The position numbers and the translations under genes are program-made. This document shows positions 1 to 64,000 of a stretch of DNA of 64,000 nt, one piece after another; positions within the stretch are counted from its first letter, which is position 1, and each line of letters begins with the position of its first letter. The stretch is from the IMG/VR virus record IMGVR_UViG_3300008267_000022, positions 1 to 64,000 of that record. One strand, written 5' to 3'. The stretch is from a virus. The notes under the pieces are model-generated. The model saw only the letters and a program-made list of their open reading frames with translations, had not been told where the DNA came from and ran no database searches.

Positions 1-418
1 CAATAACAATGTCTTGTATTTTTTTTAATAAAGCACACTTTTCAAACTCTTCTACTCCTTCAAAATAATTTATAGTTAATTTCACTGCACATAAAAATTC
101 TTCATCAGAGTATTTTTCTAAGGCACCTTTCCATTCTTTACTTCTAGATTTAAAATCTTTAACCCAATAATAAGCTCTTGAATACATCATAAATTCCCCA
201 GCATCATCCACCCCTTTCATATCTAATTCAGGAGTAGATTTTGAGAAGAATTTTAAAACTTGCTTTTTAAAAATAACCCCATTAAGAATCATTTTTTTAA
301 ACATCCCCAACTTAAAAATAGGAGATTTTTTAAAAGCCTCTAACTCAGCTTTTATTTTTTTATTTTCATCATCTTCTTCAGAAAACCCAAATAAGCTAAA
401 CACACTATCCAAATTCAT
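1..418 (-). CDS. Hypothetical protein, C-terminus cut by window edge
   Basis: An open frame runs from an ATG at 416-418 to the left edge without a stop, at least 139 codons. The product starts MNLDSVFSLFGFSEEDDENK and is rich in Lys, Phe and acidic residues, with no membrane segment or motif I recognise. No GGAA/CGTATA promoter precedes it; a gap of about 115 bases with a terminator separates it from the next gene upstream. Confidence 0.7.
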   Translation of the reverse strand, partial: MNLDSVFSLFGFSEEDDENKKIKAELEAFKKSPIFKLGMFKKMILNGVIFKKQVLKFFSKSTPELDMKGVDDAGEFMMYSRAYYWVKDFKSRSKEWKGALEKYSDEEFLCAVKLTINYFEGVEEFEKCALLKKIQDIVI

Positions 419-502
419 CGATCTATATGTATATACTACTTTCTAATTAATTTACCGCATAAAAATGCAGGTTTTACATACGGTACTCGCTAATAAATAT
501 TA

Positions 503-528
503 TAAAAAAAAGACCCAATAAATGGGCC
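503..528 (-). terminator. Intrinsic terminator
   Basis: On the minus strand a stem of about 6 bp (GGCCCA against TGGGTC, with one G-T pair) and a TTTAT loop is followed by eight T. It lies just past the stop of the gene at 536-775 and should end that transcript. Confidence 0.75.
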
Positions 529-535
529 TTTCTTA

Positions 536-775
536 TTAAAATCTTGCTTTAGCACCCGAACCCTTATACCATGGGAGCCCATCTCTACCCCTCAAAGTTT
601 CCTTCCACTTTGCTTCACTTAACTTAATTCCATTAATGTAATATTCCCGCTTTTTCATATTACCTTCAGGAATTACAGCGGGACCTTCCCAGTTATGTAA
701 TTTACCACCAAACGTGTACATTACAGTCCCATCAGTGGTTGTAATTTTTTTACTTTTAAAATCTTTTTCTTCCAT
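536..775 (-). CDS. Small MORN-like phage protein
   Basis: 79 residues. The central pattern (GGKLHNWEGPAVIPEG, then REYYINGIKLSE) matches the short repeats seen in T4-like phage proteins, in which a GxLHxxxGPAxxxxxG block is followed by an xxYxNGxxxS block. The function of that family is unknown to me. No promoter box lies directly upstream; it follows the 47-residue membrane protein by six bases and is probably co-transcribed with it. Confidence 0.75.
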   Translation of the reverse strand: MEEKDFKSKKITTTDGTVMYTFGGKLHNWEGPAVIPEGNMKKREYYINGIKLSEAKWKETLRGRDGLPWYKGSGAKARF

Positions 776-781
776 AATTGA

Positions 782-925
782 TTAATCTAAAATATCCACT
801 AACATGTCTCCTAAAAGGCAACCAGCACCAAATGCTAAGCCAAATAGCCCAGTGTAACCAAAGGCTACAAATAAGCTTATCATCAATAAAATTTTGATTT
901 CTTTGTGTTCTACTCTTTCTAACAT
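782..925 (-). CDS. Small membrane protein, 47 aa
   Basis: The start at 923-925 is preceded by the AATAAAGGTT leader typical of this phage. The product has charged residues at both ends around one or two hydrophobic segments (about residues 12-38). A longer frame overlapping it in another phase (756-953) lacks this leader and reads as a shadow. An imperfect upstream box (TGTATG at 951-956) may serve as its promoter. Confidence 0.65.
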   Translation of the reverse strand: MLERVEHKEIKILLMISLFVAFGYTGLFGLAFGAGCLLGDMLVDILD

Positions 926-984
926 AACCTTTATTTTTATATACTTTAAACATACAAAGTAAAAGTTAAGTTCCCAAATATACC

Positions 985-1338
985 TTAATAAGTTAAGCTA
1001 AGAGTAATACCACCTACTCCTCTAAATTTCAGAGTAGAACCCACTACACTAGTGGCAGGAGTAAATACAAATGAATTGGTACCTTTAGGTAAAGAAAACC
1101 CGGCAATATAATTTGATTGGTTATACGAAGCCACGTTGGTTATTGAGGTAAGAGAGCCTGAAGTATTTTTAGGGGTGGTTCCAATGTAATCACGAACGGT
1201 TTCCATTGTGAAGTAAGAAGACCCTGAATTATTTGTTATGGTAAAAGTGTAAGGAGTACCCGAGGTGAGGTTTATTGAGGAGGTACCCTCACCTTGGGCT
1301 CCAAATAATTGCGGGAATGTATAATTTTGAGTAGGCAT
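985..1338 (-). CDS. Probable virion-associated beta protein
   Basis: 117 residues, rich in Ser, Thr, Gly and Asn with alternating hydrophobics and almost no charge, as in phage tail or fibre-decorating proteins. It has no signal peptide and no cysteines. I recognise no named family; the structural role is inferred from composition. Its ATG touches the stop codon of a possible small membrane peptide upstream (1339-1446). Confidence 0.7.
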   Translation of the reverse strand: MPTQNYTFPQLFGAQGEGTSSINLTSGTPYTFTITNNSGSSYFTMETVRDYIGTTPKNTSGSLTSITNVASYNQSNYIAGFSLPKGTNSFVFTPATSVVGSTLKFRGVGGITLSLTY

Positions 1339-1446
1339 TTATTTGATTTTGGTCTGAAAAATTTCAACAAAACTAATTATTCCACAAGCAATTATAGATA
1401 AGTATCCTATTGCAAATAGAAAGGGTATAGATAGTAACCTTTTCAA
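1339..1446 (-). CDS. Possible 35-aa membrane peptide (TTG start)
   Basis: The frame fills the gap between two genes and encodes one hydrophobic helix (LLSIPFLFAIGYLSIIACGII) flanked by Lys. No ATG is available, so a TTG at 1444-1446 would be the start. The stop TAA directly abuts the next ATG, suggesting coupling. The non-ATG start makes it uncertain. Confidence 0.35.
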   Translation of the reverse strand: MKRLLSIPFLFAIGYLSIIACGIISFVEIFQTKIK

Positions 1447-1450
1447 TACT

Positions 1451-1693
1451 TTAGTTTTTTGTATTCCAACTTAAAAAACCATTAAGCCATTTTTTACGTT
1501 TAGTACAATTACATTCTTGTAAACCAAAGAAGCTTTTATAACGCTCTTGGGTAATACCAAATTTGGTAAGTGTAGATTCAACTACATCACCCAAACCGCG
1601 TCTTTGAAGTTCTTCTTTTGGTGTGTTAAAAGTAACTCCTTTACTTTCTAATTCTTGAATTATTTTGTCTAATTCTGGTCTAACGTCACTCAT
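1451..1693 (-). CDS. Small phage protein with Cys/Lys-rich C-terminus, 80 aa
   Basis: I choose the ATG at 1691-1693 (MSDVRPELDK) because an A-rich leader precedes it; a start further upstream would add a Lys/Ile-rich extension. An acidic, helical N-terminal half leads to a C-terminal ECNCTKRKKWLNGF block, seen in many short phage proteins of unknown role. The paired Cys could bind metal. Confidence 0.75.
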   Translation of the reverse strand: MSDVRPELDKIIQELESKGVTFNTPKEELQRRGLGDVVESTLTKFGITQERYKSFFGLQECNCTKRKKWLNGFLSWNTKN

Positions 1694-1762
1694 AATTTTT
1701 ATTTTTAATTTATTATAAATATGAGCAACCAACGGATTCTTCTTGGGGGGTCCAAAGAATTT

Positions 1763-2023
1763 TTATCCTTTGTGTGGATTGTTTTTTATTGCCGCGTCTA
1801 GTGCATCTTGTACTCTTTGAAGCATTTCTGTCATTTCTTCAATACCGTTAATAGCCCATTGTTTTGTTTTTAAAACAAAAAAGCCACCGTTATCAAAATC
1901 AATTCCTAAACTTGATTTAACTTGTATTTCGATTTTTTCGTAATCATCACTTCTTCCATCTACACAATTTGCATCTTGTGTAAATAAAAATGTAATACTA
2001 TCTAAAGCTGGTTTATCACTCAT
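1763..2023 (-). CDS. Hypothetical protein, 86 aa
   Basis: Unrecognised. It has a block of the form DFDNGGFFVLKTK near residues 42-54 that recurs in the protein at 2516-2782 (DFESGGFYVLKK), so the two may share a small domain. The C-terminal third is an amphipathic helix. It directly follows a 22-residue membrane peptide. Confidence 0.7.
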   Translation of the reverse strand: MSDKPALDSITFLFTQDANCVDGRSDDYEKIEIQVKSSLGIDFDNGGFFVLKTKQWAINGIEEMTEMLQRVQDALDAAIKNNPHKG

Positions 2024-2024
2024 T

Positions 2025-2093
2025 TTAAATTATATTAAATAATGTTATACCTAATAGAACCCATAGGGTTATTTCAATAATAATGTCTTTCAT
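2025..2093 (-). CDS. Tiny membrane peptide, 22 aa
   Basis: The ATG at 2091-2093 overlaps the TGA of the upstream gene (ATGA), and the stop lies one base before the next ATG. The product MKDIIIEITLWVLLGITLFNII is a single hydrophobic helix. Tight coupling on both sides is the main argument that it is translated. Confidence 0.5.
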   Translation of the reverse strand: MKDIIIEITLWVLLGITLFNII

Positions 2094-2290
2094 TTTACTG
2101 GTTTGTATGCGTTTAGTCTTGTTTTTTCCCATTCATCACGAGTCATTGGTCTTACCTCTAAAGATAAAATTAACTCGCGTAGTTTATTTTTTTTAATTTG
2201 TTCGTATTTTTCTACCTGAGGTATAACTTCATTTTCAAGAATTTCTTTTGCTTTGCGGTTAAATTCCTCTATATCTATTTTAAAAGGCAT
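2090..2290 (-). CDS. Hypothetical charged helical protein, 66 aa
   Basis: A Lys/Glu-rich helical protein ending in YKPVK. The same ending, and the same overlap with the next ATG, occurs in the gene at 2779-3057, hinting at duplication of that junction. It overlaps the upstream gene (2280-2519) by 11 bases, so the group 2025-3057 is one operon. Confidence 0.7.
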   Translation of the reverse strand: MPFKIDIEEFNRKAKEILENEVIPQVEKYEQIKKNKLRELILSLEVRPMTRDEWEKTRLNAYKPVK

Positions 2291-2519
2291 CTTCTTCTGA
2301 TCTAAAGATTAAAAATTCTTCATATCTTTTTTCCATATCTTCCTTATCTCTAAAGACACCACAAGCTAAGTCATCTGCTATTACATAAGCAAAATCTACT
2401 ATCTGATCTATTTCCATTGCTTTGGCTTTCTCAAATTCATTAGCTAACAGTCTCATTCTATCTTTGCCTAATGATATAGTTAGATACTCTTCTAATTGTT
2501 GTACCGCTGTTTGTTTCAT
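2280..2519 (-). CDS. Hypothetical acidic protein, 79 aa
   Basis: An all-helical, acidic protein without recognised motifs. It overlaps the genes on both sides (11 and 4 bases), which supports translation within the 2025-3057 operon. Confidence 0.7.
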   Translation of the reverse strand: MKQTAVQQLEEYLTISLGKDRMRLLANEFEKAKAMEIDQIVDFAYVIADDLACGVFRDKEDMEKRYEEFLIFRSEEDAF

Positions 2520-2782
2520 TTTATTATCTTTTTTAATACATAAAATCCACCACTTTCAAAGTCATATCCAAATTCAAGATTGTTTTCAATTAAGAAACTC
2601 ATTACCATTTCTTTTTCATCCTCGGTTAATGTGTTACAATCATAAGCTTGTATACTCCGTAAAGAGTCAATTGCATCCCTTTTACCCGCGCGGTATCCTC
2701 GTTCAAATGATTCATTACGCATGTCCTTTAAAACATCATCATGAATAAGTTGGTAAGGAAATATTCTACAGTGTTTTTTCAT
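2516..2782 (-). CDS. Hypothetical protein, 88 aa
   Basis: Unrecognised. The C-terminus carries FGYDFESGGFYVLKK, resembling a block in the protein at 1763-2023. It overlaps its neighbours by four bases at each end. Confidence 0.7.
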   Translation of the reverse strand: MKKHCRIFPYQLIHDDVLKDMRNESFERGYRAGKRDAIDSLRSIQAYDCNTLTEDEKEMVMSFLIENNLEFGYDFESGGFYVLKKIIK

Positions 2783-3057
2783 TTTACCGGTTTGTAAGTG
2801 GTTTTTATGGTTTTTTTCTCTTCTTCTTCAAAAATATACTTTTTATATCCTTCAATAGTATCGAGTGCATCTTGCTCTGTAGAATGAGATTCATACATTA
2901 ATTGGGCCGACATATAGCCCCAACCAGATTTAATTATATTTTCCCATTCCATAGAGAGAAAATCAAATTTACCTATTCGTAAACGTGGGGTTCCAACTTG
3001 GGGGATATAACGCATGGTACCATTTCGTTTTTCTTCGATTTGTATTCTGAATTCCAT
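2779..3057 (-). CDS. Hypothetical protein, 92 aa
   Basis: A mixed alpha/beta composition with a central aromatic stretch (SMEWENIIKSGWGYMSAQLMYES) and an acidic then basic tail ending YKPVK. It overlaps the next gene by an ATGA. Function not recognised. Confidence 0.7.
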   Translation of the reverse strand: MEFRIQIEEKRNGTMRYIPQVGTPRLRIGKFDFLSMEWENIIKSGWGYMSAQLMYESHSTEQDALDTIEGYKKYIFEEEEKKTIKTTYKPVK

Positions 3058-3068
3058 CTTATTCTGAT

Positions 3069-3329
3069 TTAGATGTTATTAAATTCTTCATTAACTAATT
3101 CTATTTCTTCTGTTACTCTCTCAAGTTCTTTAGAAATCATTTCTTTAATAATCTCTCTGTTAAAAAAACTAACCTCATCTTTTCTTGAAAATGGTCCTGG
3201 GTGGGTAAATTTAATTTTTACTTCCAAACCACAAGATTTAAGAGCAGCTTCTAATTTACGTTTTTGTCTTTCCAACCTATCAAGATCTTCTTTAATCTTT
3301 TTAGCTTGCTCAAATTTTTCTATTTCCAT
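3069..3329 (-). CDS. Hypothetical coiled-coil protein, 86 aa
   Basis: Two heptad-rich segments (residues 5-30 and 66-84) flank a short central part, so a helical hairpin or dimer is likely. The upstream leader contains a degenerate box (TATATTTAAAG) but no clear GGAA partner. Confidence 0.7.
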   Translation of the reverse strand: MEIEKFEQAKKIKEDLDRLERQKRKLEAALKSCGLEVKIKFTHPGPFSRKDEVSFFNREIIKEMISKELERVTEEIELVNEEFNNI

Positions 3330-3636
3330 AACTTTTATTTTAATTCTTTAAATATATGTATATACCTTATCGATGCCAAAGATTTTTACAAGAAGAAGAA
3401 TTTGGGATCCGTGGGGTTTTAAAAAGATGGGTAAAATGGAATTTTAGGATTAAATTATGGGTATATATAGGGATATACAAGCTCGATGTGAAAGGGTCGT
3501 TTTCGAGCTGTAAAGACGTCTAAACCTCCCTTTTTCGGTCCCCCGCATATATTGACCACTGCGCGCGTGGGGCCCTACCCGGGTATAACTGCCATATATA
3601 TACCGCCGACGTACGGCCCCAACACCCCCCTACCCC
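3330..3636. other. GC-rich gap of 307 bases without genes
   Basis: No frame longer than a few codons fits. The left part is AT-rich; the right part (about 3500-3640) contains unusually GC-rich blocks with runs of C and G. An inverted repeat AGCTCGA / TCGAGCT lies near 3480-3510. I see no tRNA and no terminator U-run. It could hold a replication origin or an RNA; neither is shown. Confidence 0.5.
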
Positions 3637-3861
3637 TTATAAGGGTAGGTCTCCTTCCTCTATGACCTGGTTCTTCCAATTTATAACTCCCGGAAGCGGG
3701 TCTTCAAAATTCTCAAGTGCTTGGATTATATCATACTTTACCTGAGCCATATCTAACACATTCAGGTTCTCTGTCTTGTAACCTAATGCTGTTAACAGGT
3801 CGTGTACTGCAAAGAATTCATCTACTACACTCACTTCTTTTACTCGCTCTAACTTTTTCAT
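3637..3861 (-). CDS. Hypothetical acidic protein, 74 aa
   Basis: A helical, acidic protein with no recognised motif. It has its own two-box promoter at 3885-3918 and an A-rich leader, and its stop faces the GC-rich gap. Confidence 0.7.
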   Translation of the reverse strand: MKKLERVKEVSVVDEFFAVHDLLTALGYKTENLNVLDMAQVKYDIIQALENFEDPLPGVINWKNQVIEEGDLPL

Positions 3862-3884
3862 ATTATCTTTTTTTAATTATACTT

Positions 3885-3918
3885 AAATATACGACAAGTC
3901 AGCTACACATTTGGTTCC
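3885..3918 (-). promoter_or_regulatory. GGAA-N20-CGTATA promoter
   Basis: GGAAC at 3914-3918, 20-base spacer, CGTATA at 3888-3893, for the gene starting at 3861. The GGAAC lies within the last codons of the upstream gene. Confidence 0.75.
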
Positions 3919-4055
3919 GTTGCTTCAGCTTTAATTAAATACTTATTTATCTCATTCATACACTCTTCAGCTGCTTCAACATCACCTGTTCGTTTGAAAT
4001 AAATGTAATCGTCCATTAACGCATGAACTAAATTTAAAATGTTTTCTTGATTCAT
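3903..4055 (-). CDS. Hypothetical protein, 50 aa
   Basis: The ATG at 4053-4055 follows the usual A-rich leader. The product (MNQENILNLVHALMDDYIYF...) is a helical, acidic protein. Its last codons (GAA CCA AAT GTG TAG) overlap the next promoter, as for many genes here. Confidence 0.7.
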   Translation of the reverse strand: MNQENILNLVHALMDDYIYFKRTGDVEAAEECMNEINKYLIKAEATEPNV

Positions 4056-4080
4056 AACTTTATCTTTTTAATTATACAAC

Positions 4081-4114
4081 GAATATACGAAACGTTATTT
4101 TACTTTTTATCGTC
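4081..4114 (-). promoter_or_regulatory. Incomplete promoter, CGTATA box only
   Basis: CGTATA at 4084-4089 stands upstream of the gene starting at 4055, but the position of the GGAA box reads GACGA, so only half of the motif is conserved. Confidence 0.45.
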
Positions 4115-4151
4115 TTAAAAATGTACTTAAACTCATATGTCTCTGCTTTAA

Positions 4152-4182
4152 AATAAAAGGGGTACTATATTTCAAGTACCCC
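4152..4182 (-). terminator. Intrinsic terminator
   Basis: On the minus strand GGGGTACT and AGTACCCC form a perfect 8-bp stem around an 8-base loop, followed by TTTTATTTT. It ends transcription of the AT-hook gene. Confidence 0.9.
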
Positions 4183-4201
4183 TATCTTGTTATTTTACTT
4201 A

Positions 4202-4624
4202 TTAACCTGCTACCTCATCTTTAGCTTTAGCTGGGCGTCCTCGCTTAACCACTCCTCCATTCGCTTCAGCCTTAGCTTGTAATTCAGCTAATCTAACTTG
4301 TCTAGCCGATTCTGAACTTACAGGGCGGCCACGTTTCAATTCGCCATTTGCTCGTTTCGCCTCTAACTCATTTAAACGAACTTGTCGAACGGAACTTGTA
4401 TCTACAGGTCGTCCACGTTTAAGCTCTCCATTTGCTCGCTTTGCCTCTAACTCAGCTAAACGTACTTGCCTTGCTGAACTTGTATCTACAGGTCGTCCTC
4501 GCTTACCTGTTGTTTCCGGCTTGCTCATTCCTGCAAGCATTTCTTCTAATACTACGCTTTTCATTGAATGCGCTTTCTCAATTCCTGCTGCTTTTGCTGC
4601 TGCTACTAATTCATTTCTGTTCAT
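4202..4624 (-). CDS. AT-hook repeat DNA-binding protein
   Basis: 140 residues. After a 35-residue SAP-like helical N-terminus, a unit of about 28 residues is repeated: KRGRPVDTSSARQVRLAELE followed by AKRANGEL. Four GRP cores are present, at about residues 42, 70, 98 and 128. KRGRP is the AT-hook, which binds the minor groove of AT-rich DNA. The intervening RQVRLAELEAK segments are probably helical. A nucleoid-like or transcription-modulating role on this AT-rich genome is likely. It has its own promoter and a strong terminator, suggesting high, independent expression. Confidence 0.85.
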   Translation of the reverse strand: MNRNELVAAAKAAGIEKAHSMKSVVLEEMLAGMSKPETTGKRGRPVDTSSARQVRLAELEAKRANGELKRGRPVDTSSVRQVRLNELEAKRANGELKRGRPVSSESARQVRLAELQAKAEANGGVVKRGRPAKAKDEVAG

Positions 4625-4664
4625 AACCTTAATTTTTAATTATTACTTATTTTAATTATACCTC

Positions 4665-4698
4665 AAATATACGAATTTTAAAACGAAGCATTGGTCCC
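4665..4698 (-). promoter_or_regulatory. GGGAC-N20-CGTATA promoter
   Basis: GGGAC at 4694-4698 and CGTATA at 4668-4673, 20 bases apart, for the AT-hook gene starting at 4624. Both boxes overlap the end of the upstream gene. Confidence 0.7.
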
Positions 4699-4830
4699 AT
4701 ATACAAACGAATTGTATATAATAACTGATACTAATGTTGTTACTACTCCAACTAACAATGCTATTGTCAATTTGTCTTTTCGGGTTAATTTCTCCGTTTT
4801 GTTTACTGTTTGATTTACTGTTTTACTCAT
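4678..4830 (-). CDS. Small membrane protein, 50 aa
   Basis: Start at 4828-4830 with a standard leader. A polar, Lys/Thr-rich N-terminus (about 23 residues) precedes one transmembrane helix (about 24-40) and a short tail: a bitopic membrane protein. Function unknown. Confidence 0.7.
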   Translation of the reverse strand: MSKTVNQTVNKTEKLTRKDKLTIALLVGVVTTLVSVIIYNSFVYGTNASF

Positions 4831-4856
4831 AACTTTTATTTTTTTAATTATACACT

Positions 4857-4890
4857 AAATATACGAACTCAATTTTACTCACTTACTCCC
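4857..4890 (-). promoter_or_regulatory. GGGAG-N20-CGTATA promoter
   Basis: GGGAG at 4886-4890, 20-base spacer, CGTATA at 4860-4865, serving the gene starting at 4830. Confidence 0.65.
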
Positions 4891-5020
4891 CACTAAAACT
4901 AATAGAACCAAATTGGGCATAATTCATTTCACCCATAATCATAGCTCCCACTATAATAATTAAACCAATTATGGCTGTTGATGCCATCAAACCTAAAATT
5001 AAATTACTTACTAACTTCAT
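4883..5020 (-). CDS. Small membrane protein, 45 aa
   Basis: Start at 5018-5020. One long hydrophobic segment (about residues 4-30) and a short polar C-terminus. It follows another single-span protein gene; both have separate promoters. Confidence 0.7.
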   Translation of the reverse strand: MKLVSNLILGLMASTAIIGLIIIVGAMIMGEMNYAQFGSISFSGE

Positions 5021-5046
5021 AACTTTGCTTTTTTTAATTATACTTT

Positions 5047-5080
5047 AAATATACGAATTTGACTTTTAACTAATTTGTCC
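5047..5080 (-). promoter_or_regulatory. GGACA-N20-CGTATA promoter
   Basis: GGACA at 5076-5080, 20-base spacer, CGTATA at 5050-5055, for the gene starting at 5020. Confidence 0.7.
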
Positions 5081-5085
5081 TGTGC

Positions 5086-5274
5086 TTAATTACTCTGCAT
5101 CATGTAATGGACGATATAACCTAATTCTTCTTGGGTAAATAATGGCTCGCCCTCCCCAATCCATTCTCTCATTTGGAATTGAACTATGGCAGCTATGTCT
5201 TGCCCATTTATACACCCGTTTTCAAGATGCCTCATCGCAATTTGGTATTGCGTCTCAATAATAATTTTATTCAT
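5086..5274 (-). CDS. Hypothetical protein, 62 aa
   Basis: A helical protein without recognised motif; its stop lies just upstream of the next GGACA box. Leader and promoter are standard. Confidence 0.7.
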   Translation of the reverse strand: MNKIIIETQYQIAMRHLENGCINGQDIAAIVQFQMREWIGEGEPLFTQEELGYIVHYMMQSN

Positions 5275-5298
5275 AACCTTTATTTTTAATTATACACT

Positions 5299-5331
5299 AA
5301 ATATACGAATTGTGTTTTACTGTTTTTATCC
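5299..5331 (-). promoter_or_regulatory. GGATA-N19-CGTATA promoter
   Basis: GGATA at 5327-5331 and CGTATA at 5302-5307, 19 bases apart, for the gene starting at 5274. Confidence 0.65.
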
Positions 5332-5341
5332 GACACCGAAA

Positions 5342-5357
5342 GCCCACTTGCGTGAGC
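5342..5357 (-). other. Short GNRA-loop hairpin
   Basis: The minus strand forms a 6-bp stem GCTCAC/GTGGGC capped by a GCAA tetraloop, followed by TTTC. It lies in the gap after the gene at 5417-5686 and just before a promoter. It may be a weak terminator or an mRNA-stabilising element. Confidence 0.5.
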
Positions 5358-5416
5358 TTCCAATGCCGTATAATTAAAAAAGATAGGGCTGTTTTCCGGC
5401 ACAACCCCAAGCCATG

Positions 5417-5686
5417 CTATCCATGTAGTAGAATTTCTTTATATTTCTCTAACACCTCAGCTATTTGCTGTGCATTGCCCTTCACCCCAAAATACCATTT
5501 CACATCTGTAATTTTCCACATTCGGTGTGGCTTAATCCCTTTGCTATATAACTTAACATCACGGATTGAGGTAATCAAATTCCAATAACCAACGGGCATT
5601 GCCCCCCCGTTCACACTAATACTTTTACCCAAATCAGCTTGGAACTTAGTTCCATTAATTGCTTTAACCATTTGTTCTAATTTCAT
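5417..5686 (-). CDS. Hypothetical protein, 89 aa
   Basis: An alpha/beta protein with a central aromatic stretch (ITDVKWYFGVKG) and a C-terminal helix. No family recognised. It has its own GGAAC promoter. Confidence 0.7.
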   Translation of the reverse strand: MKLEQMVKAINGTKFQADLGKSISVNGGAMPVGYWNLITSIRDVKLYSKGIKPHRMWKITDVKWYFGVKGNAQQIAEVLEKYKEILLHG

Positions 5687-5713
5687 AACCTTTATTTTTT
5701 TAATTTATACTTG

Positions 5714-5747
5714 AAATATACGAATGTGATTTTAATTAACTTGTTCC
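5714..5747 (-). promoter_or_regulatory. GGAAC-N20-CGTATA promoter
   Basis: GGAAC at 5743-5747 and CGTATA at 5717-5722, 20 bases apart, for the gene starting at 5686. The GGAAC sits in the last codons of the upstream gene. Confidence 0.75.
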
Positions 5748-5956
5748 TGCAATTTAGCTAGACACTCTGGGCACCCCACTTCCTCAATACCCTCATAACG
5801 GGCGTGGTTGGAGCTTAATGCTGGTGTTCCACATAAATTACCTGACCCAGGTCCAAATCCTGATTTGTAGGCATGAGCGGTCCCTGACCATACGTTTCCT
5901 TTGTTTCCAAAAATTGAATACTCGGGTCCTAAATCTTTAATGTTTACTTTTTTCAT
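5732..5956 (-). CDS. Small possible zinc-binding protein, 74 aa
   Basis: A glycine-rich N-terminal half carries a Cys at about residue 42 and a His at about 50, followed by a CPEC pair near residue 65. This spacing could hold one zinc ion. No family recognised. Confidence 0.7.
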   Translation of the reverse strand: MKKVNIKDLGPEYSIFGNKGNVWSGTAHAYKSGFGPGSGNLCGTPALSSNHARYEGIEEVGCPECLAKLQEQVN

Positions 5957-5980
5957 AACTGCTTTTTTTAATTATACCTT

Positions 5981-6014
5981 AAATATACAAAATGTATTTA
6001 TTAATATTTATTCC
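5981..6014 (-). promoter_or_regulatory. GGAAT-N20-TGTATA promoter
   Basis: GGAAT at 6010-6014 and TGTATA at 5984-5989, 20 bases apart, for the gene starting at 5956. Confidence 0.7.
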
Positions 6015-6208
6015 TACTTTAAACTAATAATTAAATCAAATAATAAATCCTCTAAACTATCATCACCCTTCCACCCTCTCTTATACAAATAATATTCTTT
6101 TACATCTGTTAAGGTTTCTAATTTATCAATATCTTCTTTTACTTCTAAAGCAAATTCTTCTCTACTTACTTCACACTCAAATTCAAATACTTTTTTACTT
6201 AATTTCAT
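6014..6208 (-). CDS. Hypothetical acidic protein, 64 aa
   Basis: Rich in Glu, Asp and Lys, mostly helical; no motif recognised. Own promoter at 6234-6267. Confidence 0.7.
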   Translation of the reverse strand: MKLSKKVFEFECEVSREEFALEVKEDIDKLETLTDVKEYYLYKRGWKGDDSLEDLLFDLIISLK

Positions 6209-6233
6209 TTTTTTATCTTTTTAATTATACACT

Positions 6234-6267
6234 AAATATACGAATTGTGTTTTAATTATTTTATTCC
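6234..6267 (-). promoter_or_regulatory. GGAAT-N20-CGTATA promoter
   Basis: GGAAT at 6263-6267, 20-base spacer, CGTATA at 6237-6242, for the gene starting at 6208. Confidence 0.75.
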
Positions 6268-6411
6268 TTAACAATAATGATAATCAATAAACTTTTTACA
6301 AGTGTCTTTATCATCAAAATCAAATCTATTTCCATTAGCATCATGTATGAACCATCCAATCAATTCATCAAACTTAACTAACATACCTCTATATACAAAC
6401 ATATTATTCAT
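6268..6411 (-). CDS. Hypothetical protein, 47 aa
   Basis: Start at 6409-6411 after AATAAAGGTT. The product is aromatic and acidic (MNNMFVYRGMLVKFDELIGWF...), with a Cys near each end of its last 11 residues. Its stop abuts the next promoter box. Confidence 0.7.
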   Translation of the reverse strand: MNNMFVYRGMLVKFDELIGWFIHDANGNRFDFDDKDTCKKFIDYHYC

Positions 6412-6416
6412 AACCT

Positions 6417-6602
6417 TTATTTTTTAATTATTTTAATATACGGTTCGGTTTTTACTTCTTTCATTCCCTTAATTATGGCTTCAATGACTTTTTCTTTTAA
6501 GTCCTCGCCACCTAGTGCCTCACATTTTTGTAAATACAAGGTAATGTCATTAGTGATTGCTTTTAAGCTATCCCACTCTGATTGGATGTTTGATTTTGTC
6601 AT
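6417..6602 (-). CDS. Hypothetical helical protein, 61 aa
   Basis: A short helical protein without recognised motif. Its 3' end, in coding sequence, contains the two-box promoter of the downstream gene. Confidence 0.7.
   Translation of the reverse strand: MTKSNIQSEWDSLKAITNDITLYLQKCEALGGEDLKEKVIEAIIKGMKEVKTEPYIKIIKK
6435..6467 (-). promoter_or_regulatory. GGAAT-N20-CGTATA promoter inside upstream gene
   Basis: GGAAT at 6463-6467 and CGTATA at 6437-6442, 20 bases apart, entirely within the last codons of the gene at 6417-6602, serving the gene starting at 6411. Confidence 0.75.
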
Positions 6603-6627
6603 AACTTATCTTTTTTTAATTATACTT

Positions 6628-6661
6628 AAATATACGATTTAATCTTGATAGCTTTTGTTCC
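6628..6661 (-). promoter_or_regulatory. GGAAC-N20-CGTATA promoter
   Basis: GGAAC at 6657-6661 and CGTATA at 6631-6636 for the gene starting at 6602; both overlap or abut the end of the upstream gene. Confidence 0.75.
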
Positions 6662-6761
6662 CTTGATGCTTGTCTTTTCGGGTGTATTTTTTCTTATTTT
6701 TATACACGTTTGGCCTTGTCGCCATCCTTATTTCCTGAATTGTTATTTCAATTGTTTTCAT
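6639..6761 (-). CDS. Small basic protein, 40 aa
   Basis: I take the ATG at 6759-6761 (MKTIEITIQEIRMATRPNVY), which directly follows the promoter leader; an in-frame upstream start would read through the promoter. The C-terminal half is very Lys-rich, suggesting nucleic-acid contact. Confidence 0.6.
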   Translation of the reverse strand: MKTIEITIQEIRMATRPNVYKNKKKYTRKDKHQGNKSYQD

Positions 6762-6771
6762 CTCTTTTTTC

Positions 6772-6867
6772 TTAAATATACGAAAGTTGTCTTGGTGAAA
6801 GATATCCTGAGCAGTAAAATGGCCTGCACACCTGTGCAAGCTTTGTTTTTAATTCCGCTTTGAACAT
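6772..6867 (-). CDS. Possible 31-aa peptide
   Basis: Start at 6865-6867. Like many genes here its last codons (TCG TAT ATT TAA) are formed by the next promoter's CGTATATTTAA box. Short length and absence of an upstream promoter keep confidence low. Confidence 0.3.
   Translation of the reverse strand: MFKAELKTKLAQVCRPFYCSGYLSPRQLSYI
6774..6807 (-). promoter_or_regulatory. GGATA-N20-CGTATA promoter
   Basis: GGATA at 6803-6807 and CGTATA at 6777-6782, 20 bases apart, for the gene starting at 6761. Confidence 0.7.
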
Positions 6868-7144
6868 TAATGGTTACCTTTCCTGAGCCAAATTACTAGG
6901 TAGTGGAGGGAAGCATTCGCAATATCGCACCTACGCCGAAGCACCGTTCTGTTTAATCCAGGAACAACGTTATGTTCTATAATACATATGTGAATATACT
7001 AATTTTTCCTTAATTTTCCAACCATTTTTCACCACTTTTTCACCCCCCTTTCCCCCGTTCCCCCACGGGGGGACATGTTTGTTCATGCTTTTTGTATATA
7101 CTTTTGAACCAGAATGAAAAGGGGCGGGGCGATGTGAATGGGGG
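6868..7144. other. Gap without convincing genes; G-rich tract
   Basis: The right half (7030-7075) is C-rich on the plus strand, giving three runs of five or six G close together on the minus strand and a 6-bp CCCCCG/CGGGGG hairpin. The left half (about 6890-6960) has mixed composition unlike the AT-rich surroundings. It might be an origin, an RNA or a G-quadruplex-forming element; nothing decisive is visible. Confidence 0.4.
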
Positions 7145-7369
7145 TTAGATAAACCATTTTCTTATACCATCTACTACCAAACACACTTTCCACATACCAT
7201 ATACAATTTTCATTTTGATGATACCCATCATTGACAATTCACATTCCCCACGTTGATTTTCATTCCACACATTAACAATTTCCTTTCTTGTGTTATCTTG
7301 ATGATTTCCACTTATTTGACAATTGCCATTGACAATGCTCATTTGCGTTATTTCCACGTTAATTCTCAT
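7145..7369 (-). CDS. Uncertain protein, 74 aa
   Basis: The ATG follows the stop of a 21-residue peptide directly (TAAATG), which suggests coupling. Codon use is ordinary, but there is no promoter and no motif. Confidence 0.4.
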   Translation of the reverse strand: MRINVEITQMSIVNGNCQISGNHQDNTRKEIVNVWNENQRGECELSMMGIIKMKIVYGMWKVCLVVDGIRKWFI

Positions 7370-7435
7370 TTATTCTACATCTAAATCTTGAGTAACTAAC
7401 AATGCCCATCCTACTAATAACAAAAATACTACCAT
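7370..7435 (-). CDS. Tiny hydrophobic peptide, 21 aa
   Basis: MVVFLLLVGWALLVTQDLDVE: one hydrophobic helix and an acidic end, stop abutting the next ATG. It resembles the other tiny membrane peptides in the window. Confidence 0.4.
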   Translation of the reverse strand: MVVFLLLVGWALLVTQDLDVE

Positions 7436-7446
7436 AACATTTCAAT

Positions 7447-7602
7447 TTAAAATGATATCAAATCAATTGCCATTTCCCCTATTCCTTTTCCATCACGAGT
7501 TATTTCATAATTCGGATCCATTCCGCTTATCATAACATCATTTATCAACTCATTCATTGTGTTGAATTCCTTCTTGTAATAACTACATTTTAAACTATAC
7601 AT
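7447..7602 (-). CDS. Hypothetical protein, 51 aa
   Basis: Start at 7600-7602 after a normal leader and promoter. The product starts MYSLKCSYYKKEFNTMNELI and has no recognised motif. Confidence 0.7.
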   Translation of the reverse strand: MYSLKCSYYKKEFNTMNELINDVMISGMDPNYEITRDGKGIGEMAIDLISF

Positions 7603-7627
7603 AACTTATCTTTTTTTATTATACACT

Positions 7628-7661
7628 GAATATACGATCTATCTATCTATTATTTATTTCC
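7628..7661 (-). promoter_or_regulatory. GGAAA-N20-CGTATA promoter
   Basis: GGAAA at 7657-7661 and CGTATA at 7631-7636, 20 bases apart, for the gene starting at 7602. Confidence 0.7.
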
Positions 7662-7667
7662 TCTATA

Positions 7668-7868
7668 TTATTCTTCAAATCTCCATTTCAAAAATGCTCC
7701 CTCTACTCTACCTATTCCTCTATTAACTATTTCATCTATAAAGTAATTCCATCCAGTGCCAGGAATACTATTATAAATTTCAATGCATTTAAGTTTATCC
7801 TGTTTATCAACAGCATTCATTAACAATTCTAATTTGTTATTTACTAGCTTAAATGTTTTTTCTTTCAT
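7668..7868 (-). CDS. Hypothetical protein, 66 aa
   Basis: A helical protein, no motif recognised, ending FEE just before the next promoter. Confidence 0.7.
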   Translation of the reverse strand: MKEKTFKLVNNKLELLMNAVDKQDKLKCIEIYNSIPGTGWNYFIDEIVNRGIGRVEGAFLKWRFEE

Positions 7869-7882
7869 CTCTTTTTTTTCTT

Positions 7883-7916
7883 AAATATACGATTTATATT
7901 TTATATTTTTTATTCC
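7883..7916 (-). promoter_or_regulatory. GGAAT-N20-CGTATA promoter
   Basis: GGAAT at 7912-7916, overlapping the upstream stop codon (GAG GAA TAA), and CGTATA at 7886-7891, for the gene starting at 7868. Confidence 0.8.
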
Positions 7917-8125
7917 TCAATTATTTTATCTATAAATTCCATTACTTCCTCTACTAGTTCCTCTTCATCAATTGCATTTCCATCTTTGCTTTTCAATGAA
8001 TAATCAATTACTTTTCCATCTGTAGCATCAGCTAGTTCTGTATAGATCAATATTCCTTCTGTTGGGTGTTGAATTGTAAAGCTACGTTCAATAACGGCAT
8101 TTACTGTTTGTTTTAGAATTTCCAT
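7910..8125 (-). CDS. Hypothetical acidic protein, 71 aa
   Basis: N-terminal beta strands and an acidic helical tail ending IIEE, where the GAA-TAA end forms part of the next promoter. No family recognised. Confidence 0.7.
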   Translation of the reverse strand: MEILKQTVNAVIERSFTIQHPTEGILIYTELADATDGKVIDYSLKSKDGNAIDEEELVEEVMEFIDKIIEE

Positions 8126-8147
8126 AACTTATCTTTTTAATTTGCTT

Positions 8148-8181
8148 AAATATACGATTTTAATTTTAATAATTTTATTCC
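8148..8181 (-). promoter_or_regulatory. GGAAT-N20-CGTATA promoter
   Basis: GGAAT at 8177-8181 and CGTATA at 8151-8156, 20 bases apart, for the gene starting at 8125. Confidence 0.8.
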
Positions 8182-8185
8182 TTAA

Positions 8186-8479
8186 TCAATAAACCCAATT
8201 TTCTAATTTATTCTTTAAATCTTTAGGTGTTTTGAATGAAAACTTTCTACCAACTTTGCCACTACCAATAAATTCCCCGATTAAACCAAATGCCATAATT
8301 GTAGTTGGTTTCATTCCTCTCAATGCCGCTACACGGTTTGGTTTAGTTTCATCCAAATATATATGAAAACTATTACCATTTGTTGCCTTGTATTGTACCA
8401 TTGTAAAATCATTAAATGGATATGAATCTTGAAACCCATTTTTAATTAGTTGTTCTTTGACTTCTTTTAAATTATTCAT
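8186..8479 (-). CDS. Hypothetical protein, 97 aa
   Basis: An alpha/beta protein (NSFHIYLDE, then GLIGEFIGSGKVG) of unrecognised family. It lies five bases after the gene at 8485-8700, has no promoter of its own and is therefore co-transcribed with it. Confidence 0.75.
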   Translation of the reverse strand: MNNLKEVKEQLIKNGFQDSYPFNDFTMVQYKATNGNSFHIYLDETKPNRVAALRGMKPTTIMAFGLIGEFIGSGKVGRKFSFKTPKDLKNKLENWVY

Positions 8480-8484
8480 AACCT

Positions 8485-8700
8485 TTATTTACTAATTTTC
8501 AACATTGTACCCATTGCTTTAACTGTATAACCATTATCCTTCAAAAAACCGGTTATAACTGTTTTCATTCCTGGAGCAGGAACAATTAAATTAGGTGAAC
8601 ATGACCTAAATTGGTATTGATTTCCTGGTGTTGAATCTGGTAGTGTATTACCATCTACTAGTCCAAATTTGCTTAATAATTCAATTGCTTCTTTTAACAT
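8485..8700 (-). CDS. Hypothetical protein, 71 aa
   Basis: A small protein with the central stretch SCSPNLIVPAPGMKTVITGF. First gene of a two-gene unit driven by the promoter at 8723-8756. Confidence 0.7.
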   Translation of the reverse strand: MLKEAIELLSKFGLVDGNTLPDSTPGNQYQFRSCSPNLIVPAPGMKTVITGFLKDNGYTVKAMGTMLKISK

Positions 8701-8722
8701 AACCTTTATTTTTAATTTGCTT

Positions 8723-8756
8723 AAATATACGATTTATATTTTTAAACTTATATTCC
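8723..8756 (-). promoter_or_regulatory. GGAAT-N20-CGTATA promoter
   Basis: GGAAT at 8752-8756 and CGTATA at 8726-8731 for the gene starting at 8700. Confidence 0.8.
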
Positions 8757-8972
8757 TCTACTACATTTAATTAAATCAAATATTTCTTTTGCACTTTCAA
8801 CTACGTTGAATCCACCATTGTTGTGTGTTGTTACTCCTACTCTAGTATGTTTTTCCTTTACAACACGCCCATAATTCATTTCGGCTGGTGATTCCCAAAA
8901 ATGTCCTATCATTTCTACATTTACATAGATAGGTTGTTTGTCCTGTAGTGATGTTAATTTAATTATTCTCAT
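8748..8972 (-). CDS. Hypothetical protein, 74 aa
   Basis: The pattern IKLTSLQDKQPIYVNVEMIGHFWE followed by strands THTRVGVTTHNNGGFNVVES-like resembles small phage proteins of the kind that open with a beta sheet and close with a helix. Function unknown. Confidence 0.7.
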   Translation of the reverse strand: MRIIKLTSLQDKQPIYVNVEMIGHFWESPAEMNYGRVVKEKHTRVGVTTHNNGGFNVVESAKEIFDLIKCSRGI

Positions 8973-8994
8973 AACCTTTATTTTTAATTTGCTT

Positions 8995-9027
8995 AAATAT
9001 ACGAATTTTTATTTATACCATTCATCC
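8995..9027 (-). promoter_or_regulatory. GGATG-N19-CGTATA promoter
   Basis: GGATG at 9023-9027, inside the upstream gene, and CGTATA at 8998-9003, for the gene starting at 8972. Confidence 0.6.
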
Positions 9028-9161
9028 TCTTCACCATACCAATTATTTTCTAATTGGATACCCATTTCACTTAGGTATTCAACATAACTCATTCTATCTT
9101 CGGGATGCGCTTCGCGTTGATATTTTTCCCATGCTGCTCTTAATTCTGCTTCGCTTTTCAT
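9009..9161 (-). CDS. Hypothetical acidic protein, 50 aa
   Basis: Start at 9159-9161, overlapping the TGA of the upstream gene (ATGA). A helical, acidic, Trp/Tyr-rich protein. Confidence 0.7.
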   Translation of the reverse strand: MKSEAELRAAWEKYQREAHPEDRMSYVEYLSEMGIQLENNWYGEEDEWYK

Positions 9162-9307
9162 TTTCTATTTTTTATTATTTCAACATAACTAGCTCCATCA
9201 TAACCATTACTAGCCCATTTATCTAGTTCTGCCTCGTTTAATGTATATGCTAATCCTTCAATTTCTTCAATTGACATTTTATCAATTTGTTTTGCTGTAT
9301 AACTCAT
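9158..9307 (-). CDS. Hypothetical protein, 49 aa
   Basis: Start at 9305-9307 after a standard leader. Product begins MSYTAKQIDKMSIEEIEGLA; helical. Coupled to the downstream gene through ATGA. Confidence 0.7.
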   Translation of the reverse strand: MSYTAKQIDKMSIEEIEGLAYTLNEAELDKWASNGYDGASYVEIIKNRK

Positions 9308-9327
9308 AACTTTTATTTTTATATTTT

Positions 9328-9361
9328 AAATATACGAAAAAACCCTCTTTCGAGGGTTTCC
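9328..9361 (-). promoter_or_regulatory. Promoter with terminator in spacer
   Basis: GGAAA at 9357-9361 and CGTATA at 9331-9336, exactly 20 bases apart, for the gene starting at 9307. The spacer is the terminator hairpin at 9337-9358. Confidence 0.75.
9337..9358 (-). terminator. Terminator nested in a promoter
   Basis: ACCCTC and GAGGGT pair around GAAA on the minus strand, followed by TTTTT. It terminates the gene at 9364-9660. Confidence 0.85.
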
Positions 9362-9363
9362 AT

Positions 9364-9660
9364 TTATCTACTTATTACTGATTCAATTACTTCTGTTCCT
9401 GAGTTAATCATTGCTATAACCCCACCCCACATATTCTCATCTGCTTCCCATTCTATTTCATGTTTAGCATGTTTCATTTGCCAATTTGATACTGCAAATC
9501 CCATTCCATCTAGTTTAAAATCACCATTATCATTTTTTCTAAATCTTAAATGGCCTACATTATCACACATACATGATACTGTTTTGAATATTACCTCTCT
9601 AGCTCCTTCTTTGATGGTTAGTTTAGGTGCGTTTAATCTTAATTCTCTATACTTACTCAT
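9364..9660 (-). CDS. Hypothetical protein, 98 aa
   Basis: Mixed alpha/beta protein with a Cys pair (SCMCDNVGHLRF) that might bind metal; unrecognised family. Bounded by its own promoter and a nested terminator. Confidence 0.75.
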   Translation of the reverse strand: MSKYRELRLNAPKLTIKEGAREVIFKTVSCMCDNVGHLRFRKNDNGDFKLDGMGFAVSNWQMKHAKHEIEWEADENMWGGVIAMINSGTEVIESVISR

Positions 9661-9682
9661 AACTTTTCTTTTTTATTTACTT

Positions 9683-9716
9683 AAATATACGAATTTAATT
9701 TTCATCATCATTTTCC
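9683..9716 (-). promoter_or_regulatory. GGAAA-N20-CGTATA promoter
   Basis: GGAAA at 9712-9716 and CGTATA at 9686-9691 for the gene starting at 9660. The GGAAA lies in the acidic C-terminal codons of the upstream gene. Confidence 0.75.
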
Positions 9717-9934
9717 TCTTCATCATCTTCATCATGCATTCTATCAATGTACTGTTGAATCCCCATGTTGTATGTTCCTGCTGCATCTAACCAACTACGT
9801 AAATGTCCTATAATATAAGCATTAGCATGTCCTTCTAATGAAGTTCCTCTTACTGCATCCCTAATTTTCTGAATTGCTGATTGTAGTTCATCTTTTGCTT
9901 CATCTAGCAAATCTATTCTATCAAATTTATCCAT
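9695..9934 (-). CDS. Hypothetical phage protein, 79 aa
   Basis: Two helices with a central AYIIGHLRSWLDAAGTYNMGIQQY stretch, a pattern I associate with small conserved phage proteins of unknown role, then an acidic Asp/Glu tail. Confidence 0.75.
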   Translation of the reverse strand: MDKFDRIDLLDEAKDELQSAIQKIRDAVRGTSLEGHANAYIIGHLRSWLDAAGTYNMGIQQYIDRMHDEDDEEENDDEN

Positions 9935-9956
9935 AACTTTTCTTTTTTATTTACTT

Positions 9957-9990
9957 AAATATACGAATTCAAATTTCATCAACTTACTCC
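9957..9990 (-). promoter_or_regulatory. GGAGT-N20-CGTATA promoter
   Basis: GGAGT at 9986-9990 and CGTATA at 9960-9965 for the gene starting at 9934. Confidence 0.65.
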
Positions 9991-10059
9991 TTTAGTATAT
10001 ACGTATTTGAGTATGATGGGTGTGGTGATGAAGAGCCAAAGCTATTCTTGTGATGATTA

Positions 10060-10377
10060 TTAACTAATTGTTATGTAATCAATACCAAAAAATTCCTTTA
10101 ATATTGCTGCTTCCTCTTCTTCATAGACAGTATTCCTCATTGCTAATAAAATATCTTTTAATGAACATGCTTTTTCTAATTGTACAATCGCTTCTTCAGT
10201 GTAACGTTCGTTAATTCGAATCGATTCAATTATTTCTTCAATTTCCTCAATTGCATTTTCTTCATTTCTGTTAATGATTATTTTGATATCTTCTCCCATA
10301 TCTACTTTAAAATCATAAATGAATTGTTCTAACATAATAACAATTCTTTCTTTGCCTTCTTTAAAATCTACTTTCAT
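10060..10377 (-). CDS. Hypothetical acidic protein, 105 aa
   Basis: Very rich in Glu and Ile, helical throughout, no recognised motif. Own promoter at 10401-10433. Confidence 0.75.
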   Translation of the reverse strand: MKVDFKEGKERIVIMLEQFIYDFKVDMGEDIKIIINRNEENAIEEIEEIIESIRINERYTEEAIVQLEKACSLKDILLAMRNTVYEEEEAAILKEFFGIDYITIS

Positions 10378-10400
10378 AACTTATCTTTTTAATTTACTTG

Positions 10401-10433
10401 AATATACGACTTTGATTTTATTAAAAATTATCC
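10401..10433 (-). promoter_or_regulatory. GGATA-N20-CGTATA promoter
   Basis: GGATA at 10429-10433 and CGTATA at 10403-10408 for the gene starting at 10377. Confidence 0.7.
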
Positions 10434-10438
10434 TCTGA

Positions 10439-10777
10439 TTACCAATTAACAGGATATTTGGTTAATATTTCTGATGAGTATAAGTGTGAATTATCATTAT
10501 AGCTAACAACATCTTCCCACCAACGAATGCCTACCATTAGTCGGGGCACAGCAAATGAAGCTACATCATCATCATGAACATAAAATAATAAGTCATGTCT
10601 ACCACCTGTACCTTCTACTTCATTATCATCCTCATCTAAATCAGGGTTAGTAATTACTTCCTGTTCAAATTGGATCCTAGCATTAAAATTCTCCTGAAAG
10701 AAATCTGCTAAGTCTTGTGATGTGCTTTCGCCCATTACTGTTCCAGGCCAAACACATAGTTGATTGAATTTGCTCAT
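10439..10777 (-). CDS. Hypothetical protein, 112 aa
   Basis: N-terminal strand-helix (LCVWPGTVMGESTSQDLADFF), an acidic loop, then GGRHDLLFYVHDDDVASFAVPR. Related short proteins occur in T4-like phages, to my memory without known function. Confidence 0.75.
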   Translation of the reverse strand: MSKFNQLCVWPGTVMGESTSQDLADFFQENFNARIQFEQEVITNPDLDEDDNEVEGTGGRHDLLFYVHDDDVASFAVPRLMVGIRWWEDVVSYNDNSHLYSSEILTKYPVNW

Positions 10778-10799
10778 AACTTTTCTTTTTTATTTACTT

Positions 10800-10833
10800 A
10801 AATATACGAATTTAATTTTATTGATTTTATTCC
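10800..10833 (-). promoter_or_regulatory. GGAAT-N20-CGTATA promoter
   Basis: GGAAT at 10829-10833, overlapping the upstream stop (GAG GAA TAA), and CGTATA at 10803-10808, for the gene starting at 10777. Confidence 0.8.
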
Positions 10834-11291
10834 TCTACTTTAAGTGCAAACAGTATTTTTGCTCTTACACGATTACCATCATTTGGGTTTCCTATTACAA
10901 CACCATCAATAATTGAAAATGCATGACGTTTAACTATGATTAGATATTTACCCTTTGAGTATTTCTCTAAAAACATGTTTAGTGTTATTTCAGTGGGTTC
11001 ACCCCCATTCATTTGATGTCTTGCTGAGCCTGGGTATAGTAGATTTTCTTTGGGTATGATGTTGTATTTAATTCCTAGTATATTATCTCTAGTTCTTAGT
11101 TTAATAGCGGTTCCAAATGTACCTTTACGTGGTTGTCTATTAAACTCATCAGCTACAAATTCATGCGCCACATCATATTTTAAATTAAATGTGGAAGCGA
11201 CTGCTCTAACTACACAATCGTTACGTTCACCTTTAGCTGTTACACTTTCATTATAGCCAATAATATGGTCTGCAGAGCAAATACTTTTCAT
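10827..11291 (-). CDS. Putative papain-like cysteine protease
   Basis: 154 residues. An NDCVVRAVAS block at about residues 24-33 provides a Cys at the start of a helix. A KRHAFSIIDG strand near residue 121 provides a His, and VIGNPND about ten residues later provides an Asn/Asp. Cys, His, Asn in this order and spacing fits the papain-like fold of small phage peptidases. Activity is inferred from these residues only; the substrate is unknown. It ends KVEE, overlapping the next promoter. Confidence 0.65.
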   Translation of the reverse strand: MKSICSADHIIGYNESVTAKGERNDCVVRAVASTFNLKYDVAHEFVADEFNRQPRKGTFGTAIKLRTRDNILGIKYNIIPKENLLYPGSARHQMNGGEPTEITLNMFLEKYSKGKYLIIVKRHAFSIIDGVVIGNPNDGNRVRAKILFALKVEE

Positions 11292-11317
11292 AACTTTTAT
11301 TTTTTTAATTATGAATT

Positions 11318-11351
11318 AAACATACGAAAAGCCCTCTTTCGAGAGCTTTCC
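11318..11351 (-). promoter_or_regulatory. Promoter with terminator in spacer
   Basis: GGAAA at 11347-11351 and CGTATG at 11321-11326, 20 bases apart, for the gene starting at 11291. The spacer is a terminator hairpin. Confidence 0.7.
11327..11348 (-). terminator. Terminator nested in a promoter
   Basis: AGCTCTC and GAGGGCT pair on the minus strand (one G-T) around GAAA, followed by TTTT. It ends the gene at 11374-11754. Confidence 0.8.
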
Positions 11352-11373
11352 TTTTTATTATTTTTTGTATTTA

Positions 11374-11754
11374 TTATTCAATTACTTCAATATTAAGTGA
11401 GGAATCAGTAACATCCTCTTCAATGATGTCCTCTTTAACATCTTCAAAACGGCGTAATACTGCATTGATATGATCCATTGCATCATAAACATTGATTTGG
11501 GCATCCTCAAGTTCAATTACATTCCCATAACCAATTGAAAATTCAGCATTTTCCTTATCAACTAAATCACTGCTGTTATAATCTAAACAACGTTCAATTT
11601 CTCCTGATAATTCATCAATTAATTCCTCACTCAATGTTGTTACTGTTTTAACATCATCTAGCTTATTGATGAGTTCAATTACTTTATCAATATCAACCTG
11701 TGATGATAATGCTTTTGCTGTTTCTAGTTGTGCTACTAATTCTGCTTTTTTCAT
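11374..11754 (-). CDS. Hypothetical acidic coiled-coil protein, 126 aa
   Basis: Long helical stretches with heptad patterning and a strongly acidic composition; no family recognised. Confidence 0.75.
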   Translation of the reverse strand: MKKAELVAQLETAKALSSQVDIDKVIELINKLDDVKTVTTLSEELIDELSGEIERCLDYNSSDLVDKENAEFSIGYGNVIELEDAQINVYDAMDHINAVLRRFEDVKEDIIEEDVTDSSLNIEVIE

Positions 11755-11782
11755 AACTTTTATTTTTTTAAATTTATACCTT

Positions 11783-11815
11783 AAATATACGAACTTGATT
11801 TTTAAACTTTATTCC
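11783..11815 (-). promoter_or_regulatory. GGAAT-N19-CGTATA promoter
   Basis: GGAAT at 11811-11815 overlaps the stop of the upstream gene (GAG GAA TAA); CGTATA at 11786-11791; gene start at 11754. Confidence 0.75.
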
Positions 11816-12180
11816 TCTAATTCATCTTTTAAAATTTTAATTGTATTTTGAAGGGTATACAACAACCACACACCATCGTTATTTAAATAATACACATATT
11901 CTTCTCCACTGTTGAAACCATTTTCAAACAAATCTTCAATGTTTAGATAGTCTGTTGAGCACAGATCTTCCCCTCTATCTCTATGATATGCCACTGTATT
12001 TTCAGTTGATTCACCTAGTGATGATATATCACCTAATTCAATTAGTTTTTCTAATTTTTCCTTATCATAGTGGTTGTATAATGTTTTACCCACACCACTA
12101 ACATAACCATCAAAATGACAATAAATTGATTTTACTGTACCTGATTCGGTTTCAATTGCAATTCTACTTCTTGTACTCAT
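11809..12180 (-). CDS. Conserved phage protein, MSTRSRI family
   Basis: 123 residues opening MSTRSRIAIETESGTVKSIY, then CHFDGYVSGVGKTLYNHY and LGDISSLG. This N-terminal signature is widespread in tailed phages and some plasmids. The first half is probably a beta sheet and the C-terminus is helical. No function is established as far as I know. Confidence 0.85.
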   Translation of the reverse strand: MSTRSRIAIETESGTVKSIYCHFDGYVSGVGKTLYNHYDKEKLEKLIELGDISSLGESTENTVAYHRDRGEDLCSTDYLNIEDLFENGFNSGEEYVYYLNNDGVWLLYTLQNTIKILKDELEE

Positions 12181-12207
12181 AACCTTTATTTTTTTAAATT
12201 ATACACT

Positions 12208-12241
12208 AAATATACGAATAATATTCTTGCTAAAGATTTCC
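12208..12241 (-). promoter_or_regulatory. GGAAA-N20-CGTATA promoter
   Basis: GGAAA at 12237-12241 and CGTATA at 12211-12216 for the gene starting at 12180. Confidence 0.75.
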
Positions 12242-12466
12242 TTCTATATACTCTAATACTTCTTGGGATGCTTTACTTCTAAATATACTCTGGTTATCCC
12301 AGTCAAACATTCTATAGAATACCATAGCATTATCTTGAATGTTACTAAACGAATTAATTCGCTTTAACTTTTCATCTACATAACCAAACTGATTGCTATA
12401 TGTGTTCCATATATCAGTTGCTATAGCTTTCATTTCATCAAATACTTCTTGGCTTGGTGTTTCCAT
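12230..12466 (-). CDS. Hypothetical protein, 78 aa
   Basis: A helical protein. Its ATG follows the upstream stop by two bases, so the two genes are coupled. Its tail codons overlap the next promoter. Confidence 0.7.
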   Translation of the reverse strand: METPSQEVFDEMKAIATDIWNTYSNQFGYVDEKLKRINSFSNIQDNAMVFYRMFDWDNQSIFRSKASQEVLEYIEGNL

Positions 12467-12468
12467 AG

Positions 12469-12639
12469 TTATTTCATTCTGTTGATTAAAACTTTAAATA
12501 TACCCTTTTCCTCATAAGTGTTTTTAACTGTTGTTTCAAATAGTCTTTCTGGGTATGAGTAGTAATATCTTTTTATTTTGATTTTTAACTCATCCTGTGT
12601 TTTAGCAGTTAAAGTCACATTCATTCTTTCATCATCCAT
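12469..12639 (-). CDS. Hypothetical basic protein, 56 aa
   Basis: Start at 12637-12639. Begins MDDERMNVTLTAKTQDELKI and has a Lys/Tyr-rich middle (KIKRYYYSYPERLF). First gene of a two-gene unit. Confidence 0.7.
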   Translation of the reverse strand: MDDERMNVTLTAKTQDELKIKIKRYYYSYPERLFETTVKNTYEEKGIFKVLINRMK

Positions 12640-12651
12640 TTTTCATGTTTT

Positions 12652-12683
12652 AATATACGAATTTGTATTTAGTAATTTTTTCC
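12652..12683 (-). promoter_or_regulatory. GGAAA-N19-CGTATA promoter
   Basis: GGAAA at 12679-12683 and CGTATA at 12654-12659 for the gene starting at 12639. The upstream gene's C-terminal codons overlap the GGAAA. Confidence 0.65.
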
Positions 12684-12881
12684 CTTGAAGTAAATTATTG
12701 CTCCTATAATTCCGAAGATAAGCAAACCTAAACATAATGGAATCCAAATTGGAGAAAAAATCCACCACCATGACCAGTACTGTACTGGTCCAACTTCTGC
12801 TAATTTAAGTGTTAGGAAGATAAGGAACAATATTGTTCCTAATCCGATTCCATTACTTGTTGTTTTTGATTCTTTTGACAT
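12669..12881 (-). CDS. Two-span membrane protein, 70 aa
   Basis: Two hydrophobic helices (about residues 12-28 and 44-65) joined by a Trp-rich turn (YWSWWWIFSPIW). A phage inner-membrane protein of unknown role. Co-transcribed with the gene at 12898-13416. Confidence 0.75.
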   Translation of the reverse strand: MSKESKTTSNGIGLGTILFLIFLTLKLAEVGPVQYWSWWWIFSPIWIPLCLGLLIFGIIGAIIYFKGKNY

Positions 12882-12897
12882 GTTTTATTTTGTTTTA

Positions 12898-13416
12898 TTA
12901 TTCAAATACTATTGTATCTCCTTTTATTTTGTATTGAAATGATCTACCAATTTCATATTGGCGATATTGAGTTGATTTGAGTACTCTTCTAATTTCATCT
13001 TTTGCTCTAGTTAAAGGGCGCCTTGTATCTTCTTTTTTATCTCCTTCTTGTAGGACATGTTTGCTAACTTTCATCCCATAAACAAACAACGTACCTGATT
13101 CATTATGAATTTTTAATCCTTTACCTACATGAGTATAAGCATTAACAACTCCTTCTGATCTGTTTTTAGATGGGGCAATAAAACTATTAAGTAAATCAAC
13201 TCTAGCTTCTTCTAATAAATCAATATCTAAATTACTATTCAATGTATTTACATCTAACTGTAATAAAAATTCAATATCTTTTTCTTTTGCGTTTTGATAA
13301 TCAACACCCACATTAAATACTGTACGATGTTTTTCATTTTGTTGATTTACATAAGTAACAGATACAAATGATACTCCTGTAATGCCTTCTAATTTTTTAG
13401 CTAATTCATCTTTCAT
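12898..13416 (-). CDS. Hypothetical protein, 172 aa
   Basis: Alpha/beta protein without recognised motif; several beta strands near the C-terminus (LFVYGMKVSKHVL). It begins a two-gene unit with its own promoter. Confidence 0.75.
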   Translation of the reverse strand: MKDELAKKLEGITGVSFVSVTYVNQQNEKHRTVFNVGVDYQNAKEKDIEFLLQLDVNTLNSNLDIDLLEEARVDLLNSFIAPSKNRSEGVVNAYTHVGKGLKIHNESGTLFVYGMKVSKHVLQEGDKKEDTRRPLTRAKDEIRRVLKSTQYRQYEIGRSFQYKIKGDTIVFE

Positions 13417-13430
13417 AACTTTTTTATTTT

Positions 13431-13464
13431 AAATATACGAACTTTATTTTGATAACTCTATTCC
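13431..13464 (-). promoter_or_regulatory. GGAAT-N20-CGTATA promoter
   Basis: GGAAT at 13460-13464 lies in the coding end of the 34-residue gene; CGTATA at 13434-13439; gene start at 13416. Confidence 0.75.
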
Positions 13465-13548
13465 TAATTCTAAAAGAAATAAAGTCATATAGATCTCAAA
13501 TCGAGCTATCTCAATTTCCTCTACTTGTTGTTTAGCTGTTTTTCTCAT
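13444..13548 (-). CDS. Small helical peptide, 34 aa
   Basis: MRKTAKQQVEEIEIARFEIY then a hydrophobic end. Its start overlaps the end of the gene at 13532-14155 by 17 bases in another frame, and its tail carries the next promoter's GGAAT. Confidence 0.5.
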   Translation of the reverse strand: MRKTAKQQVEEIEIARFEIYMTLFLLELGIELSK

Positions 13549-13834
13549 CCTCTTCATGCATAAAGAAATCAATAATTACCTCATCATCATTTTCTAAATT
13601 AGTATCTTCGATCAAATCAAATATTTCTTTTAATGTTGAAGCATTTTTAATTGCTACTACTCTATCAATATAATCTTTTTCATATAAATTAAATGACTCT
13701 ACCTCTCTCCCTATTGAATCCATACTAAGCATTGAATGAATGCACATTAATGCTCCTTCTTCAGCCATTTCAAATTGATGATCGAAATAGTGGATTAAAG
13801 CTGTTTTTCCTTTTTCAAAATTAAATGTTTTCAT
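13532..13834 (-). CDS. Probable independently started protein, 100 aa
   Basis: The in-frame ATG at 13832-13834 follows its own GGAAC-N20-CGTATA promoter and A-rich leader. The product (MKTFNFEKGKTALIHYFDHQ...) is a helical, acidic protein. It is likely made alone as well as in the fused form. Confidence 0.6.
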   Translation of the reverse strand: MKTFNFEKGKTALIHYFDHQFEMAEEGALMCIHSMLSMDSIGREVESFNLYEKDYIDRVVAIKNASTLKEIFDLIEDTNLENDDEVIIDFFMHEEDEKNS

Positions 13835-14155
13835 ATCTTTTTTTTCTTTTAATATACGACTTTCTTTTTTAAATGATTGTTCCTCTGACTTAGCAAACAT
13901 ATGTTCATAGTACTCGCCATCATTTTGCCCATTATCATCCCCATCTCGAACCCATTTTATCTCGATAAGCTCACCCCCATCACGATCAGTATAATATTGA
14001 CCTGTAAATACTGCTTTTGCTCCTTTTTTAGCTGAGTATACACCTTGTGGGTCAAATTCTAATATGTCTCCTTTTTTAAATTTCATGTTTTGTTTTGGTT
14101 GTGGAAAATCCCCATCTGATAGTTGGGGGTCATCCCATGATGAATAATTACTCAT
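13532..14155 (-). CDS. Two fused small proteins, 207 aa
   Basis: One uninterrupted frame, but it reads through a complete promoter (13851-13883). Residues 1-90 (ending HMFAKSEEQ) look like a small beta-rich protein starting MSNYSSWDDPQ. Residues 108-207 begin MKTFNFEKGK right after a normal leader. At the point where other genes here read GAG GAA TAA, this one reads GAG GAA CAA, so loss of the stop probably joined two genes and turned the intergenic promoter into a linker. Confidence 0.7.
   Translation of the reverse strand: MSNYSSWDDPQLSDGDFPQPKQNMKFKKGDILEFDPQGVYSAKKGAKAVFTGQYYTDRDGGELIEIKWVRDGDDNGQNDGEYYEHMFAKSEEQSFKKESRILKEKKDMKTFNFEKGKTALIHYFDHQFEMAEEGALMCIHSMLSMDSIGREVESFNLYEKDYIDRVVAIKNASTLKEIFDLIEDTNLENDDEVIIDFFMHEEDEKNS
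13851..13883 (-). promoter_or_regulatory. Promoter translated inside a fused gene
   Basis: GGAAC at 13879-13883, 20-base spacer, CGTATA at 13853-13858, followed by an A-rich leader and ATG at 13834; the entire element is open in frame with the upstream gene. Confidence 0.75.
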
Positions 14156-14157
14156 TG

Positions 14158-14301
14158 TTAAAATTCAATTTCAAAGTTTAATTTTCTGCATCTCGCTTCA
14201 ATAGCTTTTTTACTGCTATTTTTAATTCCTAACCATTCCGCTACTTGCATTTGGTTATCAAACCATCTTGAATTACTAATACTTGTTTTTAATCGTATCA
14301 T
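14158..14301 (-). CDS. Small basic protein, 47 aa
   Basis: Start at 14299-14301. Residues 13-40 (WFDNQMQVAEWLGIKNSSKK...) look like a small helix-turn-helix. It follows the gene at 14318-14596 without its own promoter. Confidence 0.65.
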   Translation of the reverse strand: MIRLKTSISNSRWFDNQMQVAEWLGIKNSSKKAIEARCRKLNFEIEF

Positions 14302-14317
14302 AACTTTTCTTTTTTAA

Positions 14318-14596
14318 TTACCAATGGTTTCCGTTATTTCTTGATGGGTTTTGTGCAAATGCTTCTTTACACATCATTTCTACATGATTATCTTTAAACG
14401 CACCCCAAGGAACAAACCCTAAATATGTTCCATAAGTGTACCCATATGTATTAACTTTAACAATTTGTTTTAGTATATCCATTTCCTCATCTGTTTTAGC
14501 TATTTGTTCAGCTGAGATTGTACGTAATTGACCATATCTGTCACAACCGCTTGTTTTGTAATGGTTAATTAATTTTTTTTCAATTTCATGTCTCAT
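14318..14596 (-). CDS. Hypothetical protein, 92 aa
   Basis: A helical N-terminus, then a Gly/Tyr-rich region (TYGYTYGTYLGFVPWGAF). No family recognised. Own promoter at 14622-14655. Confidence 0.7.
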   Translation of the reverse strand: MRHEIEKKLINHYKTSGCDRYGQLRTISAEQIAKTDEEMDILKQIVKVNTYGYTYGTYLGFVPWGAFKDNHVEMMCKEAFAQNPSRNNGNHW

Positions 14597-14621
14597 AACC
14601 TTTATTTTTTAATTATACCTG

Positions 14622-14655
14622 AAATATACGAAAGCTCTCTTAATTGAGAGCTTCC
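14622..14655 (-). promoter_or_regulatory. Promoter with terminator in spacer
   Basis: GGAAG at 14651-14655 and CGTATA at 14625-14630, 20 bases apart, for the gene starting at 14596; the spacer is a perfect terminator stem. Confidence 0.75.
14631..14653 (-). terminator. Terminator nested in a promoter
   Basis: AAGCTCTC and GAGAGCTT form a perfect stem around AATTAA on the minus strand, followed by T. It ends the gene at 14640-15413 and overlaps its stop codon. Confidence 0.8.
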
Positions 14656-15413
14656 TTTTTAACTTGTTTTGAAAACTGTTCTAACAATTCCTCTGGACTT
14701 AAATTATCATATTCAACATCTTTTTTCTTAAACATAACATCTCTGTCATTGTATGAATCAATTCGAAATTCAATGAAACTACCTGATTCAAATTCAACCT
14801 TAACTGTATCAAACGAACCATAATACTTTGCATAGTCACGTCCACTTGTAACTGTAGCTGAAGGGTACAATGTTTTATATTTTTCAAGTGTAGCATTTAG
14901 CAATGCAGTTGTTTTGTTATATTCTTCAAATCGACGTTTTTCCTTTTCATTATGCTCCAACAATTTAGTTAATAATGTACTTGGTTTAACATAACGAGAT
15001 TGTTCTTGAATACTCCATGATTGTATTTTGTCTCGTTGAACATCAAAACCAAACACACCATCTTTTAATTCTTTAGTTGTTGTATCAAAACGTTTACCTA
15101 ACAAACTAACCCCACCTGTACAGAACTTTGCTGTAACTTCAGTTTCAAATTGAGTTTGATTGTAACTATAACCTAATGTTACTTTACGTGTGTCAGTGAA
15201 TGATTTGAAATCGTTTTTGAAATGAACATCTTTAACAAATCCTGCATCAATGAGCATCTTTTCAATTCGTTGACGTTCATTTTCATGGGATGTGGTGCTT
15301 TTTTCTTGGTTAGCAATGTATGTATCAACTTGTTTTTGTTGGTCAGGTGTTAACAACACACCTGCAAATAAATCCAATTGATTTGGATCCTTAATTTCTT
15401 CTAAATTTTCCAT
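14640..15413 (-). CDS. Hypothetical protein, 257 aa
   Basis: One of the larger proteins of the small-gene region. Residues 30-60 and 150-190 are helical with charged heptads; between and after them lie predicted strands. No catalytic motif or family recognised. It is bounded by its own promoter and a nested terminator. Confidence 0.8.
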   Translation of the reverse strand: MENLEEIKDPNQLDLFAGVLLTPDQQKQVDTYIANQEKSTTSHENERQRIEKMLIDAGFVKDVHFKNDFKSFTDTRKVTLGYSYNQTQFETEVTAKFCTGGVSLLGKRFDTTTKELKDGVFGFDVQRDKIQSWSIQEQSRYVKPSTLLTKLLEHNEKEKRRFEEYNKTTALLNATLEKYKTLYPSATVTSGRDYAKYYGSFDTVKVEFESGSFIEFRIDSYNDRDVMFKKKDVEYDNLSPEELLEQFSKQVKKEALN

Positions 15414-15436
15414 AACCTTTATTTTTTAATTTATTT

Positions 15437-15470
15437 AAATATACGAAATTGATTTTAAAATAGAGTTTCC
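15437..15470 (-). promoter_or_regulatory. GGAAA-N20-CGTATA promoter
   Basis: GGAAA at 15466-15470 and CGTATA at 15440-15445 for the gene starting at 15413. Confidence 0.75.
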
Positions 15471-15824
15471 TTATCTTTGAAAACAATAACTAAAACTCTC
15501 TTGATAATCATCATTACTAGCCATTTCCCTTAATTTATCAGCAGTAACAGAATTATAAAAATCTTCACCACGACCAACTACATCATAAACCAAATCACTC
15601 CAGCTATCATCACTAACATCAAAACCGGGCCCTCCATCTCTACCTAACCAAGCATCATGGTATATTTTAGATAATGTTTTGGCCTTTTCATGTACAAATT
15701 CTTTTAATTCTTTAAAAGTTTTATCATCTAAACTAGATAATTCTACTTCTATTCTTCGGTAACTATGATCAGATTTCCATTTTGTAGCTTCGATTAGTTC
15801 CCAATTTTTCTTTTCGTTTGTCAT
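15471..15824 (-). CDS. Hypothetical protein, 117 aa
   Basis: Helical protein with an acidic, aromatic middle (GPGFDVSDDSWSDLVYDVVG). No own promoter; it lies five bases after the gene at 15830-16024. Family not recognised. Confidence 0.75.
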   Translation of the reverse strand: MTNEKKNWELIEATKWKSDHSYRRIEVELSSLDDKTFKELKEFVHEKAKTLSKIYHDAWLGRDGGPGFDVSDDSWSDLVYDVVGRGEDFYNSVTADKLREMASNDDYQESFSYCFQR

Positions 15825-15829
15825 AATTC

Positions 15830-16024
15830 TTATTTTAGGTATTTAACTCTTCTAGTTTTGATTTCGTCTTTATCATATCCATCTTTGACAAGTTGCATAA
15901 TTAACTGTCGTTTTGAATGATATGCTACATTGTGAATAGCAATCCCACCTTCAACCCAAATGTCGTAACCAATATTGGTCCAACTTTCTTCATAATGATA
16001 ACCCATAAACATTGTTACACCCAT
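15830..16024 (-). CDS. Hypothetical protein, 64 aa
   Basis: A Tyr/Trp-rich beta N-terminus followed by a basic C-terminal helix. First gene of a two-gene unit with a promoter at 16050-16083. Confidence 0.7.
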   Translation of the reverse strand: MGVTMFMGYHYEESWTNIGYDIWVEGGIAIHNVAYHSKRQLIMQLVKDGYDKDEIKTRRVKYLK

Positions 16025-16049
16025 AACTCTTATTTTTTAATTATACATC

Positions 16050-16083
16050 AAATATACGAAGTTAATTTTTATTAAGTAGTTCC
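16050..16083 (-). promoter_or_regulatory. GGAAC-N20-CGTATA promoter
   Basis: GGAAC at 16079-16083 and CGTATA at 16053-16058 for the gene starting at 16024. Both overlap the end of the phosphoesterase gene. Confidence 0.75.
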
Positions 16084-16568
16084 TCTAATGATTTTGGTTT
16101 ATAATCTACATGTTCACAAGAAACACAAATGTAACGGTAATCTATTTCTTCCCAACCATCAAGCATTTTCATTACTTGCTTTTCATGAATATGGCCATGT
16201 ATGTTTTTTGGAAAGCGGTATTCAAGTTCCATTGGATGAATTGGGCAATGTGTTAATATAAAACCTTTATACTGTACCATTCCTGTTACGCTAACAACGT
16301 GTTCAAGTAATTTATGAACATCTTGACGGCGATCATGGTTTCCCATTACAACATGCTTCATACCATTTAATTGGTCAAGTAAGTGGTATGGGGCTGATTT
16401 TTCCATTGTTACATCACCTAAAATATAGGTAATGTCTCGTTTAGTTACCACACTATTCCATTGAGTAATAGCATACTCATCATGTTCCTCTACAGTTGAG
16501 AAACCACGTTTAATAGCCATGTTAGTATGGCCTAAATGTAAATCTGCTATAAATCGAACAACACTCAT
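16062..16568 (-). CDS. Calcineurin-like metallophosphoesterase
   Basis: 168 residues with all motifs of the Metallophos family in order: DLHLGH (residues 9-14), GDV near 50, GNHDR near 75, HCP near 107 and HGHIH near 124. These bind two metal ions at the active site. The short length is typical of YfcE-like or phage phosphodiesterases; the natural substrate is unknown. It belongs to a four-gene unit read from the promoter at 17475-17507. Confidence 0.9.
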   Translation of the reverse strand: MSVVRFIADLHLGHTNMAIKRGFSTVEEHDEYAITQWNSVVTKRDITYILGDVTMEKSAPYHLLDQLNGMKHVVMGNHDRRQDVHKLLEHVVSVTGMVQYKGFILTHCPIHPMELEYRFPKNIHGHIHEKQVMKMLDGWEEIDYRYICVSCEHVDYKPKSLEELLNKN

Positions 16569-16577
16569 TTTTTTATA

Positions 16578-16898
16578 TTAAGCAGTTAACCAATTTGTAT
16601 CATCCATCAATTGGATAGATTCACTACCATCATACTCGTTGATGATGAATTTTGCACCCTCAGGTACCCATACAATATTTAAGTCGGCAATACCACCTGA
16701 ATATGCGTCAGGGTATTTTTTTTCTACATATGTTATTGCGTCTTGGGTTGTTCCATTTTCAATTAGGTCAACCAAAGTAGGGTCAAATATGGCTTCAACC
16801 GGAGCACCCCATGTAAGAAACCCTGCACCCCAACCATAAGATACTAATACTGCTACTTTTCCGTCTCGAACTACTTTTTTCATATTATTCATTTTCAA
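16578..16898 (-). CDS. Hypothetical protein, 106 aa
   Basis: Contains VSYGWGAGFLTWGAPVEAIFDP, a pattern found in small phage and bacterial proteins of unknown role. The start may be the ATG at 16898 or an in-frame ATG a few codons later; either overlaps the upstream gene. Confidence 0.75.
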   Translation of the reverse strand: MKMNNMKKVVRDGKVAVLVSYGWGAGFLTWGAPVEAIFDPTLVDLIENGTTQDAITYVEKKYPDAYSGGIADLNIVWVPEGAKFIINEYDGSESIQLMDDTNWLTA

Positions 16899-17127
16899 AA
16901 TTTGACGTAACTACTAATCGCTCAGGTAAATACTCTATTTGGCCTGCGCATTGGTTATATTTTGGATAATTTTTATTTTCTAACAACTCAAAATAACATT
17001 TACCATCTTGAGTATAAAGCAATTTACCTCTAAAAGTGGAAAATAGGTTAGTAACTAACACTTTTCCAATCATGTCTTTTAGATTAGCGTTTACTTCAAT
17101 CCTCGGTGTTATCTTGTTTCTGCCCAT
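16885..17127 (-). CDS. Hypothetical beta-rich protein, 80 aa
   Basis: Alternating strands, no motif recognised. The chosen ATG overlaps the upstream gene by 32 bases; a start at residue 19 would shorten the overlap. Confidence 0.65.
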   Translation of the reverse strand: MGRNKITPRIEVNANLKDMIGKVLVTNLFSTFRGKLLYTQDGKCYFELLENKNYPKYNQCAGQIEYLPERLVVTSNFENE

Positions 17128-17455
17128 TGTTTAATTTATCTAAATCTTCTTTTAATCGTTCTATAAATGATTCTTCACCATCATCTCCACTCATATACCA
17201 ATCAATTCTATGAGCATATATTTGGGCAATGCGAAGTACTTTTACTGCTTCTTTAAATGCTTCAATAATTTCATCTTGATGCTTATAATGAAATTTATCT
17301 TCAGGGTATTTTTCGTACCAATCTGGGTCTCTCCATCGTTCTTCATCTAGCTCACGTTTGGTTTTTTCTCGGCCATTATCTCTAATGCATTGCTCAATTT
17401 CATCAGCAATATAACCAATTTTATATTGGTCGTAATTAAAAGCTCCTCCTGACAT
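17096..17455 (-). CDS. Conserved phage protein, MSGGAFNY family
   Basis: 119 residues beginning MSGGAFNYDQYKIGYIADEI. This opening is shared by a family of small helical phage and bacterial proteins with no known function. Charged and Trp/Tyr-rich. First gene of a four-gene unit. Confidence 0.8.
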   Translation of the reverse strand: MSGGAFNYDQYKIGYIADEIEQCIRDNGREKTKRELDEERWRDPDWYEKYPEDKFHYKHQDEIIEAFKEAVKVLRIAQIYAHRIDWYMSGDDGEESFIERLKEDLDKLNNGQKQDNTED

Positions 17456-17472
17456 TGTTTTATTTTTTGTGG

Positions 17473-18054
17473 TTAATATACGAATTCTATTTTATCTTTT
17501 AATACCCTTTTCAAATTAGCTTTAGCTTTAAATAAATTTGATTTAGATGTACCTTCACTGATGCCTAATTCATTTGCAATTTCAGCATGAGAATATTCTT
17601 CAATAACATACATGTTAAATACTATTCTATAAGCAGGAGATAATTTAGCTACTGCTTCTAACATTAACTTAGTAACCCTTTGTTGATCACCTTGCAATTC
17701 AAAATCATATATCTCATCATGATCAGTTGTTTTAAACATACTATCCTGGTCACTTAATGTTATTTTTCGTTTTCGTTTTCGTTCTCTAAGCTTATCAATT
17801 GCTAGATTAACAATGATTCTTTTCATCCAGAACCAAATGTCAACTGTAAAGTTATATGTTGATAGTTTATTAAATATTTTAATAAACCCTTCTTGGAGTA
17901 CTTCATTAGCATCATCTTCATTCCCCATATACCGATAACTAAGAGACATTAATCGACCAGCATAGGTATCAAATAGGATTTTTTGGGATTTTCTATCATT
18001 GTTGATGCACCCTTTAACGATATCTTCTATTTTATTTTTAACTTGGTAATCCAT
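17473..18054 (-). CDS. ECF-type RNA polymerase sigma factor
   Basis: 193 residues, the usual size for this group. Region 2 spans about residues 26-95 (LSYRYMGNEDDANEVLQEGF, then WFWMKRIIVNLAIDKLRERK), with core-binding and -10 recognition elements. A short acidic linker leads to region 4 (about 135-185), with the helix-turn-helix EYSHAEIANELGISEGTSKS that reads the -35 box. Regions 1 and 3 are absent, as expected for ECF sigmas. No anti-sigma gene is adjacent. Its promoter (18072-18105) carries the same two-box motif as its neighbours, suggesting autoregulation. It should bind host core polymerase and redirect it to phage promoters. Confidence 0.92.
   Translation of the reverse strand: MDYQVKNKIEDIVKGCINNDRKSQKILFDTYAGRLMSLSYRYMGNEDDANEVLQEGFIKIFNKLSTYNFTVDIWFWMKRIIVNLAIDKLRERKRKRKITLSDQDSMFKTTDHDEIYDFELQGDQQRVTKLMLEAVAKLSPAYRIVFNMYVIEEYSHAEIANELGISEGTSKSNLFKAKANLKRVLKDKIEFVY
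17475..17507 (-). promoter_or_regulatory. GGGTA-N20-CGTATA promoter in sigma gene end
   Basis: GGGTA at 17503-17507 and CGTATA at 17477-17482, 20 bases apart, for the gene starting at 17455. The CGTATATTAA box encodes the last residues and stop of the sigma factor. Confidence 0.65.
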
Positions 18055-18071
18055 AACTCTTATTTTTACTT

Positions 18072-18105
18072 AAATATACAACTTTATCTTAATTAAAAAA
18101 TATCC
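18072..18105 (-). promoter_or_regulatory. GGATA-N20-TGTATA promoter of the sigma gene
   Basis: GGATA at 18101-18105 and TGTATA at 18075-18080, 20 bases apart, just upstream of the sigma factor start at 18054 and just after the terminator at 18112-18147. Confidence 0.7.
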
Positions 18106-18111
18106 TTTGAT

Positions 18112-18147
18112 AAAAAACCTGCCGCACGCTTGCAGTCGCACGGCAGG
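18112..18147 (-). terminator. Strong intrinsic terminator
   Basis: On the minus strand CCTGCCGTGCG pairs with CGTGCGGCAGG (two G-T pairs) around an 8-base loop, followed by TTTTTT. It ends the transcript carrying DUF932 and the tRNA-like element. Confidence 0.92.
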
Positions 18148-18173
18148 AAAAGAAACGGTTATGAAGCGTTTTG

Positions 18174-18245
18174 TAGTCAGGGTGGGATTCGAACCCACGG
18201 GTACCTATCACTTTTCGATTTATTAAATCTTATAGTAACCTGACC
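18174..18245 (-). tRNA. Aberrant tRNA-like element, 72 nt
   Basis: The acceptor strands GGTCAGG and CCTGACT pair fully (one G-T), with discriminator A. The T-arm is canonical (GTGGG, TTCGAAT loop, CCCAC). The 41 bases between acceptor and T-arm form no normal D-arm and no 7-base anticodon loop; instead CTAT...ATAG encloses GATTT-AAT-AAATC. It may be a degenerate tRNA or an RNA keeping only the tRNA top half. A terminator follows. Confidence 0.45.
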
Positions 18246-18311
18246 TACCCCGAATTTTCTAGTAGCGGCACTTTTACGCGGCCGTCGGTTCTACTTGCGA
18301 CGATTTTTTGC

Positions 18312-19115
18312 TTAGGCAGCTGTATATTCAGCTGCCATTGCAAATAATTTTTGGTTAATTTCCATATCTTGTTTGAAATTCTTTACTTTACGTGCTTTTC
18401 TAGATTTAGCTCCTGACATGTATGTAAAGTCTCCATCCAAAATTTTCTCTTGGATTACATTAAACACTGACCATAAGTCGCTTCCTTTATCTTCTGGTCG
18501 AGTTGGTTCTAGTAATTTGTCTAAATCGAAACTCATTCCTTCTACTTGATCTTCAGTAAATCTTGTTGTGAGTGCTTTCTTAGCTAGTTCTTTTGCTTGA
18601 TCTTCTGATAATTGGATTTGTTTCATTTTATTCATTGACTCAACTGTCAGTGGTAGTTGTTCAACCATGGCACGAACTTGTTCTTGTAGTTCCTCAAATG
18701 TGTAACCCATATGACGAATTTTTACATTTTCAAATTCCTGTGTTGAAATAACTAGTCCATTCTCACAAACCATTCTAAATAAACCAGCGGTGAATGTAAA
18801 TGCATTCTTCCCATCATTTGAATTAGTTAATAGGATTTGTGGGAATACTGTATCACCATCTGATCCATTGATTACTACATCAGGGTTTCTAAACACGACT
18901 AAATGTTTTTGGTAACCTTGGCCTTTACGGGCTTTAACTTGTTTGGCATCAACTACTCCCCAACCTAATTGTTCCATATCCTCAATCACTCTGTGAGTTG
19001 GGATGTGAATAAATTTGCTTGATACAGTCGGTGCTGCACTTGTTGTGAAAATTGAGTTAGCGCGTTGCTTAACTTCGTCCATTTTCAAAAATCCATCTTT
19101 GCTTAAATCTAACAT
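18312..19115 (-). CDS. DUF932-family protein
   Basis: 267 residues. The centre has the hallmark FRMVCENGLVIS (about residues 118-129) with a preceding TFTAGL strand, and a C-terminal FNVIQEKI helix, typical of DUF932 / phage-plasmid proteins (TIGR03299-like). The family is common on phages and plasmids; its function is not established. A paralogue is at 20879-21652. Own promoter; the transcript probably continues into the tRNA-like element. Confidence 0.85.
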   Translation of the reverse strand: MLDLSKDGFLKMDEVKQRANSIFTTSAAPTVSSKFIHIPTHRVIEDMEQLGWGVVDAKQVKARKGQGYQKHLVVFRNPDVVINGSDGDTVFPQILLTNSNDGKNAFTFTAGLFRMVCENGLVISTQEFENVKIRHMGYTFEELQEQVRAMVEQLPLTVESMNKMKQIQLSEDQAKELAKKALTTRFTEDQVEGMSFDLDKLLEPTRPEDKGSDLWSVFNVIQEKILDGDFTYMSGAKSRKARKVKNFKQDMEINQKLFAMAAEYTAA

Positions 19116-19143
19116 AACCTTTACTTTTTTTAAATTAATACTT

Positions 19144-19177
19144 AAATATACAAACTTTATTTTTAAAACTTTTTTCC
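19144..19177 (-). promoter_or_regulatory. GGAAA-N20-TGTATA promoter
   Basis: GGAAA at 19173-19177 and TGTATA at 19147-19152 for the DUF932 gene starting at 19115. Confidence 0.75.
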
Positions 19178-19180
19178 CTT

Positions 19181-19327
19181 TTAAAAATTACCCATTGACA
19201 TAAACATTTTATACAGCATATGCTCTTCATAAGCTAAACATTCATCATATGAACCTTGAAATAAAACAGAGTTATCTGATGAGTTTATTACTTGGTAAGT
19301 ATTGTTTATTAAATGAACTACTTCCAT
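19181..19327 (-). CDS. Hypothetical protein, 48 aa
   Basis: Start at 19325-19327. Product begins MEVVHLINNTYQVINSSDNS and ends in a Met-rich helix. Unrecognised. Confidence 0.7.
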   Translation of the reverse strand: MEVVHLINNTYQVINSSDNSVLFQGSYDECLAYEEHMLYKMFMSMGNF

Positions 19328-19354
19328 AACTTTATTTTTTTAAATTTATACCTT

Positions 19355-19388
19355 AAATATACAAACAATATTTTAATCAAAAAATCCC
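19355..19388 (-). promoter_or_regulatory. GGGAT-N20-TGTATA promoter
   Basis: GGGAT at 19384-19388 and TGTATA at 19358-19363 for the gene starting at 19327. Confidence 0.65.
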
Positions 19389-19392
19389 CTCT

Positions 19393-19743
19393 CTACTTCC
19401 AGAGAAATTGAATTAAAAGTATACCTAGAGCCAATGTTAAGCATGTTAGTGTTTTTAATGTAAGTACTTCTCCAAATACACTCCAACTAAATATAGTAAA
19501 TACTATTGTGCCGATGCTAAATCCAATTAGGCGAGATGGCCATATTTCTCCCTCAAATGCTGTTACCATGTGTTTTACAGAAAACATAAACATCATTGAA
19601 ATAGGAATACCCATCAATACTACCACCCAATAATGATTTTTAAACCAATCAAATTTAAGTGAGCCTTGTAATTGGAAGAATGTAGCTACTTGGGCTAAAA
19701 ACCCAAAAAACATTCCTAATATAAGTGATCCTATGTTATTCAT
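19393..19743 (-). CDS. Four-span membrane protein, 116 aa
   Basis: Four hydrophobic helices at about residues 5-23, 37-57, 72-90 and 97-115, the size and layout of EmrE/SMR-like or DMT-type small membrane proteins. The Glu of SMR transporters in helix 1 is missing, so transport is doubtful. It overlaps the upstream gene by ATGA. Confidence 0.75.
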   Translation of the reverse strand: MNNIGSLILGMFFGFLAQVATFFQLQGSLKFDWFKNHYWVVVLMGIPISMMFMFSVKHMVTAFEGEIWPSRLIGFSIGTIVFTIFSWSVFGEVLTLKTLTCLTLALGILLIQFLWK

Positions 19744-20087
19744 TTATAAAATTTACTATCATCAATTTCTACCTCAAAATCATCATCAACTGATTCCCAT
19801 TCATCTTTAATTAATTCAATAACATCTTCATCTTCATCTCTATATTCAGGCAATAAACCTAATTTCTCTACCATCCACCAAGCTCTGTCTTTATATGTGT
19901 TGATTGAAATTCCATCCAAATATTTAATTCCTCTTTCTGTTAATATTGACAAATGAGCAATTAAATCACAAGTTAAATAGTCTAATTCTTCTAAGTCAGG
20001 GTTTTTTTCTTTTGCTTTTGCTTTAATAGTTTCCCACTTATCCCAAATGATGCTTTTTTCTATTCTAAATGATTTCTTTTTCTTCAT
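19740..20087 (-). CDS. Hypothetical acidic protein, 115 aa
   Basis: A basic N-terminus and a strongly acidic C-terminus (EDEDVIELIKDEWESVDDDFE). No motif recognised. Part of the unit read from 20844-20875. Confidence 0.75.
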   Translation of the reverse strand: MKKKKSFRIEKSIIWDKWETIKAKAKEKNPDLEELDYLTCDLIAHLSILTERGIKYLDGISINTYKDRAWWMVEKLGLLPEYRDEDEDVIELIKDEWESVDDDFEVEIDDSKFYK

Positions 20088-20092
20088 AACCT

Positions 20093-20341
20093 TTATTTTA
20101 CTATTCTATTCGTTAATAAATTAATTAGTGCCTGCACTTCACCAAATTCATAAAATCTTATATATGGATCTGTATTGAAGAATTCAACATACCAATTACC
20201 GTCTTTTATTTCTTCGTTTGTTGGTGTTATAAATGTCAGTCCATCTACAATATCTAAAACATAATAGTAAGACTCGTCTTCATCGTGTTCTCTAATTTCT
20301 TCACTTCTTAGTCCTAATAAGATAATTTCTCTTTCTGTCAT
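20093..20341 (-). CDS. Hypothetical acidic protein, 82 aa
   Basis: Alpha/beta, acidic, aromatic; family unrecognised. It abuts the lipoprotein gene upstream. Confidence 0.7.
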   Translation of the reverse strand: MTEREIILLGLRSEEIREHDEDESYYYVLDIVDGLTFITPTNEEIKDGNWYVEFFNTDPYIRFYEFGEVQALINLLTNRIVK

Positions 20342-20342
20342 T

Positions 20343-20579
20343 TTACTTGGTTTTTACAATGCTATATGTTCCCTTCTTAATTACATATGGAGGGTTAATT
20401 CTTACTTTACTACTATCACTATTAAAATAATATACAGTATCCCCATCAAAACTTATTGTATCGGTATACCAAATAGCTGGGTGTGGTCCTTCTTTGGTTT
20501 TTGTTGTTCCTTCAATTTTGTACAAATTTTCTTTGTTTGTACATGATGCTAATAATAGAATTAATGCTAATTTTTTCAT
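20343..20579 (-). CDS. Small lipoprotein, 78 aa
   Basis: A signal peptide MKKLALILLLASC ends in a lipobox with Cys at residue 13, so the mature protein should be lipid-anchored. The mature part is a small beta domain. Phage lipoproteins at the envelope often block superinfection; that role is inference only. Confidence 0.75.
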   Translation of the reverse strand: MKKLALILLLASCTNKENLYKIEGTTKTKEGPHPAIWYTDTISFDGDTVYYFNSDSSKVRINPPYVIKKGTYSIVKTK

Positions 20580-20818
20580 GTGTTTTCTTCTTTTAAATAG
20601 TCTCTAATAATTGCTGCTAATTCATATAATTCTTCACCAACTGCATGATGCATCATATCTTCTATTAGTTTATTTATGTCCCCCTCAAACTCGTCATCTA
20701 ATAAACTTTGTAGTATGATTTTATCTTTTTGTGATAATTTACTACCTTTTATTACGGGATGCATATTCATATTACTAGCGATTATTAAATTCATTATCCT
20801 ACTTTCGTTTTCATCCAT
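20576..20818 (-). CDS. Hypothetical helical protein, 80 aa
   Basis: Acidic, helical, no motif. First gene of a five-gene unit behind a promoter-terminator composite. Confidence 0.7.
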   Translation of the reverse strand: MDENESRIMNLIIASNMNMHPVIKGSKLSQKDKIILQSLLDDEFEGDINKLIEDMMHHAVGEELYELAAIIRDYLKEENT

Positions 20819-20843
20819 AACCTTTATTTTTTATTTATACTAT

Positions 20844-20875
20844 AATATACGAAAACCCTCTTACGAGGGTTTTCC
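20844..20875 (-). promoter_or_regulatory. Promoter with terminator in spacer
   Basis: GGAAA at 20871-20875 and CGTATA at 20846-20851, 19 bases apart, for the gene starting at 20818; spacer occupied by a terminator. Confidence 0.75.
20852..20873 (-). terminator. Terminator nested in a promoter
   Basis: AAAACCCTC and GAGGGTTTT pair perfectly around GTAA. It ends the DUF932 gene at 20879-21652. Confidence 0.85.
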
Positions 20876-20878
20876 TTT

Positions 20879-21652
20879 CTAAATTGCTATTGAGTATTGA
20901 TTAACTAGAGCTGATAGTTGCTTATTTAATCTAATATCTTCATTTAAGTTGCGAACATCAGCAGTTAGATTTTCTTGTATCCTGTTGAATACAGTCCATA
21001 AATCGTTTCCTTCATCTTCAATTCGATTAACTGAAAGTAGATCATTTATATCAATATCATCTAAATTATTGTATCGTAATTTGGCTGCTTCGTAAGCTAA
21101 TTTTCGCATATCTGTTAGGGATAAATTTGTATGTTTTAATTTTTCAAATTCATTTACTATTGTTGATGTTTTTCTAGATACATTTGAAATGTATTGATCT
21201 AAATCATAGTAATTAACTCTGATATGTTTAATTATTTCGCTTTCTGCTGCTTGTTCATACGCAATTGCTCCATTACTACATACTTGGCGATACACTCCTA
21301 AATCTAATTGTAACGGTTTGCTTCCATTACAACTATTTGTAATAGTTAATGATGCTAATGCTTCATTTCTTCCTTTACTATCCTTAATAGCAAAATCAGG
21401 ATGTTGCATTTGAACATAATTATTAACAATTTTACGACTATTACCCCGTTGTTCATTTACCCCAGCTATTTGCCATCCTTCATCTTGTAGTTTTGTAACT
21501 ACATCTATTGTTGGAATGTAGAATTCTTTTGTTTTAATTCTTTGAATGTTTTTAATGTTGTTTACATCCAATGTATTAGCAAAAGCAATTGCTTTGTTTA
21601 AATCATTGTTTACTGGGATGAATTTAGTTAATTTTGAATTTCTTGTTCTCAT
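20879..21652 (-). CDS. DUF932-family protein, second copy
   Basis: 257 residues. It shares with the protein at 18312-19115 the order: basic N-terminus, TKLQDEGWQ-type block, LGVYRQVCSNGAIAYEQ core (about residues 136-152) and a C-terminal DLWTVFNRIQENL helix. The divergence suggests an old duplication. Function not established. Confidence 0.85.
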   Translation of the reverse strand: MRTRNSKLTKFIPVNNDLNKAIAFANTLDVNNIKNIQRIKTKEFYIPTIDVVTKLQDEGWQIAGVNEQRGNSRKIVNNYVQMQHPDFAIKDSKGRNEALASLTITNSCNGSKPLQLDLGVYRQVCSNGAIAYEQAAESEIIKHIRVNYYDLDQYISNVSRKTSTIVNEFEKLKHTNLSLTDMRKLAYEAAKLRYNNLDDIDINDLLSVNRIEDEGNDLWTVFNRIQENLTADVRNLNEDIRLNKQLSALVNQYSIAI

Positions 21653-21663
21653 GTTTTTTGTTT

Positions 21664-21783
21664 TTAATTATACGTTGGTTTAATATTTCCTTTCTTATCT
21701 ACAGTATATCCTGTAGGTTTTTTTAGATTATTCGCTTTGTTGTAGCGACCTTTTTTAGTTGATTTTCCTCCTGAACAGCTCAT
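21664..21783 (-). CDS. Small basic protein, 39 aa
   Basis: MSCSGGKSTKKGRYNKANNL...: Lys/Asn/Gly-rich, probably disordered, perhaps nucleic-acid binding. Similar short GGK-K proteins occur in other phages. Confidence 0.65.
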   Translation of the reverse strand: MSCSGGKSTKKGRYNKANNLKKPTGYTVDKKGNIKPTYN

Positions 21784-21801
21784 AATTTTATTTTTGATTT
21801 G

Positions 21802-21833
21802 AATATACGAAAGAGAGATTGCTCTCTCTATCC
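21802..21833 (-). promoter_or_regulatory. Promoter with terminator in spacer
   Basis: GGATA at 21829-21833 and CGTATA at 21804-21809, 19 bases apart, for the gene starting at 21783; the spacer forms an AGAGAG/CTCTCT hairpin. Confidence 0.65.
21810..21829 (-). terminator. Terminator nested in a promoter
   Basis: AGAGAG and CTCTCT pair around AGCAAT on the minus strand, followed by TTT. It ends the RecA-like gene. Confidence 0.7.
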
Positions 21834-21836
21834 TTT

Positions 21837-22640
21837 TTATTCTTCTTGATTAAATGCATAATGAACCCCATCATTGTATATTGAGAAATATATTTTAAAA
21901 TCCTTATCGCAATCCCGATTTTTCTCAAAATGCAATGTTCGCTCTAAACCATCTTTACTACGCTCAACTTTACAGAATGCTTCCATCATATGTTTTAATC
22001 TTTGGGATCCTGCAAATTCATCGCTTTTAGTTACTTGTTGAATATTGATAAATGAAGTATAATATCCTTCTGAATTTTTACCTTTTTTAACTTCATCTTG
22101 TAGCTTTAAAAACCATGATTCAGCTTGCTTAGCGGTGCCCCCATTTTGATCCCTATACATGTTTAGTATCTCAGCAACGGAGTCAACTCCAATAACATCA
22201 TATCCTAAACCAAATACATGTTCAATTGTTTCCTTAACATTATCCATATGATCTTTTAAAAATAATGTTTGGATACAACCAAACGAAGGCATTCTTTTAC
22301 AATACTTGTAATGTCCTATTTGATCCATTTCTCCTTGAATTAACAAGCATTTTAATCCTTGCATTGTAAATTTAGATAACATATCTAATACTAATGTTGA
22401 CTTACCTGAACCTGGGCCTCCTGCAATCATCATGCTTGTACCTGGCATTAGTCCTCCTTCAGTAGATAATATAATATCTATTTCTGTGTTGGTTCTAAAT
22501 GGGGTAAATAATGACTCATTGAAATGTAATTCATTACCTCTAAATAATTTAATTACTTCAGGGTTGAATTGTGTTTCTTCAACTTGTTTTTTAGGACGTC
22601 CTCTACGTTCTTCTTTCATTTCTCTTTTTTCGATTTTCAT
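21837..22640 (-). CDS. RecA/RadA-like ATPase with AT-hook
   Basis: 267 residues. An AT-hook-like RGRPKK sits at about residues 13-18. The Walker A is GGPGSGKST near residue 74, and a Walker B-like strand DVIGVDSVAEIL lies near 148. A C-terminal NIQQVTKSDEFAGSQRLKHM stretch fits loop L2 and the following helix of RecA-superfamily ATPases. The size resembles RadA/DnaB-type cores without extra domains. Likely roles are strand exchange or helicase loading during phage replication; which one is undecided. Own promoter and nested terminator. Confidence 0.85.
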   Translation of the reverse strand: MKIEKREMKEERRGRPKKQVEETQFNPEVIKLFRGNELHFNESLFTPFRTNTEIDIILSTEGGLMPGTSMMIAGGPGSGKSTLVLDMLSKFTMQGLKCLLIQGEMDQIGHYKYCKRMPSFGCIQTLFLKDHMDNVKETIEHVFGLGYDVIGVDSVAEILNMYRDQNGGTAKQAESWFLKLQDEVKKGKNSEGYYTSFINIQQVTKSDEFAGSQRLKHMMEAFCKVERSKDGLERTLHFEKNRDCDKDFKIYFSIYNDGVHYAFNQEE

Positions 22641-22667
22641 AACCTTTATTTTTTTAATTTATACTTG

Positions 22668-22700
22668 AAATATACGAACTTAAATTTTAGAAACTTGTCC
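22668..22700 (-). promoter_or_regulatory. GGACA-N19-CGTATA promoter
   Basis: GGACA at 22696-22700 and CGTATA at 22671-22676 for the RecA-like gene starting at 22640. Confidence 0.65.
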
Positions 22701-22703
22701 TTT

Positions 22704-22928
22704 TTAAAAGTATTTTTGGTACAAATAAATACCTCCAATAACATAAGGAGCTAATCCTAATAAAATGCCTAACCAGAATAAACCAGTAATTGCTTCTACT
22801 ATTCGATAAATAATAGTAAACGGAATGAACAAAATACCAAATATTAGATTGAAAAATATATTCCCAATCTCAATTTCTTCAGTACGGCTAACCGTTCTAT
22901 AAATGCGATTTTTGTTGTAATAATCCAT
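22704..22928 (-). CDS. Two-span membrane protein, 74 aa
   Basis: I use the ATG at 22926-22928 (MDYYNKNRIYRTVSR), which follows the standard leader. Two long hydrophobic helices (about residues 25-45 and 50-70) follow a polar N-terminus. Confidence 0.75.
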   Translation of the reverse strand: MDYYNKNRIYRTVSRTEEIEIGNIFFNLIFGILFIPFTIIYRIVEAITGLFWLGILLGLAPYVIGGIYLYQKYF

Positions 22929-22956
22929 AACCTTTATTTTTTTAAATTTATACCTT

Positions 22957-22990
22957 AAATATACAAAAAAACCCCTTATAAAAGGGGTCC
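22957..22990 (-). promoter_or_regulatory. Promoter with terminator in spacer
   Basis: GGACC at 22986-22990 and TGTATA at 22960-22965, 20 bases apart, for the gene starting at 22928. Confidence 0.65.
22966..22988 (-). terminator. Terminator nested in a promoter
   Basis: ACCCCTT and AAGGGGT pair around a TTAT-type loop, followed by TTTTT. It ends the gene at 22994-23569. Confidence 0.85.
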
Positions 22991-22993
22991 TTT

Positions 22994-23569
22994 TCAAGCT
23001 TCAAAATTAATCCTACCTTCACTTAGGTATTTATTAATATATAACTCGGGATGAGCTAAAAATGATTCAATTTTACTTTGTACATCAATCGCTTTCTCAG
23101 TGAATTCTTGCTTTAATCGGGCTTTACCCATTTCAACTAATTCAGGTAATTCATAAGCACAATCCCCCCATCGAGCAATAAGTATTTTTTCCGTATTCCA
23201 CGTATAACCATTATCTCTATCTGATTGGGTTCTATATTTTTCCCCTACAATAATTGGGTCTGGGTTTTTATCGTCGTACCATACTTTAATGAAGTCAAAC
23301 ATTTCATTTTCCTTAATGAATTTAATAGCACGTAATACTTCTACAGGTATAGTACTTCTACTATAACTTTCTAAACTAGTACTAGCAGGGCATAATGCTT
23401 GTAATGCTCTAACTTGTACTGTATTTAATGTTTGGTAAACACTAGGCGTTTTACCACTTTTAACTTCAGGAATACCTAATTCCTCTGCTAATTGTTGGTA
23501 CTCTGCTAGCTCATCTTCGTTTAACAATAAACCTACATTTTCAGGTTCTCGATAAATTTTAACTTCCAT
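22994..23569 (-). CDS. Hypothetical protein, 191 aa
   Basis: Begins MEVKIYREPENVGLLLNEDE. Mixed alpha/beta with an aromatic acidic centre (FIKVWYDDKNPDPIIVG). No family recognised. This is the last gene to the right with the two-box promoter. Confidence 0.8.
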   Translation of the reverse strand: MEVKIYREPENVGLLLNEDELAEYQQLAEELGIPEVKSGKTPSVYQTLNTVQVRALQALCPASTSLESYSRSTIPVEVLRAIKFIKENEMFDFIKVWYDDKNPDPIIVGEKYRTQSDRDNGYTWNTEKILIARWGDCAYELPELVEMGKARLKQEFTEKAIDVQSKIESFLAHPELYINKYLSEGRINFEA

Positions 23570-23593
23570 AACTATTTATTTTTAAATTTGCTT

Positions 23594-23627
23594 AAATATA
23601 CAAACTTAGATTCTAAAAAAATGTCCC
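23594..23627 (-). promoter_or_regulatory. GGGAC-N20-TGTATA promoter
   Basis: GGGAC at 23623-23627 and TGTATA at 23597-23602 for the gene starting at 23569. Last two-box copy in the window. Confidence 0.65.
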
Positions 23628-23629
23628 TT

Positions 23630-23890
23630 TTAAAATCTTGCTAAAGGATCTACTTTTGGAGCTCCTCCATCTGCTTCTCCTTTAGAATTAAGTGTCTTTT
23701 CTTCAGGAGTAACAGTAACTACAATTCCATTTATTTTAAATGAACCTCCTTGTTTAAGGAGTTTTTTAAATAATTTTTGGTGGTTTTCATTCCATGATTC
23801 ACTTGTTGATATTACAGTTTGTTTGTCTACTACGTTACTATCAAACTTAATAGTGATTCCTTTTCTAATTGATTGAGGTGATATAGCCAT
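23630..23890 (-). CDS. Hypothetical protein, 86 aa
   Basis: Small beta-rich domain (SFKINGIVVTVTPEE) with a flexible C-terminus. Unrecognised. No two-box promoter from here rightward. Confidence 0.7.
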   Translation of the reverse strand: MAISPQSIRKGITIKFDSNVVDKQTVISTSESWNENHQKLFKKLLKQGGSFKINGIVVTVTPEEKTLNSKGEADGGAPKVDPLARF

Positions 23891-23908
23891 TTTATATATT
23901 TTTGTTAA

Positions 23909-24448
23909 TTAATCCCACCAGCGTTCGATATTCTCTTCCATTATCTTAAATAATAATTTACGAGAACGTTCTTGGTTATTACGAGCAATTTCTATAGCAA
24001 TTTGGTGATTATCTTTATCTGTTTTATCAATCAATTTATGTTGATTACGATATTTGTAAAAATAATCAATTAAGTCATCTCGTGTAACAGTAGATTCCAT
24101 TGTAAACCATTTTTGGGTTTCATCAGTTGGGATAAATTCAAAATCTTGGTCTAAATAATCCGTGTATTCCATTCGATATAAATCTTCTTGTTGTATCCGA
24201 GCTAAACGAGCACATAGAAACATTTTTTCAGCATCACGCTTTGCTCTAGTATGCCAATCTCTTTCTCCAATATATTTGGCTTGTTTCTCCAATTTATGGA
24301 TTAACACCTCATAGATAAATGTTTGATCCCAATCTCTATCTCTCCAAATAACAGGAAACCAATTCCATAAATTTTTTATTCCATTGATGAAATCTTTATG
24401 GTAATATCTACCTTCATATTTCCACCACAATCTAATTTTTTCTAACAT
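23909..24448 (-). CDS. Hypothetical Trp/Arg-rich protein, 179 aa
   Basis: Helical, rich in Trp, Tyr, Arg and Asp (LWWKYEGRYYHKDFINGIKNLW...). Such composition is seen in T4-like phage proteins of unknown role. No motif assigned. Confidence 0.8.
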   Translation of the reverse strand: MLEKIRLWWKYEGRYYHKDFINGIKNLWNWFPVIWRDRDWDQTFIYEVLIHKLEKQAKYIGERDWHTRAKRDAEKMFLCARLARIQQEDLYRMEYTDYLDQDFEFIPTDETQKWFTMESTVTRDDLIDYFYKYRNQHKLIDKTDKDNHQIAIEIARNNQERSRKLLFKIMEENIERWWD

Positions 24449-24458
24449 AATTTAATTT

Positions 24459-24866
24459 TTATACTGTATGTTCAATTTGTACTCTAATACAATTTTGTGG
24501 TAATCTATTTAAATGTCTGTAATTGTTAATGTAACCCATCATATTTGCACTACCAACGGCATTTGCAGAGTGTACTACAACATCAACAACAGGTTTACCA
24601 TCTAACCATTTATTAACTAACCATTTAGTACAATCCATTCCTGTTTTTTCAGTAATATTATCGTAATTAATAGTATAATTCTTAACAACACCATAATGCC
24701 ATTCAGCCATTGCTGAGTCACCTAAATCATGGTCTAATGAGATAAGTTCAATATTCTCTAAGCCAATTGAATTTATCTTCTGCACAAATTCATCATAATT
24801 TCTTACTATGACCCAATCTTTATCAATTGGTGTTCGGACATCGTCTAAGTATATTTTATGTTTCAT
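24459..24866 (-). CDS. Cyclic-phosphate-processing receiver-like protein
   Basis: 135 residues. LDDVRTP at residues 6-12 gives the acidic pair of a receiver fold. LISLDHDLG near 42 holds the central Asp, and VVVHSANAVGSANM near 98 holds the conserved H-S-A-N block. This combination matches the stand-alone cREC (cyclic-phosphate processing Receiver) domain, predicted to act on cyclic phosphate ends of RNA or nucleotides. A metallophosphoesterase (27078-27788) and tRNA genes lie nearby, consistent with RNA repair, but the link is inference. Confidence 0.75.
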   Translation of the reverse strand: MKHKIYLDDVRTPIDKDWVIVRNYDEFVQKINSIGLENIELISLDHDLGDSAMAEWHYGVVKNYTINYDNITEKTGMDCTKWLVNKWLDGKPVVDVVVHSANAVGSANMMGYINNYRHLNRLPQNCIRVQIEHTV

Positions 24867-24908
24867 AATTTTATTTAAAATATGTTATTTAAATGTTCAG
24901 GGCAAGTA

Positions 24909-25148
24909 TCAACTATGTGTTTCTTCCACCATGTTTTGAGTTTCTTCAATAATTTCTGCATCTTGTATTGTTTCTACGAATAAAAAATGTGAATCAGTTT
25001 TTAAAACATGATCCACATTGTTTAAATAATCCCTATATTCTTTTACTATATCCATCCTGAGGTGTCCTTGTTTATCAGTAAATGAGTTTATAGGTTTTGC
25101 TCTATGGATTATATACATTATATTATTATGTTTATAAAATTGCTTCAT
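24909..25148 (-). CDS. Hypothetical protein, 79 aa
   Basis: Begins MKQFYKHNNIMYIIHRAKPI; alpha/beta, no motif. It overlaps the gene at 25145-25381 by ATGA. Confidence 0.7.
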   Translation of the reverse strand: MKQFYKHNNIMYIIHRAKPINSFTDKQGHLRMDIVKEYRDYLNNVDHVLKTDSHFLFVETIQDAEIIEETQNMVEETHS

Positions 25149-25381
25149 TTTATATTATATAATTTTTTAAATGATTTAACAAATGATTCTCCAATGCCTA
25201 TATCAACTATTTCAAAATTAGAAGGAATTATAGGTTTGCGTTTAGAACCATCTATAATATCATCCACCCCAAGTTCAGATATTAATAAGTAATGCTTTTG
25301 CCCAGTAGGTTTTTTATAAACTACAACAGTTGGGATTTTCTTTTCAGATGGTCTGCCTTTATTTTCGTGACTGATTCTCAT
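25145..25381 (-). CDS. Hypothetical protein with AT-hook-like N-terminus, 78 aa
   Basis: NKGRPSEKK at residues 7-15 resembles an AT-hook. The rest is a small alpha/beta domain of unknown type. It overlaps both neighbours by four bases. Confidence 0.7.
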   Translation of the reverse strand: MRISHENKGRPSEKKIPTVVVYKKPTGQKHYLLISELGVDDIIDGSKRKPIIPSNFEIVDIGIGESFVKSFKKLYNIK

Positions 25382-25854
25382 TTTAAATATTTTTTTCTTA
25401 AAATTAAATCGTAGTAATTGGTTGTTTCTTTTTCACCGTCCTTATACCTAACCCAAGTATTTGGAAATTCTGTCTTGCATTGCTCAATACGCTCTGCTTT
25501 TGATTTTGTCTTATCAGTATAATACTCATAAAATACCCATGAATCCCAATAATGGTCTTGCTCAGGTGCCCTCCATATGATTGCTATTTGGTATCCAAAA
25601 AATACAAATGACCAAATAGGGGCATATTCAAAACGAATATCTTTATCCGACCATTTTGTTTTCCATCCCAATTCTACAAAATCAAATCCAATTTTTTTAG
25701 GCATAAATTCTGACCACCCTGGTTTGGTTTTTGATCTAACTGTTTTGCGTGGGTAAAAGTATGGCACACCAACAGCTATTTTCCCAATATAGAATTTTGG
25801 TGTAATCGACTTGAATGGGGAGAAATATGTTTTTAGATACCTAAAGTTTTTCAC
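25378..25854 (-). CDS. Hypothetical protein, 158 aa
   Basis: Rich in Trp, Tyr and Phe with a conserved-looking centre (KIGFDFVELGWKTKWSDKDI). It may be an envelope or enzyme-inhibitor protein; no family recognised. Confidence 0.75.
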   Translation of the reverse strand: MKNFRYLKTYFSPFKSITPKFYIGKIAVGVPYFYPRKTVRSKTKPGWSEFMPKKIGFDFVELGWKTKWSDKDIRFEYAPIWSFVFFGYQIAIIWRAPEQDHYWDSWVFYEYYTDKTKSKAERIEQCKTEFPNTWVRYKDGEKETTNYYDLILRKKYLK

Positions 25855-25857
25855 AGA

Positions 25858-26160
25858 TTATCTATTAATGTTTAATTTTTTAGTTTCAACAACTTCCCCA
25901 TCTTTTAAAAGATTGATAACGTATTTCCCCTTTTCTACATTATTAAAATGTATTTGTTTAACACTACTTGCTCGTGTTTTAGGAAGAAAAATCTCATCAT
26001 CCCTATAAACTATAAGTGAATCTGCATCTTTAGTCCATTTCAATGAGTATGCATCACACCCATCTTTTGATGATTTACATCCAAATAAAGCATAACCTAA
26101 AGCTACCCCAGCTAATATATGAATAGCTCTTTCCCAAACTCGTTTCCAATTTATTTTCAT
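25858..26160 (-). CDS. Probable lipoprotein, 100 aa
   Basis: A basic start, a hydrophobic helix (about residues 12-27) and a Cys in LFGC at residue 28 form a lipobox-like signal. The C-terminal domain is a short beta sandwich-like stretch. The start is preceded by TTATG, the usual leader end. Confidence 0.7.
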   Translation of the reverse strand: MKINWKRVWERAIHILAGVALGYALFGCKSSKDGCDAYSLKWTKDADSLIVYRDDEIFLPKTRASSVKQIHFNNVEKGKYVINLLKDGEVVETKKLNINR

Positions 26161-26507
26161 AACTTAAATAATTCGTAATTACTATTTTTTGTTTTAAATT
26201 TAACATACGAAAAATCATTTGATAATTCAAGTATTTCAATAATATCTGTTGTTTGCCAAGTGAAAAAATCATTAAATGGAGACATAAGTAATGAACGACC
26301 AACAGCAGGTTCATTATGTTTTGCTTTAAAACGACCATTTTCATCCCATTCAAGCCAAATTACCTCTTTAGATTGTTTAGTTAACCCATCTCGTTCACGA
26401 ACTAATTTCCACTTGAATCCATTTTCAACAACTCCTTGCTCAATAGCAATTTTTAGAATATTATCCTCAATAGCTATAGGAATCTCTGTTCTTGGTATTT
26501 TACTCAT
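26157..26507 (-). CDS. Hypothetical protein, 116 aa
   Basis: Beta-rich, no recognised motif; ATGA overlaps on both sides place it in the 25858-26805 operon. Confidence 0.75.
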   Translation of the reverse strand: MSKIPRTEIPIAIEDNILKIAIEQGVVENGFKWKLVRERDGLTKQSKEVIWLEWDENGRFKAKHNEPAVGRSLLMSPFNDFFTWQTTDIIEILELSNDFSYVKFKTKNSNYELFKL

Positions 26508-26805
26508 TATTTTCAGTATTATATGGTGATGGGTATATTTTTAATCCCCACATTAAACTAACCCACATCATTTCTTTTTTAGCTCGGTAAGCAGGTACAG
26601 ATAATTTTTTCTTGAAATAGTTTGCACCCCATTCCATCCATTCATCATGTTGAGTTTCTGTCATAGTGTATTCTTGAAACCAATTATCTTTACGATCTTT
26701 AATATCATCATAAGTAACTTGGTGACCTGCTATTTTAAACATTTCATTAAGTAAATCAACAACAGCTTGTTGCATCTTTTCTTCTCTTGATAATCTTTTT
26801 GCCAT
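26500..26805 (-). CDS. Hypothetical protein, 101 aa
   Basis: A basic helix (residues 1-25), then a Trp/Tyr-rich helical region with a WMEWGANYFKKKL centre. Similar short proteins occur in T4-like phages. Confidence 0.75.
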   Translation of the reverse strand: MAKRLSREEKMQQAVVDLLNEMFKIAGHQVTYDDIKDRKDNWFQEYTMTETQHDEWMEWGANYFKKKLSVPAYRAKKEMMWVSLMWGLKIYPSPYNTENNE

Positions 26806-26819
26806 TTTTATTTTTATTT

Positions 26820-26900
26820 TTATTTATCATCATCAGAATACCAAAAAGCTATTCCTAATATAAAAAAACCTAACGCTAACCCAAAAGCAAAATCACTCAT
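26820..26900 (-). CDS. Tiny membrane peptide, 26 aa
   Basis: MSDFAFGLALGFFILGIAFW plus an acidic tail. Its ATG lies within the last codons of the upstream gene. Confidence 0.5.
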   Translation of the reverse strand: MSDFAFGLALGFFILGIAFWYSDDDK

Positions 26901-27087
26901 TCTCTTCATTTACTTTTAAATCTAATTCGGACTCGTAAAAATAAGGACAACACCATTTAGGGTTGTCACACTTGAGTTTTACCATTTTTCCACCATAACA
27001 TCCTACTTGAAGTACTGTTGCCATACCTGAAAATTTGGTTTTAATTCTTTCCCCTATTTTTAATTTATTAAATCTTTTCATAACCAT
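26893..27087 (-). CDS. Small Cys-containing protein, about 62-64 aa
   Basis: Begins MVMKRF or, with the usual GGTTATG leader, MKRF at 27081. Residues 18-50 resemble a small SH3-like barrel (KIGERIKTKFSGMATVLQVG) with several Cys (CDNPKWCCPYF). It overlaps the end of the phosphoesterase gene. Confidence 0.7.
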   Translation of the reverse strand: MVMKRFNKLKIGERIKTKFSGMATVLQVGCYGGKMVKLKCDNPKWCCPYFYESELDLKVNEENE

Positions 27088-27788
27088 TTTATTTCATTTG
27101 TATGTTTATCCCATTCAATATTTAGTGGTAAATTAGTATACACATATTGTTCATTTAAAACAGATGCGTTTATAAAATGAGTATGCCCATTAAAATAATA
27201 ACCAGCACTACCATGAATGTGTCCAAATACATGTATTTTGGGCTTAGATTGATCTACTCGAGCACGTAACATTTCACATCCAACTCGTATATTCTGTCCT
27301 CCGGGTATATCTAAATAACCATAAGGTGGCCCATGCGTAATTAATACATCTGTGTTATCAGGTATAGCATCCCATTTTGCTTTCATTTCCTCTCCATTTC
27401 GAGGTAAATTGAATGCCCAATTATAAAATTCAGGTTGCCAAGGGGAGCCATAAATGCGAATATTATCTTCAGGAAAATCTCCGTTATGTCCATCATAATA
27501 ATCAACCCAAGATTCATCTTGTAGATAATCTATTGTAGGGTAATTGGGTAATATATTTTCAACCCAATGTGGGATATTTTCAAATACACGGTCGTGGTTT
27601 CCAGCAATGAATATTTTGTCTGTGTAGTTGTCTATTTTATCAAACCATTCTAAAAAATCTATTGCTTCTTGAAAATCGTACCCTCCATTCATAAAGTCAC
27701 CAGCATGAATTAATATATCTCCGCCTGGTAAGTCTTTATTTAGTAGGTTATGTTTGCTATGGGTATCTGATATGAGTGTAATTTTCAT
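27078..27788 (-). CDS. Calcineurin-like metallophosphoesterase
   Basis: 236 residues from the ATG at 27786-27788 (MKITLISDTH). Motifs in order: SDTH (7-10), GDF near 29, GNHDR near 63, THGPP near 148, and HVFGHIHG near 187. The long form resembles MPPED1/MPPED2-type phosphodiesterases. Substrate unknown. It lies in the same gene string as the cREC protein. A start three codons upstream is also possible. Confidence 0.9.
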   Translation of the reverse strand: MKITLISDTHSKHNLLNKDLPGGDILIHAGDFMNGGYDFQEAIDFLEWFDKIDNYTDKIFIAGNHDRVFENIPHWVENILPNYPTIDYLQDESWVDYYDGHNGDFPEDNIRIYGSPWQPEFYNWAFNLPRNGEEMKAKWDAIPDNTDVLITHGPPYGYLDIPGGQNIRVGCEMLRARVDQSKPKIHVFGHIHGSAGYYFNGHTHFINASVLNEQYVYTNLPLNIEWDKHTNEIKWL

Positions 27789-27789
27789 T

Positions 27790-27870
27790 TTAAGCAAATA
27801 TTATGGCTATTGTTATTACGGTAACAAACCAAAGTGTTACAATAATAAAAGGAATATTTTTTTTAATCAT
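27790..27870 (-). CDS. Tiny membrane peptide, 26 aa
   Basis: MIKKNIPFIIVTLWFVTVIT and a hydrophobic end. Its stop lies immediately before the phosphoesterase start. Confidence 0.5.
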   Translation of the reverse strand: MIKKNIPFIIVTLWFVTVITIAIIFA

Positions 27871-27928
27871 GACCTTAATTTTCTTTAAATATAAAAAAGA
27901 AATTTCAACAGACCAAGTTTTTTTAAAA

Positions 27929-28411
27929 ACGTAAGAGTTTTTGACGAGTTATTTAATATTATCCTTTTAAAATTTCCTTTTTCTCATTAACTTTCTTCAT
28001 ATCGAAGTAAGTGTCTATAAGTTTATCAATTCGAGAGTCTGTGTATCGTCTCCCTTCGCTTGATTCATGTCCAACTGCGCGGTGTAACTCATCAACAGCT
28101 TGATCAGTCTCCCTTCGTGTTGCGTCAATTTGATTCATTAAGGTTTTTTCAACCATTGTTGTGTCGCGACTTGTATTGTCAAATTGTTGCCAAATTTCGC
28201 GATTTGTATTCTCGAGTTCTCGTCTTAAATCACTTTCAATAGCAGCACAAAGCTGTTGAAGTAATTCTATTTTTCTTGTTAAAAAATTAATCTTAACTAA
28301 ACCTACAACAATAACAGTTAATATAATTACTGCTACAATCGTAAGCATACCTAAAATAAATGATGTTATTTCCATAATTTCTAATTTTTATATGTCAAAG
28401 AACTCTTACGT
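27929..28411. repeat. Inverted repeat flanking one gene
   Basis: The arms are ACGTAAGAGTTTTTGAC at 27929-27945 and GTCAAAGAACTCTTACGT at 28394-28411, one base longer in the right arm. They bracket the gene at 27959-28375 and could pair in its mRNA. Confidence 0.7.
27959..28375 (-). CDS. Membrane-anchored coiled-coil protein, 138 aa
   Basis: An N-terminal transmembrane helix (about residues 4-28) is followed by a long charged helix (30-130) with heptad repeats. The topology suggests a membrane-tethered rod. The gene is flanked by an 18-bp imperfect inverted repeat. Confidence 0.75.
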   Translation of the reverse strand: MEITSFILGMLTIVAVIILTVIVVGLVKINFLTRKIELLQQLCAAIESDLRRELENTNREIWQQFDNTSRDTTMVEKTLMNQIDATRRETDQAVDELHRAVGHESSEGRRYTDSRIDKLIDTYFDMKKVNEKKEILKG

Positions 28412-28423
28412 TGTCCCCAAAAT

Positions 28424-28471
28424 AAAAAACCCCTAGTAGTTTTCCAAGCGTCCTTGGCACTTGCTAGGGGG
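28424..28471 (-). terminator. Strong terminator of the RNA island
   Basis: CCCCTAG and CTAGGGG enclose a second hairpin (CCAAG/CTTGG), followed by TTTTTT on the minus strand. Confidence 0.92.
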
Positions 28472-28745
28472 TGATAATGGTTATATGGTTGAGTAAGTAT
28501 GTCTGGCCGGACAGGTATTACAGCAATCCAATTTCCCAATATCGAAAAGACCATCCAAGTGAGCAGATCTAACGGGATGCCCGATGGTACTGGGCCTATG
28601 GTTATCTCACCACAGGGGGGTATTCTTGAGCAACAGTATCACTCAAGGGTTCCAACATTCACATGTTGGTGGGGTAAAAGACCTACCCTGGTACGCTCGA
28701 TCGTGGTCACCACAGTCCAGAAGCGTGGTAGGTACTGTTTGCTTT
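28430..28745 (-). ncRNA. Structured RNA of unknown class
   Basis: About 315 bases without a convincing frame, downstream of tRNA-Met and ending in a strong terminator. Minus-strand hairpins: ACCTACC/GGTAGGT enclosing ACGCT/AGCGT and GTGG/CCAC; CCAACAT-GTGA-ATGTTGG with a GNRA loop; CTTGAG/CTCAAG; GCCC/GGGC. It is also more GC-rich than its surroundings. It might be a phage ornate RNA (GOLLD/ROOL-like by location near tRNAs) or a processing leader; I cannot assign it. Confidence 0.6.
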
Positions 28746-28755
28746 TATAAATATG

Positions 28756-28829
28756 TGGTCCCTCCTGGGTTCGAACCAGAGACCTACTGATTATGAGTCA
28801 GTTGCTCTAACCTGCTGAGCTAAGGGACC
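28756..28829 (-). tRNA. tRNA-Met (CAT)
   Basis: 74 nt with discriminator. Acceptor GGTCCCT/AGGGACC, D-arm starting TTAGCTCAGC, anticodon arm ACTGA-CTCATAA-TCAGT, T-arm TCTGG-TTCGAAC-CCAGG. All stems pair. CCA is not encoded. Being CAT it could instead be an Ile2 tRNA needing lysidine. Confidence 0.93.
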
Positions 28830-28946
28830 ATTATAGGTGGCGAATAATTTGCGGTTATTCATTTCTACTTTTGAATATGCTGATTAAGTCAACTTCACAG
28901 CAGGAATTTCATTTTCGTCTAACTACCACCCTTTGTAGTTTTTGTG

Positions 28947-29009
28947 TGGTCAAGGGGGGACTCGAACCCCCTGCTGAGTATAGTGCATTTACCCTTATGC
29001 AACATGACC
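28947..29009 (-). tRNA. Shortened tRNA-like element, 63 nt
   Basis: The T-arm GGGGG-TTCGAGT-CCCCC is canonical, and acceptor strands GGTCATG/CTTGACC pair with one T-T mismatch. GCAT/ATGC can be a D-stem, but only about 12 bases remain where the anticodon arm should be. Probably a deletion derivative or an RNA keeping the tRNA top half. Confidence 0.4.
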
Positions 29010-29013
29010 ATTG

Positions 29014-29081
29014 TAGTGGAGATTTGTAACCAACGCAGGATCACCCCTGTGCTTCGTTTCATTTGTCTTCGGCACTCCACT
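29014..29081 (-). other. Acceptor-like 7-bp inverted repeat
   Basis: AGTGGAG and CTCCACT pair at tRNA-like distance followed by A, and an inner CAGG/CCTG hairpin exists, but no T-arm consensus is present. It could be a tRNA relic or simply a spacer hairpin. Confidence 0.25.
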
Positions 29082-29177
29082 GTTGCAAGTACTTCTTTTT
29101 TATCTTGCGCCACCATTCATGCACTATCCTATATGCTAATGGTTGTTACTGTACTATAGGATGTCAAGTAACTGCTG

Positions 29178-29250
29178 TTGCGGGGGCCAGACTCGAACTG
29201 ACGATCTCGGCTTATGAGACCGAGCGGATAACCATCTTCCACACCCCGCA
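29178..29250 (-). tRNA. Initiator-like tRNA(CAT)
   Basis: 73 nt. The body resembles bacterial initiator tRNA: GCGGGGTG start, CTCATAA loop, ATCGTCAGTTCGAGTCTGGC and CCCCCGCAAC end. The anticodon stem is TCGGT/GCCGA rather than the GGG/CCC of initiators. The first base T pairs with A72, so the C1-A72 mismatch of fMet is lost. Confidence 0.9.
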
Positions 29251-29256
29251 ATATTG

Positions 29257-29407
29257 TAGCTCTAGTAGGAATCGAACCCACCTTGTAAATTACTTGTCAA
29301 ATGCCTCACCATTTTGCTCCGATACTAGTATTAAGGAGTCGTAAGCCAAATAACCATCATTCACCCACTCGCAGCTGCTAGGAGCGACCCACGCTTGCTA
29401 TAGAGCC
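29257..29407 (-). tRNA. Enlarged tRNA-like element, 151 nt
   Basis: Acceptor strands GGCTCTA and TAGAGCT pair fully (one G-T) with discriminator A. The T-arm GTGGG-TTCGATT-CCTAC is canonical. About 120 bases separate them, against about 41 in a normal tRNA. Inside, GCTCC/GGAGC could be a displaced D-stem, and AAATG/CATTT forms a hairpin. An insertion of about 80 bases is likely; no intron class is recognised. Confidence 0.5.
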
Positions 29408-29472
29408 ATATTTAGATTTTTAAAACCCATCCCTCGTTTGGGGTAAGGAAACTCCACCTAATGTTTTTTGCG

Positions 29473-29616
29473 TAGTCAGGACAGGATTCGAACCTGCAAA
29501 CCTACCTGTTGCCTCGGTTTTAATTAGCTTGGGTCTTTAACAACACATACCCATAACTAAGTGTCTAATTCAAAAAATCGAAACATTTTGAATCTTACCA
29601 ATTCCACCACCTGACT
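29473..29616 (-). tRNA. Enlarged tRNA-Leu, probable TAA anticodon, 144 nt
   Basis: Perfect acceptor AGTCAGG/CCTGACT, Leu-type D-arm (GTGGAATTGGTA ... GACAC) and T-arm GCAGG-TTCGAAT-CCTGT. An 8-bp hairpin (29568-29593) is inserted in the D-loop. The anticodon arm (29524-29560) is 11 bp with one bulge and a 14-base loop containing GTTAAAG, i.e. T33 and TAA. The variable arm is also extended (AAACC/GGTTT). Whether it is processed, functional or a decoy is unknown. Confidence 0.65.
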
Positions 29617-29628
29617 AACCTTTAAAAA

Positions 29629-29826
29629 TTAATACTCAGGCTCTTTAAATAGCTTAACCAATCTAAAACTCCAGCTATCAGGAAAATCTGCTAGTCTAGA
29701 GGTTGTTGGTGCTAATTTAGTAGCCTCTCTCCTTGTTTTAGCCTCTACAAACCTGTAGGGGGCATGGTATCCATTTCGATGGACCCACTCCACTCTCCAA
29801 AGTGGATATTGCGCTTGCGCTTTCAT
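29629..29826 (-). CDS. Small basic protein within the tRNA island, 65 aa
   Basis: MKAQAQYPLWRVEWVHRNGY...: Arg-rich, beta then helix, with a pattern (YRFVEAKTRREATKLAP) like a small dsRNA-binding or Arc-like unit, though not enough to assign. It sits between two tRNA-Leu genes. Confidence 0.6.
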   Translation of the reverse strand: MKAQAQYPLWRVEWVHRNGYHAPYRFVEAKTRREATKLAPTTSRLADFPDSWSFRLVKLFKEPEY

Positions 29827-29885
29827 ATTGATAAATCAATATGTCAGCCTGGAGATTTGTTTTTACACATTTGTTTTAATTTTAG

Positions 29886-29969
29886 TACTCGGGGAGGGAC
29901 TCGAACCCTCACAGCCATCTAGCCAACAGATCTTAAGTCTGTCGTGTCTACCAGTTCCACCACCCAAGC
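29886..29969 (-). tRNA. tRNA-Leu (TAA)
   Basis: 84 nt with discriminator. Acceptor GCTTGGG/CCCGAGT (G-T pairs), D-arm GTGGAACTGGTAGACAC, anticodon arm ACAGA-CTTAAGA-TCTGT, long variable arm, T-arm GAGGG-TTCGAGT-CCCTC. CCA not encoded. Confidence 0.95.
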
Positions 29970-30029
29970 AACTGCAGGACCCGCTCCCTGCTCTGAGTTT
30001 GTACTTCACTCTATTAAGCGTTTGTAGGT

Positions 30030-30119
30030 TTAGTATTTTCTTTTTTTAGTAGTGGATTTTAGCCATTGGAACCATTCTTTAAATTGGTCTACTCTTTGTT
30101 TAGCGGTATTTTTACTCAT
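30030..30119 (-). CDS. Small basic peptide, 29 aa
   Basis: MSKNTAKQRVDQFKEWFQWL and a Lys/Arg-rich tail: an amphipathic basic helix. Two tandem TGTATATTAAAATAAA blocks lie upstream. Confidence 0.5.
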   Translation of the reverse strand: MSKNTAKQRVDQFKEWFQWLKSTTKKRKY

Positions 30120-30133
30120 TATTTTTTTTATTT

Positions 30134-30164
30134 TAATATACAAACTTTATTTTAATATACAAAC
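30134..30164 (-). promoter_or_regulatory. Tandem TGTATA boxes
   Basis: TGTATA occurs at 30137-30142 and 30156-30161 inside a 19-base direct repeat, without GGAA partners at the right distance. Possibly a promoter variant for the peptide gene starting at 30119. Confidence 0.4.
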
Positions 30165-30166
30165 TT

Positions 30167-30817
30167 TTATTTACCTAAAGCAAATAATTCTTTATAATTT
30201 TCTTCACCTATTGCATTTAATATTTGACGTAAAAATTCACGTTTATCTTTAAATGATCCTTTTCTGTATTGAGTAATTAATTCAACAACTTCTTTTTCTT
30301 TATCTCTATTTAATGAAGTTTTATAATCCATAACGTCCATAAAACTCATATAATAATATCCTCCTACTGGTGTTGCGCTTTGTAGGATTTCATTAGTTGG
30401 TCTAACCTGCACATCAGCATATGCTCCTCCAGCTTTTGATGGGTCCCATACAGTAAATGCTTCTATTGAACCATCTGATGTTGGTCTATAGATTCCGCCT
30501 GCTTTTAATTCTTTATCAAGGCCAGCATCAGCCCAAAGAATTTCATTAGGGATTACTATATCTAAATCCCCAATACCTCCAGATAGTCCAAAAGCATCTC
30601 TTAACTCAGGGTAAAGGTATAAACGAGCAGATCCTGCTATGAAATATTTTTTTTCAGAAGGTTTAATATTGAACTTATCAAAAATTAAAGTATTAGCTTC
30701 TTGTAATAAACTAGCCAAATCAGAGCTTACAGCTTCATCTAATTGGAAGTCTTTTTCAAATTCATTCCAGAATTCCTTTAAAAATACTTCTTTTAAATAT
30801 ATTTCAGTTAACCTCAT
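30167..30817 (-). CDS. Nucleotidyltransferase-fold protein
   Basis: 216 residues. FIAGSARLYLYPELRDAFGL near residue 59 and GGIGDLDIVIP near 80 give the G-S ... D-x-D signature of the nucleotidyltransferase superfamily; a later YADVQV strand could supply the third carboxylate. The target (tRNA, antibiotic-like small molecule or protein) is unknown. It follows the tRNA island, and tRNA modification is conceivable. Confidence 0.7.
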   Translation of the reverse strand: MRLTEIYLKEVFLKEFWNEFEKDFQLDEAVSSDLASLLQEANTLIFDKFNIKPSEKKYFIAGSARLYLYPELRDAFGLSGGIGDLDIVIPNEILWADAGLDKELKAGGIYRPTSDGSIEAFTVWDPSKAGGAYADVQVRPTNEILQSATPVGGYYYMSFMDVMDYKTSLNRDKEKEVVELITQYRKGSFKDKREFLRQILNAIGEENYKELFALGK

Positions 30818-31112
30818 GTCTTTTTAATCTTGTTAAAGCTCTTTTACAATAAATATTTTCCATTGTAAGATGTTTAAATGAAAAAAACATACTTAATGGA
30901 CTTGGCCCTTTTAAAAATAAAAAATTATATGCTGACCACTCAGATGTAACGAAGTATTTATCTTTTACTATATCAAGTAGAAGTAAAGGATTTTCATCTA
31001 CGCACATCCAATCATAAATATGACATGTTCTGCTAACTTGTTTGATAAATAAGTGTACTTGAGCAATTCTTGTGAGAATTATTACTAGTATAAAAATTGA
31101 TACAATTACCAT
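30804..31112 (-). CDS. Hypothetical membrane-anchored protein, 102 aa
   Basis: An N-terminal transmembrane helix (about residues 1-22), then a soluble part with several Cys. It overlaps the next gene by 14 bases. Confidence 0.7.
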   Translation of the reverse strand: MVIVSIFILVIILTRIAQVHLFIKQVSRTCHIYDWMCVDENPLLLLDIVKDKYFVTSEWSAYNFLFLKGPSPLSMFFSFKHLTMENIYCKRALTRLKRHEVN

Positions 31113-31160
31113 AACCTTTATTTTATTTTAAAAATACAAATACAATTTTTAGCTTCCAAA

Positions 31161-31466
31161 TTACTTTGATTTCTCTTTTAAAAATCCAATTGCTTTAACT
31201 ATCTCAGCACATTTTTCATATAATTCATTTTCTTCATAAATTGGTAGATTTTGTTCCAAAGTGTGAACAAATTCTTTACGATCAATAGTTACATCATAAA
31301 TGGTTTGTTCTTGTTCTACTAGAACAGATAAAGCATGTAAATGCCTTTTTCTACCATTTAGATTTTTTAGTATTGTTTCTACTAATGCTTTTGAAATCCT
31401 TAAATCTCTACCAGCAACCAATTGCTCAAATTCATCACTATCAAATACGTTTATCTCAGTTGCCAT
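31161..31466 (-). CDS. Hypothetical helical protein, 101 aa
   Basis: Helical, with charged heptads; no motif recognised. It is coupled to the upstream small gene by close spacing. Confidence 0.75.
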   Translation of the reverse strand: MATEINVFDSDEFEQLVAGRDLRISKALVETILKNLNGRKRHLHALSVLVEQEQTIYDVTIDRKEFVHTLEQNLPIYEENELYEKCAEIVKAIGFLKEKSK

Positions 31467-31467
31467 A

Positions 31468-31623
31468 TCAAAATAAATTTAAAAAATCAGTATTAATAGA
31501 TTTCCCCTTTAATTTACTAAGCTTTTCATCATTTTCCAAGATCTTAGAAGCAAGCTTTTCGAGATGTTTTTCTTTTTGCTTGTCGTAGTCTCTGACTACT
31601 TTGTTATGTTTTTTCTTTTTCAT
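31468..31623 (-). CDS. Small Lys-rich helical protein, 51 aa
   Basis: Start at 31621-31623. MKKKKHNKVVRDYDKQKEKH then a second helix: strongly basic, probably nucleic-acid binding or a coiled coil. Confidence 0.65.
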   Translation of the reverse strand: MKKKKHNKVVRDYDKQKEKHLEKLASKILENDEKLSKLKGKSINTDFLNLF

Positions 31624-31637
31624 CTCATCTATACATA

Positions 31638-32291
31638 TTATTTTTTTCTTGAGACTAAAGAGTAAGGGTCATCATCTACTTTTTTATCCCATAACCCTAC
31701 CTCTTCTAAATGCTTCTTTTGATAATCATCCAATTGAAAATCAATCATTTCAGTCGTTTTATAAACTGTTTGATGACCTTCTAATGACTCCATATCACGT
31801 TCAGTAAACACGTTTCCTAAACGTAAAAAATAACAGTTATAACAAGATAATTGACAATTACCATCTTGGTAATTATTTCGATGCCCATCTTTAAAAAACA
31901 TTATTAATGGGATTTTTCCATCTATTTCTCTTTTTTCACTAAAACCACACCAATAACACTCTTCAATCATGTAACCGGCCTCAATTAACTTAAATTTAAG
32001 CTTTTCAGGGGTAAATGAAGAAGTATCAGCTCTACCATTTACAACATCTTCAATTGCTGGTAGTTTTTTTCCAAATGGGGAATGACTCATAAATTTAGGT
32101 ATTCCTTTCCCACATTGGTTTTTATGTAAATCAAATAAAGACAAGCCTGTTTCCTCATCTTTATAAGCCTTCATAAATGGTTTTAGATGTTGGTAAGAGC
32201 AATTTAAGTAGCGAGCAGCTGCTTTAACCGAGCGAGTTTGTTTCATTGCTCGTAAGCAATCCTCTTTTGATATCGGTTTTGGTTTAGCCAT
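31638..32291 (-). CDS. HTH plus degenerate HNH-like zinc protein
   Basis: 217 residues. An N-terminal helix-turn-helix (about residues 8-42: RAMKQTRSVKAAARYLNCSY) precedes a zinc-finger-like domain with CYWCG near 113 and CQLSCYNC near 147. The layout follows HNH endonucleases, but the His of the DHxDG core is replaced (FFKDGHRNN). Nuclease activity is doubtful and a DNA-binding role is likelier. Confidence 0.7.
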   Translation of the reverse strand: MAKPKPISKEDCLRAMKQTRSVKAAARYLNCSYQHLKPFMKAYKDEETGLSLFDLHKNQCGKGIPKFMSHSPFGKKLPAIEDVVNGRADTSSFTPEKLKFKLIEAGYMIEECYWCGFSEKREIDGKIPLIMFFKDGHRNNYQDGNCQLSCYNCYFLRLGNVFTERDMESLEGHQTVYKTTEMIDFQLDDYQKKHLEEVGLWDKKVDDDPYSLVSRKK

Positions 32292-32292
32292 A

Positions 32293-32634
32293 TTATAAAT
32301 CTTCTAATCCATCCATTAACGTTGCATCCCAATCACTAAGATCATCATCCTCATCATCGTTTTTTTCTTCTTCAATATCATTACCCTCTTCTATTCGACT
32401 TTCTTTCTCTGGGTCTTCTAAGTATGCTTTTTTTATTTCAACCTCCTTATGCTCTCCGGGCTCAAAAATTATCATGTCATTCCATGTATGATCTTTTTCA
32501 CCAAATGTTACAGGCATACCTTTTTTAATTCCTACAGTTGAGCAATTAACACAAGTTAATGTTTGGGGTAAAGCTTTTATTCTCAATGGATTTATTACTT
32601 CATTGCATTTAATACATATTTTATCTTCCATCAT
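32293..32634 (-). CDS. Zinc-ribbon protein with acidic tail, 113 aa
   Basis: N-terminal CIKCNEVINP and LTCVNCST give two CxxC pairs about 20 residues apart (DksA/TraR-like spacing), then an acidic C-terminal half ending WDATLMDGLEDL. It may contact RNA polymerase or DNA; not proven. It overlaps both neighbours closely. Confidence 0.75.
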   Translation of the reverse strand: MMEDKICIKCNEVINPLRIKALPQTLTCVNCSTVGIKKGMPVTFGEKDHTWNDMIIFEPGEHKEVEIKKAYLEDPEKESRIEEGNDIEEEKNDDEDDDLSDWDATLMDGLEDL

Positions 32635-33013
32635 ATCTTTTTATAAATTTATATAGTTGGGTTGGAGTTTTAATAATATGTTTTATATTATTTTCATCTA
32701 CTAAAGGATAGATATCTCCGTCTGGGGTTATGCTGTCAAATACCCACCAAAGAATAATTGAGGTTTTCAATTGTCCATAATGTTTCATCATTAGCATTTC
32801 AATAGACTGGTAAAATGGGTTATCATGTTTTTCAGTATGTATTCCTACTGTTTTTAATACTGCACCGGCGGCTTCAATTTGGCATAAATTATCTATCAAT
32901 GCCATGAAGAATGCTTCATCTTTTTTTTGGGCTGATTTTGGGTTTTCTTCTATTTTAGAATTAGATCCAATAAGCTCATTTAATTTTTTAAATTTATTTT
33001 CTTGTTCGCTCAT
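32621..33013 (-). CDS. Hypothetical protein, 130 aa
   Basis: A disordered start followed by a helical domain (residues 33-110) and an LYKFIKRYDGR end. Similar proteins are found beside zinc-ribbon genes in T4-like marine phages, to my memory. Function unknown. Confidence 0.75.
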   Translation of the reverse strand: MSEQENKFKKLNELIGSNSKIEENPKSAQKKDEAFFMALIDNLCQIEAAGAVLKTVGIHTEKHDNPFYQSIEMLMMKHYGQLKTSIILWWVFDSITPDGDIYPLVDENNIKHIIKTPTQLYKFIKRYDGR

Positions 33014-33167
33014 ATTCTTCTACTTTAAATACTTTTAAGAAGTCATCTTTAGACATCTCTTTAATATGGGATGCTAATAAAATAGCATCTTCTAAATTGA
33101 TTGCTTCAAGTTTACCTTGTGGTTCTTTTGTTGAATCAAATTTGTTATAGTATATATATCTTTTCAT
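32994..33167 (-). CDS. Hypothetical protein, 57 aa
   Basis: Start at 33165-33167. MKRYIYYNKFDSTKEPQGKL...: helical, charged. It overlaps the next gene by 20 bases. Confidence 0.7.
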   Translation of the reverse strand: MKRYIYYNKFDSTKEPQGKLEAINLEDAILLASHIKEMSKDDFLKVFKVEEYERTRK

Positions 33168-33169
33168 AA

Positions 33170-34018
33170 TTAATCTTTTGAAACAGCTCGCCCAACTTGC
33201 CTTGTCCAGTCTAAATCAGTACGAACCAAAACATTTTTAGTCATAGTAGCTACTAGCATAGTTGTATCAACTCCTAATTGTTTTGCTACATATGCTAAAG
33301 CAGCTATATCTTTAGGGAAACAATGCCCCCCAAACCCAAAATCACCATCAGGCCCAGGAACTGCCCAATGTGAATTACCTAGCCTATCATCATATCTAGC
33401 ATATTCAATCACTTTATCATAGTCAACTCCTAATTTATCGCATAATTGGTAAATTTCATTCGCGTATGAAACTTTCATTGCTAAAAAAGTATTTGTTACA
33501 TACTTAATAGTTTCTGCAATCGTTGATGATGTTTTAATGATTGGTACTTTGGGAAAAGCTTTAGCAAATATCTGTTTTACTCTTGATGAATATGGCCTTT
33601 CAGCTCCAATTATTATTCTATTTTGATTCTTATAATCTTCAACAGCATTTGCTTCAGTTAAAAACTCAGGATTAAAGGCTATATGGATATTAGGAAATTC
33701 CTTATTTAATTTTTCAGTTGTGCCTGGAGGGATTGTGGATTTGATTATTACAATGAAATCTTTTTTATCATAGTATCCAACCATTACTGATAGCTGGGTG
33801 AGGCACTCATTTACAATTGATAAGTCACATTCTCCACTTTTACGCATTGGGGTAGGTAAGCATAAAAATGTTTCGTTTACATTTTTTACTAATTCGCCTA
33901 AAGATGATTCATTGCAATTGCCATTGATATCAAATGTCCTAACATCAAAGAAATTTTTCATTCCTTCTTTTACTGCAGTGCCTACAAATCCCTGCCCTAT
34001 AACTCCTATTTTTTCCAT
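33170..34018 (-). CDS. Nucleotide-sugar 6-dehydrogenase, short form
   Basis: 282 residues. An N-terminal Rossmann motif GVIGQGFVGTAV (residues 5-16) and the catalytic-Cys block FGGHCFPKD near 228 identify the UDP-glucose/GDP-mannose dehydrogenase family, which oxidises the sugar C6 with NAD. Family members usually have about 400-450 residues; the C-terminal nucleotide-sugar-binding domain is missing here. The reaction may be altered or need a partner. It closes the glycan cassette. Confidence 0.85.
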   Translation of the reverse strand: MEKIGVIGQGFVGTAVKEGMKNFFDVRTFDINGNCNESSLGELVKNVNETFLCLPTPMRKSGECDLSIVNECLTQLSVMVGYYDKKDFIVIIKSTIPPGTTEKLNKEFPNIHIAFNPEFLTEANAVEDYKNQNRIIIGAERPYSSRVKQIFAKAFPKVPIIKTSSTIAETIKYVTNTFLAMKVSYANEIYQLCDKLGVDYDKVIEYARYDDRLGNSHWAVPGPDGDFGFGGHCFPKDIAALAYVAKQLGVDTTMLVATMTKNVLVRTDLDWTRQVGRAVSKD

Positions 34019-34019
34019 A

Positions 34020-35027
34020 TTAATTTGTTTTCCAGAATGAATAAATTCCTTTATCTAATTCATAAGAAGGCCAAACAAAACGCTCTCTAGGAGGTTGTAT
34101 TTGTGCCCATCTCCACATATTGGATAATCCTTCTTTTAATGAAGTTTTATGTTCAAATCCTAAAATATCTACAGATTTTTGATATGTTGGGATAGAATGT
34201 TTTACTTCATGCCTAGCTTCTTTATGAATTACATTACCTCCACCTATTACTTCTATCAAAACATCATTAGCTTGTTTAATGGAGTATTCTTCAATACCAC
34301 CCAAATTAATAATTTGTTTTGATGCTTCTGGTAAGATGGCTGCTTTCCATAGTGGTTCTAGAGAGTCATCTATGTAACTAAAGGCACGTGTTTGAGACCC
34401 ATCACCAAAGATAGTCATTGGCTCATCATTCATGTATTGGTACATCCATATACCTAACACATTTCTGTATTTATCCCAAATATTTTGTTTTATACCGTAT
34501 ACATTATGTGGGCGAATAATACACCAATCTAATCCATGTTGTTCACCCGCAATTTGGATATCCATTTCACAGGCATATTTTGCTACTCCATACGGGTCAA
34601 TAGGTTTTGGTATTTGCTCTTCATCAAATATACCTCCATATCCGTGCCCATATACAGCAAGAGTTGAAGTAAATACTAATCGTTTTACATCATGGCGGAT
34701 ACATTCATTAACTATAGCAGCTGTTACTTTTAGATTATTATCATAATTATAAGTCCTTATAAATGGAGATAAACCTTCAGCAGCATAAGCAGCAAAATGA
34801 AATACATAATCTGGTTTATATCTTTGGAAGATAAGGTTTAGGTTTGATGATCCCCTAACCAAATCAAAAAGATGAAAAGTTACTTTATCATTGATATTTC
34901 CTTTGTACCCCCCACTTAAGTCATCTAATCCTACTACTTTATATTCTGGGTGGTTTTCAATGATCCAATCTGCTAAGCGGCTACCTAATAAGCCTGCCAC
35001 CCCTGTAATTAAAACTGTTTTTTGCAT
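34020..35027 (-). CDS. NAD-dependent sugar epimerase
   Basis: 335 residues, extended short-chain dehydrogenase. TGVAGLLGSRL near residue 8 is the NAD motif; FTSTLAVYG near 118 has the Ser/Thr, and YGVAK near 146 the catalytic Tyr and Lys. Closest to UDP-glucose 4-epimerases by overall pattern. It supplies an activated sugar to the neighbouring transferases. Confidence 0.88.
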   Translation of the reverse strand: MQKTVLITGVAGLLGSRLADWIIENHPEYKVVGLDDLSGGYKGNINDKVTFHLFDLVRGSSNLNLIFQRYKPDYVFHFAAYAAEGLSPFIRTYNYDNNLKVTAAIVNECIRHDVKRLVFTSTLAVYGHGYGGIFDEEQIPKPIDPYGVAKYACEMDIQIAGEQHGLDWCIIRPHNVYGIKQNIWDKYRNVLGIWMYQYMNDEPMTIFGDGSQTRAFSYIDDSLEPLWKAAILPEASKQIINLGGIEEYSIKQANDVLIEVIGGGNVIHKEARHEVKHSIPTYQKSVDILGFEHKTSLKEGLSNMWRWAQIQPPRERFVWPSYELDKGIYSFWKTN

Positions 35028-35030
35028 TGT

Positions 35031-35855
35031 TTAAAAATTAATTCCTTTAATTGTATGGTTTTTAGGTCTATGGCTATTATTTTCAAATAATTGAGGAGCT
35101 ATACCCCATTTGTACATAAACATTTGTGCTGCTGGGTGTTCGGTTTGTTTGAATTTGTTTCCTTCTTTTCCATTTTTTGTTGCAGCACTTCCAAAGTGGT
35201 AAAAATGTAAGTTATGAGTTCTAGTAAAATTAACTCCGTTTAGATCTAACTTTAAAAAGAAATCCCAATCACATATAAAAGGTGATTGATACATAGTATC
35301 AAATCCTCCTACAATCATATAGTTTTTCTTACTTATAACAAAAGGAAAAATACCTCCATCTAATGTCATAACTTCTTTTCTGATGGAAGGCTCATAGCTA
35401 ATAAAATCATTATATTTAAATTCACTTGGAATTTTACCAAAATCTTTTACAGGAAAATTAAATATACCGGGTCCAGTTGGTTCTATCTGGTTAATAGTTA
35501 GAACAGAGTTGGGGTTATATTCTTTTTCTATGATAATATCCCAATCTTTAGATAGTACATTATCATCATTTATGATACAAATAATTTCATTAGATGCATT
35601 CATAACAGCTAAATTAAGGGCTGTTTGCATTCCTTGATTAACCCCCATATCAAGTATTTGTATGTCATCTTGATATTTATCTAATATGTGTTGACTTTCT
35701 TCTATAAAACCATCTACAGATACTATTATTTCATTTTTGTTTGCTTGATTCTCAATTGCTGATTTTAAGCAAATGTCTAAGTGTTCTGGGCTTTTGTAAG
35801 TTGGTATTATTAAACTAATCATATTTGGCTCCAATTTGTTAAAGGTGATAACCAA
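35031..35855 (-). CDS. Family 2 glycosyltransferase
   Basis: 274 residues. Begins with the GT-A opening ISLIIPTYKSPEHLDICLKS, then NEIIVSVDG and CIINDDNV, the DXD-like metal site. Inverting GT2 fold, acceptor unknown. The start at 35855 overlaps the upstream gene by 37 bases; an internal Met at residue 12 is more likely the start. Confidence 0.85.
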   Translation of the reverse strand: MVITFNKLEPNMISLIIPTYKSPEHLDICLKSAIENQANKNEIIVSVDGFIEESQHILDKYQDDIQILDMGVNQGMQTALNLAVMNASNEIICIINDDNVLSKDWDIIIEKEYNPNSVLTINQIEPTGPGIFNFPVKDFGKIPSEFKYNDFISYEPSIRKEVMTLDGGIFPFVISKKNYMIVGGFDTMYQSPFICDWDFFLKLDLNGVNFTRTHNLHFYHFGSAATKNGKEGNKFKQTEHPAAQMFMYKWGIAPQLFENNSHRPKNHTIKGINF

Positions 35856-36514
35856 GCTGTTTCTCCATGAGTAGCATATCCTGGTATCGGGGTGATTAAT
35901 AACCCATTATTTTCTCTTAATTCTAAGAACATTTGAAAATCATTTGGGTGGGTTCCTTGAGTGTGCTTTCTAAGGATTGGTTCATATTTTTTTAATTCTT
36001 TTACAGTTGATGCAAATGTCATAGTAGTACTATTAGTTAACTTCCAATGGCAAGAATCAGTTAAATACACCCTTGTATCTTCAGCTCCACCTTGACAGTA
36101 TGGATTTCCTCCATTTAAAGGATCTAAATACTTATCTGGGTGGTCATATAAAGATACGAAAGATGCTCCTAGTGTCAAACCCTCTTTTATTATTTTAGGG
36201 GATAATTGTTTATGTAAATAATCATTTTCTACAAAGTAAATAACTTCATCATCAGGCCAATATAAAGCCATGTCTAAAGATAGATTAAATGTACCGGCAC
36301 CATGTCCTATAGAAACTTTATGTATATTAACAGGATCAATATACCTGCTTATCATTGTAAGTGTCTTCTCACTACAGTTATCTGCTAAAATAATTATGTC
36401 ATGTATGTAATCAAAAAATACATTACAAAAGTTTTTTAAACAAGCACTATTGTGTATGTAAGCAGGTTTTACCTTATTATATCCTGAATCTGAGATGCGG
36501 TATATTATTTTCAT
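35819..36514 (-). CDS. Glycosyltransferase-like protein
   Basis: 231 residues. IIILADNCSEKTL, GHGAGTFNLSLDMAL and YFVENDYLH match the donor-binding core of a GT-A fold (the END in the DXD position). I do not recognise a numbered family. Coupled to the methyltransferase gene upstream. Confidence 0.7.
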   Translation of the reverse strand: MKIIYRISDSGYNKVKPAYIHNSACLKNFCNVFFDYIHDIIILADNCSEKTLTMISRYIDPVNIHKVSIGHGAGTFNLSLDMALYWPDDEVIYFVENDYLHKQLSPKIIKEGLTLGASFVSLYDHPDKYLDPLNGGNPYCQGGAEDTRVYLTDSCHWKLTNSTTMTFASTVKELKKYEPILRKHTQGTHPNDFQMFLELRENNGLLITPIPGYATHGETAWLSPLTNWSQI

Positions 36515-36517
36515 TTA

Positions 36518-37261
36518 TTATGCTTTATGCCAGACAGTGGCAAAGTTATTATCATGCCAAAGGTTATTATAACCTAAACTTTTCATTGTATTACATACTT
36601 TAGCTATATCCACATTATAATGCATAGGCATATCTTCATTTTCTCCTGAGAGGTCAATTATGAGGATAAGAAGGCCATTTTGGTTAATGTATTTATCTAA
36701 TTTGTGTAGGTAATCTATTTGTGTTTGAGGGTCTAAATGTTCCCAAACTGCATCAGAATATACAATATCAAAAGTTTTATCAAATGAAAATGTATCTTGA
36801 GGGATTAAAATAGTATCAATATCAACATTATATTTTTCAAATCGCCACATAGCAAATTCAGAAATATATCCTTTTACATCAACATAAGTAACATTTTTTC
36901 CTGTATGTTCTTTAATGATTTGGGTAAATACCCCTAAACCTCCTCCAAATTCCATAAATTCATTCCCTGGGTGTTCTTGGATTACTCTCATTAATCCTGG
37001 GAGGAATTTATGCATTTTATTTGCTGGTCCTACTTTATTCCAGTTGGCTCCTAAAAGGTCATATACATATGTTTTTGAATTTTCATAAAAATCAAAGGTT
37101 GATTCTTTAGCATGGAAATCTTCAGTATTAATTTTTTGAAAGTTTCTAATTTTTTCTCTTACCTCTTCAAAAGGTACTCCTGAAAATTCTGCAAAATCAT
37201 GTACTACATCTCCATTTAATACATCTTCAGGCTCGGGGTTCATTACATTGTAATCTATCAT
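36518..37261 (-). CDS. SAM-dependent methyltransferase
   Basis: 247 residues. EFGGGLGVFTQIIKEHTG near residue 98 is the class I motif I, followed by FDIVYSDAVWEHLDP near 158, as in UbiE-like enzymes. Probably methylates a sugar or lipid in the cassette. Confidence 0.85.
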   Translation of the reverse strand: MIDYNVMNPEPEDVLNGDVVHDFAEFSGVPFEEVREKIRNFQKINTEDFHAKESTFDFYENSKTYVYDLLGANWNKVGPANKMHKFLPGLMRVIQEHPGNEFMEFGGGLGVFTQIIKEHTGKNVTYVDVKGYISEFAMWRFEKYNVDIDTILIPQDTFSFDKTFDIVYSDAVWEHLDPQTQIDYLHKLDKYINQNGLLILIIDLSGENEDMPMHYNVDIAKVCNTMKSLGYNNLWHDNNFATVWHKA

Positions 37262-38112
37262 ATTTGGTTGTTTATAGTTAAAAAATCTTTTAATCCTGCG
37301 TTCCAGAGAACATCTCCAAAACTAATAAATTCTTTTGCTTTTTCAAAATTATATTTAATTGCTTTTAATTTACTTTCATAAAGTTCTTGAGTAAAATACC
37401 CATTACTTATCATTTCTAACAACTTATCAGGAGTATCAAAAAATATAATTCCATCCATATCAAACATTTTTAGATGTTCTTTAGTTTTTATATTCCAATA
37501 TATTGGGATACAACCACACACCATACTGTCTAATATTTTTTCTGAAAAGAAATCTGCATCTTCATTTTCAATTACTAGCTCAAATCGATAATCTTTTGTA
37601 CCATCTACTTTTCTATCCATAGGAGGATTTAGGTAATCTATAGCATTATAATAAGCTGAGTTTGTGTCGTTAAGGATTTTATTTTTTATAGTGTGTCGGA
37701 GTATATGCCCTTCCATAGAATTTTTATTGGAAACAATACTGCTTATATTTTTAATTTTATTGTGTATCTCCCTCCCTTCAGGTATTATAAAGCACCTACT
37801 ACCTCCATTATAATATTTATATTTACTATTCTTAATAACATCTTCTTCATAATGAACAAATACTAAATCAAAATGGTCTAATAAACGTTCTACCATATCA
37901 TGGTTATGGGGGCATAAACTTTTAGGTTCCATAAGAACCGCTATTTTATATTTGTGAGGGGATTCAATTACTCCCTTCCAATAATCTACCCAAATACAAA
38001 TATCTGAAGGTTCTTGGGTCCATTCTATATACTTGCTAGGTACACTAGGGAATATTCCTTTGGTTTCTTCTATTCCGTAGTTTCCTGGGTTGATTAGGTT
38101 AATTTTTTTCAT
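37258..38112 (-). CDS. GT10-like fucosyltransferase
   Basis: 284 residues. The C-terminal block FSEKILDSMVCGCIPIYWNI (about residues 188-207) is the signature of family 10 alpha-1,3/4-fucosyltransferases, which use GDP-fucose. The adjacent GDP-mannose dehydratase makes the precursor. The usual reductase completing GDP-fucose is not obvious in the window, so a related 6-deoxy sugar is possible. Confidence 0.75.
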   Translation of the reverse strand: MKKINLINPGNYGIEETKGIFPSVPSKYIEWTQEPSDICIWVDYWKGVIESPHKYKIAVLMEPKSLCPHNHDMVERLLDHFDLVFVHYEEDVIKNSKYKYYNGGSRCFIIPEGREIHNKIKNISSIVSNKNSMEGHILRHTIKNKILNDTNSAYYNAIDYLNPPMDRKVDGTKDYRFELVIENEDADFFSEKILDSMVCGCIPIYWNIKTKEHLKMFDMDGIIFFDTPDKLLEMISNGYFTQELYESKLKAIKYNFEKAKEFISFGDVLWNAGLKDFLTINNQI

Positions 38113-39073
38113 ATATGTTGAGCCAATAGTTTATCATTTCATCCATCATGCTTTCAAATGTATAAATGGGTTCCCACCCTAACTCAGTGCGAATCTTTGT
38201 TGAATCTCCTTTTAAGTATGGTAATTCTTCAGGGCGAAGAAATTTTTGGTTTTGGGTAACATGATCTTTATAGTTTAAATCTAATTTTCCAAATACATAT
38301 TCACACATATCTCTTACTGAGCGGGTTTCTCCTGTAGCTACAACCCAGTCTCCTGGTTTGTTTTGTTGTAAGATTAAATGCATAGCACGGACATAATCAT
38401 ATGAATGGCCCCAGTCACGGTATGAATCCATATTTCCTAGTTCTAGTTTATCAACTAAACCAAGTTTAATTTGGACAGCAGTTTTAACTACTTTATTTGT
38501 TACAAAATTTGAACCTCTTCTTGGAGATTCATGGTTAAATAAAATACCATTTGAAGCATGTAGTTTGTAAGCGTTTCTATAATTACGTACAATATTATAC
38601 CCAAATACTTTAGTACATCCATAAGGTGAAACCGGGTTCATAGGTGTAGTTTCACGTTGATACCCATCTGAGTCAACACTACTTCCAAACATTTCTGAGC
38701 TGGATGCTTGGTAAAATTTAGCATTAGGGCAAGAGCGTCTATAAGCTTCTAAAATATTTAAAACTCCTAAAGCATTTGTTTGAGTAGTAAATTGAGGGAT
38801 ATCAAAACTAATCCTAACGTGAGATTGAGCAGCAATATTATATATTTCATCTGGTTGGATTTTATCTAATAGATGCTCAATACTACTTTGGTCTAGTAGG
38901 TCTCCGTAATACACATGGATTTTATCCCTCATTGATTCAATCCTAGACTGTTGATGCTCAGGTACTGAGTTTCTTCTAATTATTCCATGGACTTCATATC
39001 CTAATTCTAGTAGGTACTCTGCTAGGTAGGAACCATCTTGTCCTCCTATGCCTGTAATAAAGGCTTTTTTCAT
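38099..39073 (-). CDS. gmd: GDP-mannose 4,6-dehydratase
   Basis: 324 residues. GIGGQDGSYLAEYLLELGYEV (residues 8-28) with the NADP motif, QASSSEMFG, YGCTK and NHESPRRG are all diagnostic of GMD. It makes GDP-4-keto-6-deoxy-mannose, the entry to fucose, rhamnose and perosamine. Start of the overlap chain to the fucosyltransferase. Confidence 0.95.
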   Translation of the reverse strand: MKKAFITGIGGQDGSYLAEYLLELGYEVHGIIRRNSVPEHQQSRIESMRDKIHVYYGDLLDQSSIEHLLDKIQPDEIYNIAAQSHVRISFDIPQFTTQTNALGVLNILEAYRRSCPNAKFYQASSSEMFGSSVDSDGYQRETTPMNPVSPYGCTKVFGYNIVRNYRNAYKLHASNGILFNHESPRRGSNFVTNKVVKTAVQIKLGLVDKLELGNMDSYRDWGHSYDYVRAMHLILQQNKPGDWVVATGETRSVRDMCEYVFGKLDLNYKDHVTQNQKFLRPEELPYLKGDSTKIRTELGWEPIYTFESMMDEMINYWLNIYEKN

Positions 39074-39091
39074 GTGTTTAGATTTTATTTT

Positions 39092-39679
39092 TTATTTGAA
39101 TATATTCATCTGAGTCAAATCAGGCCAGTCTTTTACTGACCATTTTCTTGGGGGTGTAGTTTTTGCTTGAGGGAGTTTATCTAGACCTAACTGGGCGGTT
39201 TCTGGGGTCATGTAATAGTGGTATCCGATAGAGGAAATGTTTTGTTCTCTCCAAGGAGTATTTGGGAGCCTACCATCATATGACATTTTTTTCAGTTCAA
39301 TTGCAGCCTTTTTATTATCTAATAAAATCATCCCCCCACGGCCTAAACTTAAATGTTTTTGGTATTGGAAAGATAAACTCATATATGTTTTAGGAATATA
39401 ACTATTTGGTTTCCATAACACTGCAGCATCAATTACATTGCCAGTAACGTAATAATAATCAACCCAGTCTTCATTTTTCCAAAGCAAATCAATCCATAAT
39501 TTATCAGCTAAAAAAGGAATTGATAGGTATGTATTTTTAGGAACCATAATATGATCTGCTAAAGTATATCTTAGACAAAGTTCAACCCCATGAGTACAAC
39601 TATCAACAGCTACAGCATACGGTGCTCCAAAAAATTTAGCAATTTGTTTTTCAAATTCAGTTACTGTATTAAAATTCAT
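39092..39679 (-). CDS. Short DegT/DnrJ-type aminotransferase
   Basis: 195 residues against the usual about 370. The N-terminal FFGAPYAVAVDSCTHGVELC matches the substrate loop of the DegT/DnrJ/EryC1/StrS family, and SLSFQYQKHLSLGRGGMI near 101 contains the PLP Lys. The second half of the fold is missing. It would act on keto-sugars such as the GMD product if active. Confidence 0.75.
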   Translation of the reverse strand: MNFNTVTEFEKQIAKFFGAPYAVAVDSCTHGVELCLRYTLADHIMVPKNTYLSIPFLADKLWIDLLWKNEDWVDYYYVTGNVIDAAVLWKPNSYIPKTYMSLSFQYQKHLSLGRGGMILLDNKKAAIELKKMSYDGRLPNTPWREQNISSIGYHYYMTPETAQLGLDKLPQAKTTPPRKWSVKDWPDLTQMNIFK

Positions 39680-40101
39680 TATATATACATTTTTTTCATT
39701 GCAATTCCATTTTTAACAAAACCATTTTTTTCATAGAAACTACTTAAATTATCATCACATAATAATGTTACTCGATAACATCCCTTATTTCTACCTATTT
39801 TTATTAATTCATTTATTAATTCTATACCAATGCCTTTATTTCTTATACTTTTACATACTACAATATCTTCAATATGCCCTGCTAATTCACCTCTAATTTT
39901 ATTTTCTATTATAATACTTCCATAAGCTACAATTTTATCATTTAATAAACCTACAATAGAATTGGATGAAGTATTTTGAGTAAAATTATCCCAACAACCT
40001 TGAATATTCCTAGTTGAATAATCAATCTCAGTTAATTGCTGTAAGAGTAAAAATACACTTTTAAGGTCATGTTGTTGTATACTTCTAAATTGTACCATCA
40101 A
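39679..40101 (-). CDS. GNAT N-acetyltransferase
   Basis: 140 residues. VCKSIRNKGIGIELINELIK (about residues 86-105) is the acetyl-CoA loop with the R-x-x-G-x-G/A pattern, and FYEKNGF near 126 the C-terminal motif. Probably acetylates an amino sugar made by the neighbouring aminotransferase. Confidence 0.88.
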   Translation of the reverse strand: MMVQFRSIQQHDLKSVFLLLQQLTEIDYSTRNIQGCWDNFTQNTSSNSIVGLLNDKIVAYGSIIIENKIRGELAGHIEDIVVCKSIRNKGIGIELINELIKIGRNKGCYRVTLLCDDNLSSFYEKNGFVKNGIAMKKMYI

Positions 40102-40507
40102 TAAAGGTTTTATCTAAAGCTTGTCCTTCGTAAGGGCCTGTTTTGTATTCATAAACTAAAGTATCATCTTCTAAAATTTCATAAGTATGACCTCCTTCTA
40201 AAGTAAAAGAAGCATCACCTGGGAATAATGTTGGGGTGTAGAGTATTTGGTCATCAATGTCATATAGTATACATTTGACTCTACCTTGGATTACTACCCA
40301 ACTTTCTTGGGCTATAACATTTCTAGTTCTTTCCTTCCAGATGTGTTTATGAGGTTTAAAAGTTTTACCTTCTCCCATATTTAAGAGGGCACATTGAATA
40401 AATTGATCCTCAGGAACTACTTCTACTCTCCCCGGAGTTAAATCTTTTTTCCTTACTATTATGTGGAGTAACTTGTCAGGGTCTATTATACTATAAACTT
40501 TTTCCAT
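40085..40507 (-). CDS. Cupin-fold sugar-pathway protein
   Basis: 140 residues. FKPHKHIWKERTRN provides cupin His residues, WVVIQGRVKCILYD and GGHTYEILEDDTLVYEYKTG the remaining strands. The pattern resembles WbuC/FdtA-type cupins of glycan clusters. Isomerase or binding role unknown. Confidence 0.75.
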   Translation of the reverse strand: MEKVYSIIDPDKLLHIIVRKKDLTPGRVEVVPEDQFIQCALLNMGEGKTFKPHKHIWKERTRNVIAQESWVVIQGRVKCILYDIDDQILYTPTLFPGDASFTLEGGHTYEILEDDTLVYEYKTGPYEGQALDKTFIDGTI

Positions 40508-41355
40508 TATTGTAACAACTTATTTAATTTATTAACAACTTCATTATCTTTTAAATATGCATCTAAAGTAATATGGTCATCATTAGGGCTATAATATTTA
40601 GGTCCTAATTTAGGTTCTTCACATTTTTCAATAACTCCATTCCACCCATATAATTGATGAACAAAATCATCAGTTAAAATAGTTTTTGTCCCAACCCCAT
40701 AAGCTAAATTAGCTAACCCACCTTCGGCTCCTATAAAATAATTACAATTTTTTATAATAGAAGCAGTTAAACTATATTCAGATACTGTAAATAAATTAAA
40801 ATCTAATTGGCTAGTACCATTAGGCTTTCCTACTTCGATTAAATATATGTTAGGGTTTTTCTCCAATTCATTTATAATATATGAAATATCTCTTCGTCTA
40901 CCACCATACCCTAAATTAGGGACATTAACTCCAGCTTTATATTCTTCTTCTGTAAACCCAAATGATCTCTCTTCCCAGTTGGATAGCCAAGCAACTATTA
41001 TTTTACCGTGTAATGGTTTAAATAAGTGTTTAACATAATTATCTAATGATGGGTTAGTGTAAATTTTAAAATATGGAGAAGGATTTTTAACACCACATTG
41101 AATTTGGAATTGTTCACATGGGGTTAATTTCCTATGAATAGGTTGTAATTGATGTACTATATCATACTGCTTATTAGGGGCCTCAAGGTATACATTATCA
41201 ATATATGGATCATTTGAAATTAATTCATACGGTTGAACCATATTTAATAAATAATCTACTGTACATCCAGGGTGTTCTTCTTTTAGTTTTTGAGCAATAG
41301 AGCTACCAAAAAGATTATCCCCTATGTAACCTACAGCTTTAATTAATATTTTCAT
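40507..41355 (-). CDS. GT9-like (heptosyltransferase-type) glycosyltransferase
   Basis: 282 residues, GT-B. N-terminal GYIGDNLFGSSIAQKLKEEH matches family 9 openings, and NCNYFIGAEGGLANLAYGVG near 209 the C-terminal donor site. Acts on an unknown acceptor. Confidence 0.8.
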   Translation of the reverse strand: MKILIKAVGYIGDNLFGSSIAQKLKEEHPGCTVDYLLNMVQPYELISNDPYIDNVYLEAPNKQYDIVHQLQPIHRKLTPCEQFQIQCGVKNPSPYFKIYTNPSLDNYVKHLFKPLHGKIIVAWLSNWEERSFGFTEEEYKAGVNVPNLGYGGRRRDISYIINELEKNPNIYLIEVGKPNGTSQLDFNLFTVSEYSLTASIIKNCNYFIGAEGGLANLAYGVGTKTILTDDFVHQLYGWNGVIEKCEEPKLGPKYYSPNDDHITLDAYLKDNEVVNKLNKLLQ

Positions 41356-41966
41356 TTATTTAAATTTTTATTTATAAAAAGAATATCTTGTTGATGTGAT
41401 CCATGATTATGAGATTCTTCTAATATTTCTTTTAAAGAAAAACCAATATTTTCCATAAATTGTATTACTTCATCATATAAAGGGGCACCTTCATTATATT
41501 GAGTTAAAGAAACTTCTAACAACATCCCTTTTGATTTTTTACAAAGATTTATCCCTCCTGAAATAATATCAAGTTCTGATCCTTGGGTGTCTATTTTAAT
41601 TAGGTCAAATTCTGAGTCAGGGGTAAATAAGTCATCAAGTTTAGTTCCTTGTTGGGGGATTATTTCTAATTGGTCATCTGAATAGAATTGGGTTAGCTCT
41701 TTATAGATAGAATTTCCAGTGCAAGTCGGGTCATTTTTTCTACTGTAAAAGTTATATGTAGAATTATCCTTAGCTAACATTGTTATAGAATAATTTTCAG
41801 TAATACTTTTTAGATATGGTTCACAAGGAGCTGAAGCTTCTACACTAAAAATAAAACTAGATGGGTATGCATTTTTAAATGCTGTATGGAATTGGCCTGC
41901 GTTTGCTCCAATATCTAATACTCTATAAGGATTAAAATATTGTGAGATGATATTAAGGTTTCTCAT
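41352..41966 (-). CDS. FkbM-family methyltransferase
   Basis: 204 residues. VLDIGANAGQFHTAFKNAYP (residues 16-35), VEASAPC and FDLIKIDTQGSELDIISGG (near 117) are FkbM marks; these enzymes O-methylate sugars. Confidence 0.9.
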   Translation of the reverse strand: MRNLNIISQYFNPYRVLDIGANAGQFHTAFKNAYPSSFIFSVEASAPCEPYLKSITENYSITMLAKDNSTYNFYSRKNDPTCTGNSIYKELTQFYSDDQLEIIPQQGTKLDDLFTPDSEFDLIKIDTQGSELDIISGGINLCKKSKGMLLEVSLTQYNEGAPLYDEVIQFMENIGFSLKEILEESHNHGSHQQDILFINKNLNK

Positions 41967-42670
41967 TAGAATAAAATTAAATCATTAATTTTTAACCACC
42001 TAACATTATCCCCAGCACTAAATTCTTCAATAGTACCATTTGTATTTTTATACCCAGAATTTAGAGTTTTATTAATATTTGCTAGTATCATGTGATTATT
42101 TATAAAATCAGGATCATTATCGTCAGGTTTATTATCTTCATGGTATAAACCATAAAATGTACCTTGTTCATTTCGTTTCCATTTATAACCTAATAACCTT
42201 AATCTATCTCTAGTATCATCATCTTCTTTACCCCATCCTATGTAATATGGATTTAATCCATTCATTTTATAAAATAAATCTCTATGTAATACAAATACCC
42301 CACCCGAATGATCTCCTACATCATTTGAAAAATTTCTATAACCTGCTGGGGTGTTGTAGTAGTCTCTGGGTTGGTTGTCGTTATCTAGAAATATTACTTT
42401 CCTAACAGGGTATAGAGGTACATCAGGCTCAGTATCATAGCTAACATCATCAGCAGGGTAATAATCTACATCATGGAATATAAGAAGTTCTCCATTTGCT
42501 TTTTGAGCAGCTAAATTATATAATGAATTTTTTTGGAATTTATCCTTATTATCTTGTTCTGCAATTATTATTTCATATGTTTTGTTTTGAAATAATTCTT
42601 GTAATCTAGGGAGAAGAGTGCTTAAATGTTCCTCTCTATCCCTATAGGATATAATTATGCTATATCTCAT
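41966..42670 (-). CDS. Galactosyltransferase-like GT-A enzyme
   Basis: 234 residues. IIISYRDREEHL at the start, LLIFHDVDYYP (DXD) near 69 and YYIGWGKEDDDTRDRL near 143 match the beta-1,4-galactosyltransferase / GT7-like C-terminal block. Donor unknown. Confidence 0.85.
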   Translation of the reverse strand: MRYSIIISYRDREEHLSTLLPRLQELFQNKTYEIIIAEQDNKDKFQKNSLYNLAAQKANGELLIFHDVDYYPADDVSYDTEPDVPLYPVRKVIFLDNDNQPRDYYNTPAGYRNFSNDVGDHSGGVFVLHRDLFYKMNGLNPYYIGWGKEDDDTRDRLRLLGYKWKRNEQGTFYGLYHEDNKPDDNDPDFINNHMILANINKTLNSGYKNTNGTIEEFSAGDNVRWLKINDLILF

Positions 42671-43521
42671 ATAGTAGAATCAAAATGATTTTTATACTCA
42701 GGTACTCTATCATATTGGTGAACTAAACAAAATGGTTTATCATGTTTAGTTGAATAAACTACTCCATTTTCAAATCGAGCATATTGATTTAAATTATTAA
42801 TTATTGCTCCAATCTGTAAAGCCCATAAATCATTATAATCAACCCATTGACATTTATCTTTTAATAACGTTTGGGTTAAAATATTAAATGAAGGTTGATC
42901 AGCGTGTCCTATATTATTAGACATTAAATATAAAGTTAAACATAAATCTTTACATATAGAAGCAGAACAAGCAAATGTGCCTACATTACATGCTGGGGCT
43001 TTTTTAAGGATATATTCATAAACATATGGTCCATAATTAACTAATGCATTGTTAGTATTCCATGGTTCATTCTCATATAAAATACCCTCAGAAGGTACTA
43101 ATATGTCTTTTACCATGAATTCATTTAGCCACTCTGAAGGGTTGGTTTGGAATATTACATCACGGCCATCAGTAAAAATTACTCTTTCATATGTTAAATC
43201 AGCTTCGGTTTCAACAAAATATTGCCACAAATGGAATAATCTAACATTATGAATTAATTTATTAGCATTTGAAGGATTAACTTGCCCTGAATGCCATACA
43301 AAATTATCTTCATATTCGGCTCTATAAGTATTTTTAGGAGCTAAAATATGGACGCCTAATTCTTTTAGTTTAGTGAGGTAATCATGTTGATCAGGGAAGT
43401 TATAAGCTAATACAAGTATATCACCATTATATGATGTTTTTTTCAATGATATAACCCAATTTTTTATATCTATCCAATTATAATTTTCACTTATAGTAGT
43501 GACTACTAGATCTTTTTTCAT
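42667..43521 (-). CDS. Glycosyltransferase-like protein
   Basis: 284 residues. VIFTDGRDVIFQTNPSEWL near residue 113 gives the DGRDVxFQ block of nucleotide-sugar-dependent GT-A enzymes found in bacterial and phage clusters. Overlaps neighbours by four bases. Confidence 0.75.
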   Translation of the reverse strand: MKKDLVVTTISENYNWIDIKNWVISLKKTSYNGDILVLAYNFPDQHDYLTKLKELGVHILAPKNTYRAEYEDNFVWHSGQVNPSNANKLIHNVRLFHLWQYFVETEADLTYERVIFTDGRDVIFQTNPSEWLNEFMVKDILVPSEGILYENEPWNTNNALVNYGPYVYEYILKKAPACNVGTFACSASICKDLCLTLYLMSNNIGHADQPSFNILTQTLLKDKCQWVDYNDLWALQIGAIINNLNQYARFENGVVYSTKHDKPFCLVHQYDRVPEYKNHFDSTI

Positions 43522-44141
43522 AACGTATTGTAATAATTGTTTTGTTTTTCTTGGCGCTCTATATTTTTTGGGTGATAAAGAGCAAAGTATTCTACATCTG
43601 GCATAGCTGTGTAGTGTTTAAAGCCATCTAGCCGTTCATGGACTTTGTTTACCCATTTGATTTCAGGTTTATTCTTCCAGATACGCCATTGGTAATCAGG
43701 CCAATTAACCCACCCTTCATCATTTACTCTCCATCCCCATTTTGCAATATGTTCAGGAGTTAAACCTTCTACTGTGTTTACTCTAGGGACTAGAAAAACA
43801 TCAACTTCATTGTTTTCTTCTAATAATTCAGGTAAAACCATTATTAGATTTTCATTCGGAATTTCATCAGCATCAATTTGAAAAATATAATCGCCACTGC
43901 ACAAACTAGTTAATTTATTTTTCCAATCTGCAAAATGACGATTAAATTTTCCTTTATGCCATACGAATTCACCATTTATAGAATGCGTTCGTAGGAATGA
44001 TTCTATCTCCGGGTCACCATTTGCTTCATCATATAATATTACAATGTTGTCTTGTTGTCGTTTGTGTTGAAGCAAAAATCGCACTAAACGTTGAATTTCT
44101 AAAAATTCATTACAAACTGTAATCGCATAACTTATTTTCAT
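43518..44141 (-). CDS. Family 2 glycosyltransferase
   Basis: 207 residues. ISYAITVCNEFLEIQRLVRF at the start, YIFQI-DADE near 83 as the metal site, and a C-terminal WVNKVHERL block typical of SunS-like GT2 enzymes. Confidence 0.88.
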   Translation of the reverse strand: MKISYAITVCNEFLEIQRLVRFLLQHKRQQDNIVILYDEANGDPEIESFLRTHSINGEFVWHKGKFNRHFADWKNKLTSLCSGDYIFQIDADEIPNENLIMVLPELLEENNEVDVFLVPRVNTVEGLTPEHIAKWGWRVNDEGWVNWPDYQWRIWKNKPEIKWVNKVHERLDGFKHYTAMPDVEYFALYHPKNIERQEKQNNYYNTL

Positions 44142-44146
44142 ATCTT

Positions 44147-44611
44147 TTATTCAGGTAATACTCCAATATAAGAAAGAGCTTCAATATAATCACGCTCTTC
44201 AAAAGATTTCATGTTTTTCATATCCATTCGATATTTCATAAATTCTCCTGGTTTACCTGGGATTGGGTGGTTAAGTCTATCTTCTTCAGGGATTTCAATA
44301 GCTTTTACAGCTGCCCATTTCCAGTCAGAAGCATCACTACCATTAGCAAACACCATTCCTAGTTCAGGTTGATTGATAGTATTTGGAAGCCAAATTAATT
44401 CTGTTTCGGGATCTTTCCAAGCTAAGTCTTTATACAATTCAGGTAATGTTTCTATTTGCTGTTTAAAAAATTCATGATCTTCAGTCATAAATGAATTAGT
44501 CCAAAAACCACAAGACAGACTCATATAATTGTAAATCTCAGGGGCAACCTGTGCTTTGTAGCACAAGTCACCTCCTGATTTAGGGCATGTTATTATTTCT
44601 TCGTGTTGCAT
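44147..44611 (-). CDS. Hypothetical protein within the glycan cassette, 154 aa
   Basis: Contains TCPKSGGDLCYKAQ near the N-terminus and several Trp. It resembles small conserved proteins of marine phages, function unknown. Its position between transferases suggests a chaperone or acceptor role, unproven. Confidence 0.75.
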   Translation of the reverse strand: MQHEEIITCPKSGGDLCYKAQVAPEIYNYMSLSCGFWTNSFMTEDHEFFKQQIETLPELYKDLAWKDPETELIWLPNTINQPELGMVFANGSDASDWKWAAVKAIEIPEEDRLNHPIPGKPGEFMKYRMDMKNMKSFEERDYIEALSYIGVLPE

Positions 44612-45927
44612 TATAATTCGATTTTATTTAATTTAGGCAATTCAATTTTATTCAATTTAGGTAATTCAACCTTATTTAATTTAGGTAATTGAAGTTGTAC
44701 CTGCTTTGGAAATTCAGGAATTTTTTCTTCAAACAATTCACCTAATTTTTCTTTCATTGCCTCAAATGAGAATTTAGTGCGTGATTGAAAACCTTGTCGT
44801 TTTGCATTTTCAGCATAACCTTTGTAATTTTCAAATACATCTTTTAAATAATGCCCTACGTGACCATAATCTACACTAAACCATTCTGCATCTCCTAATA
44901 ACATATTATTTGCAGCTGATGGGTGCACTTTGGTCATTTGTCCAGGAAGCAATGTAGTAAATTCAGGGTTTAAATAATCAATATGACCACTCCAATTTGT
45001 TGTAATTACTGGTTTATTTACAAGTGAGAATTCAAGTAATGGCCTACCAAATCCTTCACCTTTAGTTAAATTAACCATTGCTTTAACTTTAGAGTGATTA
45101 TAAATCTCATTTATTTCAGCATCAGAAAATTCACCATGAAGTAAGTATACATTAGGAAGATTATTTGATTTAACAGTTTCTCGAATTAATTTAATTCGTT
45201 TAATTATTTCATCTCTATCCATGTATGAAGAAGCTACTGTAGATGTCTTTAAAATTAAAGCTGGTTTTTTAGATTTGTTTTTAAAGGTTTCAAAAAATGC
45301 TTTTATTAATAAACCTACATTCTTTCTATCTTCACCCAATTGACCTTGCATCCAATGTCCTACAAATAAGTAAGCAAAATCTTCTTTTATGCTAGATAAA
45401 TCAAATGTTGATTTTACAGGCTTATAAACATCAGTATTAGCACCTTCAAAAATAACTTCTCCATCTCCAACCCATTCAAGAGCTCCTAATAATCTATTAG
45501 TATTTTGTTCACGTTTTTCAAATTTACTATTTCTTAATACATCAATAGTATGTTTTGAAGAACCTAAAATTAGATTCATTCGTTGGCATCCTTCAATCCA
45601 ATCACCAGGAGCTACAGTTGTTTCAATTCCTGCAGTACATCCGATGTTATATTTCCCTATTGGTTGGAACTCATTTGGAACTGTAATTTGCATCCAAATT
45701 TCAGGTTGAGCAGGTAATTGAGGGTTATTTAATAAATGTTTAGTTAAAAATTCCCATTCAGGATTATCCTTAATAAATCCCCTAGGGGTAGAACCCCATC
45801 GTTGGGACATGATTTTTACATCATATCTATCTAGTTCAATAATCGCTTTAACGATATCGCGAGAACGTGCTCCGTATCCACTATAAGTGTCAATAGGGCA
45901 GCTTATTACAAATGTTGGTTTATCCAT
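44611..45927 (-). CDS. GT4-like glycosyltransferase with repeated tail
   Basis: 438 residues, GT-B. The C-terminal donor domain has NLTKGEGFGRPLLEFSLVNK near 290 (E-x7-E). After residue about 405 comes a tail of LPKLNKIE-type octads repeated three to four times (44611-44700), probably a solvent-exposed linker or tether. A TGTATA box stands upstream of the start. Confidence 0.88.
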   Translation of the reverse strand: MDKPTFVISCPIDTYSGYGARSRDIVKAIIELDRYDVKIMSQRWGSTPRGFIKDNPEWEFLTKHLLNNPQLPAQPEIWMQITVPNEFQPIGKYNIGCTAGIETTVAPGDWIEGCQRMNLILGSSKHTIDVLRNSKFEKREQNTNRLLGALEWVGDGEVIFEGANTDVYKPVKSTFDLSSIKEDFAYLFVGHWMQGQLGEDRKNVGLLIKAFFETFKNKSKKPALILKTSTVASSYMDRDEIIKRIKLIRETVKSNNLPNVYLLHGEFSDAEINEIYNHSKVKAMVNLTKGEGFGRPLLEFSLVNKPVITTNWSGHIDYLNPEFTTLLPGQMTKVHPSAANNMLLGDAEWFSVDYGHVGHYLKDVFENYKGYAENAKRQGFQSRTKFSFEAMKEKLGELFEEKIPEFPKQVQLQLPKLNKVELPKLNKIELPKLNKIEL

Positions 45928-45932
45928 GATTA

Positions 45933-47372
45933 TTAATATACAAATGCGTGATTAATTGTGTCTTCTTTAACTTCACTAACGTTGATTAACTCATATTTTT
46001 CTCGTGGAGTCCACGTGTCAAATAATTTATCTATCGCGTTAATTGCTCTAACTCCCATATACTCTCCTGTAAGGCCTGCTTCATTCATTGCCCAATGTCT
46101 TCCTGTTTTACCAAGTTCTTTTCTCATTGTTCTATCTAAAGCATATACTTCAGCAATTCTAGCTGCTGCATCTTCAGCATTACATCTATCATCCCAAATA
46201 TAAGGTGTTTTAGGTGAACCTTGAATTGAGCGATTTGTTGGGTAAACCGGGAATGCCCATGAACCATGATTTTTATAACGGCCTGTATGATTTGAAGGAA
46301 TTTCAGGTGATGGTGTGTACCAATTTCCGTATTCATCTTCAAAACGCATTTGATCTTGCATACCACCCGTTACATTAGCAATAATTACAGTACCTGCTAA
46401 AATTGCTTCTGTTAATGATAATCCCCAACCTTCATTTGAAGTTAACAATATTTGAGCATCTGCTATATTGTAAATAAAATTCAATTGGCTACTATTTAAT
46501 TTATTAACTGAAAAATAAACAGCATTGGGGTAGTCGTGGAATAAAATTCTACGTACTGCTTCTAAATCAGTGCCATGATCACTTACTACTTCAGTATGCA
46601 TTACCATAGCACATTTTTCTGCTTTTTCTTTTGGTAATGTATCTAAAAATAATTTAAAAGCAAGCATTGTATCTGGAATTTGCTTACGTCTAATATTTCT
46701 AGAGTTAAAGAATACAACAAAGTCTTTTTCTTTTCCTCCAAAGATACTATCTTTAAAAGCTTTTAATTCTTTTAATTCATCTTCTTTTTCAATTGGATAA
46801 AAATGGTTTTCATTTAAACCATGAGGAACATATTCAATGATTTTATTCTTAGCTTTTTCACCTAAAACAAGCTCATTAATTAATTTTGTTTGTTTTGAAA
46901 TTGCTAATAATGCATCGCATGATTCATAAAATGCTTTGTTGTACAACGGTGCCGGATAATCATCCCAGATGTTTAAATAAATGATTGGACATTGTTTTCT
47001 AATCTCGTTTTCAATCATAAACAACCATTCAAAATACCTTGGGTCAGTAATTAACATGATAGCATCAGGCTTTTCTACTTCCATTAAGTATCGAATCATT
47101 TCATGATCACCGTAACCATCTATTGGATATAAAAATACAGATGAATCTTCTATACCTGCATTTATATTAGTATCTGCTGATAAATCAAAACGTTTTCCTT
47201 TTTCTGGGTGGTTTAGGGCTCCTGCTAGGTTAATCCAATTGAAATGATGGGCTGTGTTTAGTACTAATTCACGTGCTACTGTAGCTACGCCGGAGTGTAC
47301 TCTAATGTCATCACAAATTAGTAGGATTTTTTTTCGTTCCTTTTGAGGGAGGTAATTGAATTTGTCTTTCAT
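45933..47372 (-). CDS. GT4-family glycosyltransferase
   Basis: 479 residues. LLICDDIRVHSGVATVAREL opens the GT-B N-domain; LTSNEGWGLSLTEAILAGTV near 308 is the GT4 E-x7-E donor block. The C-terminus is helical. First gene of the cassette in transcription order. Confidence 0.92.
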   Translation of the reverse strand: MKDKFNYLPQKERKKILLICDDIRVHSGVATVARELVLNTAHHFNWINLAGALNHPEKGKRFDLSADTNINAGIEDSSVFLYPIDGYGDHEMIRYLMEVEKPDAIMLITDPRYFEWLFMIENEIRKQCPIIYLNIWDDYPAPLYNKAFYESCDALLAISKQTKLINELVLGEKAKNKIIEYVPHGLNENHFYPIEKEDELKELKAFKDSIFGGKEKDFVVFFNSRNIRRKQIPDTMLAFKLFLDTLPKEKAEKCAMVMHTEVVSDHGTDLEAVRRILFHDYPNAVYFSVNKLNSSQLNFIYNIADAQILLTSNEGWGLSLTEAILAGTVIIANVTGGMQDQMRFEDEYGNWYTPSPEIPSNHTGRYKNHGSWAFPVYPTNRSIQGSPKTPYIWDDRCNAEDAAARIAEVYALDRTMRKELGKTGRHWAMNEAGLTGEYMGVRAINAIDKLFDTWTPREKYELINVSEVKEDTINHAFVY

Positions 47373-47405
47373 ATAACTTTTTAAAATTTAATTTAATATA
47401 AAACT

Positions 47406-47603
47406 TTATTGTTCTGTTTCCAAACTTAAGTCGTTGTGATTGTGAATTTGTTTTCTAAATTCTTCTTCTGTTAAATAAAGGTGAATTGCTCGTTCACTTA
47501 ATTTTTGAAAACTAAATTTTCGTTTAATACACTCAATTTTGAATTTTTCGAATAACTCGTTGTCTATTTTGACACTTGTTAAAACTTGGTTTTTTTCACT
47601 CAT
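47406..47603 (-). CDS. Ribbon-helix-helix-like protein, 65 aa
   Basis: TSVKIDNELFEKFKIECIKR then SFQKLSERAIHLYL gives strand-helix-helix as in Arc/MetJ-type regulators, which bind DNA as dimers. It directly precedes the glycan cassette, so it might regulate it. Confidence 0.7.
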   Translation of the reverse strand: MSEKNQVLTSVKIDNELFEKFKIECIKRKFSFQKLSERAIHLYLTEEEFRKQIHNHNDLSLETEQ

Positions 47604-47646
47604 ATGTTTTTAATTTAATATTATCGTATATACATATGGCGGGATA

Positions 47647-48582
47647 TCAATAGGTTGCAGAGCATAAGTGGGTTTTATAAAAAGAACACCATTTACAATT
47701 ATCATTTTGTTTTGGTTGGTGTTCTACTTCTTTAAAACCATTCCGATCAAATGCTTGTTCTATAAATTCTTCTATTGATTTTGTTGCTTTGTTTATTTTT
47801 ACTTTTCCCGAAGCAGGGCTATAAGTTTGGATTCTTCTAATTACAAAATCTTCACTTTCAAATATCTTACGTTTTACAATTAAAAATTCAATTTCTATAT
47901 TGTCTTGAGGGATACCGTAAACTTCAGAAAAATATTTTTTATATATTACAAGTTGAAGTTGTTTTTGTTCATTTGATTTTTCTCTAGCACTCCATCCTTG
48001 TTTGCTTGTTTTTATATCTATAATCTTAATTTTATTAGTTGGCTCATGATATAAAACAACATCTAAATATGCTTGAAACATTATGTTAGGAAACTTAGAA
48101 TGTGGATTTAATGTAAGAGGCAATTCAATTCCTACTAAATACCAACCTCGTTTACTAAAATACCTTCCTTTACTTTTAGATAACTCCCTAATAATTTCTA
48201 CTCCATCTTCATAAAACTCCCTTAATTCTTCCGGAGTGACAAAATGCTGGTTGTTATTAGACTTGTATTGTTTTTTGTATTCTTCACGGAGGTTTTCTTC
48301 TAGTAATTCAGAAGTGTTAATTCGATCTGCTTCAGCTCCACTTTTTTCATAAAATGTAGTTAAGTAATGTTGAAGTGTTTCATGGAATGCTGTTCCAAAA
48401 ACAGTATGGATTGAGGAAGTAAATTGTTTATACCCTTCTCTATATTGTAGTGACCATTTTTTAGGGCATTCATTAAACATGGAAAGTTGAGAGTATGAAA
48501 TAGATTTTTGGGTTGCATAATCTATTTGTGGTAAAACCTTAGTTTTTATTTCTTTTAATACAGAAGGTAACTTTTTTTTCAT
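47647..48582 (-). CDS. Cas4/RecB-like PD-(D/E)XK nuclease
   Basis: 311 residues. SQLSMFNECPKKW (Cys near 35), FGTAFHETL (His near 64), a QAYLDVV strand (Asp), IIDIKTS (Asp, Lys) and a C-terminal CKWCSFYKTHLC cluster give the order of a RecB/AddB/Cas4 exonuclease with a four-Cys iron-sulphur site. Likely a role in DNA end processing or recombination during replication. Confidence 0.88.
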   Translation of the reverse strand: MKKKLPSVLKEIKTKVLPQIDYATQKSISYSQLSMFNECPKKWSLQYREGYKQFTSSIHTVFGTAFHETLQHYLTTFYEKSGAEADRINTSELLEENLREEYKKQYKSNNNQHFVTPEELREFYEDGVEIIRELSKSKGRYFSKRGWYLVGIELPLTLNPHSKFPNIMFQAYLDVVLYHEPTNKIKIIDIKTSKQGWSAREKSNEQKQLQLVIYKKYFSEVYGIPQDNIEIEFLIVKRKIFESEDFVIRRIQTYSPASGKVKINKATKSIEEFIEQAFDRNGFKEVEHQPKQNDNCKWCSFYKTHLCSATY

Positions 48583-48620
48583 TACCTAAAGATATAAAAA
48601 ATTTTTTATTTTGCCAAAGA

Positions 48621-48653
48621 AAAAGAAAACCCCCACGATAGCGACGTTGGGGG
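48621..48653 (-). terminator. Intrinsic terminator
   Basis: CCCCC and GGGGG enclose a short loop with extra pairs, followed by TTTTCTTTTT, between the genes at 48688 and 48582. Confidence 0.85.
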
Positions 48654-48658
48654 TTTCG

Positions 48659-48678
48659 CCGTTACAGTTTTGTAACGG
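48659..48678 (-). other. Hairpin before the terminator
   Basis: CCGTTACA and TGTAACGG form a perfect 8-bp stem with an AAAC loop, a few bases upstream of the terminator at 48621-48653. Together they make a double hairpin. Confidence 0.75.
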
Positions 48679-48687
48679 TCCTAAATA

Positions 48688-49083
48688 TTATTTTTCAGGA
48701 ACTAATCTTTTAAGATCTTCAGCATCTAAAGTAATTTGGATATAGTCTGCTATGGCTTCATACGTAGCTGATGAGCTATTGTTATTTAGGTATCTAAAGA
48801 TTTTAGGGGCTTCTTCTTCGAAGAATATTTCTTCATTATTGTATTGGTCGCCTAAATCATACCCATCTTCATCAGGTTCATAAACTACTGAGAATGATAC
48901 TTGGCCATTATCCTCAATGCTTCCGTAGTATTCGCCAGAGTTTGAATGTAATGTAACTCCTTTTCCATCAGAGTCATATTCTAGATACGCATTATCTTTA
49001 TAATCCTCATTTAATTCAGCGGCATATTTGCTTTCAGTGATAATGCCAGCTAACATTTGCATGCGAAATAGTTCTTTATTCAT
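48688..49083 (-). CDS. GIITE-motif protein, 131 aa
   Basis: N-terminal MNKELFRMQMLAGIITESKY matches the opening of the protein at 49326-50090. The rest is an acidic alpha/beta domain. The shared N-terminal peptide suggests packaging or scaffold targeting; see findings. Confidence 0.78.
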   Translation of the reverse strand: MNKELFRMQMLAGIITESKYAAELNEDYKDNAYLEYDSDGKGVTLHSNSGEYYGSIEDNGQVSFSVVYEPDEDGYDLGDQYNNEEIFFEEEAPKIFRYLNNNSSSATYEAIADYIQITLDAEDLKRLVPEK

Positions 49084-49084
49084 T

Positions 49085-49321
49085 TTACTTTATAATACCA
49101 GCTCTAACTTGGAGCATTCTACGTTCAGCTAATTGTTCTTCAGAGGCACCTACGATCATATCATAATCACTCATAGATAATACTTTTCCAGCTTCACTCA
49201 TTTTAATTATGTTTTCAGCTACATCATGGAGGTCCATGTCATTCTTAGCATCTTCTCTAGCATATTCGAGTAAACGAATAAATAAAGGGACATCTACTTT
49301 GATTATATCTCGAGGATTCAT
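49085..49321 (-). CDS. RAGIIK-tail protein, 78 aa
   Basis: Helical protein ending RRMLQVRAGIIK, the same ending as the 324-residue protein at 52149-53123. It lies between two GIITE-motif genes. Confidence 0.75.
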   Translation of the reverse strand: MNPRDIIKVDVPLFIRLLEYAREDAKNDMDLHDVAENIIKMSEAGKVLSMSDYDMIVGASEEQLAERRMLQVRAGIIK

Positions 49322-49325
49322 CTTA

Positions 49326-50090
49326 TTATCGTTTAACGTTTTTCCACATAGCAGCAGCTGCTATTTTTTGGCCTTTTTCTCCTCCACCGGCAGCTTTAGC
49401 TACATCTTCAAACCCTTTTCCTTTTTTACCAATATCTTCTCCAGCTTTTGCTTTTTTAACTACTGCTGATTTTTGTTTTGCAGATAAACCAGCTGAAGGT
49501 TTTTTATCTTCTCTTAGCTTGCTTAGTAAAGCATCCAATTCTTCTGGGTTGTTAGTAAAGTAATTTTCTCCACCTTCACCTTTAAGGCTGCTTTTAAGTT
49601 GCATAGCAATATTTCTTGGTCCTTCAGGTGAAAGGAGGTAATTAGCTAGTTCAATCATTTCATCATTTCCAGCTTGGGAAAATTCAAATACTTTAAGGAT
49701 TTTATCTATAGTAGCCCCTACGTTTTCATTTACTTCAGCTTCATATACTTGATTAGCATCTGTTTCTTCATGAGATGGTGCTTCAGGCATATCGTCTTTA
49801 GATTCATATACATCTGGGTCTTTATCTTCTTCTAGGTCTTGCTCTCTATTTTCAAATTTATTTAAATAGCGCTCACCTAAAAAATGTTCAAATGCATCTT
49901 CATATGATTCTTTTACACGACCCTCAAATGGGTTATTGATTGCTCCAATTCCTACAATCCCTCCAGCAACATAGTGTTCATTTAATGAATCTTTTTCTGT
50001 GTTTTGAGATAGCTCTTCAAGTTTAATTCGATATTCACCTTCAGTAATAATACCTGAAAGCATTTGTAAGCGTAGTTGTTCTTTATCCAT
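49326..50090 (-). CDS. GIITE-motif protein with basic tail, 254 aa
   Basis: N-terminus MDKEQLRLQMLSGIITEGEY; an acidic, low-complexity middle (residues 70-120); then a helical domain; and a Lys/Ala/Gly-rich tail (KAKAGEDIGKKGKGFEDVAK...). The tail resembles a short domain found in marine phage proteins. May be an internal virion or scaffold protein. Confidence 0.78.
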   Translation of the reverse strand: MDKEQLRLQMLSGIITEGEYRIKLEELSQNTEKDSLNEHYVAGGIVGIGAINNPFEGRVKESYEDAFEHFLGERYLNKFENREQDLEEDKDPDVYESKDDMPEAPSHEETDANQVYEAEVNENVGATIDKILKVFEFSQAGNDEMIELANYLLSPEGPRNIAMQLKSSLKGEGGENYFTNNPEELDALLSKLREDKKPSAGLSAKQKSAVVKKAKAGEDIGKKGKGFEDVAKAAGGGEKGQKIAAAAMWKNVKR

Positions 50091-50111
50091 TTGAGTATTT
50101 TATTATAAATA

Positions 50112-50330
50112 TTATAGGTTTTTTGCTTCGCGCAATATTTGTAGAGTTTTTTGCATGTATAGCAAATCATCCATTTTTTCCTGGATGCTATGTTCAAGCC
50201 AATCCTCTAAAGATAAATCATTACGATCCATATTAGTACCGTATTTTTGTTTACCAACAGTAGCTCTTGAAACAAATTGATCAATGATTGAATCAACAAT
50301 TGAATCTGTAACCTTAATTTCTCTAGTCAT
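50112..50330 (-). CDS. Conserved small phage protein, 72 aa
   Basis: FVSRATVGKQKYGTNMDRND then a helix (EDWLEHSIQEKMDDLLYMQK). This GKxKYGTxxDR opening is frequent in T4-like phages; it resembles the start of MazG-like/DUF5664-type helices. Overlaps its neighbours. Confidence 0.78.
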   Translation of the reverse strand: MTREIKVTDSIVDSIIDQFVSRATVGKQKYGTNMDRNDLSLEDWLEHSIQEKMDDLLYMQKTLQILREAKNL

Positions 50331-50758
50331 TGTTTTAATAACTTATTAATTTCTTTTTCTTCTATTCCCATATCATATAACACTCTTCGAGTGCCATGTT
50401 CACGTAAAATATCAATGTACTCTTCAGCTTCGCCTAAACTGCATTCAAAATGTTTTGCTACGTGCTCTACCAAAGTAGCAGGCTTTCTCTTTATTCTTGA
50501 TTTAACGTATTTCAAGAACGTTTTAGTTTTTGGAATCATCTCTCTATAAATTTGATATGTTTGTTGTTTGTTCTCGTATGGTAGAGTTTGAACAAAATTA
50601 GCTAATTCAACATAATTTATATTCATAGATACATATCGATGTATCATGTAGGAGTTCCATTTCTCCCATGATTCTTCCGAAATATTTTCAATAGGAGTTT
50701 TATAGAGGGTGATTTCATTTAACCACCCCCATATATCTTTTATTTGTTTTTTAGACAT
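50327..50758 (-). CDS. Clamp-loader small subunit (gp62-like)
   Basis: 143 residues, helical: DIWGWLNEITLYKTPIENIS, then WEKWNSYMIHRYVSMNINYV. This matches the N-terminal pattern of T4-type gp62, the small subunit that joins four gp44 ATPases to load the clamp. The gp44-like gene is 450 bases away in the same unit. Confidence 0.75.
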   Translation of the reverse strand: MSKKQIKDIWGWLNEITLYKTPIENISEESWEKWNSYMIHRYVSMNINYVELANFVQTLPYENKQQTYQIYREMIPKTKTFLKYVKSRIKRKPATLVEHVAKHFECSLGEAEEYIDILREHGTRRVLYDMGIEEKEINKLLKQ

Positions 50759-50993
50759 TCAAAGTAATATCTTTATATTCCTCACGAATTTCTTTAGGAA
50801 GTGAATCAGGTAAAATTTTCTTTGATTCTAAATCATAAAAAACAGGTACAGGAATAAGCATATCTTCATCTGATCCTACAAGGAATTTGGATACTTTTCG
50901 GATGATTACTGCTTGTCCAAATAATTTACCCCCATTATCTCCTTCAACTGGGGTTGTGTTTTGGAAGTCGATGTTTAATTGTGGTTTTTCCAT
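50751..50993 (-). CDS. Hypothetical protein in replication unit, 80 aa
   Basis: Beta-rich (GKLFGQAVIIRKVSKFLVG) with an acidic C-terminus. Overlaps the clamp-loader gene by eight bases. Confidence 0.75.
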   Translation of the reverse strand: MEKPQLNIDFQNTTPVEGDNGGKLFGQAVIIRKVSKFLVGSDEDMLIPVPVFYDLESKKILPDSLPKEIREEYKDITLNV

Positions 50994-50994
50994 T

Positions 50995-51207
50995 TTATTT
51001 ATTTTGATTGTTTATTTTTTCTTTTCTATATTCATAAAAGTCATGAATGAATCCTGCTGCTACTATTATATTCATTCCAAAAGACATTAATATTTCATGT
51101 AAATCAGCATATATCGATGTCATCAAATGAATGTGTCCAACTGTCCAAAAAGGTACAGATAGGTTACTTGATACCCACGAAAGAGTATATTTTAAAAAGT
51201 GCTTCAT
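50995..51207 (-). CDS. Small membrane-associated protein, 70 aa
   Basis: Two hydrophobic helices around a polar turn (WTVGHIHLM); basic C-terminus. Overlaps the clamp-loader ATPase gene by four bases. Confidence 0.7.
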   Translation of the reverse strand: MKHFLKYTLSWVSSNLSVPFWTVGHIHLMTSIYADLHEILMSFGMNIIVAAGFIHDFYEYRKEKINNQNK

Positions 51208-52112
51208 ATTACTTCTATAATCTTTGCGATTGCAGACATTATATTAATTTCTTTATCTATTCTAAAATTAGCTTGATGTAAATGTTCATTTAATATTATT
51301 GCAACAGAGCCTTCTTTGCCTGGGGCGTATTTTGAGGAGTGTTCAAATAATGAGCGGTATAGTTCTTCAAAGTCTTTAATATTTGAATCTGCTATAATTT
51401 GTCTAATAGTGAGCCATTTCTTATCACCCATTAATTCTTTTAATACTTCTTTAATGTAATTATTTGAAGTTAAAACAGTTTTATCTAATTGAACATGATC
51501 ATCTTTTATAGACATTTGGATTACATTTAACATTTTCCTCATATCAGGATAATATTGAATAATAAGTGTCTTAAGATCTTCAGGTTGATAAGATAAACTT
51601 AATTGATCTGCTAATATCCAAGTTAAATGATTATAAACATCTTTTTTAGTTGGGGGTACAATTTTAAGTACTTGACAACGTGATTGAAGTGGATCAATTA
51701 TACGTTCAACAAAATTACAAGTTAATATAAAACGTGTTGAGCGAGAAAATGTTTCAATTACGTTTCGTAAAGCCGCTTGCCCTTGAATAGTAATAAAATC
51801 GGCCTCATCTAGTATTACTACTTTAACTCCTTTCCAAGATGCAGCACTAGCAAATCCTTTTACTTTTTCTCGAATTGTATCAATTCCATTTTCATCTGAA
51901 GCATTGATGTAAAGGTAGTCGCAGTCTAAGTTTTTAACTATAATTTTAGCTAATGTAGTTTTACCTGTACCTGCGGGTCCATAAAAAATAAAGTTTTGAA
52001 TATCACCCTGGTCAAGGTATTTTTGGATTATATCTTTAACATTTTCATTACCTACATAATGTTTTAATTCAGTAGGACGAAAACGTTCTACATATAATGT
52101 GTTTTCTTTCAT
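51204..52112 (-). CDS. Clamp-loader ATPase (gp44/RFC-like)
   Basis: 302 residues. FRPTELKHYVGNENVKDII opening, Walker A GPAGTGKTTLAK (near 45), Walker B VVILDEADF (near 97), arginine-finger SRC and sensor FILTCNF. All AAA+ clamp-loader marks are present, size as in T4 gp44. Opens and loads the sliding clamp at primer ends. Confidence 0.95.
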   Translation of the reverse strand: MKENTLYVERFRPTELKHYVGNENVKDIIQKYLDQGDIQNFIFYGPAGTGKTTLAKIIVKNLDCDYLYINASDENGIDTIREKVKGFASAASWKGVKVVILDEADFITIQGQAALRNVIETFSRSTRFILTCNFVERIIDPLQSRCQVLKIVPPTKKDVYNHLTWILADQLSLSYQPEDLKTLIIQYYPDMRKMLNVIQMSIKDDHVQLDKTVLTSNNYIKEVLKELMGDKKWLTIRQIIADSNIKDFEELYRSLFEHSSKYAPGKEGSVAIILNEHLHQANFRIDKEINIMSAIAKIIEVI

Positions 52113-52148
52113 AACCTTAATATACTAAAAACTTTTATTAAAACAAAT

Positions 52149-53123
52149 TTATTTTATAATACCTGCTCGAACTTGAAAAGCACGCTTGAGTTTACGTTCA
52201 AATAATCTGTTTGTAATATTTTGTACTTTTTGTTGAATAGCACTTCTTTCTTTACCACTTTTAAATCCTGATATTTGAATTATAGCATTGTCAGGGTTTT
52301 GTTTAGAAATTACTACTTTAACTTTTAAATCTGAGGCTCCTGGTTTTAGTTCGGGGACTTTAGATTCTAGGTCATCCTTTAAATCTTCAGCATCTCCTAC
52401 GCTTAATGGGTCTCCTTCAGGTGTGTTAGTAATATTGTATGAAGGAATAGCAGTTTTTACTGGTTCTTTAGTTTTAGGTTCAGAAGGTGTTTCGTCTTTT
52501 GCTTCTACTGGTTTGATGGTGAAGTCACTTATTCCAGCATTTTTCATTACTGTTCTAAGTACTTTTTCCAAAGTTTCATCATTAGGAACAGTTTTATTAT
52601 CTTTTCTAGGGAACACTATTAATCCATCCTCTTCAACCCATTTTAATATATCTGATTTTTGGGTGATGTCTAAGATAATTGGGATCATAGCTTCAATACT
52701 AGATTGAGGATAAAATACTTTCCAATCAGTAGCTTCTTTTGGTAACTCATCAAAACTTAAATTTTCCCACCCTGTAATATCTAAGCCAGTTCTTGATTGG
52801 ATATCTTTAGCTTTTTTAAGTTTCCACTCGGCATCAGATGAATTCCATTCTTTTCTATTAGCTGGGGTTTTCATGTTAGGGCCTCCACCTGGTCCAAATG
52901 CTTTTTGGATTATAGGGTTAATTGATGGGTCAGCTTGCCTTTGGTAAGTTACGTACTGGCCATATCCGGCATCTTTGTAGTTATTTAGGTCTTCTAAAGC
53001 AGCCTCAACTTGTTCTATCGGGGTTTCTTTAGTAAATAAAGCTACATTTTTTACTCGTCTAAGACCTTTAGAATTGTCTTGGTCTTGATCTTCGTTTTCA
53101 AATAAAAAGTCTAATAATCTCAT
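52149..53123 (-). CDS. RAGIIK-tail protein, 324 aa
   Basis: MRLLDFLFENEDQDQDNSKG start, a helical N-half, a Pro/Thr/Lys-rich linker (residues about 210-230) and a C-terminal domain ending LKRAFQVRAGIIK. The tail repeats that of the protein at 49085-49321. No enzyme motif. Possibly virion-internal. Confidence 0.78.
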   Translation of the reverse strand: MRLLDFLFENEDQDQDNSKGLRRVKNVALFTKETPIEQVEAALEDLNNYKDAGYGQYVTYQRQADPSINPIIQKAFGPGGGPNMKTPANRKEWNSSDAEWKLKKAKDIQSRTGLDITGWENLSFDELPKEATDWKVFYPQSSIEAMIPIILDITQKSDILKWVEEDGLIVFPRKDNKTVPNDETLEKVLRTVMKNAGISDFTIKPVEAKDETPSEPKTKEPVKTAIPSYNITNTPEGDPLSVGDAEDLKDDLESKVPELKPGASDLKVKVVISKQNPDNAIIQISGFKSGKERSAIQQKVQNITNRLFERKLKRAFQVRAGIIK

Positions 53124-53137
53124 AATTATAAATATCT

Positions 53138-53166
53138 AAAAAAATAGGACCCATTACATCGGGTCC
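53138..53166 (-). terminator. Terminator around a stop codon
   Basis: GGACCC and GGGTCC pair on the minus strand with the stop TAA of the gene at 53154-53417 in the loop, followed by TATTTTTTT. Confidence 0.85.
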
Positions 53167-53417
53167 CCGTAAATATTAAAACGTTTAACTGGTTCCGGTT
53201 GAATTTCTTTTTCTTCACTTTTTATAACATAAAGTTTACTATCTAAAGGAGCTAAGCGAAATTCTGCTTTTTCTTGATATTTATCAAACCATGCTTCTAA
53301 AACATCGGTAAGTGACTTATGAATAACTTTATTACTATCATTCACAAGCACCCACTGATCTCCAGGGGGTACTCGTGTTGCTATAAGTTCGTGGTATTCT
53401 ACTTTTTCTGTTTTCAT
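53154..53417 (-). CDS. Hypothetical protein downstream of groEL, 87 aa
   Basis: Alpha/beta, no motif. It starts two bases after the groEL stop, in the same operon, and ends within the terminator hairpin. Confidence 0.75.
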   Translation of the reverse strand: MKTEKVEYHELIATRVPPGDQWVLVNDSNKVIHKSLTDVLEAWFDKYQEKAEFRLAPLDSKLYVIKSEEKEIQPEPVKRFNIYGDPM

Positions 53418-53418
53418 A

Positions 53419-55350
<1,932 letters not shown>

Positions 55351-55354
<4 letters not shown>

Positions 55355-55707
55355 ATTTCTACTTTATTTAACATTGATTCAATTCCCTCTTTAACATTAT
55401 TCCAGGTACTAATATACCCTTGAATAGTTTCATATTCACCTTGATTTTGATAAAATTTTTCTTTAGCAATGCGACCTAAGGCATTTTTAAAACTTGTGTA
55501 ATACCCTATAACATTTTCTCTTTCTTTACCAGAAGCTTCAGCTCCTCTAAATCCTTTTTCAGCAATCTTTTTTTCCATTACTGTAAAGTTAGATGCATCT
55601 TTTACAATGTAAAAAGGCTCAATTGCGGGGTCTTTAATAGTACAATAATTGGATTGTGTGTCATTTTCATCCTTAGCAGGACGACCTTTACTTTTTGTTT
55701 CTTTCAT
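55351..55707 (-). CDS. AT-hook-containing protein, 118 aa
   Basis: KSKGRPAKDE at residues 5-14 is AT-hook-like. The rest is an alpha/beta domain with a Tyr/Lys-rich centre (ENVIGYYTSFKNALGRIAKE). Found upstream of groES, between it and the clamp; function unknown. Confidence 0.78.
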
Positions 55708-55775
55708 AACTGAATTTAAATTTATAACTATAATATACTAAAACTATTTTAGATTTCCAAATCTTGTTATAAATA

Positions 55776-56510
55776 TTAAAAGGCACTCTCTTCTTTGCGT
55801 ACCATATAATATTCACATGTTGTGCCCTCTGATTTAAATTCTAATTTCATTAAACCTTGGTAGCTTAAAAATATAAAGCCTTCCTCTAAATCTTTATTTT
55901 CTTTTAAGATATTTCTAAACATATCTGAATTGAATGGTATTTCAACTTTTTCAGGTTGGATTTTACCGTACATCTGGTATGTAATTTTGTTGTTATGGCC
56001 TTGTTCATCTCCAAATGTAAATACACACATGTTATCTCCTTGCATATCAACATCAACTTTAACAGTCATTGATCCTATTCCTGTTAGAGCATTTTTTGCT
56101 TTAACTAGATTATCAACATACTCTTTTTCTAAAGGTAAAACAGCATCCCATTCAGGTTCTGTAACGGAACCTACTTTCCCAATCAACAAAGGGTCTGCTA
56201 AAGCATATGTTAAGTTAAAGGCACTATCCGCAAAATGTAATTTAGTGTAAACATTTTTACCTTTTTCTAGGGTAAACATTAAGTCGCCTGAGGTGATTCC
56301 TAACAGGTTTAGGAATTTCTTTGTATCAAAGATTGCTAATTCACTATCCTCTATATCAAAATTTTGATGTACAATTTTACCTATAACTTCTTTGTTTACA
56401 GACATAAAGTTAATAGTAAGTGTTTTATCTTTGATTTTCCACTTGACGGATTCGTTTTCGCCTAAGTAGTACTTGTTTATAACTGATTGTAAAATTAATT
56501 TATTTACCAT
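55776..56510 (-). CDS. DNA polymerase sliding clamp (gp45-like)
   Basis: 244 residues, the size of a T4-type clamp subunit. Two repeats of beta-alpha-beta arms, with an aliphatic C-terminal strand (LMKLEFKSEGTTCEYYMVRK). Neighbours (clamp loader, polymerase) support this. It should form a trimeric ring around DNA. Confidence 0.8.
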   Translation of the reverse strand: MVNKLILQSVINKYYLGENESVKWKIKDKTLTINFMSVNKEVIGKIVHQNFDIEDSELAIFDTKKFLNLLGITSGDLMFTLEKGKNVYTKLHFADSAFNLTYALADPLLIGKVGSVTEPEWDAVLPLEKEYVDNLVKAKNALTGIGSMTVKVDVDMQGDNMCVFTFGDEQGHNNKITYQMYGKIQPEKVEIPFNSDMFRNILKENKDLEEGFIFLSYQGLMKLEFKSEGTTCEYYMVRKEESAF

Positions 56511-56542
56511 GTGTTAAATGTATGAAATATTTTTTAAGTATC

Positions 56543-59272
56543 CTAGTTGAAATTAAAGAATTTTGCTTTAAACGGGTTCAAATTTAATACCCACCCAATG
56601 TCATTGTATACGCCTTCCAACTTGTTTCTAATTACACTATCAAACAAACCATCACGATCAATATACTTATTAATTAAATCTGTTACCTCAGATGGATCGT
56701 TATATCCGTTATACCCCATTACTTCTATTTGGTATGGGTTTGGTTTTAAAATAGCAATATACATTTTATCTCCAATTGTAAATTCGGGATACTTTACATG
56801 AAGGTTTTTATGTCGTAAATAGTCATTGTAAATAATAGCTGCTTTTGTATTAACAGGACATTTTAATTTTAATTTAGAGAATAACTCACCAGGCATAGGT
56901 TTACGCTCAATATATTCACCCATTTTCTTTAATCCAGTTGGTTTAAGTAATTTAATCCACTCTACAGTTTGAATTGAGTTTTTAAAGTCCATTACATCCT
57001 TATCTATTTCTTCTTTTGATTTACTAAATAAGATGTTTTTGATAAGCTGTTCTCCAAAGTTTCTAAAGTAAGGGGGGAAATTAGATTTCATAATATCCAA
57101 TCCTTTCATTTCAAGTTCCTCAATTGGTACCCCCTCTTTATTTACAATATACATAGCATAACGACGTTTACCGGACCAATATGCTTTTTCAGCAATTACT
57201 TCTTGTTTTAATTCAAAATAATGCTTGCCATGCATATTAAATAAATCTTGAGTAATATTATTTAAATTAGCATTTGCTACTGTTTGAAGTTCACTTGTTA
57301 ATGTTAATAATCGTTTAATTTTTTCTTCACGATCATTATAATCTAAATCAGGATTGCGTTTTTTAAGTAAATCCGTTAACTCCATATAAAGTGAATCTGT
57401 ATCTGAAGCGATAACAAATGTTTTAGGGTCAATTTCAAGTTGGTCTGATATATATTGGTTTACAAAAGTGATTGATTCTTTGGTTAGGCGTTGGCCACTG
57501 TTTGTAATTGCTGCAGAACATATTTTAAATCCATCAGTAAAGCGCCATGAATTAATTGCATATGTACCGTATAAAGCGTTTTGTAAGATTTTAAATGCCA
57601 TTTGGTACAAATCATATAATTTATAGTTTGCCCAATCTTCTGCTTTACCTGCTTTTTTCTTAAGTGCTCTATAATGCTCTCGTTTTCCAAACCAATCTTC
57701 TAATACTTCACAAGCAATACTTTTTTTACTTGTTGTAAAAAATGCTCCACTAGCAGATATGGTCCACTCATTATCTTCTATAAGTCTAATAAGAGCACCT
57801 ATTGTTATATTTGCATCTTTTAATTTATAAGAATATTTATTTAATCTTTGTATGTGGATTTTTTCTTCAGGGTCACGTTGTTTTAATTGTTCAAGTGAAT
57901 TATATTGCTCATAATTAGTTTTAGTAACAATTCTACCCATTAACGTTTCAACACCTAAATTCAATGATTTAATAATTGAAGGATATAGTGAGGTAAAGTC
58001 AAGGTCACTTACATCTGAGTATAATCCAGGTATAGGGTCAAGTAGGTAGCCTCCAGCGTATGAGTCTTTTTTCTTAATAGTTTTAGGGTTTCGAGCAATG
58101 TACTTCCCAGCTGCTGTTTTAACTATAACTTGATTTTCTTCAAAACTATAAACAATACCTTCAACGGTTGGAGTACCTCGTTGTTGCATAACAGGATCAC
58201 CTAATTCTAATTCTCTAATTAAAGGGTTAGTAGTAGTTGGTTTGTTAGGTGCAATTATATTTTTACGTTTTAAATACGTTAAAATAGCACCTTCATTCAA
58301 TGCTGTATTGTAGTAGATAGATTCGTAAGGTGTATGGCATAGGTGGGAAATTAAAATAGTTAATTCAATAAACTTTTGTTTTTCCTCTAACGCCTCTATA
58401 ATCTCAACATCTCGAATATTATAATCTATAAATTTATTTGGATCTTCTTTAAATAAGGTATCTAAATTACCATTATATTCAATTTTACCTAATTTAGCAT
58501 ATTTAGTTCCAATATCACCTAACTTATATGATGGTTCTTCCTTCATAATATATTTACGAAGCAAATGCATATAGTCTAAGCTATTAACTAACCCAATACG
58601 AATCGGCGAATTTGGTTGAGATGGTACTTCTTCAACTTTACCCACAGGAGATAACCGATTTACCGCATCTCCTAAACGTTTTTTAATTCTGTAATATAAA
58701 TATGGAATATCAAAGAAATCACTGTTATAACCTACAACAATAGTAGGGTCCATTTGTTCCCACTTGCTTAAAAATTTATTTAATAAAGTGTTTTCATCAG
58801 GACAAGGTACAACTTTTTTACCCTCTGAATCAATTTCTTCAATGTTATTTGCTTTATCTAAAATAAAGCATATTTTTTCTTTAGTAGAGGTATCAATTAA
58901 AGCAATTGCTGTTATTTCAGCATTTGCTTCTTTAATTGTTTGGGGTGTAAGTGCACCTAAAATTTCAATCTCAATATCTAAATAAACTGTATTATGGTAA
59001 GATGGCATTTCATCGGTTTCGGAATATAAATCTCTTAGTAATACAATTTCACGATCAATATCTTTTTCTAAGATAGTAGGATCTTTTCTATCGTATTTAC
59101 CTTGAAGAGCAGAACATCTATCACCAAATAATGTTTCAAATTCACCATCTTCATCAAGTTTATAAACAGTGGGCCAATATTGGAATTTATGTATTCCTTT
59201 TTTATCATCCCGTAGAAAATAATGCCATTGATCTTCTCCAGGTAATCTATTATAGAAAACCGATTGGTACAT
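56543..59272 (-). CDS. DNA polymerase, family B (gp43-like)
   Basis: 909 residues. Proofreading motifs: Exo I VYLDIEIE (near 96), Exo II VGYNSDFFDIPYL, Exo III YNIRDVEII. Polymerase motifs: A DLDFTSLYPS, B ILQNALYG, C ASDTDSLY. All catalytic Asp residues are intact. Size and order match T4 gp43. Replicates the phage genome with the clamp and loader next to it. Confidence 0.98.
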   Translation of the reverse strand: MYQSVFYNRLPGEDQWHYFLRDDKKGIHKFQYWPTVYKLDEDGEFETLFGDRCSALQGKYDRKDPTILEKDIDREIVLLRDLYSETDEMPSYHNTVYLDIEIEILGALTPQTIKEANAEITAIALIDTSTKEKICFILDKANNIEEIDSEGKKVVPCPDENTLLNKFLSKWEQMDPTIVVGYNSDFFDIPYLYYRIKKRLGDAVNRLSPVGKVEEVPSQPNSPIRIGLVNSLDYMHLLRKYIMKEEPSYKLGDIGTKYAKLGKIEYNGNLDTLFKEDPNKFIDYNIRDVEIIEALEEKQKFIELTILISHLCHTPYESIYYNTALNEGAILTYLKRKNIIAPNKPTTTNPLIRELELGDPVMQQRGTPTVEGIVYSFEENQVIVKTAAGKYIARNPKTIKKKDSYAGGYLLDPIPGLYSDVSDLDFTSLYPSIIKSLNLGVETLMGRIVTKTNYEQYNSLEQLKQRDPEEKIHIQRLNKYSYKLKDANITIGALIRLIEDNEWTISASGAFFTTSKKSIACEVLEDWFGKREHYRALKKKAGKAEDWANYKLYDLYQMAFKILQNALYGTYAINSWRFTDGFKICSAAITNSGQRLTKESITFVNQYISDQLEIDPKTFVIASDTDSLYMELTDLLKKRNPDLDYNDREEKIKRLLTLTSELQTVANANLNNITQDLFNMHGKHYFELKQEVIAEKAYWSGKRRYAMYIVNKEGVPIEELEMKGLDIMKSNFPPYFRNFGEQLIKNILFSKSKEEIDKDVMDFKNSIQTVEWIKLLKPTGLKKMGEYIERKPMPGELFSKLKLKCPVNTKAAIIYNDYLRHKNLHVKYPEFTIGDKMYIAILKPNPYQIEVMGYNGYNDPSEVTDLINKYIDRDGLFDSVIRNKLEGVYNDIGWVLNLNPFKAKFFNFN

Positions 59273-59289
59273 AACTTTTATTTAAATTT

Positions 59290-59931
59290 TTATTTAAAGA
59301 ACTTACTTAGATCAGGTCTGAAGTAGTTAATATTTTTCATAACTTTTCTATCGCGTGTTCTATAGACGATAAAATATTTATTAACCTGTTCATAGTGACA
59401 TGGTTCCTTTTGCTCTGCGGAACGTACTCTAACGGTTTCTTGTGCCTCTTCTTCACTAATGCAAGCTTTACTAAGATTCGATGCTTGTACTTCTTGATAT
59501 GCGGGCCATACTTTATCCTTAAGACCATGTAACATAGTGCCGTTACCAAGCGAAACGTAGGTAATGTCACATAAAGCATCAAGCACTTCAACAATATTGT
59601 TTGTCTCACAAGCATGTTTATATTCCTCGAGTTCTTCCAAAATAAAATTATAGACAAACATCCACTCCTTCTCGTCGGGAATGACCGGGTTATAATTATT
59701 GGGTTTTCCCATCACTGCATTGAATTCTTCAACTTCTGATATAAATGGTGTGTATGTTTCTTTTAGGTCATTGATTTCTTTATTTAATCTATTCCATTCT
59801 TGGATTACATCATTTCCAAATTCAATTTTAGACATTACAGAAAGATCTATTGCTTGGCCTTTTAGTAGTTCGATTAATTCTTCTTGTTTTTGTTCTAGTA
59901 GTGTCATATTAAATAGAGGTTGAAGGGTCAA
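59290..59931 (-). CDS. MazG-like nucleotide pyrophosphohydrolase
   Basis: 213 residues. FILEELEEYKHACETNNIVE ... VLDALCDITYV near residues 95-123 gives the E-E-x-x-E ... E/D-x-x-D metal pattern of all-alpha NTP pyrophosphatases. Likely adjusts nucleotide pools or alarmone levels during infection. Confidence 0.8.
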   Translation of the reverse strand: MTLQPLFNMTLLEQKQEELIELLKGQAIDLSVMSKIEFGNDVIQEWNRLNKEINDLKETYTPFISEVEEFNAVMGKPNNYNPVIPDEKEWMFVYNFILEELEEYKHACETNNIVEVLDALCDITYVSLGNGTMLHGLKDKVWPAYQEVQASNLSKACISEEEAQETVRVRSAEQKEPCHYEQVNKYFIVYRTRDRKVMKNINYFRPDLSKFFK

Positions 59932-60136
59932 TTAATTTTAATGCTTGAAGAGTTTCAAGTTTATCTTCAGCTTCAGCTAATTGAGCTACAAACTTATCCA
60001 TTTCTTCTAAATGTTGAGGATGTTCTCCAATACCAACTGAACTTGTAAAATAAATTGCTAATGTTGCTTTTGCTTCTGCAATTTGGGCTATGTATTTTGA
60101 CTCTAAAGCCTCATAGAGTAATTGTGTTTTGTCCAT
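59909..60136 (-). CDS. Hypothetical coiled-coil protein, 75 aa
   Basis: I use the ATG at 60134-60136 (MDKTQLLYEALESKYIAQIA). Two antiparallel helices with heptads. It overlaps the MazG-like gene by 23 bases. Confidence 0.75.
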   Translation of the reverse strand: MDKTQLLYEALESKYIAQIAEAKATLAIYFTSSVGIGEHPQHLEEMDKFVAQLAEAEDKLETLQALKLIDPSTSI

Positions 60137-60141
60137 AATTT

Positions 60142-60552
60142 TTATTTTAAATAATCTTGTATTGTTTTTGAATCTTTTTCTTCCCATGGGTATACAATCC
60201 AATCATCTGAAAAGAATTTATTAGCTGAAAAATCTGGGTTGAAGTTAGATGTGTATGGTTTAAAATGTAAGCAGGCAAATATAGAGTGGGGGTATTTAAG
60301 AAAAAATTCTTTGAATGTTTCTCCACTATCACAAATATCATCTACAATCAAAACATTTTGTCGGGCTAATTCTTGGGTCATTGGGATGCCTAACTTATGT
60401 GAAAGCATTACAGCAGGTATAAGTCCTCCTCGTTGTAAACCAAATATGTACTCTATTTGGATTCCTGATTGTGCAATTTGTTGTGCTAAGAGATCAACTA
60501 GTTCTTCTATCTCTTCCCAGCTATAGAATAATTTAGATTTGGTGTCCACCAT
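60142..60552 (-). CDS. Phosphoribosyltransferase
   Basis: 136 residues. NVLIVDDICDSGETFKEFF near 68-86 is the PRPP-binding motif, preceded by FGLQRGGLIPAVMLSHKLG. Purine phosphoribosyltransferases of this short type salvage bases such as hypoxanthine or xanthine. It overlaps folE by 20 bases. Confidence 0.88.
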   Translation of the reverse strand: MVDTKSKLFYSWEEIEELVDLLAQQIAQSGIQIEYIFGLQRGGLIPAVMLSHKLGIPMTQELARQNVLIVDDICDSGETFKEFFLKYPHSIFACLHFKPYTSNFNPDFSANKFFSDDWIVYPWEEKDSKTIQDYLK

Positions 60553-61231
60553 TATTAACTTTTAATGAATCAAAGAATTCTATACGAGCTTGGTTGCTAT
60601 TTTCCATAAACACACCGGATGCTTTAGTTGTAACCATTGAAGCACCTTGATGTTTTACGCCACGGCAAGATACACAATTGTGAGTTGCTACTACAGTCAC
60701 AATAACACCTTTATTACCTTCACATACTTTATCTACAGCATTATGAATAGCAGATGTTAATTGTTCTTGGATTGCTCCTCTACGACCAAATAATTCTACA
60801 ATTCTATTTAATTTAGATAAACCAATTACTTGTCCTTCTTTACCAACTACATAACCAATATGTACAACTCCTCCAATTGTTTGGTGATGATGGGAACACA
60901 TTGAAGTTAACGGAATGTTACGTTCAATAACAATACCATCATACCCATCTGAGGGGAATGAAGTAATATCTGACATGGCATTATAGCGGCCTGCAAATAA
61001 ATCAAATACATAAGCTTTAGCTACACGGCGAGGCGTTTCCATTGAGTTAGGGTCATTTTTCCAATCAACTCCTAAAGCATCTAAAAATTGTCCATAAGCT
61101 TTTTCAGCTTCATCTACCATATCCCATTTTTCTTTTTCAGTAAGGGGAAATCCAGGTGCAACTCCATTTGCAAAACCTACTTTAACACACTCTAGATCAG
61201 TGTGGTTTTTTCTACGTTTATTTTCTGTCAT
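60533..61231 (-). CDS. folE: GTP cyclohydrolase I
   Basis: 232 residues. SMCSHHHQTIGG, GLSKLNRIVELFGRR, QEQLT and THNCVSCRGVKHQGASM provide the zinc Cys/His and active-site residues of FolE. It makes dihydroneopterin triphosphate, used for folate or for 7-deazaguanine bases in phage DNA or tRNA. Que genes are not in the window, so the endpoint is open. Confidence 0.95.
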   Translation of the reverse strand: MTENKRRKNHTDLECVKVGFANGVAPGFPLTEKEKWDMVDEAEKAYGQFLDALGVDWKNDPNSMETPRRVAKAYVFDLFAGRYNAMSDITSFPSDGYDGIVIERNIPLTSMCSHHHQTIGGVVHIGYVVGKEGQVIGLSKLNRIVELFGRRGAIQEQLTSAIHNAVDKVCEGNKGVIVTVVATHNCVSCRGVKHQGASMVTTKASGVFMENSNQARIEFFDSLKVNNGGHQI

Positions 61232-61260
61232 ATAACTTTGAATTGTTTTTAGATGAATAT

Positions 61261-61282
61261 AAAAAGGCCCCTTAAAGGGGCC
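61261..61282 (-). terminator. Intrinsic terminator
   Basis: GGCCCC and GGGGCC pair around TTTAA on the minus strand, followed by TTTTT, after the structural gene. Confidence 0.92.
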
Positions 61283-61311
61283 AAATTATTTTTCAAAAAA
61301 CATTGATTTTT

Positions 61312-63786
61312 TTAGAATGGATCAACAGTTAATGTTGGGCTACCACCAGCAAAGAAGTTTGGTTGATTTACTGTTACAACAGATGAAGTATAAGTATAAA
61401 TCAATTGGGCTGGGCTGACGATGTTTCCTGAGTTATCTATTATTTGGGTAAATAATTTAAAATCATTATTTCTAGGGTCAGCGGAGTTAGCTATTAAGTT
61501 AGGGAACACCATATTAACATTATACCAATATGATTGGTAGCTATACCCTATGTTATAATTTACCCCTCCAGAATATGGCATAGAAGGTATAAGTGATGAT
61601 GAACATACTGTACCTCCTAAATTAGGTAAAATGGTCCAACCTGTAGGAGAACCAACGGATGGGACAAATGGGATAGTTTGGGCAGAATATAATGGTAAAG
61701 TTGCACCGAAAAATCCTCCTGATCCTGAATAGAATGTAGGTGCGGTTACTGATCCTGTTAGTAATCTAGTATTTCCCCAAGGTTGGGTGTATTTTGATGA
61801 GTTATTATTAGTTTGGGAAACAGTGTTAGGTGGAAGTGAAGCAAAGCTAGAAGAATTAAATGAATCTAAAATAGCAGTTGGGTGGCCTTTGTACTTATTA
61901 TACCCATAACAATCAGTACATCCACCAAAATTTAAACAATCCGCTACTTCAGGCATTGGTATTGTTATAGACCAGAATCCAGATGGATTGTTTTCAACAA
62001 ACACTATACTAGGATAAGCAGTTCTATGAATGTAAAATGTCAGGGGAACATTAGGATCACCACAAACACTGTTAGGAGTTACAGATCGAGGTACTATTAA
62101 CTTATACCCAGCATAATATCTGTAATTAGTACAATCTGTTACTATAGGGCCTACATTGTTAATTAGAATTGCTTCTTGATTTAATAATTCATTCTTATAA
62201 TGAAGATAATCAACAGCATTGTCAAAAGTCATATATATTTGACCTAAAACAGCTCCATTAGATGCAAATCCATTAGCAGGAACATTAGTTTTATCAAATG
62301 TTATAGTTGCTGGTTTAGGAATATCACATGCATTAGCTAAATATGTTGTAAATACGTTACACTGTGTTCCACCATCTAGAGAAATATAGTTCCAAGGGTG
62401 GTAGGTTTGATTAGGGCTACTTGAACCATAATAAGAAATATAATCTAAATCTGAAGAATATGCAAAGCATCCTGAAGCATTTACTATTAATCTTTGGTTA
62501 AGGCATGGGTTTTGTGATGCTAATACTCTGTCAAGGTTAATAGAGGTTATTTTTCTTGGTGGGTTGCTGTCAAATGTACAATCTTCACAATCAAATTTAT
62601 CCAAACATTGCATTTTTAATTGCCAACTTGTTTGTGGATTTGTTGGGTTTGGAGTAATTATAATTTCTAATTGGTCAGTAGCTGTTCTTTCTAATCCTGT
62701 TAAGCTAAGTACTCTTTTAAGACCACCACCATAATCTACTGATGTTTTAGGGTAAACACCACTTGTGAAAGATTGACTGTAGTATAAATTACTAGCTGTT
62801 ACTGCTGGGAATGCTAAATTTACATCACTTCCTATGTTTATGTTTTCTAAATAAATTGGCCCTGAATATAATGTTGGGTTAGTAGTAGCTGATGGGTTAC
62901 CAGATTTAAATTTAATGATTAAATTATCATAAATGTTATAACCAGTGAATTGGTAAGCAAAATGGATAGTAGATAATGATAAATCATAAGTTGCTGATAT
63001 AGGGGGAACGGCAACTCCATTACCAGTTGCTGTTAAGCTTACTTGGTGGGTATAAGGTAAAGGGAATGTTCCATTATCACATTTAAATGCTGAGACTACT
63101 GCTGTTTCAAAACAACTGTCAAATGGAATATTTACTCCATTACCTGATCCACTTACACTGCTATAAGTAGTTCCATTTATGATAACATCATGGATTATCC
63201 CTTCATAATTTCCTGCTACTACCATAGGAGCAGTATTAGCAGCTATAGTTAATGGGTGAGGGAATTGGTAATTAAAAGTAGAACCAAACCCTGTTGTAAT
63301 AGCTGGGGCTGAGTAGTCACCATTTAAGTACCATCCTATGACATAATCTGTAACTGTTCCGCATGTACTGATTAAGTTGCCAGCAATAATTCGTCCTACT
63401 GTAGTAGGATCATATGTATCAAATTCAATCCCACATTCAGTACACCAACTAGTGCAATCACTAATGTCAATGAGAGAATAACAACATTCAGTAGTAATAG
63501 CACCCGCAGCTATATCATCTGGGTTGAAGATTGAAGCTACACTCATTTGATTTACACATTGGTCTACTATTAATAGTTGTGTAGCATTGTTGGGAATACC
63601 ATTAACAGTATAAGGGCATGTTCCTGTTGGTGGAGGAAATAATGCTGATAACGGGATGTTAGTAGCTATAGGGGTAGTAAAACCATCAGCATTAGTGTAT
63701 ACTGAGAAACTACCTAATCCACCATTTGAAAGGTTAGTAGGGTCAAAGTTGGTTGATAGCGGGTCTAAACAGATAGTGTAGTTCAT
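61312..63786 (-). CDS. Large Cys-rich structural protein
   Basis: 824 residues, beta-rich (Ser, Thr, Asn, Gly, Pro, Tyr) with repeated Cys pairs (CTSWCTECG, CEDCTFDS, CGDPN, CTDCYG). It lacks a signal peptide and enzyme motifs. Such long, repetitive beta proteins are typically virion fibres, baseplate or adhesin parts. The Cys pairs could bind metal or form disulphides. The next gene upstream (at the window edge) has similar composition. Confidence 0.8.
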   Translation of the reverse strand: MNYTICLDPLSTNFDPTNLSNGGLGSFSVYTNADGFTTPIATNIPLSALFPPPTGTCPYTVNGIPNNATQLLIVDQCVNQMSVASIFNPDDIAAGAITTECCYSLIDISDCTSWCTECGIEFDTYDPTTVGRIIAGNLISTCGTVTDYVIGWYLNGDYSAPAITTGFGSTFNYQFPHPLTIAANTAPMVVAGNYEGIIHDVIINGTTYSSVSGSGNGVNIPFDSCFETAVVSAFKCDNGTFPLPYTHQVSLTATGNGVAVPPISATYDLSLSTIHFAYQFTGYNIYDNLIIKFKSGNPSATTNPTLYSGPIYLENINIGSDVNLAFPAVTASNLYYSQSFTSGVYPKTSVDYGGGLKRVLSLTGLERTATDQLEIIITPNPTNPQTSWQLKMQCLDKFDCEDCTFDSNPPRKITSINLDRVLASQNPCLNQRLIVNASGCFAYSSDLDYISYYGSSSPNQTYHPWNYISLDGGTQCNVFTTYLANACDIPKPATITFDKTNVPANGFASNGAVLGQIYMTFDNAVDYLHYKNELLNQEAILINNVGPIVTDCTNYRYYAGYKLIVPRSVTPNSVCGDPNVPLTFYIHRTAYPSIVFVENNPSGFWSITIPMPEVADCLNFGGCTDCYGYNKYKGHPTAILDSFNSSSFASLPPNTVSQTNNNSSKYTQPWGNTRLLTGSVTAPTFYSGSGGFFGATLPLYSAQTIPFVPSVGSPTGWTILPNLGGTVCSSSLIPSMPYSGGVNYNIGYSYQSYWYNVNMVFPNLIANSADPRNNDFKLFTQIIDNSGNIVSPAQLIYTYTSSVVTVNQPNFFAGGSPTLTVDPF

Positions 63787-63820
63787 GTTTTTGTTTTTTT
63801 ATTTTTTATATTAACAATTA

Positions 63821-64000
63821 TTGTGGTGGGTAGTAAGACCAACTTGCCAGTAAGTTGAACCACTACACGCTAATGTTTTAGTGTCATTACTTCCCGATGT
63901 TGTAATGTAATTTATTTCATCTACAATAGTCATAGGTTCTGATGGCGTCCAAGCTGTTGTCCATGCTTTAACTCCTAATTCTGAAGCTACATGGTCTATA
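63821..64000 (-). CDS. C-terminal end of a structural-type protein
   Basis: An open frame enters at the right edge and stops at 63821-63823. The 59 visible residues end SGSTYWQVGLTTHHNNC, similar in style to the Cys-rich protein next to it. Confidence 0.65.

What the first reader, a model, noticed from the sequence alone, without database searches (positions are those of the whole stretch)
9328..22990. Intrinsic terminators packed exactly into the promoter spacer
At 9328-9361, 11318-11351, 14622-14655, 20844-20875, 21802-21833 and 22957-22990 the spacer between the GGAN box and CGTATA is a terminator hairpin with its U-run. The same 32-34 bases thus end one transcript and start the next, and spacing is kept at 19-20. 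I know of no described class of such composite elements. The hairpin may also block or reset the promoter when polymerase reads through, making the promoter sensitive to upstream transcription.
Basis: seen in the sequence. Interest (0 to 1): 0.9.

Follow-up and report, generated by a model that had tools for sequence, protein, structure and literature searches.

The report
Terminator hairpins built into phage promoters
In a family of viruses that probably infect Flavobacterium-like bacteria, the DNA signal that starts one gene often also holds, in its middle, the RNA hairpin that appears to end the gene before it; the same space-saving trick is already named in T4-like phages (PeSL elements), so this is a new and well-conserved version rather than a new principle.

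Summary
All six sites lie on the minus strand; each has a 7-13-bp stem between a GGA box and CGTATA/CGTATG/TGTATA (RNA fold -11.9 to -17.0 kcal/mol). Spacing is 20-21 bases after GGAN, not 19-20, and only two of six sites have a real U-run.

IMG/VR contigs with the same promoter show it is a family trait. In contigs found without reference to hairpins, 30 of 249 promoters carry a spacer stem, against 0.7 when arms are swapped. Stem sequence changes freely while pairing and position are kept; the promoter's own TWAA element sits in the loop. Hairpin presence follows the upstream gene (49% vs 16% base rate), not the downstream gene (20%). That fits a terminator for the previous transcript packed into the next promoter.

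[quoted passage not shown] As claimed for PeSLs, promoter copies here also bound gene-cassette gains and losses (53% of junctions vs 12%). New variant of a known kind; termination itself is inferred, not shown.

The parts
9328..9361 (-). Composite 1: GGA at 9361, stem AAACCCTC(GAAA)GAGGGTTT, T-run, CGTATATT (C at 9336)
   Evidence: -13.6 kcal/mol; the upstream ORF 9364-9660 ends 2 bases before GGA
11318..11351 (-). Composite 2: stem AAAGCTCTC(GAAA)GAGGGCTTT with one G-U pair, CGTATG (C at 11326)
   Evidence: -16.3 kcal/mol; upstream ORF 11374-11754; the orthologous junctions in L159 and L212 have different paired stems
14622..14655 (-). Composite 3: stem AAGCTCTC(AATTAA)GAGAGCTT; the stop codon of the upstream ORF 14640-15413 lies in the loop
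   Evidence: -15.7 kcal/mol
20844..20875 (-). Composite 4: stem AAAACCCTC(GTAA)GAGGGTTTT, CGTATATT (C at 20851)
   Evidence: -17.0 kcal/mol; orthologous junctions L154 AAGAGCTCT(TTCG)AGAGCTCTT and L213 AACCCTC(AAAA)GAGGGTT
21802..21833 (-). Composite 5: stem AGAGAGA(GCAA)TCTCTCT, CGTATATT (C at 21809)
   Evidence: -11.9 kcal/mol; orthologous junction in L211 AGGAGGA(GCAA)TCCTCCT
22957..22990 (-). Composite 6: GGA, stem ACCCCTT(TTAT)AAGGGGT, T-run, TGTATATT
   Evidence: (-16.2 kcal/mol)
3893..23626 (-). Promoter-dense region: 38 GGA-N21/22-[C/T]GTAT[A/G]TT promoters, most before small genes; 6 carry hairpins
   Evidence: consensus
18118..18147 (-). Stand-alone terminator CCTGCCGTGCG...CGTGCGGCAGG TTTTTT, just upstream of the promoter at 18080-18105; similar ones stand 36-42 bases before a promoter in relatives
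   Evidence: (-20.2 kcal/mol)
17473..18054 (-). Sigma factor gene (sigma-70 regions 2 and 4, ECF-like); possible but unproven reader of these promoters
   Evidence: only one relative locus (L206, 34% identity) has it among those held

Best explanation
These are composite punctuation marks between co-directional genes. A phage promoter (GGAA, then TTCGTATATT about 20 bases on, with a conserved TWAA about 12 bases before the C) leaves most spacer letters free. At roughly one promoter in eight those free letters form the two arms of an RNA hairpin, with TWAA in the loop and the promoter's own AA and TTT as the foot of the stem and the start of the U-rich tail. RNA polymerase arriving from the previous gene makes the hairpin and stops or pauses at UUUCGUAUAUU; a fresh polymerase starts a little further on. 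Shown: anatomy, pairing beyond chance, pairing kept through sequence change, link to the upstream gene. Inferred: that termination happens, its efficiency, the exact start site, and which factor reads the promoter. The repeated promoters also mark where gene cassettes come and go.
For: Pairing beyond chance in promoters not chosen for hairpins: 30/249 vs 0.67; 71/546 vs 2.2 in the larger set. Fixed geometry: 38 of the 71 in one register, 22 in another; AATTAA or GNRA loops that hold the promoter's TWAA. RNA-level sign: single mismatches in stems are G-T 10, A-C 0, where the permuted set gives 40 to 20; GNRA loops appear only when read in the promoter's direction. Stem changes with pairing kept at orthologous junctions: 44 pairs, 11 with both hairpins, 6 with one, 27 with none (permutation mean 0.8 for both). 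Hairpin presence follows the upstream gene: partner has one in 49% (base 16%; none of 2000 permutations reached it), downstream gene 20% (p=0.64), restricted to sites whose stop codon lies before the element. Hairpins fall at gene ends: of 66 with an upstream ORF, nearly all have the stop at or before GGA or in the loop. Positions -3 to -1 are T in all 71 hairpin sites, 44% at -3 elsewhere. Of terminator-like stems in eight promoter-dense stretches, 26 lie in spacers and 9 with a U-tract elsewhere.
Against: No transcript ends have been mapped. The U-tract is interrupted by CG at most sites; C-to-T variants that would mend it are not richer in hairpins (8/45 vs 116/688). In E. coli a terminator a few bases after a gene is almost silenced by the trailing ribosome (PMC4824070), and here 18 of 66 have the stop codon inside the loop. 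Seven of eight promoters lack a hairpin, so it is not needed for initiation. T at -3 is partly implied by requiring a stem. The covariation counts are on sequences already chosen for pairing, so they illustrate rather than prove.
Confidence: 0.82

Rival explanations
1. The hairpin shapes or protects the 3' end of the upstream mRNA (barrier to 3' exonucleases, or an RNase site) after termination by Rho or by collision with the next initiating polymerase; it is not itself the terminator.
For: Explains the tie to the upstream gene, RNA-level pairing and the weak U-tracts.
Against: Two of the six window sites have full U-runs; most terminator-like stems of the region sit here and few stand elsewhere. 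Transcript ends would still need a separate signal, and none was seen.
Confidence: 0.12
2. The inverted repeat acts as DNA: an operator for a dimeric protein, or a cruciform or single-strand hairpin promoter of the N4 virion-polymerase type.
For: The arms lie at fixed positions relative to the promoter boxes.
Against: Stem sequences differ from site to site; G-T but no A-C mismatches; GNRA loops; presence does not follow the downstream gene; most promoters lack it.
Confidence: 0.04
3. The elements are mainly recombination sites for cassette shuffling, and the hairpin is incidental.
For: Junctions of clean cassette gains or losses carry a promoter in 168 of 319 cases vs 12% at random, with a median overlap of 39 bases.
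Against: Hairpin-free promoters are the majority, so junctions need no hairpin; recombination does not explain compensatory change at orthologous junctions. Promoters lie between genes, where breakpoints are expected anyway.
Confidence: 0.02

Closest known systems
PeSL elements (promoter-early stem-loops) of T4-like phages: Arbiol et al. 2010 and Comeau et al. 2014, Genome Biol Evol; titles read in reference lists, full texts not held
   Same: Small repeated promoter-plus-stem-loop cassettes between small variable genes; titled composite promoter-terminator motifs that mediate modular shuffling. In RB49 I find 6 of 38 TTGAC/T promoters with the hairpin exactly between -35 and -10.
   Different: RB49's promoter is sigma-70 TTGACA/TATAAT; here it is GGAA-N22-CGTATATT, in a lineage related to Flavobacterium phage immuto. 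Here the promoter has an extra element held in the loop, and stop codons may lie there.
Promoters of Flavobacterium phage immuto (Immutovirus, cultured)
   Same: Six of 24 GTTG-N20-TAT[A/C]TTTAG promoters overlap a stem of -12.5 kcal/mol or better.
   Different: The upstream box is GTTG, and the stem often swallows or spans that box; register is not fixed. The GGAA-N22-CGTATATT promoter itself is absent.
HGTV-1 motif (haloarchaeal tailed virus), likened to PeSLs in PMC3950731
   Same: TATA-box-like region with an inverted repeat before most left-hand genes.
   Different: Archaeal promoter; sequence not examined here.
ECF sigma promoters (GGAAC ... CGT)
   Same: GGAA and CGT boxes; the window encodes one ECF-like sigma factor.
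   Different: From general knowledge their spacer is 16-17 after GGAAC; here it is about 3-4 bases longer, and the sigma gene is not shared by most relatives.

Membership tests
PeSL | Promoter and stem-loop fused in one short repeated cassette between genes | tested here: met
PeSL | Stem-loop packed between the two promoter boxes, as found in RB49 | tested here: met
   RB49; window family
PeSL | Sigma-70-type early promoter (TTGACA/TATAAT) | tested here: not met
   Consensus is GGAA-N22-CGTATATT; the timing of expression is not testable
PeSL | Stem-loop terminates transcription | not testable with these tools
   Indirect only: follows the upstream gene, RNA-level pairing
PeSL | Recombination between copies shuffles gene modules | tested here: inconclusive
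   Junctions enriched at promoters, 53% vs 12%, but promoters are intergenic and pairs of contigs are not independent
PeSL | Carried by a T4-like myovirus | tested here: inconclusive
   DNA polymerase matches T4-like phages at 25-31%; relative G005 has portal, terminase and gp23-type capsid proteins 54-63% identical to immuto; not shown to be Straboviridae
Canonical intrinsic terminator | GC-rich stem followed by a run of U | tested here: inconclusive
   Stems yes; full U-run in 2 of 6 window sites
Bacteroidota primary-sigma promoter (TTTG / TAnnTTTG, PMC2483708 and PMC7366714) | -33 TTTG and -7 TAnnTTTG | tested here: not met
   The downstream box TATATTTA resembles TAnnTTTG, but GGAA replaces TTTG; a second class, TTTGGA-N16-CGTATA, fits better

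The most novel reading that the evidence does not exclude
Fusion of terminator and promoter in one ~33-bp element has arisen independently on at least three different promoter types (sigma-70 in RB49, GTTG/TATATTTAG in immuto, GGAA/CGTATATT here), and in the present family the promoter itself has evolved a hairpin-compatible layout: free arms, a TWAA element fitted to the loop, and boxes (GGAA, TTTC) that pair with each other, with the stop codon allowed in the loop so that translation can tune read-through into the next gene.
Probability: 0.35. Interest if true: 0.68.

Novelty: new variant of a known kind. Interest (0 to 1): 0.52.

Why it matters
It shows that the PeSL design is not a quirk of T4-like coliphages: a distant phage family with a different promoter uses it dozens of times, with dozens of different stems, which gives a natural mutagenesis set for testing how one short DNA both ends and starts transcription. 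It could give a compact insulated part for Bacteroidota genetics, and it is a warning that terminator and promoter finders that forbid overlap will miss such sites.

Tried and rejected
Sigma-factor query in IMG/VR found no relatives. A second promoter pattern was mis-spaced and nearly useless. Immuto was searched for the same promoter and lacks it; it has its own composite version. The ECF-like sigma factor as universal reader was dropped: not conserved. A gp55-like protein of about 250 aa is conserved in relatives but is more likely a late sigma factor. The idea that C-to-T changes repair the U-tract at hairpin sites was tested and failed. The finding that junctions lie at promoters was kept as suggestive only, since promoters are intergenic. 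Full texts of the PeSL papers could not be read; their geometry was checked directly in RB49 instead. The G-numbered contigs carry no host names, so the host is inferred from immuto.

Full report
What was checked. The six sites were read directly. Each lies on the minus strand with GGA, 21 or 22 bases, then CGTATA (CGTATG at 11326, TGTATA at 22965). Each spacer folds as a stem with a 4- or 6-base loop, -11.9 to -17.0 kcal/mol, z -3.1 to -5.4; two hairpin-free promoters of the same window fold at 0 and -1.4. All 38 promoters of this type in the window are on the minus strand, between about 3.9 and 23.6 kb, most before small genes. The U-run claim holds fully only at 9336 and 22965.

What it belongs to. 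The window is part of an 83.7-kb virus record. Its glycosyltransferase is 55% identical to that of Flavobacterium phage immuto, its DNA polymerase is of the T4-like type, and its close relative G005 (polymerase 90% identical) carries capsid, portal and terminase proteins 54-63% identical to immuto's. Immuto lacks the promoter. A pattern scan of IMG/VR and a scan of the records found showed many contigs with the same promoter, and a second scan found more. In them GGA-to-CGTATA spacing peaks sharply at 22, with a smaller class at 21 and a separate class TTTGGA-N16-CGTATA. The consensus is AAGGAAT ... TWAA ... TTCGTATATTTA.

Is the hairpin more than chance? In contigs found by a pattern that says nothing about hairpins, 30 of 249 non-redundant promoters have a stem of at least 6 bp with at least 3 GC; swapping the 3' half between promoters gives 0.67 on average and never more than 4. 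In contigs found through a hairpin-like seed, with the seeds removed, the numbers are 24 of 309 against 0.65. With one mismatch allowed, 71 of 546 against 2.2.

Anatomy. Two geometries prevail. Class I: GG<AAGNNNNN(AATTAA)NNNNNCTT>T CGTATATT. Class II: GGAAT<AGNNNNN(GNAA)NNNNNCT>TT CGTATATT. In both the promoter's conserved TWAA, about 12 bases before the C, is in the loop, and the arms use the bases that the promoter leaves free. Folding also pairs the promoter boxes GGAA and TTTC with each other at several sites.

RNA or DNA? Single mismatches inside stems were allowed without preference; ten are G-T and none A-C, while permuted sequences give 40 to 20. Loops are often GNRA, which is a stable RNA loop only in the promoter's direction (general knowledge). 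Both point to an RNA made by polymerase coming from upstream.

Whose hairpin is it? Where both flanking genes are homologous in two contigs, hairpins are shared far above chance (11 of 44 pairs have both, 0.8 expected), with different stems: window 20851 AAAACCCTC(GTAA)GAGGGTTTT, L154 AAGAGCTCT(TTCG)AGAGCTCTT, L213 AACCCTC(AAAA)GAGGGTT. When only the upstream gene is shared, a hairpin's partner has one in 46%, and 49% when the stop codon lies before the element (base rates 13% and 16%); when only the downstream gene is shared, 10% and 20%. None of the 32 upstream-only pairs has identical spacers. This is what a terminator of the upstream transcript predicts, and not what a control element of the downstream gene predicts.

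Gene context. Stop codons of the upstream gene end just before GGA, or at the TAA in the loop (18 of 66 hairpin sites); the next ATG is usually 20-50 bases after the C. In E. coli a terminator this close to a stop codon is nearly silenced by the trailing ribosome (PMC4824070), so these hairpins may act mainly when ribosomes lag, or read-through may depend on translation. That part is inference.

Shuffling. Among 319 clean gene-cassette gains or losses between relatives, the junction carries a promoter in 168 (53%), against 12% for random places, and the matching flanks overlap there by a median of 39 bases. This suggests recombination between promoter copies; it is weakened by the fact that promoters lie between genes and that contig pairs are not independent.

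Comparison with the known. [quoted passage not shown] The papers themselves are not held. From memory, their abstract calls the stem-loops effective terminators; I could not check this. I therefore read RB49: 6 of 38 TTGAC/T promoters have a hairpin exactly between the boxes, e.g. TTGAC<GCGGGGA(GAAA)TCCCCGC>TATAAT with the leading G of the stem being the base after TTGAC (the arm-swap control there is weak, mean 2.2, maximum 5, because those arms resemble each other). That these RB49 sites are the published PeSLs is my inference from the name and the phage. Immuto shows a third version on GTTG-N20-TATATTTAG (6 of 24 at -12 kcal/mol or better; control mean 1.7, maximum 5). The design is thus known; the promoter, the lineage, the TWAA-in-loop layout and the evidence from covariation and upstream-gene linkage are additions.

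Limits. Termination is not shown. Contigs are fragments, hosts are inferred, and relatives are not statistically independent; permutations of labels or arms keep composition but not all of kinship. Covariation counts on chosen hairpins are illustrative.

Noticed in passing
L135-L138 (G001), L142-L144 (G003), L139-L141 (G002): A second promoter class, TTTGGA-N16-CGTATATT, whose TTTG and TATATTTA fit the Bacteroidota primary-sigma consensus; it shares the downstream box with the GGAA-N22 class.
   Followed up: partly
L010:16811-26244 (immuto 66.8-76.2 kb): Immuto's promoters GTTG-N20-TAT[A/C]TTTAG; six overlap strong hairpins that include or span the upstream box, some with UUCG loops.
   Followed up: partly
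window:17473-18054: ECF-like sigma factor with sigma regions 2 and 4, nearly absent from relatives held here.
   Followed up: partly
window:18118-18147; also L159, L154, L171, L209: Strong stand-alone terminator (CCTGCC...GGCAGG, then T5-T6) kept 36-42 bases upstream of a promoter in several relatives.
   Followed up: no
L151:8220-8954, L162, L153 and about 40 other loci: Conserved protein of about 250 aa with a weak match to sigma region 2; possibly a gp55-like late sigma factor.
   Followed up: partly
all GGAA-N22 promoters: Stop codons of upstream genes sit at preferred promoter positions (just before GGA, TAA at -21 to -19, TAA at -12 to -10), as if the promoter letters double as stop codons.
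   Followed up: partly
window:18312-19115 and 20879-21652: Two DUF932 genes; the second lies between composite elements 4 and 5.
   Followed up: no
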